A stretch of DNA of 64,000 bases from Cristatella mucedo (Eukaryota; Bryozoa; Phylactolaemata; Cristatellidae), in assembly GCA_009760855.2 (NCBI GenBank), contig WPIO01000139.1, positions 1-64,000 on the forward strand, written 5' to 3'. This document shows, piece after piece, positions 1 through 64,000 of this stretch. A program made the position numbers and the translations under genes. Each line of letters begins with the position of its first letter. Positions within the stretch are counted from its first letter, which is position 1. The notes below the pieces were generated by a model. It did not search any database. It was not told the origin of the DNA and worked only from the letters and a program-made list of their open reading frames with translations.

Positions 1-827
1 GATACAACCTTTCTCTAGGCCATGTGAACTGTTGAAAGGCGAATACAGCTACGGATGATCACCGGCTGTTTCTAAGGAGTAGGCGACTGCATAATGCCTT
101 TTATACATTACGACTAGATCTGTGAATAACGATCATGTAACTGAACTATATCTTGCACCCACAATTTGCTTTCATTTGTCCATCTTTCATTAAATCCATA
201 TTCTGTTGTCGTCAGCATTAACATAAATCGTTATTTCCTCAACCTTTGACTCGTAAAAAGCTTCAAGGCGGTGCTGCATCTCTCACTAATGTCCTTAGGA
301 TGCAATTCAATTTCCAAGTACGTTGCATGAGGAGATATTAACGAATCAGCTTGTAACTGCAGAGGCACAGAGCAAATGATTAACCCTGTGTGGGCTGGTT
401 TGGTTCTGTAAATCCGTTAGTTTTCATTAAGGTATCTTGCCGATTAAAAGTTTGGTTAGATGGAAAAAGATAGCCCTTTCTTTGTCCTCTGACAAAACAG
501 GGCCACTTAGGTTAAAGCTGAAAGACTTGAATATAGTGCATTTTCAGCAAAATAACAATCGTGATACGGTCACTTTTTCCCTTCGTGTCACTTTTTCACT
601 CGTTAGGTCTCTTTCACAATACTATTTTTCCGTTTGTTTCTCTAGTTGTCACTCCATACTGCCGAATTCTACCATTTTTTGCAATGGGAATTACTAGTTC
701 GTTTGAGGAAAAGTCCGCTTAAGCTCCACTATTTGTAATCGTACAATACCGAAATTTGATTACTGGCATTTGAATATCAACATTTGTAAACATGTACAAG
801 TATAGGTTTCAGTGGTTTGCTCTTTAT

Positions 828-899
828 TCCCTAGTGGTCTAGTGGCTAGGATCCGGCGCTCTCACTGCCGTGGCCGGGATTCGATTCCCCGCTAGGGAA
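828..899 (+). tRNA. tRNA-Glu (anticodon CTC), SINE-linked
   Basis: A 72-nt sequence close to animal tRNA-Glu. The acceptor arms TCCCTAG and CTAGGGA pair fully, followed by discriminator A. The anticodon stem-loop is CGGCG-CTCTCAC-TGCCG with one G-U pair. The T loop is TTCGATT. The T stem has one A-C mismatch (CGGGA/CCCCG) that the unit B copy does not have. A T run at 901-905 could terminate RNA polymerase III. It is part of an inserted composite element, so it may be a pseudogene rather than a working tRNA. Confidence 0.75.
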
Positions 900-917
900 A
901 TTTTTGGAATATAATTT

Positions 918-1003
918 GGTGAGCCGTGATGGCACGCTAGGTAAGGCGGTTGCTTTCACGACCTCGGGACCGAGGTCGTGGGTTCAATTCCTGCGGTGGG
1001 CGA
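918..1003 (+). other. Second tRNA-like segment of the composite element
   Basis: Contains a perfect B-box (GGTTCAATTCC, 981-991) and an A-box-like stretch (TGGCACGCTAGG). The two ends do not form an acceptor stem. A 9-bp palindrome (CGACCTCGG, GA, CCGAGGTCG; 959-978) lies where a variable arm would be. It is best read as a SINE promoter head derived from a tRNA, not a tRNA gene. Confidence 0.65.
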
Positions 1004-1695
1004 TCCTTTGTCGTCACTGCAAGCAGTGGTGTTAGCCGTAAAGGCTCTTCTGTCGCTATATAAAAAGATGCTGTTTGATCAGCTAGGATTTTTTTTCATT
1101 AGGCAGTCTTTTTCCGTTGACCGTGAATAAATATTGAACTGTAGGTCCTTAATGATATCAGCTAGCCATTGCAGCTCGTTTATATGTGTTTTCTCGGAGT
1201 TTCCAGTGAAAAAGGGTATGCAAAACTGCCTACGTAATTAGAAATACTCAAATTATCGTGTTTATTCAAAACAAATATTAAATAATTTTGGTTTTTCAAT
1301 TTTTAGCTGTAAGTTCAACTTATGCCCACCAGCCGCTTCGCTGTGGTATTTCCGACTACGACCAGTGTGGGGAATGTTCCAGTATTTCTCCAAAGGAATG
1401 CAAACGCCACCCCAATTTAGGGCATAGAAAGAGGTTTTCAGGTTAAGGGATCAGTATTTTGATCACTTCCTGCTAGTGCTTTGGTAGTTCGGCCTACGAA
1501 CTCGATTAGCAAGTGGTTAATCAGCAAATATAGCACAAACAAGATTATTTGCGACCATGATTATCGCCCTTATTAATTACGACGTTGCCATAAAAGACAC
1601 GAGCCCGACCGCCTTCACTCATTTACAGATACGGTCAGCTCGTCGGAGAGTCCTAACACTGAGCCAGAGCTACTTAAGGCCTGTGAACATTTCAG

Positions 1696-1959
1696 TTGGA
1701 AGTCGCGTGTCACATCAGCCATAAAAAACGTTTGGTACTGTTTGGGTGTTCATATATAAAGGCGTTGTCAGTGCTGCGAATTGAATACCTTCTCATTATC
1801 TTGGATGTAATGCAAACGTCAGAGATGTGCACATTGTGCACGTTTGCACGTTGTGCGGCCACCCGTTGTACCCTTGTTGTGAGGGTCATGCTTTCACCGA
1901 AATATTGTCACGTGTTAGGATTTATTTTCCATTCGTGTCATGTCCTTTCCAACGGCTGA
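1696..1959 (+). pseudogene. Conserved Cys-rich frame, unit A (unrecognised)
   Basis: No known family was recognised. The core VMQTSEMCTLCTFARCAATRC is rich in cysteine. The same frame is readable in B (11448-11729), D (32338-32565), E (39088-39321), and in broken form in F near 52460-52560 and G near 60920-61030. Conservation could reflect shared DNA ancestry alone, and the other strand is also partly open. No start context or splice site was established. Confidence 0.25.
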
Positions 1960-2394
1960 GAATTGCAAGCCATTATAAAACAGCTTTTCCCTTCATGAAC
2001 TCAGTCCCAAGGTCAAGCGGATTGTATCCTGAAGTGGGCGAACCTTTATTGCTGGTCCAAGTTGTAGTTCTAGCATTGATAGCTTCCCGAGAGCTTTCGG
2101 AATACAAGTAGCTGTATCGGCAAGTATTTCATCATCTTTTTGGACAATGGGGCTCTCTAATGGCTTCCCACTCCTATAGACCTGAATTATCAGATTTCTC
2201 GGTTTGTATTAAGGTGAGACCGATATCACTCCATTAAACAGAATACGGCATGACGGGCTATCCTGAATCCCAACAGTTACACTAGCTGTTGATACGTATT
2301 TGTGGGTAAACGTTTTACCCGTAAGGAGAGAGATCAATGTGTCGCTGCATGCTAGCACAGTAGGTTTGAAGATAATGCTGAGGCTTTCGGTGAC

Positions 2395-2646
2395 ATGCCT
2401 TATATGAACGGTGTGGACAAAGACCTGCTACCATGCTTCCGTGGTTGCGAAAAAGTAGGTCGCATCCGGCATACGAGGACTTTTGTCATAACAAAGTCAA
2501 GAAGTGTGACTGGTCGCTATGGAATCCATGTAGAAGCCCCCCCCCCCCCCCGGGAATCACCGAGCGGCCGATTACCAAGGTGGCTCACCTTGGTGCTCTG
2601 CAAGGTTTTGCCGATAGTTATGCATGAAGTGCACGATAACCTGTAG
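2395..2646 (+). pseudogene. Conserved frame with TGR-G-HVEA motif, unit A
   Basis: An 83-codon open frame of unknown function. Its second half, TKSRSVTGRYGIHVEA, then RLPRWLTLVLCKVLPIVM and HEVHDNL, recurs in F at 53668-53892 and near 55377-55566, in D near 34320-34490, and in frameshifted form in G near 62680-62820. The poly-C tract encodes extra prolines in the middle of this copy. The minus strand is also open here in several units, so the coding strand is uncertain. Confidence 0.3.
2537..2551 (+). repeat. Poly-C tract (C15)
   Basis: Fifteen consecutive cytosines where D and F have ordinary sequence (ccaccaggg-type). The run is 13 long in B (12291-12303). It is prone to slippage and to assembly error. 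Confidence 0.9.
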
Positions 2647-3167
2647 AGCGACAGCAGGGGCTGAGAAGACACTGACTCATCTAAGGCAAGGTTTCAACTA
2701 GGTAGCATGAGATGTGATAAAGCACACTGGTCTAAACTCTGTCGGTTATGTTAAATAAAGAAGTGCCTCGCGAGAAATTAAGTGCAGCACTACAGGTCCA
2801 GCAAGTGCATGCTATATTGGACCGTGTTGCTGTCGATACTGTCGGCTTCTTGACGAATGAGTGTCAACAAGAACATCTGGGCCTTGATAGTTTCCGTCGT
2901 AAGAGGAGTGAGAGCAGGAGCGAATCACAATGGAGACATGACTACCGTTTCTCATGCTACAGGCCATTTTTGCTTTCAATGTATACATCCCTGACCATGC
3001 CTTAGGTATCCCTGTGTAATTGTCTGTCACATATAAGCTGGCACATAGTAACAATGATAATCTGAAACGCCTAGAATATATGCAAGATAGGCGAAAGGCG
3101 GCTAAGACTGTCACTGCTGGCGAACGGTAGAAAAGGAGAACTTAAACGGCACTTTTTAGAATTTAGG

Positions 3168-3885
3168 CAACGTCTAAGTTGGTCCGAGCATTTGTGCCAT
3201 CCCTTCTTGACTTCTGTAACTGACGTTTCGCCTGCCTCCGGCATGTGCAATAGGCGGTTACAGGTGGTGATCATCTCTGCAACTAGGCCTGTGTTTCATG
3301 AGCAATTGAGTTGCCACGTCATACCACTTTTTCCTGACCTGAAGGGATTACAAGTAAACCATTGAATCGACTACAAGGTTTCATCGCTGACTTGTAGGTA
3401 ACTTCATTCTGGTGCCCCGGCCTATCTCTCAAATCTATTCCCCCACTAGACCCAGCATCGTAAAACTCGCCTTTAGGATTCCAAGATTATACCAATACCT
3501 CGTACCAACCTCACATCCTTTGGAGACCATGCAGGAAGTTCATATGCTCTTGGAGCCTGGCATTTACTCTCGGCTGGCGTCGCAACATCCAATGACTTGA
3601 CTACATTAAAATTAAATTGAAACACTCACCCTTTTTAGACAGCATTTAGTGGGTCCTTGTGATTCGTCCTGTACGCACCTATGCCTGCTGTCACTGTGAT
3701 TGCTGCTACTAACCAAACTTTTATGCACACCCTGTGCACGTCATCTTTAACTATGCTAGTGAAGTTTTGTATTAAGCGTGATATAACTCGCCGTTCAATC
3801 GCAATTGCTCTAGCATCTAATGTAAAGCACCTAGCGATAAATTGAGTTCTTCTAGAGCACTTTATCTTCTGCATTATTCTCGTGA
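3168..3885 (+). mobile_element. LINE (CR1/L2-like) 3' fragment, sense, unit A
   Basis: The end of a non-LTR retrotransposon. Decayed reverse-transcriptase C-terminal sequence is readable in pieces (FVPSLLDFCN near 3191, PGLSLKSIPP near 3418). It is followed by a 3' region with the typical aatgtaaagcacctagcgat motif and a ttctgcattattc end. Frameshifts and stops throughout show it is dead. The same fragment is in B and, in part, in X. Confidence 0.75.
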
Positions 3886-3940
3886 ATACTAATGTTACGT
3901 TAAGGGCATGTCACTTAGGAACTGGACGCCTAGATCATGT

Positions 3941-4146
3941 GCAGATTCAGTTGGAGGTATGCGATGGAATACAGATTCATTTAGAGGTATGACACGACAT
4001 ACAGATTCGGTTGGAAGTATAAGATGACATACAGACTCAGTTGGCAGTATGAAACGACATTCAGATCAAGTTTGAGGTACGTGATGACATAAAGATTCAG
4101 TTAGAGGAATGAGACGACATGCAGATTCAGTTGGAGGTATGAGATA
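3941..4146 (+). repeat. 30-bp minisatellite, unit A, first block
   Basis: About seven copies of a 30-bp motif close to acagattcagttggaggtat followed by gagatgacat. The period is exactly 30, with substitutions between copies. It is separated from the second block by an antisense LINE tail. Confidence 0.9.
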
Positions 4147-4153
4147 TGAAGAC

Positions 4154-4418
4154 TAATAATAATAATGCACTTGATGAAGCACCCTCTGAGAACTTAATCT
4201 CTTTCTAGGTGCTTTACCTTCGCTGTGAAGAGAAATGTAATCGAATGGTAAGTAAAATCAGGTTCCAAGAAAATGAATAATATGGTTAGGGGCGACATGC
4301 ACAAGGTCAGCATGCAAATGTGGTTAATGGCAGCATGCACAGTGTCGGCACGCATAAGCACATGAAGGAAAAATCACAAGGACCTACTAAATGCTGTCCT
4401 TATTAGGTGTTTTATAGA
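4154..4418 (-). mobile_element. LINE 3' tail, antisense, inside minisatellite
   Basis: The reverse complement shows gtaaagcacctagaaagaga, then a gagggtgc segment and an ATT-rich end, the 3' terminus of the LINE family seen elsewhere in the unit. It splits the minisatellite. It is absent in B but present in X. Confidence 0.72.
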
Positions 4419-4430
4419 GTGAGATGACAT

Positions 4431-4565
4431 GCAGATTGAGTTGGTGGCATGACATTACATACAGCCTCAGTTAGAGGTATGACACGACATACAGATTCAT
4501 TTGGACTTATGAGATGACATACATATTCAGATGGAGCTATGAGATGACATGCAGATTTAGCTGAA
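4431..4565 (+). repeat. 30-bp minisatellite, unit A, second block
   Basis: About four and a half more copies of the 30-bp motif downstream of the antisense LINE tail, ending at cagatttagctgaagg. Confidence 0.88.
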
Positions 4566-5339
4566 GGCTTGCCGGCATAGTCAATTGTAAGTGTAAACTG
4601 TTCTCAATTCTGAGTTGCTCGGTATGCCTCCATTTGTTTCGATGTTTCGTCGCTAATAAATTTAGAATAGCTTGCTGCCAGGCATGAGCGATATCATCAA
4701 TCGATGCAGAAAATTTGTGGGGTGACAGTGAGGCACTGTGAGGGATGAAAATTGAAGTACGAATAAATCTGCAAAGAAGCGAAAGCCTAGGTTTTGCTTG
4801 GCAATCAATTCGGCAAGAGGGAGAGTATGAAATTTTTTTAAATGTTACCGATGAGAGGCCCCTTCGGTCACGCCTCCTTAAGTGGTTCTTCGGACGATCA
4901 TTGACAGTCCCCATTCGGAGCCCGGTGCATACTGTTGCCATATGACCTGAACCATCGATGTGCGACAAAACATAGGCACAGCCAAATGTGAGGAGCTAAT
5001 GAAGGACCTTGTAATCAAAATTTTTGAATGCTGCCGAAACAAGAAGCAAAATGAACCGAAGAATCACTTGCAAATTTACATTGGCTTTAAAATGTCGGTA
5101 CGTAAGCTTTTCCACGGTTAAACAGGTGCCGATATAGCCGGAAATTCGTTTGATCGCTCGCAATGGTATTGAAAAGGAGTACTCGAAACTGTCGTCATTG
5201 ACGTTAGTTCTGATGTGGTCGTTTTGTCAACCCAGGCCTTGAAATTGGAAGCTCACATTCTGTGAAGTGTGCAACTCATGCTCTGCGAGCTAGCGATGGG
5301 ACAGTAAGTGACGTGCCAAACTAAGATTGGCTTGAATCG

Positions 5340-5573
5340 GTGGTCTACAGGACTGGCATCTTTCTTTTTCGAGAATTTGCTAGGTTCTATGAGGCCATAA
5401 AGTTAGTCGTAACAACAGCAGCGAAAGTCATCCCGAACGGAACATCACAACCAAATGCGTATAGGAATCTACTTGAAACCTCTATGCTGTTAAGTGAGTA
5501 TATACCTCACCTTCATGGACTTGATTTCACAATAGGTACATCATTTACTGGAATCTATGACGGCGGATTGTAG
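5340..5573 (+). pseudogene. Conserved 77-codon frame FARFYE, unit A (unrecognised)
   Basis: Open frame reading FLFREFARFYEAIKLVVTTA, then KVIPNGTSQPNAYRNLLETS and HGLDFTIGTSFTGIYDGGL before a stop. The first codon is GTG, so the true start is probably a splice acceptor or lies upstream. Unit B has the same frame, intact. The inverted copy in Y keeps most residues at much lower DNA identity, with one internal stop. No family was recognised. Confidence 0.35.
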
Positions 5574-6172
5574 TTTATCTTTATGAAAACATCAAGCCCT
5601 TGCGAATGCTGGCCCGGATATGGTAGGATAACATAGAATAGATAAGGTTTAAGCTTGGTTACGCCATTTTGAGTGCTTGGCGGGAAGAGGAAATGGTGCC
5701 ATTGCAGCATTATCCGATTAAGTGTGCATGTTGAAATAATTGAATGGCTGGTACTGGAGCCTGTGCATTTTAGCCATTAGAAAGATTCATAACCGGAATG
5801 GCTGAATACAATTTGTGTAGAATTTGTGCTCAGACTAGCACAATTTTTGGATTCCCGGTACGAGCCGGATGTGGGGATCCATGGGATTCTTTGCCAGTGA
5901 GGAGCTGCACTGCCATCGCACGACAGCCCGGTTTGCCTCTTACTGCTCGACACATTTTTTAACTGTTTCTCAATCTTGTTTAGAACATCGTAGGCAATGG
6001 CGACTTCATCCGGATCTTCAAGCCTCGTGGAGAACCGTGAAGTGAGTAGGGAAGGCCCGTTGACAGGAGAGACGGTGCATATATGTGCTATAGTTTCACT
6101 AGTCGCAGTCCATAGGACGGTTCTTAGGTGCAGGCTCAAGCTGCCTTGTTTTCTTTCCTGATAACGTACGCC

Positions 6173-6320
6173 AAGGATAACGATAGGGGCACGTGGGAAA
6201 CGTAGCTCGTGAACAATGCTCCACTACTGTAGAATGCATGGTATGCACGAAGCGATTCAGTTGTATCCAAAGCTGAATCTACATAAGCAAGATCATTGCA
6301 AAGCGATGGAAGGCAGCAAG
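6173..6320 (+). pseudogene. C2H2 zinc-finger exon, unit A, frameshifted
   Basis: Homologous to the 50-codon exon in E. VECMVCTKRFSCIQ is readable, then a 1-bp loss (caaagctg for caaatgctg) breaks the frame before the histidines. The start codon is AAG instead of ATG, and a second 1-bp loss lies near 6183. The splice donor AAG|gtatgag at 6321 is preserved. Confidence 0.6.
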
Positions 6321-7605
6321 GTATGAGAGCAGATTTACCTGGCCACGTTACACCATTGGTCTTTGTTATCGTCCCGTATTCCTGCATGCTCTGAGCATTC
6401 AGGATCCATAGCCATCGGACGTTAGACGGGCACGTTTAAGTTCGTAATGGTTGAAAAGTGACTTTGAGGACTTAATTTGTATTACGTTATTCGATTGTTT
6501 CTCCTAAATGTGCTTAGTTATGAATGAATGTGTAAAATATTTGTACTCATGGTCCACTGAGCAGTACAACGTTTGAAAGTAACTGATGTTGTCGTCACTC
6601 TGAATTACAATGGTTGTGATACTCGTCGAACAGCGTTGCGTTCAATGCGAATGTTTGAATCTTCGCTTGGCTACATGTATATGACTATTGTGCACGTTAT
6701 TCAGATTGAATTCATTCGTCGTCGGTAAATAAGCATTCGTCGAGTGCATGCATTGGTAAATAAGTCAGCATTGAAAACACTAGAGTGGCAGTGCATGCAT
6801 TGCTTACATTTCATGGCAGGCAATTCATCCCACGATTTTTTTTGCATTGCTCATGTGCACAGTGCCAAAATGATGCTCCCACCTTGGTGTTTTGCTTAGG
6901 CTTTTCACTGGAATAATATTAGGAATAGTGCTTTTCTAATACCTAATCTAAGATAAACTTTTGTTGTTTCACGTTCTATGGAATGCTCAAAATACCTTGG
7001 GTTATAAACACAGTTTTCCGATCTTTGCACGTATGAGGTCGTGCATGGCTACAGCAGATGGTACTCTTTGCGAGTTACTCATCATAACATGCAATCTCCA
7101 TTGGCAGTGAACGTAAAATATGTAACGAAGAATCAGTCATCATGATGCGATTGTAGGACTTTTGAACGTTGCCACTCTGTCGAATAGGACGTTGACGTTG
7201 ATTCTGTAATAATGCATGTAAGGACAGGCTGTCGTAAGGCCTGCCTGTTACTTTTACCGACGGCAATCAGATACGCATTCATTATCAGACAGATATTGAA
7301 CTGGTAGTTTTCCGGCTTGTTGGTGTGACTCACGTTTTCACAATGGCCAGATTTAAGGAAAATTGTACTGACTAAGATTTGATGGCTAGACACGTAACTT
7401 GACGGATTGCTGCCAAATAAGTGAAAACAAGGACGTCGTTTGTTTAATTTAACATGGTTCAACGGCTGCTTCATTGAAAAGCGTTTAATGGCTGTTTCAT
7501 TCAACATTACGACCAAATCAGCTTCACAGTCAAATCTGCCTATTTTCAGCTTGTGCATTTCTGCATCAACATTGCTAAACCTTGAGCTTGTTTAGATAAG
7601 GATAG

Positions 7606-8152
7606 CACATCTAAGTTGGTCCATGCATTCGAGAAGCTACGACTCAAGCATTGGATCGACTTCAAGGTTTTGTCGCTCACTTTTAGGTCCCTTAATTCTG
7701 TAGCTCCAGCCTATCTCTCAAATATACTCCCACATCAGGCCATGCATCGTATCAGCCGCTTTTCGGAATCCAACAGTCTACAAAAACATTGTACGAACTT
7801 GGGAGACCGTGCACATAGTTTGCATGCTCCCAAAGCCTGGAACTCTCTCCCGACCTGCGTCAGAACCTGTCCTTACCTGACCAAATTTAATAGGAACTTA
7901 AAAACACACCATTTTAGGGCGGCATTTAGTGGTCCCAATGATTTTTCCTTCATGTACTTATGCATGTTGACACTATGCATGCTGCCATAAACCACATTTG
8001 CGTGCTGACCCTCTGCTAGTCGCCCCTAACCATATTATTCATTTCGTTTTTTTCCATGCATGATTTAGCTTACCATTCAATTGCATGTCCCTTTGCAGCA
8101 AATGAAAAGCACCTACAAAGAGCAAGTGTATTATTATTATTATTAATATTAA
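7606..8152 (+). mobile_element. LINE (CR1/L2-like) RT C-terminus and 3' end, unit A
   Basis: The frame at 7616-7990 reads HWIDFKVLSLTFRSLNSVAP, AYLSNILPHQ, GDRAHSLHAPKAWNSLPT, then KFNRNLKTHHFRAAFSG. This is the typical C-terminal domain of CR1/L2/Jockey-type reverse transcriptases. It is followed by a 3' region with gaaaagcacctacaaagagc and an ATT run. Compared with B about 150 bp are missing after cattcgag. No reverse-transcriptase core or endonuclease is present. Confidence 0.85.
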
Positions 8153-8178
8153 CACAGTTTAATGGAAAATAGTAGTCC

Positions 8179-8472
8179 TTAGAAGCTGAAATGCGTCCCC
8201 AGTGTGTAGTGTGCTGTCGTGTTCAACGAATACCAGTGGTGTTTTGGTGGTAATAGAAAGCTCGACGTGTTATCGCACGAGGACACAAATAGGCAACCAC
8301 AAATCAGTTTCAGGTCCGAGCCACACTTTTGGACTTTTGGAAGGCTCAGATAATCCGTTACTGCACTTTTTCTAGTGAAAATTGGAAAGGTAATAGCAAT
8401 ACCTCTCAACAATGCACAGTAGAGAGCAAGCCTGCTGTCTGAAATGTCATGCGAGCCAACTCGTACAGCCAT
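8179..8472 (-). pseudogene. Conserved minus-strand frame, unit A (unrecognised)
   Basis: A 97-codon frame reading MAVRVGSHDISDSRLALYCA, then FTRKSAVTDYLSLPKVQK, CGSDLKLICGCLFVSSCD and HHWYSLNTTAHYTLGTHFSF. The same frame occurs in B (17922-18215), on the plus strand of Y (23473-23847) and, frameshifted, in Z1 and E. No family was recognised. Open length alone is weak evidence because copies are recent, and the E copy has several breaks. Confidence 0.25.
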
Positions 8473-8596
8473 TTATTGGCCGGCTTTTGACACACGATGA
8501 GCTTGACGATCAATGTGTGCTCACACTGTCACTATGCATAGCACGTGGCCTCAATATTGAAACAACGGTCCAGCGACTATAATTTCGTGTCTTTTA

Positions 8597-8731
8597 ATGA
8601 AGGGAGCCCGAAAGTCACACCGAAAAGGTTGGCATGTTAAGAGACAACAAGGTGATACCATTAGTGACGAGGTGCCTTCAGAGTGGCGTAAGTACAAAAA
8701 CATTTGTTTTTCAGTGCCTTTACGCTACTGA
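8597..8731 (+). pseudogene. MKGARK exon upstream of C2HC finger, unit A
   Basis: A short basic frame from an ATG: MKGARKSHRKGWHVKRQQGD, then SDEVPSEWRKYKNICFSVPL and a stop (TGA) at 8729. Copies in C (MKGARKSRRKSRPVKRQHW...) and Z1 continue past this point to FSRTxxICFK, followed by a gtaagc-type donor. It probably precedes the C2HC exon in one transcript, separated by a very short intron. The tract is rich in Arg/Lys, which suggests a nuclear or nucleic-acid-binding role by inference only. Confidence 0.4.
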
Positions 8732-8797
8732 TTTAGTCCAACTGACGTGATCTGTTTTGAGGTCAGCTACAGCTACTTAGCTCTGAAATTTTGTTTC

Positions 8798-9056
8798 AGT
8801 GCCAGAGGGCCCAAAGCCTTGTGTTGGAGTCGCAACGACTGACGGGAGCTCGTCAGCCTCAGAGCCGAATTGCCACTCCTTCGATCTTGCGGTTGCCTCT
8901 GAAGTCACTAAGACTCACGTTTCCAAAAGAAAGACCTCAGCTGGCTCTTGCAAAAGTACTCTCCGTACCTGTCCCACATGCAGGAAGACACTGTCAACGC
9001 CATTCAGCCTCAAACGCCATGTCAACCGCAATACATGTAAAGAGGCGGCAGTTTAA
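8798..9056 (+). pseudogene. C2HC zinc-finger terminal exon, unit A, open
   Basis: Preceded by a polypyrimidine acceptor (aaattttgtttcag). The frame reads PEGPKPCVGVATTDGSSSAS, SEVTKTHVSKRKTSAGSCKS, then TCPTCRKTLSTPFSLKRHVN and RNTCKEAAV before a stop. C-x2-C-x12-H-x5-C (8970-9038) matches a C2HC variant of the classical finger. It is open in this unit, but the upstream exon carries a stop. The family is unknown. The exon recurs in Y, Z1, Z2, C and E, always at the same place in the unit. Confidence 0.5.
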
Positions 9057-10574
9057 TAAAAAGAGCCACTCTTTCGGTCGATTGCCACTGCAGCAGTCCC
9101 TATGGCCGCTTCCAGAAGTGTGTTCAAACAATTTTGGTTTTTGAATAGTGTATCCTGCATGAAGATTGGCTTGAGGCTGGATAAGTTATTTCTTATGATG
9201 CAAAATGAAATGCTCACTGCATCGTGCATGCTGGACGGATTTCACTGTGAATGTGAACACGAATCTTGGATTCGCAGCTGATAATAATGAACAACTTGCT
9301 CCCCTACGTGATAGTGATTTTTGTGCGGTCAACTGACTCTCCAAAGGCAGGGAAATGTTCGGATGAAAATTGGCCTGTGAAGTGAACTGACTGTGAAATT
9401 GTAAAATCATAGCTGTTTCGCTTGACCTTACAGGCAGGTAAACGGCATTCAATTCGCACAGACGTTTTACGAAACTTTTGCGTACAATTCTCTAATTAGC
9501 ATCCACTATGATGATGTCATGGTACAGTTTGAGAAACCTTAAACGGTGGTCATGGGCAACTGCTGCTGGACATCGGCTACCCGTGACCAGCACTGTCTGC
9601 TCAGCAAGATGAAGTTTTGGCTAAATCCTTTTCCCAGCCAGGGTGCCTAAGCCCAACTGAGAGATCACACTGACCTGCAGTACAGCACCTAATGACTACA
9701 GGTAAAAAATATATTTTTGCAGCAACGGAACGCTGCTGATTCTTTGGATACAACCTTTCTCTAGGCCATGTGAACTGTTCAAAGGCGAATACAGCTACGG
9801 ATGATCACAGGCTGTTTCTAAGGAGTAGGCGACTGCATTATGCCTTTTATACATTACGACTAGATCTGTGAATTACGATCATGTAACTTAACTATATCTT
9901 GCACCCACAATTTGCTTTTCATTTGTCCATCTTTCATTAAATCCATATTCTGTTGTCGTCAGCATTAACATAAATCGTTATTTCCTCAACCTTTGACTCG
10001 TAAAAAGCTTCAAGGCTGTGCAGCATCTCCCACTAATGTCCTAAGGATGCCATTCAATTTCCAAGTACGTTGCATGAGGAGATATTAACGAATCAGCTTG
10101 TAACTGCAGAGGCACAGAGCAAATGATTAAGCCAGTGTGGGCTGGTTTGGTTCTGTAAATCCGTTATTTTTCATCAAGGTATCTTGCCGATTAAAAGTTT
10201 GGTTAGATGGAAAAAGATAGCCCTTTCTTTGTCCTCTAACAAAACAGGGCCACTTAAGTTTAAGCTGAAAGACTTGAATATAGTGCATTTTCAGCAAAAT
10301 AACAATCGTGATGTGGTCACTTTTTCCCTTCGTGTCACTTTTTCATTCGTTAGGCCTCTTCCACAATACTATTTTTCCGTTTGTTTCTCTAGTTGTCACT
10401 CCATACTGCAGAATTCTACCATATTTTGCAATGGGAATTACTAGTTCGTTTAAGGAAAAGTCCGCTTAAGCTCCACTGTTTGTAATCGTACAATACCGAA
10501 ATTTGATTACTGGCATTTGAATATCAACATTTGTAAACATGTACAAGTATAGGTTTCAGTTGTTAGCTAATTAT

Positions 10575-10646
10575 TCCCTAGTGGTCTAGTGGCTAGGATC
10601 CGGCGCTTTCACCGCCGTGGCCGGGGTTCGATTCCCCGCTAGGGAA
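10575..10646 (+). tRNA. tRNA-Glu (anticodon TTC), SINE-linked
   Basis: The unit B counterpart of the tRNA at 828. The anticodon loop is CTTTCAC, so the anticodon is TTC rather than CTC. The acceptor, anticodon (CGGCG/CGCCG) and T (CGGGG/CCCCG) stems are all fully paired, and a T run follows at 10647. Structurally this is the better of the two copies and could be functional. Confidence 0.8.
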
Positions 10647-10664
10647 TTTTTTGGAATATAATTT

Positions 10665-10750
10665 GGTGAGCCGTGATGGCACACTAGGTAAGGCGGTTGC
10701 TTTCACGACCTCGGGACCGAGGTCGTGGGTTCAATTCCTGCGGTGGGCGA
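10665..10750 (+). other. Second tRNA-like segment, unit B
   Basis: Same arrangement as at 918-1003, with an intact B-box and palindrome. One visible difference is cacac for cacgc in the A-box region. Confidence 0.65.
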
Positions 10751-11447
10751 TCCTTTATCGTCACTGCAAGCAGTGGTGATAGCCGTAAAGGCTCTTCTGT
10801 CGCTATATAAAAAGATGCTGTTTAATCAGCTAGGATTTTTTTTTTATTAGGCAGTCTTTTTTCGTTGACCGTTAATAATTATTGAACTGTAGGTCCTTAA
10901 TGATATCAGCTAGCCATTGCAGCTCGTTTATATGTGTTTTCACGGAGTTTCCAGTAAAAAAGGGTATGCAAAACTGCCTACGTAATTAGAAATACTCAAA
11001 TCATCGTGTTTATTCAAAGCGAATAATAAATAATTTTGGTTTTTCAATTTTTAGCTCTGACTAAGTTCAATTTATGCCCACCAGCCGCTTCGCTGTGGTA
11101 TTTCCGGCTACGACCAGTGTGGTGAATGTTCCAGTATTTCTCCGAAGGAATGCAAACGCCACCCCAATTAAGGGCATTGAAAGAGGTTTTCAGGTTAAGG
11201 GATCAGTATTTTGATCACTTCCTGCTAGTGCTTTGGTAGTTCGGCCTACGAACTCGATTAGCAAGCGGTTAATCAGCAAATATAGCACAAACAAGAATAT
11301 TTGCGACCGTGATTATCGCCCTTATTAATTACGAAGTTGCCGTAAAACACACGAGCCCGACCGCCTTCACTCATTTACAGATACGGTCAGCTCGTCGGAG
11401 AGTCCTAACACTGAGCCAGAGCTACTTAAGGCCTGTGAACATTTCAG

Positions 11448-11729
11448 TTGGAAGTCGCGTGTCACATCAGCCATAAAAAACGTTTGGTACTGTTTACGTG
11501 TTTATATATAAAGGCGTTGTCAGTGCTGCGAATTGAATACCTTCTCATTATCTTGGATGTAATGCAAACGTCAGAGATGTGCACATTGTGCACGTTGGCA
11601 CGTTGTGCGGCCACCCGTTGTACCCTTGTTGTGAGGTTCAGGGTTTCACCGAAATATTGTCACGTGTTAGGATTTATTTCCATTTGTGTCATGTCCTTTC
11701 CAACGGCTGAGAATTGCAAGCCATTATAA
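11448..11729 (+). pseudogene. Conserved Cys-rich frame, unit B
   Basis: Copy of the frame at 1696 with the same CTLCTLARCAATRC core. It then drifts into a different C-terminal reading because of a 1-bp indel near 11680. Confidence 0.22.
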
Positions 11730-12290
11730 AACAGCTTTTCCCTTCATGAACTCAGTCCCAAGGTCAAGCGGATTGTATCCTGAAGTGGGCGAACCTTTAT
11801 TGCTGGTCCAAGTTGTAGTTCTAGCATTGATAGCTTCCCGAGAGCTTTCGGAATACAAGTAGCTGTATCGGCAAGTATTTCATCATCTTTTTGGACAATG
11901 GGGCTCTCTAATGGCTTACCACTGCTATAGACCTGAATTATCAGATTTCTCGGTTTGTATTAAGGTGAGACCGATATCACTCCATTAAACAGAATACGGC
12001 ATGACGGGCTATCCTGAATCCCAACAGTTACACTAGCTGTTGATACGTATTTGTGGGTAAACGTTTTACCCGTAAGGAGAGAGATCAATGTGTCGCTGCA
12101 TGCTAGCACAGTTGGTTTGAAGATAATGCTGAGGCTTTCGGTGACATGCCTTATATGAACGGTGTGGACAAAGACCTGCTACCATGCTTCCGTGGTTGCG
12201 AAAAAGTAGGTCGCATCCGGCATAGGGGAACGTCTTTTGTCATAACAAAGTCAAGAAGTGTGACTGGTCGCTATGGAATCCATGTAGAAG

Positions 12291-12303
12291 CCCCCCCCCC
12301 CCC
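12291..12303 (+). repeat. Poly-C tract (C13)
   Basis: Unit B counterpart of the tract at 2537, two bases shorter, with the adjacent ggg also changed. This shifts the frame in this copy. Confidence 0.9.
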
Positions 12304-12917
12304 GAATCACTGAGCGGCCGATTACCAAGGTGGCTCACCTTGGTGCTCTGCAAGGTTTTGCCGATAGTTATGCATGAAGTGCACGATAACCTGTAGTGCG
12401 ACACTAGGCGCTGAGAAGACACTGACTCATCTAAGGCAAGGTTTCAACTAGGTAGCATGAGATGTGATAAAGCACACTGGTCTAAACTCTGTCGGTTATG
12501 TTAAATAAAGAAGTGCCTCGCGAGAAATTAAGTGCAGCACTACAGGTCCAGCAAGTGCATGCTATATTGGACCGTGTTGCTGTCGATACTGTCGGCTTCT
12601 TGACGAATGAGTGTCAACAAGAACATCTGGGCCTTGATAGTTTCCGTCGTAAGTGGAGTGAGAGCAGGAGCGAATCACAATGGAGACATGACTACCGTTT
12701 CTCATGCTACAGGCCATTTTTGCTTTCAATGTATACATCCCTGACCATGCCTTGGGTATTCCTGTGTAATTGTCTGTCACATATAAGCTGGCACATAGTA
12801 ACAATGATAATCTGAAACGCCTAGAATATATGCAAGATAGGCGAAAGGCGGCTAAGACTGTCACTGCTGGCGAACGGTAGAAAAGGAGAACTTAAACGGC
12901 ACTTTTTAGAATTTAGG

Positions 12918-13635
12918 CAACGTCTAAGTTGGTCCGAGCATTTGTGCCATCCCTTCTTGACTTCTGTAACTGACGTTTCGCCTGCCTCCGGCATGTGCAA
13001 TAGGCGGTTACAGGTGGTGATCATCTCTGCAACTAGGCCTGTGTTTCATGAGCAATTGAGTTGCCACGTCATACCACTTTTTCCTGACCTGAAGGGATTA
13101 CAAGTAAACCATCGAATCGACTACAAGGTTTCATCGCTGACTTGTAGGTAACTTCATTCTGGTGCCCCGGCCTATCTCTCAAATCTATTACCCACTAGAC
13201 CCAGCATCGTAAAACTCGCCTTTAGGATTCCAAGATTATACCAATACCTCGTACCAACCTCACATCCTTTGGAGACCATGCAGGAAGTTCATATGCTCTC
13301 GGAGCCTGGAATTAACTCTCGGCTGGCGTCGCAGCATCCAATGACTTGACTACATTAAAATTAAAATGATTTACTCACCCTTTTAAGACAGCATTTAGTG
13401 GGTCCTTGTGATTCGTCCTGTACGCACCTATGCCTGCTGTCACTGTGATTGCTGCTACTAACCAAACTTTTATGCACACCATGTGCACGTCATCTTTAAC
13501 TATGCTAGTGAAGTTTTGTATTAAGCTTGATATAACTCGCTTTTAATCGCAATTGCTTTAGCATCTAATGTAAAGCACCTAGCGATAAATTGAGTTCTTC
13601 TAGGGCACTTTATCTTCTGCATTATTCTCGTGAAT
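12918..13635 (+). mobile_element. LINE 3' fragment, sense, unit B
   Basis: Copy of the fragment at 3168 with few changes. Same decay pattern, so the LINE was already dead when A and B split. Confidence 0.75.
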
Positions 13636-13689
13636 ACTAATGTTACGTTAAAGGCATGTCACTTAGGAACTGGACGCCTAGATTATGTG

Positions 13690-13905
13690 CAGATTCAGTT
13701 GGAGGTACTGGACAGATTCCTAGATGACATGTGCAGATTCAGTTGAAGAGGTATGCGATGGAATACAGATTCATTTAAGAGGATTATGACACGACATGAC
13801 AGATTCAGGTGTAGAGGTATGACACGACATACAGATTCATTTGGACTTATGAGATGACATACATATTCAGATGGAGCTATGAGATGACATGCAGGTTTAG
13901 CTGAA
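13690..13905 (+). repeat. 30-bp minisatellite, unit B, irregular
   Basis: The same motif family, but with short extra bases between and within copies (aagagg, attatg and similar) and no LINE tail. The period is no longer a clean 30. This could be real rearrangement or consensus error in a repeat. Confidence 0.8.
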
Positions 13906-14679
13906 GGCTTGCCGGCATAGACAATTGTAAGTGTAAACTGGTCTCAATTCTGAGTTGCTCGGTATGCCTCCATTTGTTTCGATGTTTCGTCGCTAAAAAA
14001 TTTAGAATAGCTTGCTGCCAGGCATGAGCGATATCATCAATCGATGCAGAAAATTTGTGGGGTGACAGTGAGGCACTGTGAGGGATGAAAATTGAAGTAC
14101 GAATAAATCTGCAAAGAAGCGAAAGCCTAGGTTTTGCTTGGCAATCGATTCGGCAAGAGGGAGAGTATGGAATTTTTTTTAATGTTACCGATGAGAGGCC
14201 CCTTCGGTCACGCCTCCTTAAGTGGTTCTTCGGACGATCATTGACAGTCCCCATTCGGAGCCCGGTGCATACTGTTGCCATATGACCTGAACCATCGATG
14301 TGCGACAAAACATAGGCACAGCCAAATGTGAGGAGCTAATGAAGGACCTTGTAATCAAAATTTTTGAATGCTGACGAAACAAGAAGCAAAATGAACCGAA
14401 AAATCACTTGCAAATTTTTATTGGCTTTAAAATGTCGGTACGTAAGCTTTTTAGCGGTTAAACAGGTCCCGATATATACGGAAATTCGTTTGATCGCTCA
14501 CAATGGTATTGAAAAGGAGTACTCGAAACTGTAGTCATTGACGTTAGTTCTGATGTGGTCGTTTTGTCAACCCAGGCCTTGAAATTGGAAGCTCACATTC
14601 TGTGAAGTGTGCAACTCATGCTCTGCGAGCTAGCGATGGGACAGTAAGTGACTTGCCAAACTAAGATTGGCTTGAATCG

Positions 14680-14913
14680 GTGGTCTACAGGACTGGCATC
14701 TTTCTTTTTCGAGCATTTGCTAGATTCTATGAGGCCATAAAGTTAGTCGTAACAACAGCAGCGAAAGTCATCCCGAACGGAACATCACAACCAAATGCGT
14801 ATAGGAATCTACTTGAAACCTCTATGCTGTTAAGAGAGTATGTACCTCACATTCATGGACTTGATTTCACAATAGGTACATCATTTACTGGAATCTATGA
14901 CAGCGGATTATAG
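14680..14913 (+). pseudogene. Conserved 77-codon frame FARFYE, unit B
   Basis: Intact counterpart of 5340-5573 with five amino-acid differences (for example FRAFARF for FREFARF, REYVPHIHG for SEYIPHLHG). Function unknown. Confidence 0.35.
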
Positions 14914-15785
14914 ATTATCTTTATGAAAACATCAAGCCCTTGCGAATGCTGGCCCGGATATGGTAGGATAACATAGAATAGATAAGGTTTAAGCTTGGTT
15001 ACGCCATTTTGAGTGCTTGGCGGGAAGAGGAAATGGTGCCATTGCAGCATTATCCGATTAAGTGTGCATGTTGAAATAATTGAATGGCTGGTACTGGAGC
15101 CTGTGCATTTTAGCCATTAGAAAGATTCATAACCGGAATGGCTGAATACAATTTGTGTAGAATTTGTGCTCAGACTAGCACAATTTTTGGATTCCCGGTA
15201 CGAGCCGGATGTGGGGATCCATGGGATTCTTTGCCAGTGAGGAGCTGCACTGCCATCGCACGACAGCCCGGTTTGCCTCTTACTGCACGTCCACCAGCAA
15301 GGTAATTATGTTTAGCTAGCATTTTTAGACCTAATGTCTAGTCATTAGAACTGAGTGCTAATTTACTAACAATGGCATAAGATTTGCTTAAGTGTTTTTA
15401 ATACAATCTTCGTCTTACATGTTGCCACCAACGGATATCTAGAACACAGGTCTGACCACCTGTGGAAATGTGAATTCGTTGATGGTATTTATCTATTATT
15501 GCTATAGTTGTAAATAGCTTGGGCAATCTTTTTGCATATTCCTATATGCCGCATCCGTTTCGACACATTTTTTAACTGTTTCTCAATCTTGTTTAGAACA
15601 TCGTAGGCAATGGCGACTTCATCCGGATCTTCAAGCCTCGTGGAGAACCGTGAAGTGAGTAGGGAAGGCCCGTTGACAGGAGAGACGGTGCATATATGTG
15701 CTATAGTTTCACTAGTCGCAGTCCATAGGACGGTTCTTAGGTGCAGGCTCAAGCTGCCTTGTTTTCTTTATTGATAACGTACGCC

Positions 15786-15934
15786 AAGGATAACGATAGG
15801 GGCACGTGGGAAACGTAGCTCGTGAACAATGCTCCACTACTGTAGAATGCATGGTATGCACGAAGCGATTCAGTTGTATCCAAATGCTGAATCTACATAA
15901 GCAAGATCATTGCAAAGCGATGGAAGGCAGCAAG
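15786..15934 (+). pseudogene. C2H2 zinc-finger exon, unit B, finger intact
   Basis: The finger is complete: ECMVCTKRFSCIQMLNLHK, then QDHCKAMEGSK, and the donor gtatgagagc at 15935. The spacing C-x2-C-x12-H-x3-H is that of a classical DNA-binding C2H2 finger (15848-15910). The ATG is AAG here and one base is missing near 15797, so the 5' part is out of frame and the exon is broken as annotated. If this exon is instead spliced from an upstream exon, that shift would still matter. Confidence 0.65.
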
Positions 15935-17172
15935 GTATGAGAGCAGATTTACCTGGCCACGTTACACCATTGGTCTTTGTGATCGTCCCGTATTCCTGCA
16001 TGCTCTGAGCATTCAGGATCCATAGCCATCGGACGTTAGACGGGCACGTTTAAGTTCGTAATGGTTGAAAAGTGACTTTGAGGACTTAATTTGTATTACG
16101 TTATTCGATTGTTTCTCCTAAATGTGCTTAGTTATGAATGTGTAAAATATTTGTACTCATGGTCCACTGAGCAGTACAACGTTTGAAAGTAACTGATGTT
16201 GTCGTCACTCTGAATTACAATGGTTGTGATACTCGTCGAACAGCGTTGCGTTCAATGCGAATGTTTGAATCTTCGCTTGGCTACATGTATGACTATTGTG
16301 CACGTTATTCAGATTGAAGAATTCATTCGTCGTCGGTAAATAAGTCAGCATTGAAAACACTAGAGTGGCAGTGCATGCATTGCTTACATTCAATGGCAGG
16401 CAATTCATCCCACGTTTTATTGCATGTGCACAGTGCCAAAATGATGCTCCCACCTTGGTGTTTTGCTTAGGCTTTTCACTGGAATAATATTAGGAATAGT
16501 GCTTTTCTAATACCTAATCTAAGATAAACTTTTGTTGTTTCACGTTCTATGGAATGCTCAAAATACCTTGGGTTATAAACACAGTTTTCCGATCTTTGCA
16601 CGTATGAGGTCGTGCATGGCTACAGCAGATGGTACTCTTTGCGAGTTACTCATCATAACATGCAATCTCCATTGGCAGTGAACGTAAAATATGTAACGAA
16701 GAATCAGTCATCATGATGCGATTGTAGGACTTTTGAACGTTGCCACTCTGTCGAATAGGACGTTGATTCTGTAATAATGCATGTAAGGACAGGCTGTCGT
16801 AAGGCCTGCCTGTTACTTTTACCGACGGCAATCAGATACGCATTCATTATCAGACAGAGATTGAACTGGTAGTTTTCCGGCTTGTTGGTGTGACTCACGT
16901 TTTCACAATGGCCAGATTTAAGGAACAATTGTACTGACTAAGATTTGATGGCTAGACACGTAACTTGACGGATTGCTGCCAAATAAGTGAAAACAAGGAC
17001 GTCGTTTGTTTAATTTAACATGGTTCAACGGCTGCTTCATTGAAAAGCGTTTAATGGCTGTTTCATTCAATATTACGACCAAATCAGCTTCACAGTCAAA
17101 TCTGCCTATTTTCAGCTTCTGCATTTCTGCATCAACATTGCTAAACCTTGAGCTTGTTTAGATAAGGATAGC

Positions 17173-17898
17173 ACATCTAAGTTGGTCCATGCATTCGAGA
17201 CATCCCCTGTCGACTTTTGCAACTCACTGATTTGTGGCCTACTAGCAAATGCGATCAGGCGTCTGCAGCTGGTGCGAAACACTGCAGCTAGGCTTGTCGG
17301 TCGTGGCGTCACAGTTGCCATATTACTCCACTTCTCCTGACCTGCACTGGCTACGACTCAAGCATTGGATCGACTTCAAGGTTTTGTCGCTCACTTTTAG
17401 GTCCCTTAATTCTGTAGCTCCAGCCTATCTCTTAAATATACTCCCACATCAGGCCATGCATCGTATCAGCCGCTTTTCGGAATCCAACAGTCTACAAAAA
17501 CATTGTACGAACTTGGGAGACCGTGCACATAGTTTGCATGCTCCCAAAGCCTGGAACTCTCTCCCGACCTGCGTCAGAACCTGTCCTTACCTGACCAAAT
17601 TTAATAGGAACTTAAAAACACAAACAATTTAAGGGCGGCATTTAGTGGGTCCCAATGATTTTTCCTTCATGTACTTATGCATGTTGACACTATGCATGCT
17701 GCCATAAACCACATTTGCGTGCTGACCCTCTGCTAGTCGCCCCTAACCATATTATTCATTTCATTTTTTTTCCATGCATGATTTAGCTTACCATTCAATT
17801 GCATGTCCCTTTGCAGCAAATGAAAAGCACCTACAAAGAGATTACTTTGTCTGAGGGGGATTTACCAAGTGTATTATTATTATCATTAATATTAACAC
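17173..17898 (+). mobile_element. LINE RT C-terminus and 3' end, unit B, longer copy
   Basis: As in A but with the additional upstream part (PCRLLQLTDLWPT... and AAGAKHCS*ACRSW, the decayed end of the RT thumb region). The frame at 17249-17632 is open through WNSLPTCVRTCPYLTKFN. The 3' end carries gattactttgtctgaggggg, which A lacks, and an ATT run. Confidence 0.85.
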
Positions 17899-17921
17899 AG
17901 TTTAATGGAAAATAGTAGTCC

Positions 17922-18215
17922 TTAGAAGCTGAAATGCGTCACCAGTGTGTAGTGTGCTGTCGTGTTCAACGAATACCAGTGGTGTTTTGGTGGTAATCGA
18001 AAGCTTGACGTGTTATCGCACGAGGACACAAATAGGCAACCACAAATCAGTTTCAGGTCCGAGCCACACTTTTGGACTTTTGGAAGGCTCAGATAATCCG
18101 TTACTGCACTTTTTCTAGTGAAAATTGGAAAGGTAATAGCAATACCTCTCAACAATGCACAGTAGAGAGCAAGCCTGCTGTCTGAAATGTCATGCGAGCC
18201 AACTCGTACAGCCAT
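17922..18215 (-). pseudogene. Conserved minus-strand frame, unit B
   Basis: Nearly identical to 8179-8472 (for example SFRLPPKHHW for SFLLPPKHHW). Confidence 0.25.
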
Positions 18216-18385
18216 TTATTGGCCGGCTTTTGACACACGATGAGCGTGACGATCAATGTCTGCTCACACTGTCACTTTGCATAGCACGTGGCCTCAATAT
18301 TGAAACAACGGTCCAGCGACTATAATTTCGTGTCTTTTAATGAAGGGAGCCCGAAAGTCACGCCGAAAAGGTTGGCCTGTTAAGA

Positions 18386-18965
18386 GTACCACGTCATACC
18401 ACTTTCTCCTGACCTGAAGGGATTACAAGTAAACCATTGAATCGAATTCAAGGTTTCATTGCTGACTTGTAGGTAACTTCATTCTTTGGCTCCGGCCCAT
18501 CTCTCAAATCTATTCCCCCACTAGACCCCGCATCGTGAAACTCAACTTTAGGAATCCAAGATTATACCAATACCTCGTACGAAGCTCACATCCTTTGGAG
18601 ACCATTTATGAAGTTCATATGCTCTCGGAGCCTGAAACTTACTCTCGGCTGGCTTCGCAACATCCACTGACTTGACTACAATAAAATTAAATTGAAACAC
18701 TCACCCTTTTAAGACAGCATTTAGTGGGTCCTTGTGATTCGTCCTTTATGCACCTATGCCTGCTGTCACTGTGATTGATGCTACTAACCTTACTTTTATG
18801 CACACCCTGTGCACGTCATCTTTAACTATGCTAGTGAAGTTTTGTATTAAGCGTGATAAACTCGCCGTTCAATCGCATTTGCCTTGCCGTCTAATGTAAA
18901 GCACCTAGCGATAAATCGAGTTCTCTCAGGGGACTTTATCTTCTGCATTATTCTCATGAATACTA
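18386..18965 (+). mobile_element. LINE 3' fragment, sense, fragment X
   Basis: 5'-truncated copy of the LINE at 3168, cut by the rearrangement that begins fragment X. The 3' motif atgtaaagcacctagcgata is preserved. Confidence 0.72.
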
Positions 18966-19014
18966 TTGTAACGTTAAGGGCATGTCACTTAGGAACAGGA
19001 CGCCTAGATTATGT

Positions 19015-19215
19015 GCAGATTTAGTTCGAGGTATGCGATGGAAGACAGATTCATTGAGAGGTATGACACGACATACAGATTCTGTTGGAGGTATAAGACG
19101 ACATTCAGACTCGGTTTGCAGTATGACGCGACATTCAGATCAAGTTGAAGGTATGTGATGATATGAAGATTCAGTTAGAGGTATGAGACGACAAGTAGAT
19201 TAAGTTGGAGGTATT
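19015..19215 (+). repeat. 30-bp minisatellite, fragment X
   Basis: About six to seven copies, again with near-exact 30-bp spacing, directly before the antisense LINE tail at 19226. Confidence 0.85.
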
Positions 19216-19225
19216 AGATAATAAG

Positions 19226-19490
19226 ACTAATTATAATAATGCACTTGATAAGGCACCCTCCGAGAAACTAATCTCTTTCTACGTGATTTACCTTCACTGT
19301 GAAGAGAAATGCAATCGAATGGTAAATAAAATCTTGTTCCAAAAAATGAATAATTTTGTTAAGGGCGACATGCACAAGGTCAGCATGCAAATGTGGTTAA
19401 TGGTGGCATGCACAGTGTCGGTACACATAACCAAATGAAGGACGAATAACAAGGACCTACTAAATGCTGTGCTAAAAAGGTGTTTTATAG
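19226..19490 (-). mobile_element. LINE 3' tail, antisense, fragment X
   Basis: Counterpart of the element at 4154 in unit A, in the same position after the minisatellite. This shows the LINE tail was present in the shared ancestor. Confidence 0.72.
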
Positions 19491-20561
19491 AGTGAGATGA
19501 CATGCAGATTTAGTTGAAGGCATGCCGGCATAGTCAATTGTAAGTGTAAACTGTTCTCACTTCTGAGTTGCTCGGTATGCCTCCATTTGTTTCGATGTTT
19601 CGTCGCTAATAAATTTAGAATAGCTTGCTGCCAGGCATGAGCTATATCATCAATCGATGCAGAAATTTTGTGGGGTGACAGTGAGGCACTGTGAGGGATG
19701 AAAATTGAAGTATGAATAAATCTGCAAAGAAGCGAAAGCCTAGGTTTTGCTTGGCAATCACTTCGGCAAAAGGGAGAGTGTGAACTATCGAAATAATGTT
19801 ACCGATGAGAGGCCCTCATGGTCAAGCCTCCTTAAGTGGTCCGTCGGACGATCGTTGACAGTCCCTGTTCGGAGCCCGGTGCATACTTCTGCCGTATGAC
19901 ATGAACCATCGAAGTGCGACAAAACATAGGCACAGCCAAATGAGAGGCGCAAATGACAGACATTGTAATCAAAATCGTTGAATACTGCTGAAATATGAAG
20001 CAAAATGAAACAAAAAATCACTTGCAAATTTACATTGGCTTTGGAATGGCGGTACGTAAGCTTTTCCACGGTTAAACAGGTGCCGATATAGCCGGAAATT
20101 TGTTCGATCGCTCACAATGGCATTGAAAAGGAGTACTCAAAACTGTCGTCATTGATGTTAGATTCTTATGCCTTTATTAGTAAATTAGCACTCAGTTCTA
20201 ATGACTAGACATTAGGTCTAAAAATTCTAACTAAACATAATTACCTTGCTGGTGGACGTGCAGTAAGAGGCAAACCGGGCTGTTGTGAGATGGCAGTGCA
20301 GCTCCGCACTGGCAAGGAAACCCATGGATCCCCACATCCGGCTTGTACCGGGAATCCAAAAATTGTGCCTATCTGAGCACAAATTCTACACAATTTTTAT
20401 TCAGCCATGCCGGTTATGAATCTCTAATGGCTAAAATGCATAGGCTCTAGTACCAGTCATTCAATTATTTCAACATGCACACATAATCTGATAATGCTGC
20501 AGTGGCACCATTTCCTCTTCCGGCCAAGCACTCAAAATGGTGACACCAAACTTAAACCTTG

Positions 20562-20596
20562 TCTATTCTATCCTATCCTATTCTATCCTAGCCTGC
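20562..20596 (+). repeat. Short tattctatcc-type microsatellite
   Basis: Imperfect repeats of tatcc/tattc (ctattctatcctatcctatt). They are expanded relative to the matching place in A and B. Confidence 0.7.
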
Positions 20597-20635
20597 ATTC
20601 GCATGGGTTTTCTGTTTTCATAAATATAAACTACC

Positions 20636-20872
20636 ATCTGCCGTCATAGAATCCGGTATAACGTGTAGCTATTGTGAAATTAAGACCATAAAGGTGGGGT
20701 TTCGACTCACTTCACAGCATAGAGGTTTCAAGTAGATTTCTATAAGCATTTTGTTGAGATGTTCCGTTGGGAATGACTTTCGTTACTTTTGTTACGACTA
20801 ATTGTATGATCTCATAGAACCTAGCAAATACTCGAAAAATAAAGAGGCGAGTTTTATAGACCACCGATTCAA
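20636..20872 (-). pseudogene. Conserved frame FARFYE, fragment Y, one stop
   Basis: On the minus strand the frame reads FIFRVFARFYEIIQLVVTKV, then KVIPNGTSQQNAYRNLLETS. After SML a TGA interrupts it, and then HLYGLNFTIATRYTGFYDG follows. Many changes relative to A are conservative (K/Q, D/N, S/T), as expected if the frame was translated for part of its history. Confidence 0.33.
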
Positions 20873-21624
20873 GCCAATCTCAGTTTGGCACGGCTCTTAC
20901 TGTTCGTTGGCCATTTCACTGAGCATGGGTTAGACACTTCACAGAATGAGAGCTTCCAATTTCAAGGCCTGGTTGAAAAGATTACTACATCAGAACTAAC
21001 GTTAATGACGACAGTTTCGAGTACTCTTTTTCAATGCCATTGTGAGCGATCTAACGAATTTCCGGCTATATTGGCACCTGTTTCACCGTGGAACAACTTA
21101 TGTACCGACATTGCCACGCCAATGTAAATTTGAAAGTGATTCGTTGGTTCATTTTGCTTCATGTTTCGGCAGCATTCAACAATTTTGATTACAAAGTCCT
21201 TCATTAGCGGCTGACATTTGGCTGTGCCTATGTTTTGTCGCACTTCAATGGTTCAGGTCATATGGCAGAAGTTTGCACCATGCTACGAATGGGGACTGTC
21301 AATAATCGGCCGAAAAACCACTAAAGGAGGCGTGACCACAGGGGCCTCTCATCGGTAACATTCTTTCGATAGTTCATACTCTCTTTTTTGCCGAATTGAT
21401 GGCCAAAAGAAATCTAGGCTTTCGCTTTTCGCAGATTTATTTGTACTTAAATTGTAATCCCTCACAGTGGCTCACTGTCTCCCACAAATTTTCTGCATCA
21501 ACTGATGATATCGCTAATGCCAGGAAGCATGCTATTTTAAATTTAATGGCGACGAAACATTGAAAATAATAGAGGCGAACCGAGCAACTCAGAAGTGAGA
21601 ACAGTTTACACTTGCAATTGACTA

Positions 21625-21770
21625 TGCCGGCATGCCTGATACTAAATCTGCATGTCATCTCATAGCTCCATCTGAATTTGTATGTCATCTCATAAGTCCA
21701 AGTGAATCGGTATGTCGTGTCAAACCTATAAGTGAGTCTGCATGTAATGTCATACCTCGAACTGAATATG
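21625..21770 (-). repeat. 30-bp minisatellite, inverted, fragment Y
   Basis: The reverse complement of about five motif copies (tgtcatctcatagctccatc and similar). It ends at the jump to sequence equivalent to unit position 430. Confidence 0.82.
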
Positions 21771-22890
21771 GACCCAAATAATAACTAACGGATCTACTGA
21801 ACCACACCAGCTCACACCGGTTAAAGCTTTTGCTCTGTGGCTCTGCATGTACATCTGCTGATTCGCTAATATCTCCTAATGCGAGGTACTTCGAAATTAA
21901 ATTTCATCCTAAAGACATCGGTGGGAGATGCAGTACAGCCTTGAAGCTATTTCCAAGACAAAGGTTAAGGAAAAAACGATTTTTGGTAATGCTGGCAACA
22001 ACAGAATATGGATGTAATGAAAGATGGACAAATGAAAAGCAATTTGTAAGTGCACTAGTAGAGATACATGATCGTAATTTACAGATCTAGTCGTAATGTA
22101 TTAAAGGCAAAATGCAGTCGCCTACTCCTTAGAAACAGCTTGTGATCATCGGTAGCTGTATTTGCCTTTGAATACTTTGTAAGGCCTAGAGAACGGTTCG
22201 ATCCAGAGGATCAGCAGCCTTCTGCTGCTGCAAAAGTATATGTTTTACCTTTAGTCATGAAGTTCTGTACCGCAGGTCAGTGTGATCTCTCAGTTAGGCT
22301 TAGGCACACAGGCCGGAAATAGGATTTAGCCAAAAATTCCTCTTGCTGAGCGGAGAGTGATGGTCATGGGTAGCAGATGTCCAGCAGCCGTTGCCCATGA
22401 CCACTGTTTAATGTTTCACAAACTGTACCATGACATCATCATAGTGGATACTAATTAGAGAATTGTACGCAAAGTCTCGTAAAAACATCTGTGCGAATTG
22501 AATATCGTTTACCTGCCTGTAAGGTCAAACCAAAACGCTCTGACTTGACAAATTCAGTCAGTTCACTTCACAGGCCAAATTTCATCCGAAGGTTTCCTTG
22601 CCATTGGAGAGTCAGTTTACCGCAAAAAATCAGGATCACGTAGGTGGGCAAGTTGTTCATTATTATCAGCTGCGAATCCAAGATTCCTCTTCACATTCAT
22701 AGTGAAATCCATCCAGCATGCACGATGCAGTGAGCATTTCATTCTGCTTAATAAGAAATAACCTATCCCGCCTCAAGCTAATCTTCATGCAGGATACACT
22801 ATTCAAAATCAAAATTGTTCGAAAACACTTCTGGAAGCGGCCATAGGGACTGCTGCAGTGGCCATCAACCGAAAGAGTGGCTCTTTTTAT

Positions 22891-23146
22891 TAAACTGACG
22901 CCTCTTAGCATGCATATCGGTCGACTTGGCGTTTAAGGTTGAATGGCATTGACAGTGTCTTCTGCATATGGGACAGGTACGGAGAGTACTTTTGCGTGAG
23001 CCAGCTGTGACATTTCTTTTGGAAACCTTAGTCTTAGTGACTTCAGAGGTATCCGGAACATCGAAGGAGTGGCGATTCGGCTCTGAGGCTGATGAGCTCC
23101 CGTCAGTTATTGCGACTCCAACACTAGGCCTTAGGCCCTCTGGCAC
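22891..23146 (-). pseudogene. C2HC zinc-finger exon, fragment Y, frameshifted
   Basis: The minus strand reads GVAITDGSSSASEPNRHSFD and TLRTCPICR, then loses one base, so that the His and final Cys fall out of frame. The upstream MKGARK exon (ATG at 23346-23348) stops after ten codons. Confidence 0.5.
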
Positions 23147-23472
23147 TGAAACAAAACTTAAGAGCTTTGTAGCTGTACCTGACCTCAAAACAGATCACGT
23201 CAGTTGGATTAAATCAGTAGCGTAAAGGCACTGAAAAACAAATGTTTTTGTACTTACACCAGTGTGAAGGCACCTCGTCACTATCGGTATCACCTTGTTG
23301 TCCCTTGACAGGCCGTCATTTTCGGCGTGACCTTCGGGTTCCCTTCATTAAAAGGCACAAAATTATAGTCGCTGGAGTGTTGTATTAATATTGAAGCAAC
23401 GTGCCATACATAGTGAGAGTGTGATCATACCTTGATCGTCAAGCTCATCGTGAGTCAAAAGCTGGCTAATAA

Positions 23473-23847
23473 ATGGCTGAAGGAGTTGACACGCCTTTCA
23501 GACTGCAGGCTTGCTCACCACTGTGCATTATTGAGAGGTATTGCTATTCCTTTCAAATTTTCGCTAGCAAAAGTGCAGTAGCTGATTATCCGCGCCTTCC
23601 AAAAGTCCAAAAGTGTGGCTCGGACCTGAAACTAATATGTGGATCCGTATTTATGTCCTCCTCGTGCAATAACACGTCTAGCTCTCTATTACCAGCAAAA
23701 AACCATTGGTATTATTTGAACACGACAGCACACTACACACTGGGGACGCATTTCAGCTCCGAGGACTACTATTTTCCGTTAAACTGTGTTATTAATAATA
23801 ATAATACACTTGGTAAATCCCCCTCAGACAACTTAATCTCTTTGTAG
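23473..23847 (+). pseudogene. Conserved frame, fragment Y (plus strand)
   Basis: The diverged, inverted copy of the minus-strand frame in A. It keeps FASKSAVADYPRLPKVQKCG, SDLKLICGSVF and LNTTAHYTLGTHFSS. It is extended at its 3' end by read-through into LINE sequence. Confidence 0.25.
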
Positions 23848-24513
23848 GTTCTTTACATTTGCTGCAAAGGGACATGCAATTGAATGGTAAGTTAAATCAT
23901 ACATGAAAAAAAAACGAAATGAATAATATGGTGAGGTGCAACAAGCAGAGGGTCAGCATGCAAATGTGGTTTGTAGCAGCATGCATAGTGTCAACATGCT
24001 TTAGTACATGAAGGAAAAATCATTGGGACCCACTAGATGCTGCCCCAAAATGGTGTGTTTTTAAGTTTCTTTAAACTGTGGTCTGGTAAGGAAACGTTCT
24101 GATGCAGGTTGGGAGGGAGTTCCAGGCTTTGGGAGCATACAAACAAGTTGCACGGTCTATCATGGACTTCACGATTGTACAATGTATTTGTAGACTGTTT
24201 GTTTCCAAAAAGCGGGTGATACGATACTTGGCCTGATGTGGGAGTATATGTGAGAAATAGGCTGGAACTACATAATAAAGGGACTTAAAAGTGAGCGACG
24301 AAACCTTGAAATCGATCCGATGCTTGAGTCGTAGCCAGTGCAGGTCGGGAGAAGTGGAGTAATATGACAATGGTGACGCCACGACAGACAAGCCTAGCTG
24401 CAGCCTTGTGCACCAGCTGCAGTCGCCTAATCGCATTTGCTGGTAGGCCACAAAGCATTAAGTTGCAGGGGTTGAGACGGGATGTCACGAATGAATGGAA
24501 CAACTTAGATGTC
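23790..24513 (-). mobile_element. LINE RT C-terminus and 3' end, antisense, fragment Y
   Basis: Minus-strand frames at 24071-24503 read LKHRIDFKVSSLTFKSLYYV and LYAPKAWNSLPTCIRT, matching the family in A and B. The ATT-rich 3' end is at 23790-23810. It lies head to head with the sense copy beginning at 24631. Confidence 0.82.
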
Positions 24514-24630
24514 GTTGACTTATCTAAACAAGCCCAAATTTTAGCAATGTCATGAAGCCGAAGATAGGCAGATTTGACTGAGAAGCCTATATGGTCGTAA
24601 TGTTGAATGAAACCGCTGTGAAATGGTTTT

Positions 24631-25010
24631 CAAGTACATTGTACGAACGTTAAGTCCTTGGGTGACTATGCAATTAGTTTGTATGCTCCCAAAGCGTGGA
24701 ACTACCTCCCGACGTGCATCAGAACCTTCCCTTACCTGACCACATTGTAATGAAGCTTAAAAACACACCACTTTAGGGCCGCATTTAGTGGGTCCCAATG
24801 ATTTTTCCTTAATGTACTAATGGATGTTGACACTGTGTATGCTGCCAAAAACCGCATTTGGGTGCTGACCCTGTGCTAGTCGCCCCTAACCATATTAGTC
24901 ATTTCTTTTTTTTCACGCATGAATAACTTACCATTCAATCGCATGTCCCTTTGCAGCAAATGTAAAGCACCTACAAAGAGACTAAGTTCTCTGAGGGGGC
25001 ATTATCAAGT

Positions 25011-25056
<46 letters not shown>
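24631..25056 (+). mobile_element. LINE 3' end, sense, fragment Z1
   Basis: Starts inside the RT C-terminus (ctcccaaagcgtggaact encodes a changed AWNYLPT motif). It runs through the 3' region to a long ATT microsatellite tail. Confidence 0.8.
25012..25055 (+). repeat. (ATT)n microsatellite
   Basis: About 14 uninterrupted ATT units at the end of the LINE in Z1. Other copies of the family have only three to five units, so this one has expanded. Confidence 0.92.
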
Positions 25057-25057
<1 letters not shown>

Positions 25058-25484
25058 GCAATTTAATGCAAAAAAGTAGTCCTTAGGAGCTGAAATGCGT
25101 CCTCAGTGTTTAGTGTGCTGTCGCGTTCAACAAATACCAGTGGTGCTTTGCTGGTAATCGAAAGATAGACGTGTTATCGCACGAGGAGGACATCGATAGG
25201 GAACCACATATCAGTTTTAGGTCCGAGCCACACTTTTGAAAGGCTTGGATAATCAGCCACTGCACTTTTGCTAGTGAAAATTTGAAAGGCAACAGCCTCT
25301 AAATAATGCACACACAGAGCAAGACTGCTGTCTGAAGGGCATGCCGACCTATCCTGCCATTTATTGGCAAGCTTTTGACCTACGATGAGCTTGACGATCA
25401 ATGTACGCTCACACTCTCACTAGGTATAGCACGTGCCTTCAATATTGATACAAAATTCCAGCGACTATAATTTCGTGTCTTTTA

Positions 25485-25654
25485 ATGAAGGTAGCCGGAA
25501 AGTCAAGCCAAAAGGTTGGCCTGTCAAGAGACAACACAGGGACACCGATAGTGACGATGCCCCTTCAGACTTGAGTAAGTACAACGACATTTTTTTTTCA
25601 GTGCCTTTATTCCACCGATTTAGTCAAACTGACGTGATCTCTTTTAAGGTAAGC
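25485..25654 (+). pseudogene. MKGARK exon, fragment Z1
   Basis: The ATG frame shifts soon after its start. A neighbouring frame gives GWPVKRQHRDTDSDDAPSDL, then SKYNDIFFSVPLFHRFSQTD and VISFK before aaggtaagc, a good splice donor. Only 38 nt separate this donor from the ttttgtttcag acceptor of the C2HC exon. Confidence 0.38.
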
Positions 25655-25684
25655 TAAAGCTACTTAGCTCTGAAATTTTGTTTC

Positions 25685-25943
25685 AGTGCCAGAGGGCCCA
25701 AAGCCTTGTGTTGGAGTCGCAATAACTGAGGGGAGTTCATCAGCCTCAGAGCAGAATCGCTACTCCTTCGATGTTCCGGTTGCCTCTGAAGTCACTAAGA
25801 CTAAGGTTTCCGACAGAAATACCAAACCTCGCTCTCGAAAAAGTACTCTCCTTACCTGTTCCAAATGCAGGAAGACATTTTCTATGCCATTCAGCCTCAA
25901 ACGCCTTGTAAACAGAAATACATGCAAAGAGGCGTCAGTTTAA
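25685..25943 (+). pseudogene. C2HC zinc-finger exon, fragment Z1, His lost
   Basis: The whole frame is open and ends in KEASV, but the finger reads CSKCRKTFSMPFSLKRLVNR, so the zinc-binding His has become Leu (cat to ctt). Such a finger would not be expected to fold around zinc. Confidence 0.5.
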
Positions 25944-26420
25944 TAAAAAGAGCCACTCTTACAGTTGATGGCCACTGCAGCACTCCCTATGGCCGCTTCC
26001 AGAAGCGTGTACGAACAATTTTGGTTTTCCAATAGTGTATCCTGCATGAAGATTGGCTAGAGGCGGGATAAGTTATTTCCTATGATGCAAAATTAAATGC
26101 TCACTGCATCGTGCATGCTTAACAGATTTCACTATGAATGTGAACACGAATCTTAGATTCGCAGCTGGTAATAATGAACAACATGCTTCCCTACGTGACA
26201 CTGATTTTTGTGCAGTCAACTGACTCTCCAATGGCAGGGAAATGTTCGGATGAAAACTGGCCTGTGAAGTGAACTGACTGTGAAATTGTGAAGTCATAGC
26301 TGTTTCGCTTGACCTTACAGGCAGGTAAACGGTATTCAATTCGCACAGACGTTTTTACGAGACTTTGCGTACAATTCTCTAATAAGTATCAGCTAGAATG
26401 ATGTCGTGATAAAGTTTGGA

Positions 26421-27414
26421 CAACCCGGGGATACCGAGAGTGACGATGTGCCTTCCGAGTTGCATAAGTACAAAAACATTTGTTTTTCAGAGCCTTTACA
26501 CTACTGATTTATTATAACTGACATGATCTGTTGTAAGGTAAGCTAAAGCTACTTAGCTTTGAAATTTTGTTTCAGTGCCAGAGGGCCCAAAGCCTTATGT
26601 TGGAGTCGTAATAACTGAGGGGAGTTCATCAGCCTCAGAGCCGAATCGCCACTCCTTCGATGTTCCGGTTGCCTCTCAAGTCACTAAGACCAAGGTTTCC
26701 AAAAGAAATACCAAGCTGACTCTCGGAAAAGTACTATCCGTGCCGGTCTTAAATGCTGGTAGATATTTTCAAAGCCATTCAGCCTCAAACGCCATGTCAA
26801 TAGGAATCCATGCAAAGAGGCATTGGTTTAATGAAAAGAGCCACTCTTTCGGTTGATGGCCACTGCAGCAGTCCCTGTGGCCGCCTCCAGAACTGTGTAC
26901 GAGCAAATTTGGTTATCGAATAGTGTATCCTGCATGAAGATTGGCTGGAGGCGGGATGAGTTATTTCCTATGATGCAAAATTAAATGTTCACTGCATTGT
27001 GCATGCTGGACAGATTTCACTATGAATGTGAACGCGAATATTAAATTCGCAGCTGGTAATAATGAACAACTTGCTTTCCCACGTGACACTGATTTTTGTG
27101 CTGTCAACTGACTCTCGAATGGCAGGGAAGCCTGCGGATAAAAATTGGTTTGTGAAGTGAAATGACTGTGTATTTGTAGAGTCATAGCTGTTTCGCTGGA
27201 CATTATCAGCAGGTAAACGGTATTGAATTCGCAGAGACGTTTTTATGAGACGGTGCTAATAATTTTCTAAGAAGTATCTGCTATGATGATGTCATGATAC
27301 AGTTAGAGAAACATTGAACTGTTGTCATACGCAACTGCTGCTGGACATCGGCTACCAGTGACCAGCACTGTCTGCTCAGCAAGATGAAGTTTTGGCTAAA
27401 TCCTTTTCCCAGCA
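26421..27414 (+). repeat. Fragment Z2, direct copy of unit positions 8650-9639
   Basis: A second consecutive copy of the unit end, starting at ggataccgagagtgacgatg and carrying a degraded C2HC exon. It matches unit A up to ggctaaatccttttcccagc. The last 110 bp or so of the unit are then replaced by the CREB block. Confidence 0.85.
26574..26830 (+). pseudogene. C2HC zinc-finger exon, fragment Z2, degraded
   Basis: GVVITEGSSSASEPNRHSFD is readable. The first Cys of the finger has changed (tgt to ggt) and a TAG follows shortly after, so the motif is destroyed. Confidence 0.48.
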
Positions 27415-27514
27415 TGAATTGGCACATCGGCCGTGCGTGCCTATCCTACCTCATCACCCGATTTCACTGCAAGGCACAGCAGCAGCAGCAGCAGACTTTT
27501 CATTTTGCTTGCAG

Positions 27515-27809
27515 TGATCCCAGCATCGATACAAATAGCCACACACGGTGACGGCTCGGGACAAGGCCTGCAGACCCTGACGATGAGCAACTCCAGCGGA
27601 GCCACTGGCACCACAATTGTGCAGTACGCGCAGGGCCCGGACGGTAACCAGTACTTCATTCCAGCATCCGGCGTGCAAGCGTACCAGCTGGCAACCGGTG
27701 GGTCTCTGGGACAAAGTGTGGTCGTGACGTCAGCGGGCAGCTTGGGAGCAGGCGGCCAAGTTACCGAAGAAGTCTCTCGAAAGCGCGAGCTTCGTCTGCT
27801 GAAGAACAG
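27515..27809 (+). CDS. CREB/CREM/ATF1-family transcription factor, one internal exon (partial)
   Basis: CREB-family proteins bind cAMP-response elements as bZIP dimers in the nucleus. The exon is open for 295 nt. It reads VIPASIQIATHGDG, then QGLQTLTMSNSSGATGTTI, VQYAQGPDGNQYF, a Gly/Ser linker, and SRKRELRLLKNR. These correspond to the Q2 transactivation region, and the last residues to the start of the bZIP basic region. The acceptor is ttttgcttgcag before TGATCC and the donor is AACAG|gtgatt. The break inside the last Arg codon, just before the expected EAARECRRKKK stretch, agrees with the exon boundary I recall in CREB genes. The leucine-zipper exon was not seen in the following 36 kb on either strand, so it is either very distant or absent. 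The frame has no stops and both splice sites are canonical. Confidence 0.88.
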
Positions 27810-27823
27810 GTGATTCTGATCCT

Positions 27824-27842
27824 ATTCACCCTGTGGGTGAAT
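27824..27842. repeat. Perfect 8-bp hairpin beside CREB donor
   Basis: The arms attcaccc and gggtgaat pair perfectly around a tgt loop. It lies 14 bp downstream of the donor GT and 5 bp before the first base of unit C, so it marks the edge of the inserted block. Confidence 0.75.
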
Positions 27843-29381
27843 GATTGGATACAACCTTTCTCTAGGCCATGTGAACTGTTCAAAGGCAAATACAGCTACG
27901 GATGATAACAAGCCGTTTCTAAAGAGTAGGCGACGGCATTATGCCTTTTATACATTACGACTAGATCTGTGAATTACGATCATGTAACTCAACCATATAT
28001 TGCACCCACAAATTGCTTTTCATTTTTCCATCTTTCATTAAATCCATATTCTGTTGTCGTCAGCATTAACATAAATCGTTATTTCCTCAACCTTCGACTC
28101 GTAAAAAGCTTCAAGGCTGTGCTGCGTCTCCCACAAATGCCCTTAGGATGCAATTCAATTTCGAAGTACCTTGCATTTAGAGATTTAAACGAACGTGCTT
28201 GTAACTGCAGAGGCACAGTGCAAATGATTTACCCGGTGTGGGGTGCTGTGGTTCGGTAGATTCGTTAGTTATCATTAGGGTATCCTGCCGATTTAAAGTT
28301 TGGTTAGATGGAAAAAGATGGCCCTATCTTTTTCCTCCTTCTAAGCAGGGCCACTTAAGCTGAAAGACTTGAAAATTGTGAATTTTCAGCAAAATAACAA
28401 TCGTGATGTAGTCTCTGTTTCCCTTTCTGTGGCTCTCTCACTTGTTAAGTCTCTTTCACACATACTATATTTCCGTTTGTTTCTCTTGTTGTCACTCCAT
28501 ACTGCCGAATTCTACCGTTTTTTGCGATGGGAATCACTAGTTCGTTTGAGGAAAAGTCTGCTAAGGATCTACTGTTTGTAATTGTACAATACCAAAATTT
28601 GATAACTGGCATTTGAATATCAACATTTGTAAACATGTGCAATTATAGGCTTCAGTGGTTCGCTCTTTATTAGGCAGTCTATTTCCGTTGAGCCTGAATT
28701 GATATTGAATTGTAGGTCCTTAACGATATCAGCTAGCCATGGCAGCTCGTATAGGGCACAGTGCAGTAGAGGGATAACTTTTACGAACAGGCAACTTCAG
28801 CTTATTTGAAACGTTGGTGATTGTTGAGCTTCGTAATACAAAGTCCTAGCTGTCCCAAACTAATGAATATTAAATTGCATGTCATAATGGATACTAGTAA
28901 TACAGTAAATTTAACGTAAATTGAAACAGTCAGATCACCACCAGGCATAGATGAAATAGGCTACTCATGCGGCTAGGCACAGAGCTTCAAATGTCAACTA
29001 ACTTTCAAACTGTCTTACAGGTCCAATCAAGTGGAGATTACGGCAAATTTAATTACACGATATATAAGGAGGGCAGTAAATATTGATAGTGCACAACCCG
29101 CTACTCTATTACAATGAGTGTCAGCAATTTTCCGATTGGCGTTGGTCGTATGGATAAAGGCCTAGATCGAGGAAAACAATCACCTACATACCTTTCTAAT
29201 AATACACAGTAATGGGCAAGTCTCCTGTGTAAAAGACGGGATAACTCCTTTATCCATTTATTGGCCAGCTCTTGAATCAAGACGAGCTTGACGATCAATA
29301 TATTCTCACTCTATCTCTATCTATACCATGCCGCTTCAATTTTGATACAGTGCCCTAGCGTCTATAAACTCGTGTCTATGA

Positions 29382-29546
29382 ATGAAGGGAGCCCGAAAGT
29401 CACGCCGAAAAAGTCGGCCTGTCAAGAGACAACATTGGGATTCTGATAGTGACGAGGTGCCTTCAGAGTGGCGTAAGTACAAAAAAATGTGTTTTTCAGT
29501 ACCGTTCCACTACCGATTTAGTCGAACTGAAACGATTTGCTTTAAA
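29382..29546 (+). pseudogene. MKGARK exon, unit C, longest open copy
   Basis: Reads MKGARKSRRKSRPVKRQHWD, SDSDEVPSEWRKYKKMCFSV and PFHYRFSRTETICFKL without a stop, and is followed by the C2HC exon region at 29584. An SDSDE acidic patch follows the basic start. The downstream exon in this unit has stops, so the copy as a whole is dead. Confidence 0.42.
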
Positions 29547-29583
29547 CTCAGCTACTGCTGCTTTATTAACAAATTTTCTTTCA

Positions 29584-29841
29584 GTGCCAGAGGGCCCAAA
29601 GCCTTGGACTGGAGTCACAATTTCTCTGGGGAGCTAATCAGCTTCAGAGTCAAATCTCCACTCCTTCGATGTTCCGGTTGCCTCTGAAGTAACTAAGACT
29701 ATGGTTTCCCAAAGAAATTACATAGCTGACTCTTGGGAAAGTACTCTCTGTACCTGTCCTGAATGCAGGAAGACTTAGTTTAAGCCACTCAACCTCCAAC
29801 GCCACGTCTACCGGAATACATGCAAAGAGGCGTCAGTTTGA
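29584..29841 (+). pseudogene. C2HC zinc-finger exon, unit C, stops
   Basis: PEGPKPWTGVTISLG is followed by a stop. The finger region reads CPECRKT, a stop (TAG), then the remnant QRHVYRNTCKEASV, so the Cys, His and Cys positions survive around nonsense changes. Confidence 0.48.
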
Positions 29842-32337
29842 TAAAGTGAACCACCCTTTTGATTAATGTTGAGTGCACCAGTGTTAATAGCCGCTGGCTG
29901 AAGCCTGTGCGAACAATTTTGGTTTTCGAAGAGTGTATTCTGCCTTAAGATTGACTGGAGGCGGGATAATTTTTTCTTATGCTGAAACATTAAATGCTCA
30001 CGGCATCGTGCATGCTGGACCGATTTCGCTATGAATGTGAGCACGAATCTTAGATTGGCAGCAGGTATTAATGAAGAACTTGCTTTCATACGTGACACTG
30101 TTTTTTTCTTGTTTGCAGTTAAATAACTTTACGATGACAGGAAAGCCATCGCATGCAAATTAGCCTGAGAAGTAAACTATCTGTGAAATTGTAGTCACAC
30201 CAGTTTAGCTTAAGGTTACCGGCAGGTAGACGGTATTGAATTCGCAGAGACGTTTTTACTTGTAAGTGTTCACAATTTTCTGAGAAATATCCACTATAAT
30301 GATGTCATGATACAGTTCGAGAAAAATCGAATGCAATGGCTGCTAGACATCGGCTACCCACGACCGGCACTATCATCTCACCTAGAGGGGGTTTTGGCTA
30401 AATTCACTTTACGGCCAGTGTGCCTAAGCCCAACTGAGAAATCAAACTGACCTGCACTACAGCACTGGATGACCAACAACGATGGATATCTTTTTGCAGC
30501 CGCAGAATACTGGTGATCCTTCGGATATAATCCTTCTCCAGGCCATATGAACTGTTTCAAGGTCAGAACAGCTATTGCTGATCAGAGGCTGTTTAAAAGG
30601 AGAATACGAAGGGGTTATCACTTTAATTCGTGTTTACTTGAACTTGATCCACTATTAACGATCATGTAACACTACCAGATATTGGACCTATTAATTGGTT
30701 ATAGTTCCTGTGCCTTTGATTATATCCATATTCAGATGTCGCCATCGTTAAAAAAAGACGTAATTTCCATAACCATCGACTCGAAAAGCAATTAACGAAT
30801 CAGCTTGTCACTGCATAGGCAAATGATTTACCCGGTTCGGGCTGGTTTGGTTCGGTATTTCCATTAATTATTCTTAGAGTATCCGACTGATTTAAAAATG
30901 GGTTAGATGGAAAAAGAATGCCCTGTTTCTTTAAATAAACAGCCCAGCTTAACTTGAAGCTGAAAGACTTAAAAATAGTGCACTTTCGGCAGAATAAGAA
31001 GTGTGATAGTCACTTTTTCTCTCCCTGCTGCTCTCTCAATCATTTGTTCTCTTTCACACATACTCTCTTTCCGTCTGTTTCTCTAGTTGTCGCTCTCTAC
31101 TGCCAAAGTCTAACATTGTATGCGATATTAGTTAATAGTTAGTTCGAGGAAACTTTTCTTAAAGCTCTGCTGTTTGTAATTTTCCAGTACCAAATTGGAT
31201 TACTTGCCTTTGAATGTAAACATTTACATGCACGTGCAGATATCAGTTTCAACGGTTCACTTTCTATTAGGCAGTCTTTGGCCGTCTGACCTGAATTATA
31301 TTATTATGGAACTGTAGGTTCTTCAAGATATCAGCTAGCAACGGCAGCTCGTTATAGCACAGTGCAGTAGTGGGATAAATTTAATGTTCAGGCAGCTTTA
31401 GCTTATTTGAAATGTTAGTGATAGTTGAGCTCTGTAATACAAAGTTCTTGCCGTCCTAAACTAATGAATACTACATTGCATGTCATCATGGATATTAGTA
31501 GTACAGAAAATGTAACCTACATTGCAACGACGAGATATCCACCAAGGATTGATTTAATATTCTCCGTATGCGGCTGGGCATGGAGCTTCAAATGTCAACT
31601 AACTTTCAAGCGGTTTTACTGGTCCAATAAAGTTAAAAGTAGGGCACATCTAATCACGCAAGATATGAGGTGGGGAGTGAATATTATAAGTGCGTAACTT
31701 GCTATCAAATAAAAAAAGAGTGCCAGCAATTTTCCGATTGGTGTTGGTCGTAAGGGTTAAAGCAAAGATCCTGGAAAGCATTCACTTAGATGTGTGCACA
31801 GAGTTTCCAGTAAATATGGTTGTGCAAAACTGCCTAGTTAAGGTAAGCTTCTTAAACCATTATTTTTATTTTAAGCCAATAATAACCTAATTTTTTGTCT
31901 ATTTTTTGGCTGATACTAAGTTCATTTACGGCCACCAGCCACTTTGCTGGGGTATTTCTGGCTACGACCAGTGTGGTGAATGTTCAAATATTTCACAGAA
32001 GGTATGCAGAGGCCACCACAATCAAATGCATTGAAAGAGGACTTCGTGCAAATCGATCAGCATTGTTTATCACTTCTAGCTAGGTTTTTTAAGTTCGGCC
32101 TCCGAACGCGAATAGCAAGTGGTTAATCAGCAAGCATAGAAAAAACAAGATTTTTCGTAACAGTGATTATCCCCCTTAAAAATTACGACGTCGCGATACA
32201 AGGCACAAGCCCGACCACATTTACTCTTTTTTAGGAATGGTCAGCTGGTCGGTGAGTCTTAGGGCTGAGCGTGAGTTACTTCAAGCCTGTGAACAATTCA
32301 GTTGGAAAACGCTTGTCGTATCAGCTATTAAAAACTT

Positions 32338-32565
32338 GTGTTACTGCGTGCGTTTTTATATAATAAGGTTTCGTTAGTGATACGTATTGAGTACTTTCTC
32401 ATAATCGTGAATGCAATGCAAACGTCAGGGCTGTGCACATTGTGCACGTTTGCACGTTGTGCGGCCACCCGTCGTACCGTCGTAAGGAAGGTCGTGCCGT
32501 CACCAAACTATTTTCACAAGTTGGGATTTATTTCCCCTTTTCGTCATGTCGTTTGCAACGGCTGA
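32338..32565 (+). pseudogene. Conserved Cys-rich frame, unit D
   Basis: The diverged copy reads IEYFLIIVNAMQTSGLCTLC and then FARCAATRR, ending at a stop after VVCNG. The residues shared with A despite clear DNA divergence make it the best support for this frame, but no function can be given. Confidence 0.27.
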
Positions 32566-32744
32566 GAATGGGACTAAATCCTGTGGGGCGAACCACACAT
32601 GATGATCCTTACAGTGTGAGTTTGCCTCAACCAATCCGAGTACTAACACTAGTATGCAGACACTCCTGAACCAATCACCCGTTGGTGAGACAGAGAATAG
32701 ACGAATACAAATGCCAGTAATTAAAGCCGGCTTGGACATACATT

Positions 32745-32822
32745 ACATGTAAAGCACCTAGAAAGAGTTTGAATTTTCAGATGGCACTTTATCAAATGCA
32801 TTGATATTATAATTATTATTAA
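32745..32822 (+). mobile_element. LINE 3' tail, unit D
   Basis: Only the terminal motif, atgtaaagcacctagaaaga, a ggcactttatc segment and an ATT-rich end. The same tail stands at the same place in F but not in E or G. Confidence 0.65.
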
Positions 32823-32849
32823 ATTTCAAGCCCCAATTTCAAGAGCACC

Positions 32850-33062
32850 AACGAAATGACAGAGTCTTCAAAGCGGTTGTGTGTGCTGTCTTTTCACCCT
32901 TAACAAAGGTACGTGGCCCTACTGACGTTAATATGGACAACGGTGGAAAGATCAAAGTAAATCCTTGGTAGATGCAATTGCAAGTTGGTGGACGTCTTCT
33001 TGATCTGGAGTTGAATGCAGAGGAGTTTATGTACGTTAAAAGTAAAATTCGCGTTCAGTAAT
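32850..33062 (+). pseudogene. Conserved frame MTESSKR, unit D, broken
   Basis: Reads MTESSKRLCVLSFHP then a stop. After a frameshift it continues DNGGKIKVNPW, a stop, and MQLQVGGRLLDLELNAEEFM, YVKSKIRVQ and a stop in the same place as F. Confidence 0.35.
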
Positions 33063-33179
33063 AATCACAGTTTAAATCTGAGCAAGCGGTTTGAACATGC
33101 TTGAGCAGGTGTGTGGTTTTGTCGGAAATTGCGATAGGAATCGAACTGCAGCAGGCTCGAAATGTATAGCTCCGCCCAA

Positions 33180-33300
33180 GCAGCTCCAGCCGCCCCCCAC
33201 GCCTCAGCTGCAGCAACCACACCAGCCGTAGTCACGGCAGCTACCACCACAACTCCCTTAATTAGAAACAGCCCTTCCAATCCAGCCATTTTTCCAATTA
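33180..33300 (+). other. Gln/Pro/Ala-codon-rich tract, unit D
   Basis: A GC-rich tract of CAGCTGCAGCAACCA-type repeats in otherwise AT-rich DNA. One frame gives PTPQLQQPHQP then a stop; another gives alanine runs on either strand. It may be the relic of a low-complexity coding exon or simply a decayed CAG-rich repeat. Confidence 0.4.
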
Positions 33301-36064
33301 TGTTGTGGCGATTATACTTCACTTGAACATGATCTTCATTTGATCATGTACAGTAATTTTCTGCATATTTGATACACCTAATTCTAAGTCCTACCATAAC
33401 ATGTTTTATGTAACACGTTCTAGTTTAAAAGCCGCACCCTGTATGCGAATTATATAAAAATGCGTATAAGAGGCTTCGCATGTATACAAAAATACGGTAT
33501 ATACGTATAGCTGTACTCTTTGACGTACGTTCGTCAATGCAGTGGCAAAATGTCCTACACCGGGGGGATGTCCTAGAGTCCACCAGGGTCGATGCAGTGG
33601 GAGGATGTCCTACCCTGGGGGGGATTTCGAAGCGTCCACCAAGGTGGAAATATCTGCAATGGGAGAAACGTCCGGAAGATAGAAATGTCCTTCAACCGGT
33701 CGCCCAAATTAAGGATGGAAACTGGCAAGTGTTGCTTTATTTTAGTAAGGTTCGCATCGGTCCAGAGAAGAATTATTGAGTCACGAGGAACGAATTGCAA
33801 GCCATTAAACGGCATTTCCCTATCTAAGCTCAGTCCAGAGGTCACGGGGATCACATCCTTAGGTAGGCGATCCTTTATTGCTGTTCCAGTGGTAGTGCTA
33901 GCCTTGATGTCTCCCGGGAGCTTTCAGAATAGAAGTGGCTAAATCCACAAGTAGTTCACCATCTTCAATGATCATGGGGCTATGCAATGGCTTCCCACAA
34001 TCAAAGACCTGCAGGATCACATTTCTTGGCTTGTATTAAGGTGAGTCCAATATGACTGCATGATACAGTATTTAGCATTCCCGGCTAATAAGAATCCCAA
34101 CAGTTACAGTTGCAGCCAATACATGATTATGGGTAAACACTTCACCCGTAAGGGGAGATATCGAGGTGTTTCTGTATACTAGAACAGTTGGTTTGAAGAT
34201 GATGCTGAGACTTTTGGAGACATGTCTCATATGAACGGCGAGGAAAAAGACCTGCAAACATGCTGCAGTGGTTGTGAAAAAGCAGGTTGCTTCCGGCATA
34301 GGATAAGGTCTTTTGTCATAAATTCAAAAAGTATTAGTGGTCGGAACGGATCCCATGTAGAAATCACCAGGAAGTCGCCTAGTGGCCGAATACAACGGTG
34401 ACAAACCTTGGTGCATGGCAAGGATTCGCCGATAGCTATGGAGGAAGTGTGCAATAACCTTCAGGTAGACACCGAGGGGCTGAGAGGACACTGAGTCATC
34501 TGAGGCAGGGTTTCTACTATGTAGCATGAGATCTGATAAAACAGAGTAGTCAAAACTCTGCCGGGTAAGTTAATACCTTCGACTTCTCGGCAAATGCATG
34601 TCGACAAGAACAACTGTGCTTCGGTTTTTTAGTTCACTAAGTGGAGTGAGAGCATAAGCAATTCATTACCAACATTTGATTACAGTTTCTCATGATACGT
34701 GCAATTTTAGCATATGATGCATATATCAATAGCCATGCCATAAGTATTCCTACATAATCCTTGAACACACATAAGCTGACACGTATAACCATGGATACAC
34801 TGCAATGCATAAGATATATTCGAGTTAGGCCAAAGCCGGCCAAGATTGTCATAGCTAGCATACGGTAGAAAAGGAAAACGAAAGGGGCACCCTTTAGGAT
34901 ATATGATAGGAATAGCGGCAAATAAAGACAGATTTTGATATAACTTGAGCTGAAAAGTAAGTTTTCATAGTGTTGATCACTTGGAGTGATACGGCCACTG
35001 ATTAATGAATCCATACGATGGTTAGATTTTGCCGTGATATCTACGTTATTAATCAAGGTATCCTAGTTGTCAACAGTACGAAAATATTGTAAATTACATC
35101 CAAAAATTCAACATTTATGGGCATTGGTTTTCTTTTAGTGTGATGGTATAGTGGTACATTTTTTTTCTATTGAAAAATCTACAAGCAGGTCTTAGGTGTA
35201 GCTTAGCAATTTGACAGTTCGCCATTTAATTCTTTAAAGTTGACCTGAAATTGCTCAAAATTACGATGCCAATTAAAATATGAAGCCAATATATATACTT
35301 TTTCCAATTTTTTTCGCAGATACGTTTTCACAGTGCAAGCAAATCGATATATCAACTACTTAGAAGGTGGGACGAGCTTTGAAGGACGGAACCACCCAGG
35401 TCACTAACTAACCTAATTTTGTCCTAACAGGCATAGAAACAATAACAAAAGCTGCGGATTATGTGAAGATATTAAATCGTCTACTGAATTAAGACAGTAA
35501 AATGAATAACGGCAATGTTTCTATTAAGAGCCAGTGTATGACTTCGACTTCAGCATGTTCCCCGGAACTCTCCCTGGCTCACCAGGGAGATAACATATAA
35601 TGGCATCTAGTCTAAAAAGGCATGCTACAGCCTTTTAAGTTCAGCCCATTACAGGTCCCATCAGGATAAAAACTGCGAGGCTACCAATCGGCAACAGTAA
35701 ATCGTCAAGAAGATAAAGCTTGATGCATTCTGCTCTGGAGGCGTGGCACGTGAGAGGAACTACTGCATCTGGATTCGCATGTCGTCAAATAATGTGTCCA
35801 GAAGAGATGGGCTGTGGATCGATGAAGCTTTTAGGTAGTCACTTGACTATAAGACCGACAATTTTTCAAATTAATCATCGTTCGAGTCAGTTGTCCGTTC
35901 TCAATTAAATACCAAGCACGTCCAAATTGTATGCCCTGGCTTTCCACGCTAATTTTCCGACTTTGTTTTCACTGACGATAGGATGATGGTGTACAATGGA
36001 CTGCAGTTGACTTCACAATTGTCTCTGTTAACACAACTGACAGTCAGGTGCTTTCGTTTCTTTA

Positions 36065-36388
36065 ATGTCAGGAGAAACTTGTTTGGTCCATGACAATGAT
36101 AATACCATTAATTCCGGTGGATTTTTCCTTGGTTTTACCATATTAAAAAAACTTGTAGGGTTAACTAAGCACAGGTTTTTAAGCCACTATAAGAAGCCGA
36201 GGTCTGTCGACGCCTTAACCAATTTCAAAGACTTGATTGAGTCTTTAGCAGGAAGCCTAGAAAAGTTACATGTTCTTTTTAATTCAAAAGCTGAAATCCT
36301 GCCATGCAGATGTTTAACCGATTTAGAAGACAGTAATGCAATTGCTATTGGCTTGAGAACTCACAGGTGTTCTCACTCCTGGTACTAG
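36065..36388 (+). pseudogene. Conserved frame LTNFK, unit D (unrecognised)
   Basis: A 107-codon frame: NTINSGGFFLGFTILKKL, then SVDALTNFKDLIESLAGSLE, KLHVLFNSKAEI and LEDSNAIAIGLRTHRCSHSW before Y and a stop. F (57895-58217) matches in the second half up to the identical final WY and stop, and E (about 41400-41655) partly matches. No family was recognised. Confidence 0.35.
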
Positions 36389-39087
36389 CAAAGGTTGAAA
36401 AGTTATCAGCATTCCAAGTTAGGAAGGTTACTCCTATTCTGGCCTCCATACAGCAAGCAAGTAAACCAATTAACGAGTCCTTACCCGTTCATTTTACAAG
36501 AAATTCTCCGAGGTCGTTTCCGATAAAGTATTCATCTTAATGACTACCACTTAAATGAAAATTATCCCATGAAAACCCTCCTCCATTTTTACTAGCGAAA
36601 ACAAGGAGGCCCAGCCAAATTTGAGATCTTTATGATTCTCTAGAAAACGATTTTTTACCGAAAATATTCAAATCTGCCACCTCTAGACCACTTGAGCAGC
36701 TTAGATTAGATTCACAGTTCCTAGAAAAATATTAGCTCACAGTTTCCATCTGACGTTTTGAAGAGAATTCGAATAACCACCTCCAAGCACTCACTGTGTG
36801 AACACTTTTTACAGGTGCCCACTTACTTGCTAAAGGTTAATGGCAGGTTAAATGGTATTAAATTCAAAGAGACATTTTCACTAGTCTGTACGTTAAATTC
36901 GCTGATAAATATCAGCTCTAGTGATTTCACGATGCTGTTACAGAAACACCCTGTGTTTACGTGCCACTGCTGCCGTACATCGGCTACCCCTGACCAGCCC
37001 TGGCTGCTCAGCTAAACGAGGTTTTGGCTGAATCCACTTTAACGGCCAATATGCGTATGCTCAACTGAGAGATCAACCAGACCTGCACTACAGTACCAGA
37101 TGACTGTGGACGATGGTTATCTTTTTGAAGCCGCAGACCACTGATGATTCACCGTATATAACCCGTGTTTAGACTATTTGAACTCTTCCAAGGCCAGAAA
37201 AGCTACGAATGATCACAGCTTGTTTCTAAGAAGACGTCAAAGGCCTGATGACTTTTATGCAGGATGACTTGCTCAGTGAATAACAATCATGATAAATTAC
37301 TATATATTGTACCTATAAGTTGGTTATACTTTGTGTTTGTTTGATTACATCCATTTCCTGTCGTCGCCTGCTTTGTCAAAATCGTATTTTTCTCAACCAT
37401 TGACTCGAGAATGGCTTCAAGGCATCGCTGCATCTCCCACTTATTTCCGTGGAATGAAATTCCATTTTGAATTACCTCGAATGAGGAGCAATTATCGAAT
37501 CCGCTTGCAACTGCAGAGGCAGACAGCAAATGAGTTTCCCAGTGTGGGTGGTGTGGTACGGTAGTTCCGTTAGTTATCGGTTGGGTATCCCTCAGGTTTA
37601 AACTTTGGTAAGATAGAAAAAAATAGTGGTTCCTTTTTCTCTCGCCTAATCGTGCCGCTTTACTTCAAGAAGAGTGTCTTTAAAAAGTGCGCTTTCTGCC
37701 AAATTGTAAGCATTAATTAAAACAAACAGGAATTGAGATAGTCTCTTTTTTCCCACCGTCGGTCTTTCACTCCTTCGTTCTCTTTCACACATCCTTTCTT
37801 TCAGTCTTTTTTGTAGCTTTCGCTCCATGCTGCTGAAGTCTACCATTTTATGTGATCTCAATTATTAGTTTATTCAAGGAAAGGTATGATGAAGCTCCAC
37901 CGTATGCATTTGCATGGCATAGATATTTTACTACTGGCTTTAAGATAGCAAAATTTGCATACACGTGCAGATATCAGTCTCAGCGGTTCACTCGTTTTTT
38001 GTCAGTATTTTTCTGCCTGACTTGAAATAATATTGAACTGTAGGTCCAAAAAGATATCAGCTGGTGATGGCAGCTAATTTATGGCACAGCTCATTAGTGG
38101 GATAACTTCAAAGAACATGTAGCTTTAGCACATTTGAAATGTTGGTGATGGTGGAGCTGTATCATACAAAGTCCTTGCTTTCCCAAATTAATTGATATTG
38201 CATCGCTTGTCATCACGTATATTAGGACTACAGCGAATTAAAAACAAAATTCAACAGCGAGATAACCTCCACACACAGATTTAATAGGCTCTGCTCGCGG
38301 CTGGGCTTGGAGCTTCAAGTTTTAACTAATTTCTTAGCTTTTTTACAGGTCCCGTAAAGTTTCGATTAGGGCCCATTAGGTTGTGCAAGATAGATGCAGG
38401 GCAGTAAATATTATAGAACACTATCACATTTTTATTTAGAAAGAGTGCCAGTGACTTTCTGATTGGTTACAGTCTTAAGACTTCAAGCCAACATAGAGGA
38501 AAACATTCACTTAGTGGTTGACATACAGGTTCCAGAAAATAAGTGTACTCACAACTGCCTACGTAAGTTAAATTTCCCAAATCATAGGGTTAGGTAATAA
38601 CAAATAAAAATTACTTCGATTTTGTATTTCTTAATCGAGGCTATGTTCATGTATTTCCACCAGCCGCCTGGCTATGGTGTTTCTGGCGACGAGTGTGGTA
38701 AACGTTCCATTATTTCCCTGTAGGAAATCAGACTTAACAGCCATCAAATGCATTGGAAGAGGTCTTCGTGTTAATGGATACATATTTTTATCACATCTAA
38801 TTAAGGTTTCTCCAGTTAGGCCTAAGCAAGCGATTAGCGACTGGTTAATTTAGCAAACATAGCCAAAGTAAGACTATTTGCTACAGTGATTATCGTCATT
38901 TAAAATTAGCATGTCGCTATAAAAGGCAGTAGCTTGAACCGATTAACCCTCTTATACAACGTTCAGCTGGTCTATTAGTCCTAGCCCGGAGCTTGAGCTG
39001 CTTTAAGCCTGTGAACGAGTCAGTTGGAAGTCGCCTGCCGTATCAGGCGTAGAACATGTGGTATTGTTAGCTTGTTCATAGAATAAG

Positions 39088-39321
39088 GTGTCATTGGGGC
39101 TACATATTAATCACTTTGTCATAGTCGTGGGCGTAATGCAAACAGCGAGGCTTTGCACGTTGCGGAAATTTGCACGTTGTGAGGCTACCCGTTGCAGGGA
39201 GGGCCACACTGCAACAAAATTTATGTCACAAGTTAGGATTAATTTAGCATTTGGTCCTCGTGCTATTTGTTCGCCCTGTCGTTTGCAATGGCTGACCGTG
39301 GCACGAAACCCTGTGGGGTGA
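39088..39321 (+). pseudogene. Conserved Cys-rich frame, unit E
   Basis: Reads INHFVIVVGVMQTARLCTL and then RKFARCEATRC, so the MQT, CTL and ARCxATRC positions match A and D. The downstream part has shifted frame relative to those copies. Confidence 0.25.
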
Positions 39322-39401
39322 CCTTTATTTTATGATACCTATAGTGAGATACCTGCCTCAACCAATTCAATTACCAACACTAGTATGCAGACCCCAAAAA
39401 A

Positions 39402-39593
39402 ATGATCCAATGTGGGCAGGAAGAATTGAAGAAAACAAATGCCGGTAAGAGACGACGGCTTGGAGTAAATCCACGGATAATGCAATCTGGCGTCGGTAGA
39501 CGTGTTCTTGATATTGAGTTCACTGTAGAGAATATTGTGTACGTTACAAGCACCGATATAAGAGCCGCACCCTGTGGTCAAACTATGAAATAA
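39402..39593 (+). pseudogene. Partial conserved frame, unit E
   Basis: The stretch GVNPRIMQSGVGRRVLDIEF, TVENIVYVTSTDIR aligns by eye with the second half of the F frame. The first half (MAESSKR to GGK) and the LINE tail next to it are absent in E and G, so they were gained in D/F or lost in E/G. Confidence 0.3.
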
Positions 39594-39996
39594 ACTGTTT
39601 GAGATATATCGTTTGTACACGAATATAAGGTATATATGTTTGTATGTACTCTTTGACATACATTCATCAAAGCAGGGTGAAAATTTTCTACCCAGGAAAG
39701 GATGTCCTAGGGTCCACCGGGGTGTAAATGTCCACGACGGGAGAAACGTACGAAAGAAGGAAATGCCCTTCAACCTCCAAATCAAGGATGGACACGGGCA
39801 AGTGTTGCCTGATTTCAGTAAGGTTCACAGTGGTCCAGAGTAGAATTATTAAGTTGCGGAAAGGATTGCAAGCTACTATAAAACGGCTTCTCCACTCAGG
39901 AACTCAGTTCGGAGGTCGTTGGGATCTAATCCTGAGGTAGGCGATCCTTCATTGCTGGTGTAAGTGTTAATGCTAGCCTTAATGGCTCCCCGTGAG

Positions 39997-40431
39997 CTAT
40001 AAAAAAGAAGTGGCTAAATTAGCTAGTGTTTCCTCATCTTCACGGACCTTGGGGCTGTGCAGTGGCTTCCCAACCTTGAAGATCTGGAGGATCTGATTTC
40101 TCGATTGATTAGACAATTTGTCCATTATGATTACGTGATACAGTATGTATATGGACCGGCTAATAAGAATCCCAACAGTTAGATTCACAGACCATACATC
40201 ATTGTTGGTAAACGTTTTACCCGTAAGAAAAGAGATCAAGGTGTGACTAAATGCTAGCACAGTAGGATTATAGACGACGATGCTGACGCTTTCTGAGACA
40301 TGCCTCATATGCCAGGAGAGGACAAAAAATCTAAAACCTGCAAGCTGCAGTGGTTGCGAAAAAGCCAGTCGCTTCAGGGGGAGGAGAAGGACTTTCGTGG
40401 CAACAAAGTCACCAATTATTACAGTAAGCAA
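39997..40431 (-). pseudogene. Long conserved open frame, minus strand, unit E
   Basis: A 144-codon frame with RLAFSQPLQLAGFRFFVLS, WHMRHVSESVSIVVYNPTVL, SFLTGKTFTNNDVW and QILQIFKVGKPLHSPKVRED. Aligns with the frames in F and G. No family was recognised. Confidence 0.25.
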
Positions 40432-42629
40432 TTGAACCTATGTAGACGCCAATAGGAGATTGCCAAGTGGCTGTATATCAAGTTGGCTCACGTAGGTGCC
40501 CAGAAAGATTTTACTGATAGCTATGGATAAATTGAACGATAACCTGCAGGTTGACACACAGGGGCTGAGAAGACACTGAGTCATCTGAGGCAGCGTTTTC
40601 AATAGGTTGCATGAGAGCAGTAGTAAACATTCTGCCGGTTATGTTATATAACGAAGGGCCCCACGGCAAACCAAGGGCAGCGTTACAGCTCCAGCAAGTG
40701 GGCACTCCAGTGGAACGAGTTGCTGTCGATACCGTCGGGTTTTCGACAAATGCATGTTAACAAGTACGAGGGCACCTTGGTAGTTTACTTCATAAGAGGA
40801 GTGAGACCATGAACGATTCACGACCAAGATTTGATTAACTTTGCGCATGCTAGACGGAGTTTTACACTTCGATGTATATATCCATAGCCATGCCTTAGGT
40901 ATTCCTACGTAATTATCTGTCCCGTATAAACTGACACGTAGGACCACGGATAATCTGATAGGCTAAGGGTATATGGAAGCTAGACGAAAGCCAGCTAATA
41001 TTGTCAGTCCTGACATAAGGGTAGAGAAGGGACACTAAAACGGCTACTTTTATAATTTATAACACGACCAATCGCTAAAAATAACAAAAGAGACGGTCGT
41101 TCGAGTGATGAAGTTTTAAGCAAACCACTTTGCTATAAGACCAGCTGGTTTCCTAATTAACAATATTTTGAGTCACTAGCTTTCAGGTCTCGATTAAAGA
41201 CCGTGCTTCTCGCCTTTTGTCTGAACCTGGCTTTCCAAAAAAATTACTAACGTATTTTCTGTCTTCCGTTTAACTTATGATAGGATGATAGTATGCTATA
41301 GACTGCATTTGACTTCAAACTTACTTTATAAACACAACTGACAATAGTAAAGTGCTCTCTTTTCGTTACTGTCTGAAGAAATTCGTTAGGTCGAGGACGT
41401 TTATAACTACTATTAATTCCGGTGGTCGTGTCCTTGATTTTACCGAATTACAAAAACCATGCAACATTAACTAAGCAGAGGCTAAAATGCAGCTTTAAGA
41501 ATTTCAGCTCATATGAAAGCCTAGCCAATTTCAAGAACATGTTCATGTCTTTAGCAGAAAGCGTGGAAAAGCCCAAATTTGGTTTCCAGGTAAAACCTTA
41601 AATTATGCTAGTCAGATCTTTTACCAATTTTGACGACTATTCAATTTGCTAGTAGATTGGGTGAGCTAAGAGGTTCGTCTTCCCAGGACTTGCAACAGTT
41701 GACAAGTCATCAACCTTCCTAGTGGTAGTGGTTACACACAATCCGGCAATCATACAGCCCTCCGACTAAATCAATTATCGATTCTTAACGCATGCCGTTT
41801 ACAAAAAATCAATCGAGGTTGATTCAAACAAAGTTGCTACCTTAATAACCTCTGCTAGAAATAAAATACTATCCCGATGACCATCTGCTACCTTTACAAG
41901 CAAAACATGTAGCCCGGCTAAAGCTGAGATCTGGATTACTCTCTAGAAAAATCATATATATCCAAGTCATTTAAATCGGTCACCGTCAGAAAATTCGCAT
42001 CAACCTATTTTGAGCGAATTCAAATCACCAGCTCCAAGCATGCACTGAAAGAATTGGCTGAATAAGTTTAGTCATGATGCAAGTGATATCACTCGATTGA
42101 AGCTTCCGTACTCAGTGTAACCAAACGCCAACCAATTCAGAATCAATGAATCTGCTCAAGTTATACTTGATCCGGCGGTAGCGTTTCACACTGTGGATCA
42201 CGTTATCCCAAATTACGGAAACGATCGACAGCAGCGACTGGTCTCAGCCACATAGTGATGGATTGGTTCAAATGGTCCTTGAGCGAATATGTTTAATCCT
42301 CGTCGTGCTTTCGTCCAGTGTCGTTGACCAAATCTGACATCTATTGAGGTATTGGGTTTGTTCTGTGTCTTTAGCTATCTCTATTTACCTTGAAATTCTT
42401 TCAATTGTGATTCGGACTGGTGGGATTGGCTATTACTTCAATGCTGACGATAATGATATCCCGTTTCTTTTTCAGACCAACAGAGTTTTCATGAGCGACT
42501 GATACACAGCATTCTTGCCTTTTACAGTTGCAACCCTAAATGACTCAAAAACTTCATAGGATAATCGCAGAAGAAAATCTCGCTTCTACTCAAAGGACAG
42601 CCTAAACGGATCGCTGAAGTATCCGACTT

Positions 42630-42765
42630 AGATATTGCTGTTTGTAATATATAATAGTTATGCAATTTTCTATAATATAATATATAATAGTATTATATAA
42701 TAATAGCAATATAAAATATAATAATATATAATAGTAATATATAATAGTAAAACTGTTGTGCAATT
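42630..42765. repeat. AT-rich near-palindromic tract
   Basis: About 120 bp made almost only of tataata/ataatata elements. Several parts are self-complementary, so it can form hairpins or cruciforms. Confidence 0.85.
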
Positions 42766-42994
42766 TTCCGCAGGCACTCAGAGTTTAAGAGTCTACCCTG
42801 AAAACTACATTCCGTGTAATAGTCTTATTAGGGAGACAGGCTCCACAGATAGTTCTCCTTTCTTATCCCTATCTAACCTTAGAGGTAGATAATACCCATT
42901 TACTGAATGCGAGCATTTTTTTGCCATTGATGCATAGGTCGGAAAACTTCCCAGTCAAAGGTAACTGAATGTCGTTTACCTAATTATCAGAGCA

Positions 42995-43215
42995 TTCATT
43001 AGGTCCATGTGATTTATTCTTCATATGCTAATGCTTTCTGACCCTGTGCTGCCTCAATCGATACTTGTTTTGAGTGCTCGATTCATGTAACCATGTTATT
43101 CTTTGGTGTTTATTGAGCATGCTACCTCTAACCATTCCACCACGCTTTTTTGCAGTGAAATAACAGACCTATACAGAGGTAGAGTTCTCTATAGGGCCCT
43201 GTGAAATATGCTATT
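42995..43215 (+). mobile_element. LINE 3' remnant, sense, unit E
   Basis: Degraded 3' region of the LINE family: cattaggtccatgtgattta, then gctgcctc...gaaataacagacctatacag and gagttctctatagggccctg. No coding part survives. Confidence 0.5.
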
Positions 43216-43317
43216 TTTGGTATAGCTCAATGACAGAAAATTACTCGGATGAGCAAATTTATATAAAGCATAAATATCCAAGTGCAACATGGGTTAATGT
43301 TACTTAATAGTGATAAT

Positions 43318-43865
43318 AGTACTAAGAGTTCATTTATATATCACCCTCATTGAACTGAATCTTTTTCTAGCCACTTTTCAGATGCTGTACAGATAGCATC
43401 ACCAAATGACTGGTAGTCAAATCCAGAAACAGTAGGCACCGTGAAAGCATTCCAACATCCACAAAGGATGAATCATTAAGACCTACTAAATTATATAGTG
43501 AAACTATGTGTTATAAACTTCTTTTTTAATTTTGATACTGCCGGGCACGTTATGATGGCCATCGGAAGTGGGTTCCAGGCCTAGAGAACACAACAAATAG
43601 AGGCGTGCTGTGCAAAGACTTTGATGTTCATACGAGGTATGGATAAATGGATCAAGTCAGAACAGTAGTTTCTACAATGCTTGGGCTGGTGGGAAAGTAG
43701 TCCTGATAAGTAGTTTGGGCAAGAGAACAAAGAGACCTGTAATTAAGTGACAGAACCTTTAATTCTATTTCGATCGTAAGAATTTAAAACTTGTCAAGAT
43801 AAATCCAGAATGCGGCACAAGCAAAGCTTGAAAATAAAAACCCAGCTGCAGTGATTGGCTTGAAC
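43318..43865 (-). mobile_element. LINE 3' fragment, antisense, unit E
   Basis: The reverse complement shows the decayed RT C-terminal motif (AWNPLP from ggcctggaacccacttcc) and a 3' end with taatgtaaag-like and gggtgat sequence. The copia element lies immediately downstream. Confidence 0.55.
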
Positions 43866-43874
43866 TGTAAGTTT

Positions 43875-44182
43875 TGTTGGCTGAATCCGCTTCAAAGCTA
43901 GCTATTGTGCCGAATAATTCCACTTTGACCTTCAGTGCATCACTGAAGGACTCGGGAGATCGGCTAATATTTGAGCTGCAGACTACAGCTGATTGGCTGT
44001 ACCTAAGCCAATAGTATTCATTCAGGACTACCATATTTTGAACACGTTTGATGCTAGTTCTGAGTCCGTGTTTCCGTATTTGGATACGGTCTACGCTATG
44101 TTTGTTGGCTGAGGTAATAAATTACCATAATTTTGTTGACCATAAACGGGTAAATTTCTTCTCGGCAGCACTGTTTCTTACA
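43875..44182 (+). repeat. 5' LTR of the copia element (308 bp)
   Basis: Begins TGTTGGCTGAATCC and ends TTTCTTACA, giving the TG...CA ends typical of LTRs. Shares blocks such as agtgcatcactga, ctgcagactac and gtattcattcagga with the 3' LTR. An aataaa signal lies in the last third (ggtaataaattacc). Confidence 0.88.
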
Positions 44183-44200
44183 GGTTGTGGGCCGAGCGTT
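44183..44200 (+). promoter_or_regulatory. Primer-binding site (initiator tRNA-Met half type)
   Basis: GGTTGTGGGCCGAGC directly follows the LTR. It resembles the copia-type primer site, which pairs with an internal part of initiator tRNA-Met (from memory GGTTATGGGCCC in Drosophila copia). Confidence 0.65.
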
Positions 44201-44204
44201 CACT

Positions 44205-45350
44205 AATGCCGTTAATCTAAACAAGTTTATGGGTGAGAATGGGCAGCTGTGGAGTACCCGGGCGAAGTTCTACTTCATTGCTAACGAGCTATGAGGTGCC
44301 GTAATAGGCAACGAGACACGGCTCGTGAATGTTGCATCTCTCACTGCTAAGAGTTGCCAGAAAAACGGAGAGGACGGTAAGGCACAGCAAGAGTTTGACC
44401 GGCGCCGGGCGAAGGCTTTGTCTGTGCACGTCATGGCTGTCTCGGTTTTTGTGCTCATGAGTTCCGATATTGGAACCTTGGCAACGGCTTTGGATGCCCG
44501 ACGGAAGCTATATGCCATATACACTTCCAGCACCCTGATGAGTAGGCTACTCCTACATGAGATGCTGGCATCTATCCAGATGGCAGAATGTGACGATGTG
44601 CAGGATTTGGCAAGCAAAGTTAAATCAATGGCAAATTTGCTTTAAGCCGCAGGAGATGCTATACCAGAGGAACATATTGTCCTATGCATGCTTAAAGGGC
44701 TACTGGAATCTTGGCGGCCGCTGGTAATGGCCCTTGAATCAAGGGACGTGCCCGACTTATCGATTGAAATTGTCCAGAGCAGGCTGATGCATGAACTTCT
44801 GAGGCGGAAAACTCGGCCTTCTCTTGAAGAGAGCATGAGAGGGATGGCTCTTATGGCTTGGAATGAAGCCTGGAAAGCCAGCAAAGCGGCTTCACCTACC
44901 ACTCGTGGTGAGCAGCACACTCTCGCATCTTCTCGTAAGTGCCACTATTGCTCAGTGGTGGGTCTCAAGGCCTTACAATGTTACAAAGGGAAACGGGACG
45001 AAAAGGCCAAATCGGAGGTTAATACAGCAACTATGGACTCATTCGTTTTAACAACCAAATCGAATGCCTGCCATCTTCCATCACAGCTGGAATGGCTAAA
45101 AGACTCAGGAGCCAGGCAGCTTATGCGAAACGAGCCCGAGATCTTTACACACTGCGAGAAAATTGCTTGCAGTGTCGTGATGAGTTACGTTGAAGTACTT
45201 GAAGCGATCGGCACGGGCACAGCTCATAATCAGCTGCATGTAGGTACTGCATGGCGGGAAGCTGAACGTCGAGATGTTTTGCTCGTACCCAAACTTGCTA
45301 AGGACCTCTTAAGGCCAATGCGTCTTAAGTGGCAAAAATGTCGAGTTTGA
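44205..45350 (+). pseudogene. Copia gag and start of protease (decayed)
   Basis: Frame pieces: LNKFMGENGQLWSTRAKFYF, a stop, then 44325-44645 (MNVASL... to DLASKVKSMANLL) and 44688-45350 after another stop. This is the gag_UBN2 type of region. A zinc knuckle, CHYCSVVGLKALQC, has the Cys spacing but lacks the usual GH. WLKDSGARQLM at about 45090 is the aspartic protease motif (normally DSGAS). In an active element gag forms the particle that packages the RNA. Confidence 0.8.
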
Positions 45351-46270
45351 AGGTGATTGCGTATTTTTCACCAACCCTGGGTCGAAAGAAGTAGCTGCTT
45401 CTGGCATAAGACAAGGGAGAATTGCCCATCTGCTATGCACTACTTGAGACGGCAAACTGTATCGGCTGCTTATGCTTGCAAATCTGACTGAGTTTTTACG
45501 GTGCCGGGGGAGGATGCTGTGCAGCACCTCAAGAAAACAGGTCCACCAGAGTCTGTGCAACAATTTCAAGCTGCGACTGACAATGCATATACGGCTCAAC
45601 CCGCGCTTCAACACGCTCCCACCGAATTAGATGATGCACCTCTTCGACGGTCAACCCGAGCTAGACGGCCTGCTAGACTATATGACTATGCATACGCCTC
45701 AGTGGCTGAGGCACTGATCGCTTGCAACAAATTAGACCACGACCCTTCACGATGCACTGAGCAGGACAGAAGCACAGCTGTGGACGGCTGCTATTGAACT
45801 TGCTTTCCTACGTGAGATTAATGTTTATGAGGTAACCCAACTAAAGAGGGACAGAAAGCCATTGCTTAGAATAATGTCTTCAAAGTGAAGCGAAACTCAG
45901 ACGGGTCATAAAACTGCCATAAAGTTCGTTCGGTTGCTTAGGGCTAAGCTCAGGTAGATGGTATTGACTTCACAGAGACATTTGCACCAGTCGCGATGTT
46001 CAACTCTCTGAGAATCGTCTTGCTGACTGCTGCTACGATGGACCTAGAGATCCATTAAGACGATGTCAAGATGGCTTTTCTCCATGGTGACCTTGAGGAA
46101 GAGATATACCTTGAACTACCAGTGGTTAGACCTCAGAGAGGTACTGAACAACATGTCTAGCCACTCAAAAAGTCACTGTATAGGCTGCAAAATGATGACT
46201 CACAATCAGACTACTACATTATGGACATGCTAAAAAGCTACGGTCTGTGGAAAGCAAAGCAGATTTCCTG
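45350..46270 (+). pseudogene. Copia pol remnants: linker, RT fingers, RNase H end
   Basis: The region at 45501-45797 holds the pre-RT linker (LRRSTRARRPARLYDYAYA). After that come NVFKVKRNSDGS near 45870-45905, DGIDFTETFAPVAMFNSLRI near 45960-46015 and DDVKMAFLHGDLEEEIYLEL near 46055-46120, all classical copia RT motifs. SLYRLQNDDSQSDYYIMD is followed shortly by KADFLTKPLGKHKH near 46253-46300, the end of RNase H. The catalytic YVDD box and most of RNase H are missing between them. Confidence 0.82.
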
Positions 46271-46356
46271 ACGAAACCTCTCGGGAAACACAAACATGTA
46301 ATTTGAGTGACTGCTGTTGGACATCGCCCGACTGCATGACTGGCAGTGGCTTCTCA

Positions 46357-46368
46357 GCGATGGGGAGG
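46357..46368 (+). promoter_or_regulatory. Polypurine tract of the copia element
   Basis: gcgatggggagg immediately before the TGTTGG of the 3' LTR, the expected plus-strand priming site. Confidence 0.7.
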
Positions 46369-46667
46369 TGTTGGCTGAATCCCATTCAAAGCCTTTCGGC
46401 CGGATGATTTCACCCTTTAGTGCATCACTGACGGACTCAGGAGACCGGCCATTACTGGAGCTGCAGACTACGGCTGGTTGACTGTACCTCAGCCTACAGT
46501 ATTCATTCAGGACCATTATATATTGGATCCGTTTGAGACTTGCTATTAGTCCCCGTTCCCGTATTTGCATACGATTCACGTTATGCTTGTCGGCTGCTGG
46601 AATAAATTGCCTCAATTTTCTCGATCATTGACTGGTGAATGGCTTCACGGTAGCACAGAATCTCACA
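46369..46667 (+). repeat. 3' LTR of the copia element (299 bp)
   Basis: Starts TGTTGGCTGAATCC like the 5' LTR and ends TCTCACA. Followed at once by agttt, the target duplication. Confidence 0.88.
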
Positions 46668-46704
46668 AGTTTCTGATTGCAACGGCCCTTACTAGAGGCA
46701 TTAC

Positions 46705-46755
46705 TAAAATGCATCGACTCTACTACCCGGAAGTTACTAGAGTCAATGCATTTTA
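46705..46755. repeat. 17-bp inverted repeat (hairpin)
   Basis: taaaatgcatcgactct and agagtcaatgcatttta are complementary with one mismatch around a 17-base loop. The right arm matches the ordinary unit (tgcattttagcc at A 5766). The left arm looks like a local inverted duplication. Confidence 0.75.
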
Positions 46756-47339
46756 GCCATTATAAAGATTCATGACAGGAATGGTTAAATGAAATTCGTG
46801 TAGATTTTGTGTGCAGATTAGCACAATTTTTGTATTCCCAGTACAAGCCTGATAATCACATTTAGTTAAAATTATTAGACCGAAATTATAGTCATCTGAA
46901 TTGAGTACTGATTTATTAACAATTTCAAAAGATTGACTTGAGTGTTTTTTATACCATATTTGTCTTTCGCATCGCCACCGACGGATATCTAGAACATAAG
47001 GCTACCCGCCTCAGCAACTGTGAAATCGTTGATGGTATTTTCAGATTTTCGTTATAGTTCTAAATGGCATGGGCAGTCTTTTTTCATCTTCCTATATCCC
47101 GGACCCCCTTCAAACAATTATTTAATTTACTTTCCTTAATCTTGTTTAGAACATTGACAGCATTGGTGACTTTATCAGGAATTTCCAGCCCTGTGACAAG
47201 CGCAGAAAAGAATTTTGGAAGGCTCATCGACAGCAGAGACGGCGCAAATATGTTCTACATTTTGACTAGTCGCTGTCCATACGACGGTTCTTAGGTGCCT
47301 GCTCAAGCTGCCGCGTTTTCTTTCCAGATAAGGTACACC

Positions 47340-47489
47340 ATGGATGGTGATAAAGGGCCCGTGGGAAACCTAACTCATGAAGAATGCTCCACTCCCGTAG
47401 AATGCCTAGTCTGCAAGAAGCAATTCAGTTGAATCCAAATGCTTGATCTACACAACCAAGATCATTGCAAAGCTATGGAAGGCAGCAAG
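47340..47489 (+). pseudogene. C2H2 zinc-finger first exon, unit E, one stop
   Basis: A 150-nt exon of exactly 50 codons. It begins at an ATG in a good context (acaccATGG) and ends at a donor (AAG|gtatgag). It reads MDGDKGPVGNLTHEE, CSTPVECLVCKKQFS, a stop (TGA), then IQMLDLHNQDHCKAMEGSK. The C-x2-C-x12-H-x3-H pattern is complete except that the residue which is Cys in B is the stop here. This copy shows the ancestral start and length. Proteins with such fingers usually bind DNA or RNA in the nucleus; the target here is unknown. Confidence 0.65.
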
Positions 47490-49262
47490 GTATGAGAGCA
47501 AATTTACCTGGCCACGTTACACCACTGGTCTTTGTTATCGTCCCGTATTTCTGCATGCTCTGAGCATTCAAGATCCATAGCTATCGGACGTTAGACGGGC
47601 ACGTTTAAGTTTGTAATGGTTTAAAAGTGACTCTGAGGACCCTATTTGGATTCCGCGATTGTATCGTTTTGCCTAAACATGCTTAGATATCAATATTCAA
47701 AATACTTGTATTGACGGTCCACTAAGCAGTACAAGGGTTAAAAGTTACTGATATTGTCTTCACTCTAAATTCTCATAGTTGTGATACTCGTCGTACAGAG
47801 TTGTGTTCAATGGTAAATGTTTGAATTTTTGCTAGGCCACTTGTGTGACTCTTGAGCTAGCCTATTCAGATTAAAGACGGCATCAGTTACCCACAAATAA
47901 TTCAGCAGTGAAAATGGCAAAGTGATTGATAGTGCAAGTGTTTTCTACATTCAACGACAGGCAGATAGATTCATCACAGGTCTTATTGCATATGCATAGG
48001 CTTAAGTATTGCTCCTATTTTTATGCTTTGCTTCTGCTTTTCACTGGATATTTAATACGACTAGCGCTTTTTAAATTCATAATGCAAGAGCATTTTTGTT
48101 ATTTTACCTCCCTTTGACTACTCATAATAACTTGAGTTATCTTCACAGAATTCCGATCTTTCGGACGTAGATGGTGCCGAATAGCTGTGGTAAAAGATAC
48201 TTTTCGTGACTTACTTGTCATTATATGCCATCATTATTGACAGTATACATAGGATATTGGAAGAAGAATCAGTCGCTATGATGCGATTTTAGGACTTAAG
48301 AATGATGTAGGCATTTCCCTTAGGACGTTCAGTCCTGCATTATTGCAAGTGAGTACAGGTTGGATTAAGGTCCGTTCTTAATCTAACAGACGGGAGAAAG
48401 ACATGCTTTCATTGGGGTACAGTTATTGAACTGATAGTTGGAAAGTGAGTTGGCTGGAATAACGTTTTGACAATGGCCAGATCTTAGAAGCAATTCTACC
48501 GACTAAGATTCAACGGCTAGACACTTTGTTTTACGGGTTGCTGTCAAATAAGTGAAAACAATGACGTCATTTGTTTCATTTAACACGGTTCAATGGCCCC
48601 TTCATTTAACATCGTTTAACGGCTGTTTGATTCAATACCGTTTAATGCCAAACACTCGTCCTTAGAAGCTGAGCTGAGTCCCCAGTGTGTAGTGTGCTGT
48701 CGTGTTCAATGAATACGAGTCGTGTTTGGTGGGTAATTAATAGCTAGATATTTTTTCGTACGAAGAGGACAGAAAGAGGGCACCACACATCAACTTCAGG
48801 TCCAAGCCACAATCTTGCACTTTTTGAAGGCTCGGGTAATCAATTCATGCACTTGGTGAAAATGAGGAAGGCAATACGAATTCCTCTTAACAATGCATAT
48901 TAATGAGGGATATTGCTGTCTGAAACGAATGCCACTTCGTCCAGCGATTTATTTTCCAGCTTTAGACTCACGTTGAGCTTGACGATCAGTGTTTGCTCAT
49001 CCTTTCACTATAGCACGTGGCTTCAAATTGTCAGAACTCTCCAGCGACTATAATTTCGTGTCTTTTAATGAAGGCAGCCCGAAAGTCACGCCGATAAGGT
49101 TGGCCTTTCAAGAAACATAATGGAGGTACTAATAGTACGGAGGTGCCTTTCGAGTGGCCTAAGTACCAAAAACAAATGTTGTGTAATGCCATTCCACAAT
49201 TAATTTAGTTGAGCTTTCATAATCGGTTGAAGTCAGCTACAGCTGATTAGGTAAATACTTTT

Positions 49263-49526
49263 GTGTTAGCACCAGAGGGCCCAAATTCTTGGAGCGGAGT
49301 TGCAGTTATGCAAGGGAGCTCATCAGCCTCAGAGCTAAATCACTACTCCTACGATGCTCCGGCTTTCTCTGACGTCAGTAAGACTACAGTTTCCCAGAGA
49401 AATAAGATAGCCAGCTCTCAGATAATTACTCTCCGTAACTGTCCCAAATGCAGGAAGACATTTTCAATGATATTCTACATCCAACGCCATTTCAACAGGA
49501 GTGCATGCAAAGAGGCCTCAGTTTGA
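49263..49526 (+). pseudogene. C2HC zinc-finger exon, unit E, open and diverged
   Basis: Reads APEGPNSWSGVAVMQGSSSA, SDVSKTTVSQRNKIASSQII, then NCPKCRKTFSMIFYIQRHFN and RSACKEASV before a stop. All four zinc ligands and their spacing are intact, although the surrounding DNA is well diverged from unit A. The tract just upstream of the acceptor position differs (gtgttag for gtttcag). The first exon at 49078 stops after nine codons, so the copy is unlikely to be expressed in full. Confidence 0.48.
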
Positions 49527-51766
49527 TAAAAGAATCACTCTTTTGACTCATGGCAGGTGCTGGTATGGCAATTGCAGCTCCTTAAAGCATGTGCAAATTA
49601 GTTTGGTCTTACAAGAGCCTACCCTGCATACAAGATTGGTTTGAGGCGGGATAAGTTGTGTCTTACAAAGCAAAATAAAGTGCTGACTTCATCGTGCATG
49701 CTGGAAGCATTTCCCTATGAATGTGAACACGAATCTTGAATTGGCAGCTGTTTTTTAATGAAGAACTTGTTTCCCTACGTGAGACTGATTTATTTTCAGT
49801 CAACCAACTATCCGATAGAAGAGAAGCCATCGGATGCAAATATGCCTGCAAAATGAACTCTCCTTGAAATATTTAAGTGCCATGTTTTTTGCTAAATGTT
49901 AAAGCCAGGTAATTGGTATTGAATTCACAGTGAATTTTCACTTGTATGCACGTAAAATCCTCTGAGAAATGCATCTCTAATGATTTGACGATACTGTAAG
50001 AAAAACAGCTAACAGTCTTCACGTCCCACTACTGCTAGACATGAGCCGAGCTCAACCGGCACTGGCTGCTCAGCGAAAGGAGCTTTTAGCTAAATTCATT
50101 TTACAGTCAGTACAGTCAGGTTGCCCAACTGAGTGATCACACTTACCTGAAGTACCCAACCGGATGACTGTTGACAACGTATATCTTTTTGGAGCCGCAC
50201 ACCACTGCTGATCCATTGAATATCACCAGTCTCTTGGCCATTTGAACTCTTCTAAGACCGAAATAGCAACGGCTGATTCCAGCGTGTTTCTAAGGAGAAG
50301 CCAAAGGCGTTATGAATTTTATGCACGCTGACTTGATCAGTGGATACCGATCATGTAACACTACTTTTTATTGCACCTATACATTTCTTATACTTTCTGC
50401 TTCGTTTATTACGTCCATTTTCTGCCGTCGCCGGCTTTGTCTAAAATCTGTATTACCTTAACTATTGACTTAGGAATGGCTTCAAGACAGTGCTGTGTGT
50501 CCTACTAATTTCCGTGGAATGAAATGCAATTTTGAAGTACGTCGAATAACGAGCAATTAACGAATCCTCTTGCAACGGCAGAGGCAGACTGCAAATGAGC
50601 TACCCAGTTTAGGGTGGTGCGGTTTGGTAGCTTTTTTAGTTATCCCTTGGGTATCCCGCAGCTTTTAACTTTGGTGAGATAGAAAAAGCTAATCCTTTTT
50701 TTGCCTAATTGTGCAGCTTTACGTCAAGCTGAGAGACATAATAAAGTGTACTTTGTGCCTAATTGTATGAATTACTAAGAACAAGAATAAGAATTGTGAT
50801 AGTCTCTTTTTCTCTCCCTGTTGCTCTCTCTTACTTATTCATATTCTTTCACACATCCTTTCTTTCTCTGTTTCTCTATTTGTCACTCTATACTACCAAA
50901 GTATATTATTTTAGGCGATCGTAAATATTAGTTCGTTCAAAGAAAGGTATGGTGAAACTTTACTGTTTGCATTTTTAGAAATCAGAAATGTTATCACTTG
51001 CTTTTAGTTACCAAATTTTGTATACACGTACATATATCTGTCTTAGCGGTTCGCTCGTCATTAGGCAGGTTTTAACTGCCTGACTCAAAATAGAATTGAA
51101 CTGTAGGTCCTAAGAGATATCAGCTAGTGTTGGCAGCTAATGTATGGCACTAGCATAACTTTGCCAAGCATAAAGGTTTAGCTCATTCAAAAATGTTGGT
51201 GATGGTGGAGCTCTATCATACAAAGTCCTTGCTGTCCCAAATTAACGAATGTTGCATCGCTTGTCATCATGAATATTAGGACTACAGCTAATTGAACACA
51301 TAATGCAGCAGCGACACAACCTCTGGGCACAGATTTAACGGGCTCCGCAGGGGGCTGGGCTCCGCGCTTCAAAAAATGTCGATTAACTTTAAAGCTGTTT
51401 TACAGGTCCGATCAAGTTTAGATTAGGACAGGTCAAATTTCACGAGATAGGAAGAGGGCAGTAAAGATTATAAGTGCACAACCGGCTTCTCTATTACAAA
51501 GAGTGCCAGCGTATTTCCGAATGATTATGGTCGTAAGAGTTAAAGCCAACGTCGAGAAAAACGTTCACTCCGAGGTTGGCACAGAGGTTCCAGTAAATAC
51601 GCGAATGCAAAACAGCCTACGCATGGTAACATTCACAAGTCATTACGTTAACTGTAAGCAAAAAATAACTTACTTTGATTTTTCATTCGTTAATTGTGGC
51701 TACGTTCATAATAGGCCACCAGCCGCCTCTTTGTGGTATATCTGCCAACGACGAGTGTGGTGAATG

Positions 51767-52067
51767 TGTAGTGGCTGGTAAGCGGGCAATGGCGGCGAGA
51801 CGATGAACGAACCCCGAACAAGCGAGTCGTCGCCTTGTCGACGATGGCTGTATTATATGATATAACGGCCGTCGTACGTGCAGCTCCAACGCATGTAGTT
51901 GTAGGGGAAAAAAGAGTGGATAGCGTGCGTACTGGCCGACGCGAGCGCAGAAAGTGAAATTCGCGGCAAGGAAAGCGTTCCGTACCGGCAAGGAGCTCGA
52001 CCGTTGGGTGAACGGAACGTCGGCCGGGGGGGGGCGTGGAACCACGTGACGGCGACGACACGCCTAC
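51767..52067 (+). mobile_element. Probable solo LTR (GC-rich 301-bp insertion)
   Basis: A GC-rich block in AT-rich DNA, starting TGTAGTGG and ending CGCCTAC. It interrupts sequence that runs continuously in A, D and G (gtgaacgttccag type). Flanks are gaatg on the left and gaaca on the right, which would be one 5-bp duplication, gaacg, after CpG decay on opposite strands. It contains a nine-G run at 52026-52034. No internal retroelement genes are present. A non-LTR or DNA-transposon relic cannot be excluded. Confidence 0.55.
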
Positions 52068-52835
52068 GAACATTCCAGTATTTTTCAGCGGGAATGCAGA
52101 CGCAACCGCAAGCAAATGCATTGGAAGAGGTCTGTATGTTGATGGATAAGTATTTGTATCACATGTACTTCGGGATTTGCCAGTTAGGCTTATGCAAGCG
52201 ATTAGCGAGAGGTTAATTAGCAAACGTAGCCCAACCAAGATTTTTTGAGACGATTATTATAGTCTTAATAAACTACACCGTTGCTTTAAAAGTCGTGACT
52301 TCAACGCATTCACTCTCTTTTAGCAACGGTCAGCTGGTTAATGAGTCCTCTCCCTGAGCGTGAGCTGCTTTAAGCCTGTGAACGAGTCAGTTGGAAGTCG
52401 CCCGTCGTATCAGCCGTAGAATATGCGGTACTGTTTGCATATTTATAGAATAAAGTGTCGTTAGTGCTAAGTATTGAGTACTTTGTCATAGTCGTGGGCG
52501 TAATGCAAACTTCAGGGATTTGCATATTGTGTACACTTGCTCATTGCTCATTAAGCCACTACCCATTGTAATGAGGCTCACACGGTCACAAAACTGTTGT
52601 CACAAGTTAGGATTTATTTTGCATTTTGTGCACCTGCTATGTGTTCGCCCTGTCGTTTGCCATGGCTGGCCATGAGACAAAAACCTGTGGGTTGACCAGC
52701 TCATAATTATGCTTACAGTGAGAGACTTGCCTCAACCAATTAGACTACCAACACTAGTATGCAGATCCTCCGAAGAAATAATCCATTTGGCGAAAGCATA
52801 TGCAGGTAATTAAAGACGGCTCGGAGTTACATTCA

Positions 52836-52904
52836 TTGTAAAGCACATAGAAAGAGGTTGAGTTCTCTGAGGGCGCTTTATCAAATGCATTATTATTATT
52901 ATTA
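52836..52904 (+). mobile_element. LINE 3' tail, unit F
   Basis: tgtaaagcacatagaaagag, then gggcgctttatcaaatgc and ATT repeats. Counterpart of the D tail, with a cleaner ATT end. Confidence 0.65.
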
Positions 52905-52938
52905 CATCTACTGCGCCCATCTGAAGAGCATCGATGAA

Positions 52939-53145
52939 ATGGCAGAGTCCTCGAAGCGTTTATGGGTGCTGTCTTTTCACCCTGAACTAAAGTACGAGGC
53001 CCCTAAAGACGTTAATATGGACATCGGCGGAAAGATCAAAGGAAATTATAGGAACATGCAGTTGCACGTCCGTGGACGTCTTTTTGACCTTGAGGTCAAT
53101 GTAGAGGAGGTTATGTACGTTAAAAGTGAAATTTGCACTCAGTAA
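52939..53145 (+). pseudogene. Conserved 68-codon frame MAESSKR, unit F (unrecognised)
   Basis: Starts at an ATG and reads MAESSKRLWVLSFHPELKYE, APKDVNMDIGGKIKGNYRN, then MQLHVRGRLFDLEVNVEE and VMYVKSEICTQ before a stop. Unit D (32850-33062) carries the same frame with two stops and a 1-bp loss, but the same terminal stop. Unit E (about 39430-39560) keeps the second half (GRRVLDIEFTVENIVYV). Most D/F differences are silent or conservative. Function unknown. Confidence 0.38.
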
Positions 53146-53264
53146 TAATAACAGTCTAATCTGAGTGAGTGGTTCGAACACGTTTAAGCACGTGCATGGT
53201 GGCGTAGGTAAGTGCGATCGAGACCGAACTCTTGCAGGACTGAACTGTATGGCTCCGTCCATGC

Positions 53265-53345
53265 TGTTTCTGCAGCCCCCTTATCTGCAGCTGCAGCAAC
53301 CATCCCAGCTGTAGTCACAGCTGCTACCACAGCAGCCCACTTAAT
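53265..53345 (+). other. Gln/Pro/Ala-codon-rich tract, unit F
   Basis: The same tract as in D, reading QPPYLQLQQPSQL then a stop in the Gln/Pro frame. Confidence 0.4.
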
Positions 53346-53599
53346 CAGAAACCGTGCTTCCAATCCACCTATCTTTTCAATTAAACTGTGTTGATGATAT
53401 TTTAATAGAGCATGATTTTCATTTGATCATGTACCCTAGTTTTTTGCATATTAAACACAACTAGTTGTAAGGCAAACCAAGATGTGAGAAGTGGGGTTTG
53501 TGCAAAAGATGTTTTATATAAGACACACAGATATAAAAGTAGCACCCTGAGCACAGTTTATATAAAAATGTTTGCGAGCACAATAGGTTGGCATATGGT

Positions 53600-54905
53600 T
53601 ATGAAGCTTTTGGAGACATGCCACATATGCACGGGGAGGACAAAGACCTGCAACGCTGCATAAGGGGTTGCGAAAAAGCAGATCGCGTCTGGCAAAGGAA
53701 AATATCTTTTGTCCTACCAAAGTCTCAAGTATTACAGGTCGCAACGGAGCCCATGTAGAAGCCACCAGGGAATCGCGGAGTGGCCGGATACCAAGTTGGC
53801 TCACCTTGGTGCCCTTCAAGATGTGTGTGATAGTTATGGACGAAGTCAACGATAACCTGCAGGTTGAAACAGAGGGGCTGAGAAAACACTGATTCATCTG
53901 AGGCCGAGTTTCTACTAGGTAGCATGAGATCTGATAAAGAAGAGTTGTCAAAACTCTGCCGGTATGTTCTATAAAGAAGGGCCCCCCCGACTGACCAAGG
54001 GCAGGGCTGCAGCTTCACAAAGTGGGCTGTATAGCTGTATAGTGGAGCGAGTTGCTGTTAATACCTTCGGCTTCTCGACAAATGCATGGCAACAAGAACA
54101 ACTGTGCCTTGTTTTCTTAATTCACTGAGAGGAGTGAGAGCATGAGCGATTCAAGACCAGGATTTGATTATTGTTGCTCATGATATATGCAATTTTACCT
54201 CGTATACATATATCAACAGAAATGCCCTAAGTATTCCAATGCAGTCATTCAACAAATATAAGCTGACAAGTGTGACCTTGGGTACTCTAAAACGCTTAAG
54301 ATAATTGAGAGTTAGGCAAAAGCCGGCTAAGATTGTCGCAGCTGGCGTATGTTGGAAAAAGAAAACAAAAAAGGCAGCCTTTAGAATTTATGATGGGACT
54401 AGCACCGAAAAAGAACAGATTTAGTTATAATCAAGCTGACAAGTAAGTTTTTATAGAGTTGATGTCTCCGATTGATACTGCCCACTGATCAATGGAGCCA
54501 TACAAAGGTTATATTTCGCCGAGATATCCACGTTACTAATCAATGTATTGCAGTTGTCAACCATGCAAAAATAGTTTCAATTGCACTGCAGCGTCCATGG
54601 GCATTGGTTTCCTTTTAGTGTGATGGTGCAGGTTTTAGTTTGTCTTTGGTATAGAAAAATTTGCAAGCAGACCTTTGCTTTTGCTTGGCAATGCACCAGT
54701 TTGCCCACTTGAATCCTATAAAGACGACCTGAAATTGCTCACAATAAAGGTGCTAATTAAAAAATAAAGCTAATATATGGTCGTTTTTGAATTTACTTTT
54801 TGGGGATACGATTTCATAGTGCATGCAAATAGAGTATATCAACAACTAAGAAAGTGGGACTGGCATTGACGGATGGCACCACCCAGTTCACAAACCAAGT
54901 TCACA
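53600..54905 (+). repeat. Internal duplication in unit F, first copy
   Basis: Equivalent to D 34190-35400. It runs from ttttggagacatgccacata to the ggatggcaccacccagttcac segment. The same stretch recurs at about 55255-57230 with the LINE inserted in it. Confidence 0.72.
53668..53892 (+). pseudogene. Conserved frame with TGR-G-HVEA motif, unit F first copy
   Basis: Reads SSITGRNGAHVEATRESRSG, then RIPSWLTLVPFKMCVIVM and DEVNDNLQVETEGLRKH before a stop. Matches the frame in A residue by residue over about 55 codons, with indels kept in threes. Product unknown. Confidence 0.33.
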
Positions 54906-54977
54906 AAGTTCAAAGTTCACAAACGAGGCAGGCGATTTTGAATTTACAGCTGCTTGCAGTTGTGCTGGCCATAACGG

Positions 54978-55388
54978 CTACCCGGCGGCAATACAAAAAA
55001 AAGTTGTTAAATCCGCTAGTATTTCAGAATATTCACAGATTACAGGTTTCTGCTTCCCTCCCTTAAAGACCTGGAGGATCAGATTTCTCAATTTGTTGGA
55101 AGGTGTGATCAATTTGACTACACAATACAGTATATAGCACGGCCGACTAATTGGAATCCTAACAGTTTCAGTCGCAGACCATACAATATTGTGGGTAAAC
55201 ATTTCACCCGTAAGGAGACAGATTGAGGTGTTTCTGTATGCTAGCACAATTGGTTTGAAGATAATGCTGACGCTTCCGGAGACATGCCACGTTTGCACGG
55301 GTGGGACAAAGACCTGCAACCATGCCGCAGTGGTTGGGGAAAAGCACGTCGCGTCCGGCATAGGACAAGGTCTTTCGTCATAAGTCAA
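54978..55388 (-). pseudogene. Long conserved open frame, minus strand, unit F
   Basis: A 136-codon frame containing MPDATCFSPTTAAWLQVF, WHVSGSVSIIFKPIVLAYR and NLILQVFKGGK. Counterparts occur in D (34072-34299), E (39997-40431) and G (62207-62635). The plus strand is also conserved and partly open here, so which strand, if any, was coding cannot be decided by eye. Confidence 0.25.
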
Positions 55389-55566
55389 AAAGTATTACTG
55401 GTCGGAATGGATCCCACGTAGAAGCCACCAGGAAGTCGCCGAGTAGCCGAATACCAAGGTGGCTCACCTTGGAGCCCGGCAAGGTTCCACCGATAGTTTT
55501 GGATGAAGTTCGAGATAAGCTGCAGGTAGACACCGAGGGGCTGAGAAAACACCGAGTCACTTGAGG
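55377..55566 (+). pseudogene. Conserved frame with TGR-G-HVEA motif, unit F second copy
   Basis: A second copy within the duplicated part of unit F. It reads HKSKSITGRNGSHVEATRK, then SRIPRWLTLEPGKVPPIV and DEVRDKLQVDTEGLRKH. It is open from the upstream stop to the final stop. The first and second F copies differ at many third-codon positions while keeping the residues, which suggests past coding constraint. Confidence 0.33.
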
Positions 55567-55894
55567 CAGGGCATATTCTAGGTAGCATGAGATCTGATAA
55601 AGCCGAGTGGTCAAAACTCTTTCACGTATGCTATATAAATGAGCGCCCCACGACGAACTAAGGGCAGTACTACAGCTTCAGCAAGTGGGCACTCCAGTGG
55701 AAAGAGTTGCTGTTGATACCATCGGCTTCCCGACAAATGCATGTCAGGAAAGCTACTGTGTCATGGTTTTTTACTTTACTAAGAGGAGCGAAAGCATGAG
55801 CGATTCATGACCAAGATTTGATTATCGTTGCTCATGCTACATACAATTTTACCTTTTGATGCATAGGTCAATAGCCATGCCTTAAGTATTCCTA

Positions 55895-56573
55895 ACTAGC
55901 TCTTTAGTTCTGTCTCGGCTTGATTATTGTAATTCCCTTTTGGCTGGGCTACCAAAGAAAGCTATTATGCCACTACAGCGGACTTTGAATATGGCTGCAA
56001 GGCTGGTCTTCAAGTCCCAGCGGTTTGAGCACGTGTCACCTTTGCTGAATGAGCTAGGATGGTTGCCGGTTGAGCAAAGGATACAGAGCAAAGTTCTTAC
56101 GCTGACCCACAAGGCCCGCCACGGCTTGGCTCCTTTATACCTAGCTGAAATGCTGCATCAGTTTCAGCCTGTTCGCGCCCTCAGGTCCTGTGTGGACAAT
56201 AAATTAGCTGTCCCATTCCTCCGCTTAAAGACAGTTGGCGACAGAAGCTTTAGCTCTGCAGGTCCTAGACTGTGGAACTCGCTTCCACAATTCTTACGCA
56301 ACGACATCTACTCTCCAACTGACGACTATGGCACATCTTTTTCAGCGGTCCTGAACTGCTACTTCTATGCTACTCACTACCTCAACTGCTCTCCTAACTC
56401 TGCTATGCTTCCAACTTTCTCTTTGTTGCGTGAGACGAAGTCTGTTGGCTACCGAATGCGTACCGAAAGCCGCTTAGGCTGTGAGTGCGCTATACAAAAC
56501 TCTCCTGCGTAACACCCACATGGTCTTTATGACTTTGTGGAGTTACTGACGGAGATACATTACATTACATTAC
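55895..56573 (+). mobile_element. LINE RT C-terminus with (ACATT)n tail, unit F
   Basis: Open for 205 codons (55895-56512). It starts TSSLVLSRLDYCNSLLAGLP and continues RTLNMAARLVFK, NELGWLPVEQRIQSKVLTLT, YLAEMLHQFQPVRALRS and GDRSFSSAGPRLWNSLPQFL. This is the thumb and C-terminal domain of a CR1/L2-type reverse transcriptase. It is 5'-truncated, as is usual for LINE insertions, and ends in acattacattacattac. It interrupts attccta/cgtaatcctgaacac, which is continuous in D. The open frame suggests it is the youngest LINE in the window, and its sequence belongs to a different subfamily from the A/B copies. Confidence 0.9.
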
Positions 56574-57894
56574 GTAATCCTGAACACATAGAAACTGACA
56601 CGTAGGACCATGGATACTGTGAAATGCTTTGGCTATATGCAGCTAGGCTAAATCCGGCTCCGATTTTCATAGCTAGCTAGGAAAGAAAAGGAAAACAAAA
56701 ACGGCATCCTTTATGATTTATGATAGAACTTGTGGCGAATAATAACAGATTTCGATATAAATTAAGCTGGCAAGTAATTTTTCATATTGTTGATGTCTTC
56801 GAGTGATATTGCCCACTGATTGATGGAGCCAAACGATGATTAGATTTCGCCAACATATCCATGTTAGTAATCAACGTATCGTAGTTGTTAACCATGCCAA
56901 AACAGTTTCAACTACACACAAAAGTGCAACATCTATGGGCGTTGAATTCCTTTTAGTGTGTTGGTGCAATTTTTTTCTACAGTAACATCTGTAAGCAGGT
57001 CTTTGGCGTAGCTTCACAATGCGACAGTTTGTCCAGTTGAATTCTTCAAAGTTAACCCGAAATAGCTAAAAATTAAGGTGACAATCAAAAAATAAGCCAA
57101 CACATAAACTTTTTCGAATTTTCTGTTTGCGGATATGATTTCACAGTGCATGCAAATCAACTATATCAACTACTCAGAAGGTGGGACGGGATTGAAGGAC
57201 GAAACCACCCAAGTCACAAAATAAGCTCCTTATGTCTAACAGGCATCGAAACAAAGAAGAAAGCTAAGGATTCTGTGAAGAACCTATCGAATTATATCCT
57301 TCATTAGGACAGTAAAATGAATAACGGGAGTTTTTTATTAAGAGCCAGTGTTTGACTTCGACTTCCGCAAGTTCCAGGGAACTTTACCTGGTAACCCAGG
57401 GAGATGACTTATAACAGCACCTTGTCTAAAAAGGCACACCACAGCCTTTTAAGCTCAGCCCGTTAAAGGTCCTATCCAGCTAAAAACTGCGAGGCTACCA
57501 ATTGGAAATAGTTCATCGTCCAGAGTATAAAGCTTAATGTATTCTGCTCTGACGGCGTGGCACGTGAGAGGGACTACATCCGGATTCAAATTCCCTCAAT
57601 TCATGTGGCCAGAAGAGGCCGGTGGTGGATTGATGAAGCTTTTAGGAAGCCACTTGGCTATAGGACCTGCAGTTTTTTCAAATTAATCATCTTTCGAGTC
57701 AGTTGCTGTCAGTTCTCAATTAAAGACCAATGATGTCCATATTGTATGCCCTGGCTTTCCAAGCATATTACCGACGTCTTTTCCGGCTTCGGTTAAACTA
57801 ATGATAGGATGGATGATAGTGTACAAATGACTGCAGTTGACTTTACGATTTACTCTGTTAACACAAATGATAGTCAGGTGCTCTCGCTTCTTTA

Positions 57895-58217
57895 ATGTTA
57901 GGAAAAAGTCGTTTAGTCCATTACGATTATAATACCATTAATTCTGGTGGCGTTGTCCTTGGTTTTACTGAATTAAAAAAAGAGCACAGTTATCTACGAA
58001 CAGGCTTTGAAGCCGCTATGATAAGTCGAGGTATGCTGACGTCTTAACCAATTTCAAAGAATTATTTGTGTCTTTAGAAGGAAGCTTAGAAAAGTCAGAT
58101 ATTCTTTTCAATGCAAAAGCTGAAATCCCGCCAGCCTGATCTTTTACGAATTTAGAAGACGGTAATCAAATTGCTATTGGGTTGAGAACTCACAGAGGTT
58201 CTCAATCTTGGTACTAG
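57895..58217 (+). pseudogene. Conserved frame LTNFK, unit F, broken
   Basis: The second half reads SRYADVLTNFKELFVSLEGS, LEKSDILFNAKAEI, a stop, then FTNLEDGNQIAIGLRTHRGS, QSWY and a stop. The first half is out of frame (a 1-bp difference near 58020). Confidence 0.33.
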
Positions 58218-61200
58218 CAACGGTTGTCAAGTTTAAAACGATCCAAGTTATGATGGCTACTCGTATTCTGGCCACCGTACAGCCCCTAACTAAACAAATT
58301 ATCGAGTCTTAACCCATGCATTTAACAGGGAATTCTCCGAGGTCGTTTCCGACGAAGTATTAGTCCTAACAACCTCTGATATGATGAAAATAATCTCCTG
58401 GAGACCCTTCTCAACTTGTACCGGCAAAAACAACGAGGCCCAGCCCATAATTGAGATATTCATGATTCTCTAGAAAACGATCTTTTACCGAAGTAATTCA
58501 AATTTGCCACCGTTAGACCACTTGAACAGTCTGGATTAGATTCTCAGTGCATAGCCTAATATTATCTCACACTTTCCATCTGACGTTCTGAAGAGAACTC
58601 GAATAACCAGCTCTAAGCACTCACTGGGCGAACGATTTTTACGAGTGCCCACTTTAGTGCTGAAGGTTAATGTCTGATAAATGGTAATGAATTCGCAGAG
58701 ACGTTTTCACTAGACTGTACGGCAATTCCTCTGAGAAATTTGAGTTCTAATAATATCAAGATATTATTAGAGTAACACCCTGTGTTTACGTGCCGCTGCT
58801 GCCGAACAACGGCTACCCGTGAACCGGCACTCGCTGCTCAGCGAAAGTAGGTTCTGGCTAAATCCACTTTAACGGCAATTGTGCGTATTCTCAACTAAGA
58901 GATCACCTTGACCTGCACTACAGCACCGGATGGCTGTATACGATGGATATCTTTTTGGAGCCTCAGACCACTGCTGATCCGCTGGAAATCACCCATGTCT
59001 TGGCCATTTGAACTCTTCCTGGGCCAGAACAGCTACGGCTGATCAGAGCGTGTTTCTAAGGACAAGCCAAAGTGCTAATGAATTTTATTTAGGATGACTT
59101 GCTCAGTGAATAACGATCATGATACACTACTATATATTGCACTTATGAGTTGCTTAAACTTTGTGCGTCTTTGATTACGTCCTTATCCTGTCGTCGCCTG
59201 CTTTGTCAAAAATCGTAATTTCCTCAACCATTGACTCAAAAATGACTTTAAGGCATCGCTGCGTCTCTCACTATTTTCCGTGGAATGAAATTACATTTTG
59301 AAGTACGTTGATTAACGAGCAATAACCAAATCTGCTTGAAACTGCAAAGGCAGACTGCGAATGAGTTACCCAGTGTGGGGTGGTGCAGTTCGGTAGTTCC
59401 GTTAGTTATCGCTTGGGTATCCCGCCCGTTGAAACTTTGGTAGTATAGAAAAAGATAGTGCTTTCTTTTTACTCTCGCATAATTGCGCCGCTTTACTTCA
59501 AGTTGAAGGACTTAAAAAATTGCACTTTCTGCCAAATTGTAAGAAATAATAAAAACAAGAATAAGAATTGTGATAGCCTCTTTCTTCCCGTCGCTCTCTC
59601 ACTCCTTCGTTCTCTTTCACGCATCCTTTCTTTCTATTTCTGTAGTTGTCACTCCATGATGCCGAATTCTACCGTTTTAGGCGATCGTAATTATTAGTGT
59701 ATTCGAGGAAAGGTGTGATGACGCTGTACTGTTTGTATTTGCATAACACCGAAACTTTACTACTGGCTTTAATATACCAAAATTGTATATGCGTATAGAT
59801 ATCAGTCTCAGCGGTTCGCTGGTTGTTAGACAGTATTTTTCTGCCTGACTTGAAATAATATAAATGTTGTAAACTGTAAGTCCTAAAAGATATCAGCTAG
59901 TGATGGCAGCTAATTTATTGCACAGCTCAGTAGTGGGATAACTTCAACGAACATGTAGCTTTAGCACATTCAAAATGTTGGCAATGGTCGAGCTCTGTCA
60001 TAGAAAGTCCTTGCTGTCCCAAATTAATGAATATTGCATCGCTTGTCATTATGGATATTAAGAATACAGCGTATTAAACACAAAATGCAACAGCAAGAGA
60101 ACCTGCAGACACTGATTTAATTACTTCCACATGCGGCTGGGCTTGTAGCTTCAAATGCTAACTAATTCTGTAGCTGTTCTACAGGTCTGATCAAGTTTAG
60201 ATTAGGGTACATTGAGTTTTGCAAGATACAAAGAGGGCAGTAAATATTATAGTACACTACCAGATTTTTCTTTACAGAGGGTGTGAGTTACTTTCCGATT
60301 GGTTATGATCGTAAGAGTTTAAGACAACGTCGAGGAAAACGTTCGCTTAGAGTTCGGCACAGAGTTTCCAGTGAATAGGCGTAGGCAATACCTTGTACGT
60401 AAGTTAACACTCTCAAATCATCAGGTTCACAATAAATAAATAATAACACTATCATTTTTCATTTGTTACGTGTGGTTACGTTCATATATGGCCACCAGCC
60501 GCCTCCCTGTGGTATTTCTTTCAACGACGAGTGAGGTAAACGTTCCAGTATTTTTCAGCAGGAATGCAGACGCAACCACAATCAAATGCATTGGAAGAGG
60601 TCTTCGTGTTAATGGATAGGTACTTCTATTCCATGTAGTAAGGTTTCGCCAGGTGGGCTTAACCAAGCGATGAGCGAGCGGTTAATGAGCAAACATAGCC
60701 CTAGCAAGATAATTTGCGAAAGTGATTATCGTCTTAATAAATTACAACGTTGCAATAAAAGACACAAGCTTAAATGCATTCACTCTCTCATAGAAACGGT
60801 CAGCTGGTCGATGAGTCCTAGCCCTGCGTGTAAGCTAGTTTAAGCCTGTGAACGAGTCATTTGCAAGTCGCCTGTCGTAATAGCCGTAGAATGTGCATTA
60901 CTGCTTGCGTGTTTATAGAAAAAGGTGTCGTATGCTCTACGTATTGAGTACTTTGTCATGATCGTGGGCGTAATGCAAACGTCAGGGCTTTGCAAGTTGT
61001 GCATATTTGCATGTTGTGAGGCTACCAGTTGTAGTGAGAGCCATGCTGCAGCAAAAATTGTTGTCACAAGTTAGGATTTATTTTACATTTTGTGCTCATG
61101 CTATTTGTTCGCCCTGTCGTTTGCAATGCTGACCATGGCACGAAACCCTGTGGGTGACCTATATTTTATGATACTCATAGTGAGAAACTTGACTTAACCA

Positions 61201-61499
61201 CTTCAAGTACCAACTCGAGTATGCAGACCCTGCAACAAATGATCCGTTGTGGACAGGTAGAATTGACGAAAACAAATGCCGGTTATTTAAGGCGGCTCGG
61301 AGTAAATTCTTGGATAATGTGACTGCATTTGTCTTTTTGATATTGTGGTCAGTGTAGAGAAGACTGTGCACGTTATTGTGAAATTTTCGCTCAGTTACAA
61401 TAACAGTTAAATCTTAGCAAGTGGTTCAAGTGGGATTGAACACGTGCATGGTGGCGGCGGAAAGTGTGACCAGGACCGAATGCAAGCAGGGCCGAACTG

Positions 61500-61590
61500 T
61501 ATGGCGGCCTTGGCCGCCGCCCCAGCCTCAGCTGCAGCAACCACCCCAGCTGCAGTCACAGCTGCTACCGCCACCGCTAGCTTAATTAGA
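61500..61590 (+). other. Gln/Pro/Ala-codon-rich tract, unit G
   Basis: The best preserved copy: PPQPQLQQPPQLQSQLLPPP, then LA and a stop. The alternative frame encodes an alanine-rich peptide. Confidence 0.42.
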
Positions 61591-62206
61591 AACCATCCTT
61601 TCCATCCATCCATCCTTCCTATTACATTGTGTTGATTGTATTTCAATAGATGGTGATCTTCATTTTATCCTGTACCGTAGTTTTTGGCATAGTAGAAGCA
61701 CCTAGTTATAAGCCTCACCCATATAAAAGACATGGGTTATAACGATTTTTGTGAAAGATGTTTTACATAATGCTCACCGATATAAAAGCTGCACCCTGGG
61801 TGCGGATAATATGAAAATTTGAATAGGAGGCGTTGTATGTATACGAAAATACGGTATATATGTATATCTGTACACTTTGACATACATCCATCGACGCTGG
61901 GGGAAAATGTTCTACCCCGGGGGTGGAATGTCCTAGGGTCCACAAGGTTGGAAATATCTGCGATGGGAGAAAACGTCCGGAAGAGGGAACTGTCCTACAA
62001 CCGCTGGCCCAAATCAAGGATGGACACGGGCAAGTGTTGCCTTGCTTCAGTAAGGTTCTCAGTGGTCCAGAGAAGAGTTACCAAGTCACGAGGAAAAAAC
62101 TGCAAGTCATTAGAAAACTGCTTTTTCCTTCACGAACTCAGTCCCGAGATCGTGGATATCATATCCCGAGGTAGGCGATCCTTTATTTCAGGTCCAAGTG
62201 GTAGTG

Positions 62207-62635
62207 CTAGCCTTGATGGCTCCCGTGAGCTTTTAGAATATAAGTTGCTAAATCCACAAGTAGTTCACCATCTTCACTGACTATGGTACTCTGCAATGGC
62301 TTCCCACCCTTAATGACCTGGAGGATCAGATTTCTCAATTTATAGCACGATTTGACCAATGTGATGACGTAATACAGTGTGTATGTGGACCGGCTAATGA
62401 GAATCGACACAGTTTCATTCCCAGACCTACAATATTGTGGGTAAACTACTACTACATCATTATGGGTAAACATTTCACCCATTTTACCTGTGGGTACAAA
62501 TTTTACACAGGAAAGAGATCGAGGTGTGACTGGGTCCTTGCACAGCATGTTTAAATATGATGCTGAGGCTTTCGGAGACGTGCCACGAATGCATGAGGAG
62601 GACAAATAATTGCAACAAAGCTGCAGTGGTTGCAA
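62207..62635 (-). pseudogene. Long conserved open frame, minus strand, unit G
   Basis: A 142-codon frame sharing EMFTHNDV, LRNLILQVIKGGKPLQS and VSEDGELLVDLATYIL with E and F. The first part has shifted frame relative to those copies, after a small duplication of the gtgggtaaac segment (62441-62480). Confidence 0.25.
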
Positions 62636-64000
62636 AAAAGCCGGTCGCGTCCGGTGTAGGAGAAGGACTTTGTCGCCACAAAGTCACAAAGTATTACTGG
62701 TCGCAATGGAACCTATGCAGATCCCACCAGGGAATCACCGAGTGGCTAGATACCAAGCCTTGGTGCCTGGCAAGATTTCACTGATAGTTACGGATAAAGT
62801 GCACAATAACCTGCAGATTGACGCCTAGGGGCTGAAAAGACACTAAGCGATCTGAGGCAGCGTTTTGCTAGGCAGCATGCGATCTGATAGAGGAGTGGTC
62901 AAAATTCTGCCGGGTACGTTACATAATGAAGGGCCCCATGTCGAACCGAGGGCAGCCATACGGCTTCAGCAAGTGGGCACTCCAGTGAACGAGTTGCTGT
63001 TGGTAACGTCGGCTTTACGACAAATGCGTGTCAACAAGAACAACTGAGCCGTAGTAGTTGACTTAAAAAGGGGAGCGAGAGCATGAGCGATTCATGACCA
63101 AGATTTGATAATCATTGCTCATGCTACACCCAATTTTAGCTTACGATGTATAAATCCATAGCCATTCCTTGTATATTCCTACGTAATTGTCTGTCACATG
63201 TAAATTGACTAGTATGACCATGGCTAATCTAAAAAGCTAAGGATGCAAGCAAATCTTGACTAAAGCCGGCTAATACTGTCACTGCTGGCATAAAGGTAGA
63301 AACGGAAAACTAACACGGCACTTTTTAGAATTTATGTCACAACCAATCGCTAAAATAACAGCTTTTAATATAATTTAAGCTGACGAATGAGTTTCCATAG
63401 AGTTGGTGTCTTCGAGTGATACAGCACACTGATTAATGTAGCCAGGCGGTTACAAGATTTCGCTCAGATATCCTAGTTACTAATACACGTATGGTAGTTG
63501 TCAACCGTTCCATAAGACTATTAATTACTGCCTACAACGCCACGTCGATAGGCATTGGTTTCACTTCGGTGTGGAGGTACAGTTTTATGTCACGTTTTTC
63601 TATACTAAAATCTATAAAAAGGCCTTTGGTGTAGCTTTGCAATACGACAGTTGGCTCACTTAAATTATTAAACGTTAACCTACAATTACTCTAACTAAAG
63701 GTTTCAATTAAAAATTTAGGCCAATATGTTGGGTTTTTAATATTATTTTATTGATGGGTACCATTTCACGATGCATGCAAATCAACTATATTGATTAATT
63801 AGAAAGTGGGATGGGCGTTAAAGGATGATGCCATCATGTCCACTAACTAAGTTTGTTTTGCCCTAACAGGCATTGAAGCTATCAAAAAAGCTGAAGATTC
63901 AGATAATACATTATCCTATCGTCTGCTTAATTAAGACAGTAAAATGAATAACGGAAATCGTTCGATAGAGAGCTGGTGGATGGATGACTTCGACTTCCTC

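Follow-up and report, generated by a model that had tools for sequence, protein, structure and literature searches.

Positions 1 to 64,000 of contig C43 in the 572-Mb Cristatella mucedo genome, hereafter the window, probably represent a lineage-restricted array of zinc-finger genes that grew by duplication and is now mostly decayed. Its starting point would have been a founder segment about 10 kb long with two single-finger C2HC zinc-finger exons; one of these may have been part of a small two-exon gene, the other part of that gene or of a neighbour. This segment would have multiplied in head-to-tail order, with a further duplication to contig C119. Thereafter, pieces would have been lost, doubled or inverted and a fragment of a CREB-like gene taken up, presumably through unequal exchange and error-prone break repair; the units A and B of the window and those of contig C567 may stem from recent duplication.

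Unit lattice of the array

The unit lattice was tested by a blastn comparison of the window against itself. The opening block (1-828) recurs at 9747 (95.7% identity over 4.2 kb), 27848 (88.7%), 30524 (two pieces, 69% and 74%), 37156 (69.8%), 50230 (67.1%) and 58998 (70.1%), and in inverted orientation at 22198-21777 (83.6%). The seven forward openings listed in the first-pass annotation are thus real within 14 bases, as is the inverted one that it had placed near 22200. Off-diagonal alignments of at least 200 bp cover 91.1% of the window. It yields 312 self-alignment rows, trivial and mirrored rows counted, and five of five Markov-simulated 64-kb windows gave no self-hit at an equal cut-off. 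What is called the opening is the start of contig C43, and its status as a natural unit boundary is putative.

The pairwise check documents graded identity of the opening block to unit A, ranging from 98.4% (C567) via 96.4% (B), 89.5% (D), 84.1% (Y) and 73.7% (E) to 69.6-72.6% (F, G, H and C119). The near-identity of A and B was rightly recognized, and the strong divergence that had been claimed for D to G applies to E, F and G but only in part to D, which is close to A in its opening (89.5%) and old in its tail (78.2%). The proposed polarity from a recent to an old end stands as a gradient, but the view was truncated, since the array runs on beyond the window to about C43:83.1 kb; moreover, one end appears recent partly because contig C43 begins inside young units.

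Adjacent paralogous units on C43 are located at one place and mostly arranged head to tail (Table 1). Different internal blocks are absent from different units, as had been noted. One example of reshuffling is unit B, whose zinc-finger block breaks off at the point corresponding to A 8660 and is followed by a back-jump to A 3314; its final piece (18389-19524) matches A 3314-4451 a second time (90.6%). Another example is the fold-back segment Y, in which a forward piece (19493-20170) lies opposite an inverted copy (21770-20257) of one block, followed by the inverted opening and the inverted zinc-finger tail. The end of the C1/C1b block is doubled in tandem (25530-26416 and 26419-27304, 86.8%). 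F is the most complete old unit within the window. Lattice, block order and graded identity support the earlier proposal of repeated duplication with internal deletion and inversion.

Table 1. Units, proposed exons and inserted sequences of the window, from left to right
Feature	Position	Strand	Remarks
Unit A, young	1-9746	+	left side cut by contig end
tRNA-Glu-derived SINE in A	828-1101	+	B copy from 10575
LINE-type piece, 30-bp tandem repeats and inverted 260-bp dispersed piece in A	3170-4413		
Dispersed LINE-type piece in A	7509-8122	+	genome search
Proposed exon 1, unit A	8597-8687	+	ATG, 91 nt, then GGC/GTAAGT
Exon 2, unit A	8800-9056	+	after TTTTGTTTCAG; C-x2-C-x12-H-x5-C finger, stop TAA
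Unit B, young	9747-19524	+	main blocks 95.4-97.5% to A
Y, fold-back segment	19493-24335	-	self-alignment
C1 + C1b, zinc-finger tail block	24636-27413	+	self-alignment
Exon 2, C1	25687-25943	+	frame open; zinc-binding histidine to leucine
CREB-like gene fragment	27409-27838	+	430 bp; one exon with both splice sites
Unit D, short	27848-30523	+	opening 89.5%, zinc-finger tail 78.2% to A
Unit E	30524-37153	+	neither zinc-finger exon
Unit F	37154-50217	+	about 10 kb plus copia-type insertion
Decayed Ty1/copia-type retrotransposon relic in F	43875-46671	+	
ZF1 in F	47328-47489	+	after TTTCTTTCCAG; finger, then AAG/GTATGA; one internal stop
Exon 2, unit F	49270-49526	+	frame open; exon 1 carries stop
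Unit G	50218-58983	+	neither zinc-finger exon; one middle block twice
Unit H	58984-64000	+	neither zinc-finger exon; extends beyond window

Zinc-finger exons and their conservation

The unit carries two finger exons of the pattern C-x2-C-x12-H-x4/5-C on the plus strand, namely exon 2 and ZF1, with the classical spacing Cys-Cys-His-Cys/His. The proposed exon 1 and exon 2 of unit A, which a predicted intron would separate, together encode 115 amino acids (115-116 residues across copies), and three alternative donors of exon 1 leave the frame unchanged (95-107 residues). We infer that the finger exons are or once were translated, and the product would be a putative small nucleic-acid-binding protein. 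The two-exon frame, defined by a GTAAGT donor and a TTTCAG acceptor, is open in three of eight copies (A, C567 and C119) and broken in five; unit A is the only window copy tested with both model exons open. Exon 1 of C1 is frame-shifted and exon 2 of unit D contains two stops. The exon-1 stop of F is shared with the copy at C43:81 kb and absent from C119, a distribution that also fits an untranslated exon 1. The cysteines and the histidine of the exon 2 finger are kept in A, C567, F and C119, and the first cysteine is replaced by phenylalanine in the C43:81-kb copy.

A genome search with exon 2 gave ten match rows, all on C43, C567 and C119, and a profile of its three window copies matched the consensus zinc finger 1MEY with an E value of 4.6e-4. 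The best zf-C2H2 match (8787-9053) scored 19.4 bits, below the curated Pfam cut-off of 25.2. The count of finger motifs is uninformative alone, as the minus strand also exceeds its shuffles (6 versus 0.6), and so is a structure prediction from the three window copies (mean pLDDT 40.6). The ZF1 search returned seven rows from the array and a weak one on contig C29 (E 0.73). An open ZF1 frame occurs at C43:79552 and in one of the C567 copies; C119 also has one, but there the second cysteine is changed to serine. Young copies have lost the acceptor AG of ZF1. Direct joining of ZF1 to exon 2 was rejected by eye, because ZF1 ends in phase 0 and exon 2 needs phase 1.

Indels were scanned in 252-bp windows with at least four other copies, after exclusion of the C567 and B rows and of two short young ones. 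In this reduced set, exon 2 has the lowest indel load of all 248 windows (0.29 per copy; mean 3.30) and also the window in which the largest number of copies share an open frame (4/8); with all rows kept the load is 0.38 versus 3.40, and 8 of 809 windows are as good. Its divergence is average (0.243 versus 0.250). ZF1 is the least diverged stretch (0.150 versus a mean of 0.250, all rows kept), and the 16 of 873 windows that are as low cluster on ZF1 itself. Its indel load is unremarkable with young copies kept (0.83 versus 2.17; 129 of 873 windows as low) and drops to zero only when the intact C567 copy represents the young group, a value also seen in other three-copy windows. Conservation peaks near 38120, 39770, 48540 and 48680 revealed no consistent open frame upon inspection.

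In a codon-substitution scan with F as reference and 12 column permutations, no segment exceeded the null (best score 65.0 versus null maxima of 55.5-92.3). For exon 2, ten deep pairs gave dN/dS ratios of 0.57-0.78 and most others 0.86-1.64, with 1.36 between the C43:81-kb copy and C119. These codon-level tests lend no support to present constraint on the finger exons; indel load and divergence may be signs of past constraint, which the codon level does not confirm. It is doubtful, though still conceivable, that the locus is a non-coding macrosatellite or segmental duplication whose finger exons are dead passengers without gene function after duplication. Most copies are broken in the two-exon model, dN/dS is near 1 in many pairs, the codon-level signal does not exceed permuted controls and the young copies lack the ZF1 acceptor, all in agreement with a passenger. 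Preferential preservation, however, is unexpected for a passenger, and both the position of exon 2 among the stretches with fewest indels, with one frame open across copies about 25% diverged, and the low divergence of ZF1 count against it. The guess of an expanded gene-family relic, one of two offered in the first-pass annotation, is the better-fitting one with respect to the recurring, array-restricted finger exons, but lacks codon-level confirmation.

Genomic extent and inserted sequences

Five whole-genome searches, in which the best candidates were scored, detected full blocks on C43, C567 and C119 only. C567 contains two incomplete young units and C119, the second place, about one old unit. 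The alternative that the assembler wrongly joined alleles or collapsed copies to give A, B and C567 is very unlikely. The start of C43 and most of C567 lie inside young units, as where an assembler fails, and A and C567 are no more than 1-3% apart; but the junction between unit end and unit start is present at several divergence levels within C43 and repeated on the independent contig C567 (C567rc 8209/8210), and copies that are 67-80% alike are implausible as alleles. This recurrence lessens the worry about assembly error without removing it.

The array has received several visitors (Table 1). The SINE site is empty in D and E, and Rfam and ARAGORN reported nothing beyond the tRNA-Glu heads of the two SINE copies. 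The copia-type relic in F is bounded by two end repeats of about 310 bp (76% alike). The CREB-like fragment is 98.8% identical to C88:373556-373982 and replaces about 105 bp of the unit end, with a few filler bases; neither poly(A) nor a target-site duplication was seen by eye. The SINE and CREB insertions provided a relative order. None of the 150 candidates scored, out of 21066, in a genome search for reverse transcriptase (PF00078) lies within the window, and no vertebrate-type telomere repeat was found there. As a separate observation on this assembly, COX1 on C688 reads TGA as Trp and, with AGA where serine is expected, appears lophotrochozoan.

That the units are a low-copy mobile element, i.e. 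a large transposon with nested insertions, is most improbable: some unit pieces are old dispersed repeats and C119 provides a second site, but no full-length copies at many unlinked places appeared among the best candidates scored, the C43 copies sit at a single place, mostly in head-to-tail order, and no transposase domain was found in the 20 ORFs scanned (one of them on C43 beyond the window). The restriction of full blocks to three contigs among these candidates likewise bears out the earlier statement that the locus is not a single transposon.

Comparison with known systems

Mammalian KRAB-zinc-finger clusters are lineage-restricted, contain recent, old and broken copies in tandem and encode long C2H2 finger arrays. 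The array described here resembles them in its predicted tandem finger genes with recent, old and broken copies and in its lineage restriction, but has few copies, with one C2HC finger per exon, and no KRAB domain is among the Pfam matches of the scanned ORFs. These clusters serve as an example of tandemly duplicated zinc-finger genes (PMC5363842).

The human macrosatellites RS447, D4Z4, DXZ4 and TAF11-Like (PMC3018141) share with the array multi-kb units that are confined to one or two places and in some cases contain an open reading frame; human SST1 arrays exceed 99% internal identity according to the same paper. Units of several kb at one or two places were found here among the best candidates scored. 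Our own homogeneity threshold of over about 95% is reached by A, B and C567 only, the others being 67-89% identical to A. The initial suggestion of a macrosatellite fits poorly, since most units are rearranged, partly inverted and, at 67-80%, far less similar than those of the SST1 arrays. The CREB-like fragment, with its local deletion, its filler bases and, by eye, neither poly(A) nor target-site duplication, is comparable to a Class 2 templated sequence insertion (PMC5110952); in contrast to that class, it retains intron sequence flanking the exon on either side and is seen in one assembly.

Beyond the decayed zinc-finger gene array that we favor, the units might even belong to an uncatalogued orphan family of small single-C2HC-finger proteins that is still amplifying in one array by repeated duplication and loss, much as zinc-finger families that track selfish DNA do. 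This is a rather unlikely idea; no homologue was found elsewhere in its own genome. The life and death of a gene array can be read from this locus, which unites copies of graded age, visitors that can be dated, a fold-back inversion and a stretch captured from a host transcription-factor gene. As such it is a well-preserved, not unusual example of array growth and decay. If the copies in A, C567 or C119 are not expressed, it would be an ordinary relic; if they are, they would represent a new lineage-restricted zinc-finger family.

Unit lattice and extent of the array

The first-pass annotation had claimed a mosaic array of one composite unit, and self-alignment of the window recovered the unit openings at 1, 9747, 27848, 30524, 37156, 50230 and 58998 together with the inverted opening at 22198-21777. 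The same self-alignment gave no match in five of five runs with simulated windows; the annotation had read the structure correctly. In all, 91.1% of the window falls within off-diagonal alignments 200 bp or longer; the gaps of more than 150 bp in this cover are a CREB-like piece, a copia relic and the edge of this relic, an insert of 301 bp in unit G and the last two intervals of the table.

The contig harboring the window as its first 64,000 bases (C43) comprises 977,500 bases of a 572-Mb genome with 688 contigs, and its array blocks run on to about 83.1 kb. From there to 104 kb, all matches of at least 150 bp are LINE-type pieces, apart from one piece of 166 bp that resembles the insert in G. 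Array blocks are also present on C567 (18,877 bases), where about 16.9 kb represent two incomplete young units with a LINE-type element at the end, and as an old stretch on C119 (about 321.5-336 kb), whose right flank does not match that on C43. Outside these three contigs, the best-scoring candidates of whole-genome DNA searches matched only in the SINE, the LINE-type piece 7509-8122 and old dispersed pieces of up to about 470 bases. This restriction is not proof of absence elsewhere, because the best 40 of 4623, 40 of 10596, 38 of 1176, 40 of 882 and 40 of 2626 candidates were scored. At the end of C567 (3-1862), next to the young units, an open frame of 620 residues contains a reverse-transcriptase domain (RVT_1, 107.1 bits). 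C119 carries a 770-bp direct repeat (338446-339215 and 341588-342357; 99.6% identity) whose second copy stops exactly at the contig end. In COX1 on contig C688, TGA is read as Trp; together with the CREB-like gene on C88, this suggests an animal genome.

Rearrangements, inserted elements and relative ages

Unit B jumps back to A 3314 at the position of A 8660, the fold-back segment Y has 0.68-kb arms with 86% identity, and the tail block C1 contains a 0.89-kb tandem doubling. Both finger exons are missing from E, G and H, and a late block of H joins an early block of the next unit directly at 67515/67522. Microhomology of six bases is possible at B 18389-18401; the other junctions are too diverged to judge. 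Tandem repeats of 30 bp (3942-4145, 4420-4555, 13734-13906, 19014-19218, 21641-21767) are adjacent to LINE-type pieces and close to several of the rearrangement points.

Features of the array in the window
Feature	Position	Remarks
Exon 1, unit A	8597-8687	predicted
Intron, unit A		predicted; 112 bp, between exons 1 and 2
Exon 2, unit A	8800-9056	predicted
tRNA-Glu SINE	828-1101 and from 10575	empty site in D and E
Ty1/copia-type relic	in F	gag and pol pieces; two end repeats, 76% identity
CREB-like gene fragment	27409-27838	430 bp; one exon and both splice sites; 98.8% identity to C88
LINE-type stretch	55895-56570	without off-diagonal cover
Block	41991-43874	without cover in the window; partners outside it

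The CREB-like fragment replaces about 105 bp of a unit end, with a few filler bases, and neither poly(A) nor a target-site duplication was seen at it by eye. The donor gene resides at a separate locus on C88 and has KID-like and bZIP exons. The insertion is similar to class 2 templated insertions (PMC5110952). A second similar CREB-like exon is located on C665 (74% protein identity). The G insert (51768-52068) is probably a dispersed element, given the related piece at C43:84375-84540. Just past a copia end repeat, a short, near-perfect inverted repeat was noticed by eye (46690-46760).

The young copies (A, C567, and B where occurring) cluster together in four block trees. F and H, whose opening blocks share 83.5% identity, form a pair in all three blocks holding both (support 0.99, 0.82 and 0.96); the wider F/G/H/C119 group is recovered in the opening tree only. 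In the opening D branches near A, whereas its zinc-finger tail falls among the old copies, indicating that D is itself mosaic. With 6991 transitions versus 8714 transversions among the aligned copies, the divergence does not follow a simple cytosine-to-thymine pattern.

Finger exons and probable traces of past constraint

Of the match rows for the first C2HC zinc-finger exon (ZF1), seven belong to the array; the remaining one, on C29, is weak (E 0.73, 26% identity) and was taken as a chance match. Divergence is lowest in ZF1 (0.150 versus a mean of 0.250), and the 16 of 873 windows as low cluster on it. Its indels are not unusually few with all rows kept (0.83 per copy versus a mean of 2.17, equalled by 129 of 873 windows); a figure of zero arose because the intact C567 copy stood for the young group. 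The acceptor AG is lost in the young copies and the second Cys in C119.

All ten match rows of exon 2, the second finger exon, fall on C43, C567 and C119. Its divergence is average. Indels are fewest here among 248 windows when C567, B and two short young rows are left out; with every row kept, 0.38 per copy compare with a mean of 3.40, equalled by 8 of 809 windows. The model predicted for unit A would encode a protein of 115 residues whose start is basic and which carries a single finger close to its end. GTAAGT was chosen as donor because it fits the donor consensus; three other candidate donors in unit A also keep the frame. The two-exon model is open in three of eight copies (A, C567, C119) and broken in C1, D, F, Y and a further copy at 81 kb on C43. 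B has lost exon 2, and C1b, the second copy of the doubled tail end, is frame-shifted. An exon-1 stop is common to F and the 81-kb copy and absent from C119.

The codon-substitution scan was negative and dN/dS gave mixed results. A finger-motif scan found seven matches on the plus strand, four of which are true copies, where shuffles gave 1.1. Since the minus strand also exceeds its shuffles (six versus 0.6), little can be concluded from the number of matches by itself. Conservation peaks across units at 38120, 39770, 48540 and 48680 lack a consistent open frame and are possibly regulatory or non-coding. We have moderate confidence in past constraint on the finger exons and little confidence in a present function. 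The most fitting classification of the locus is a tandem gene array that is lineage-restricted and in decay, and it represents a good specimen of this already known kind.
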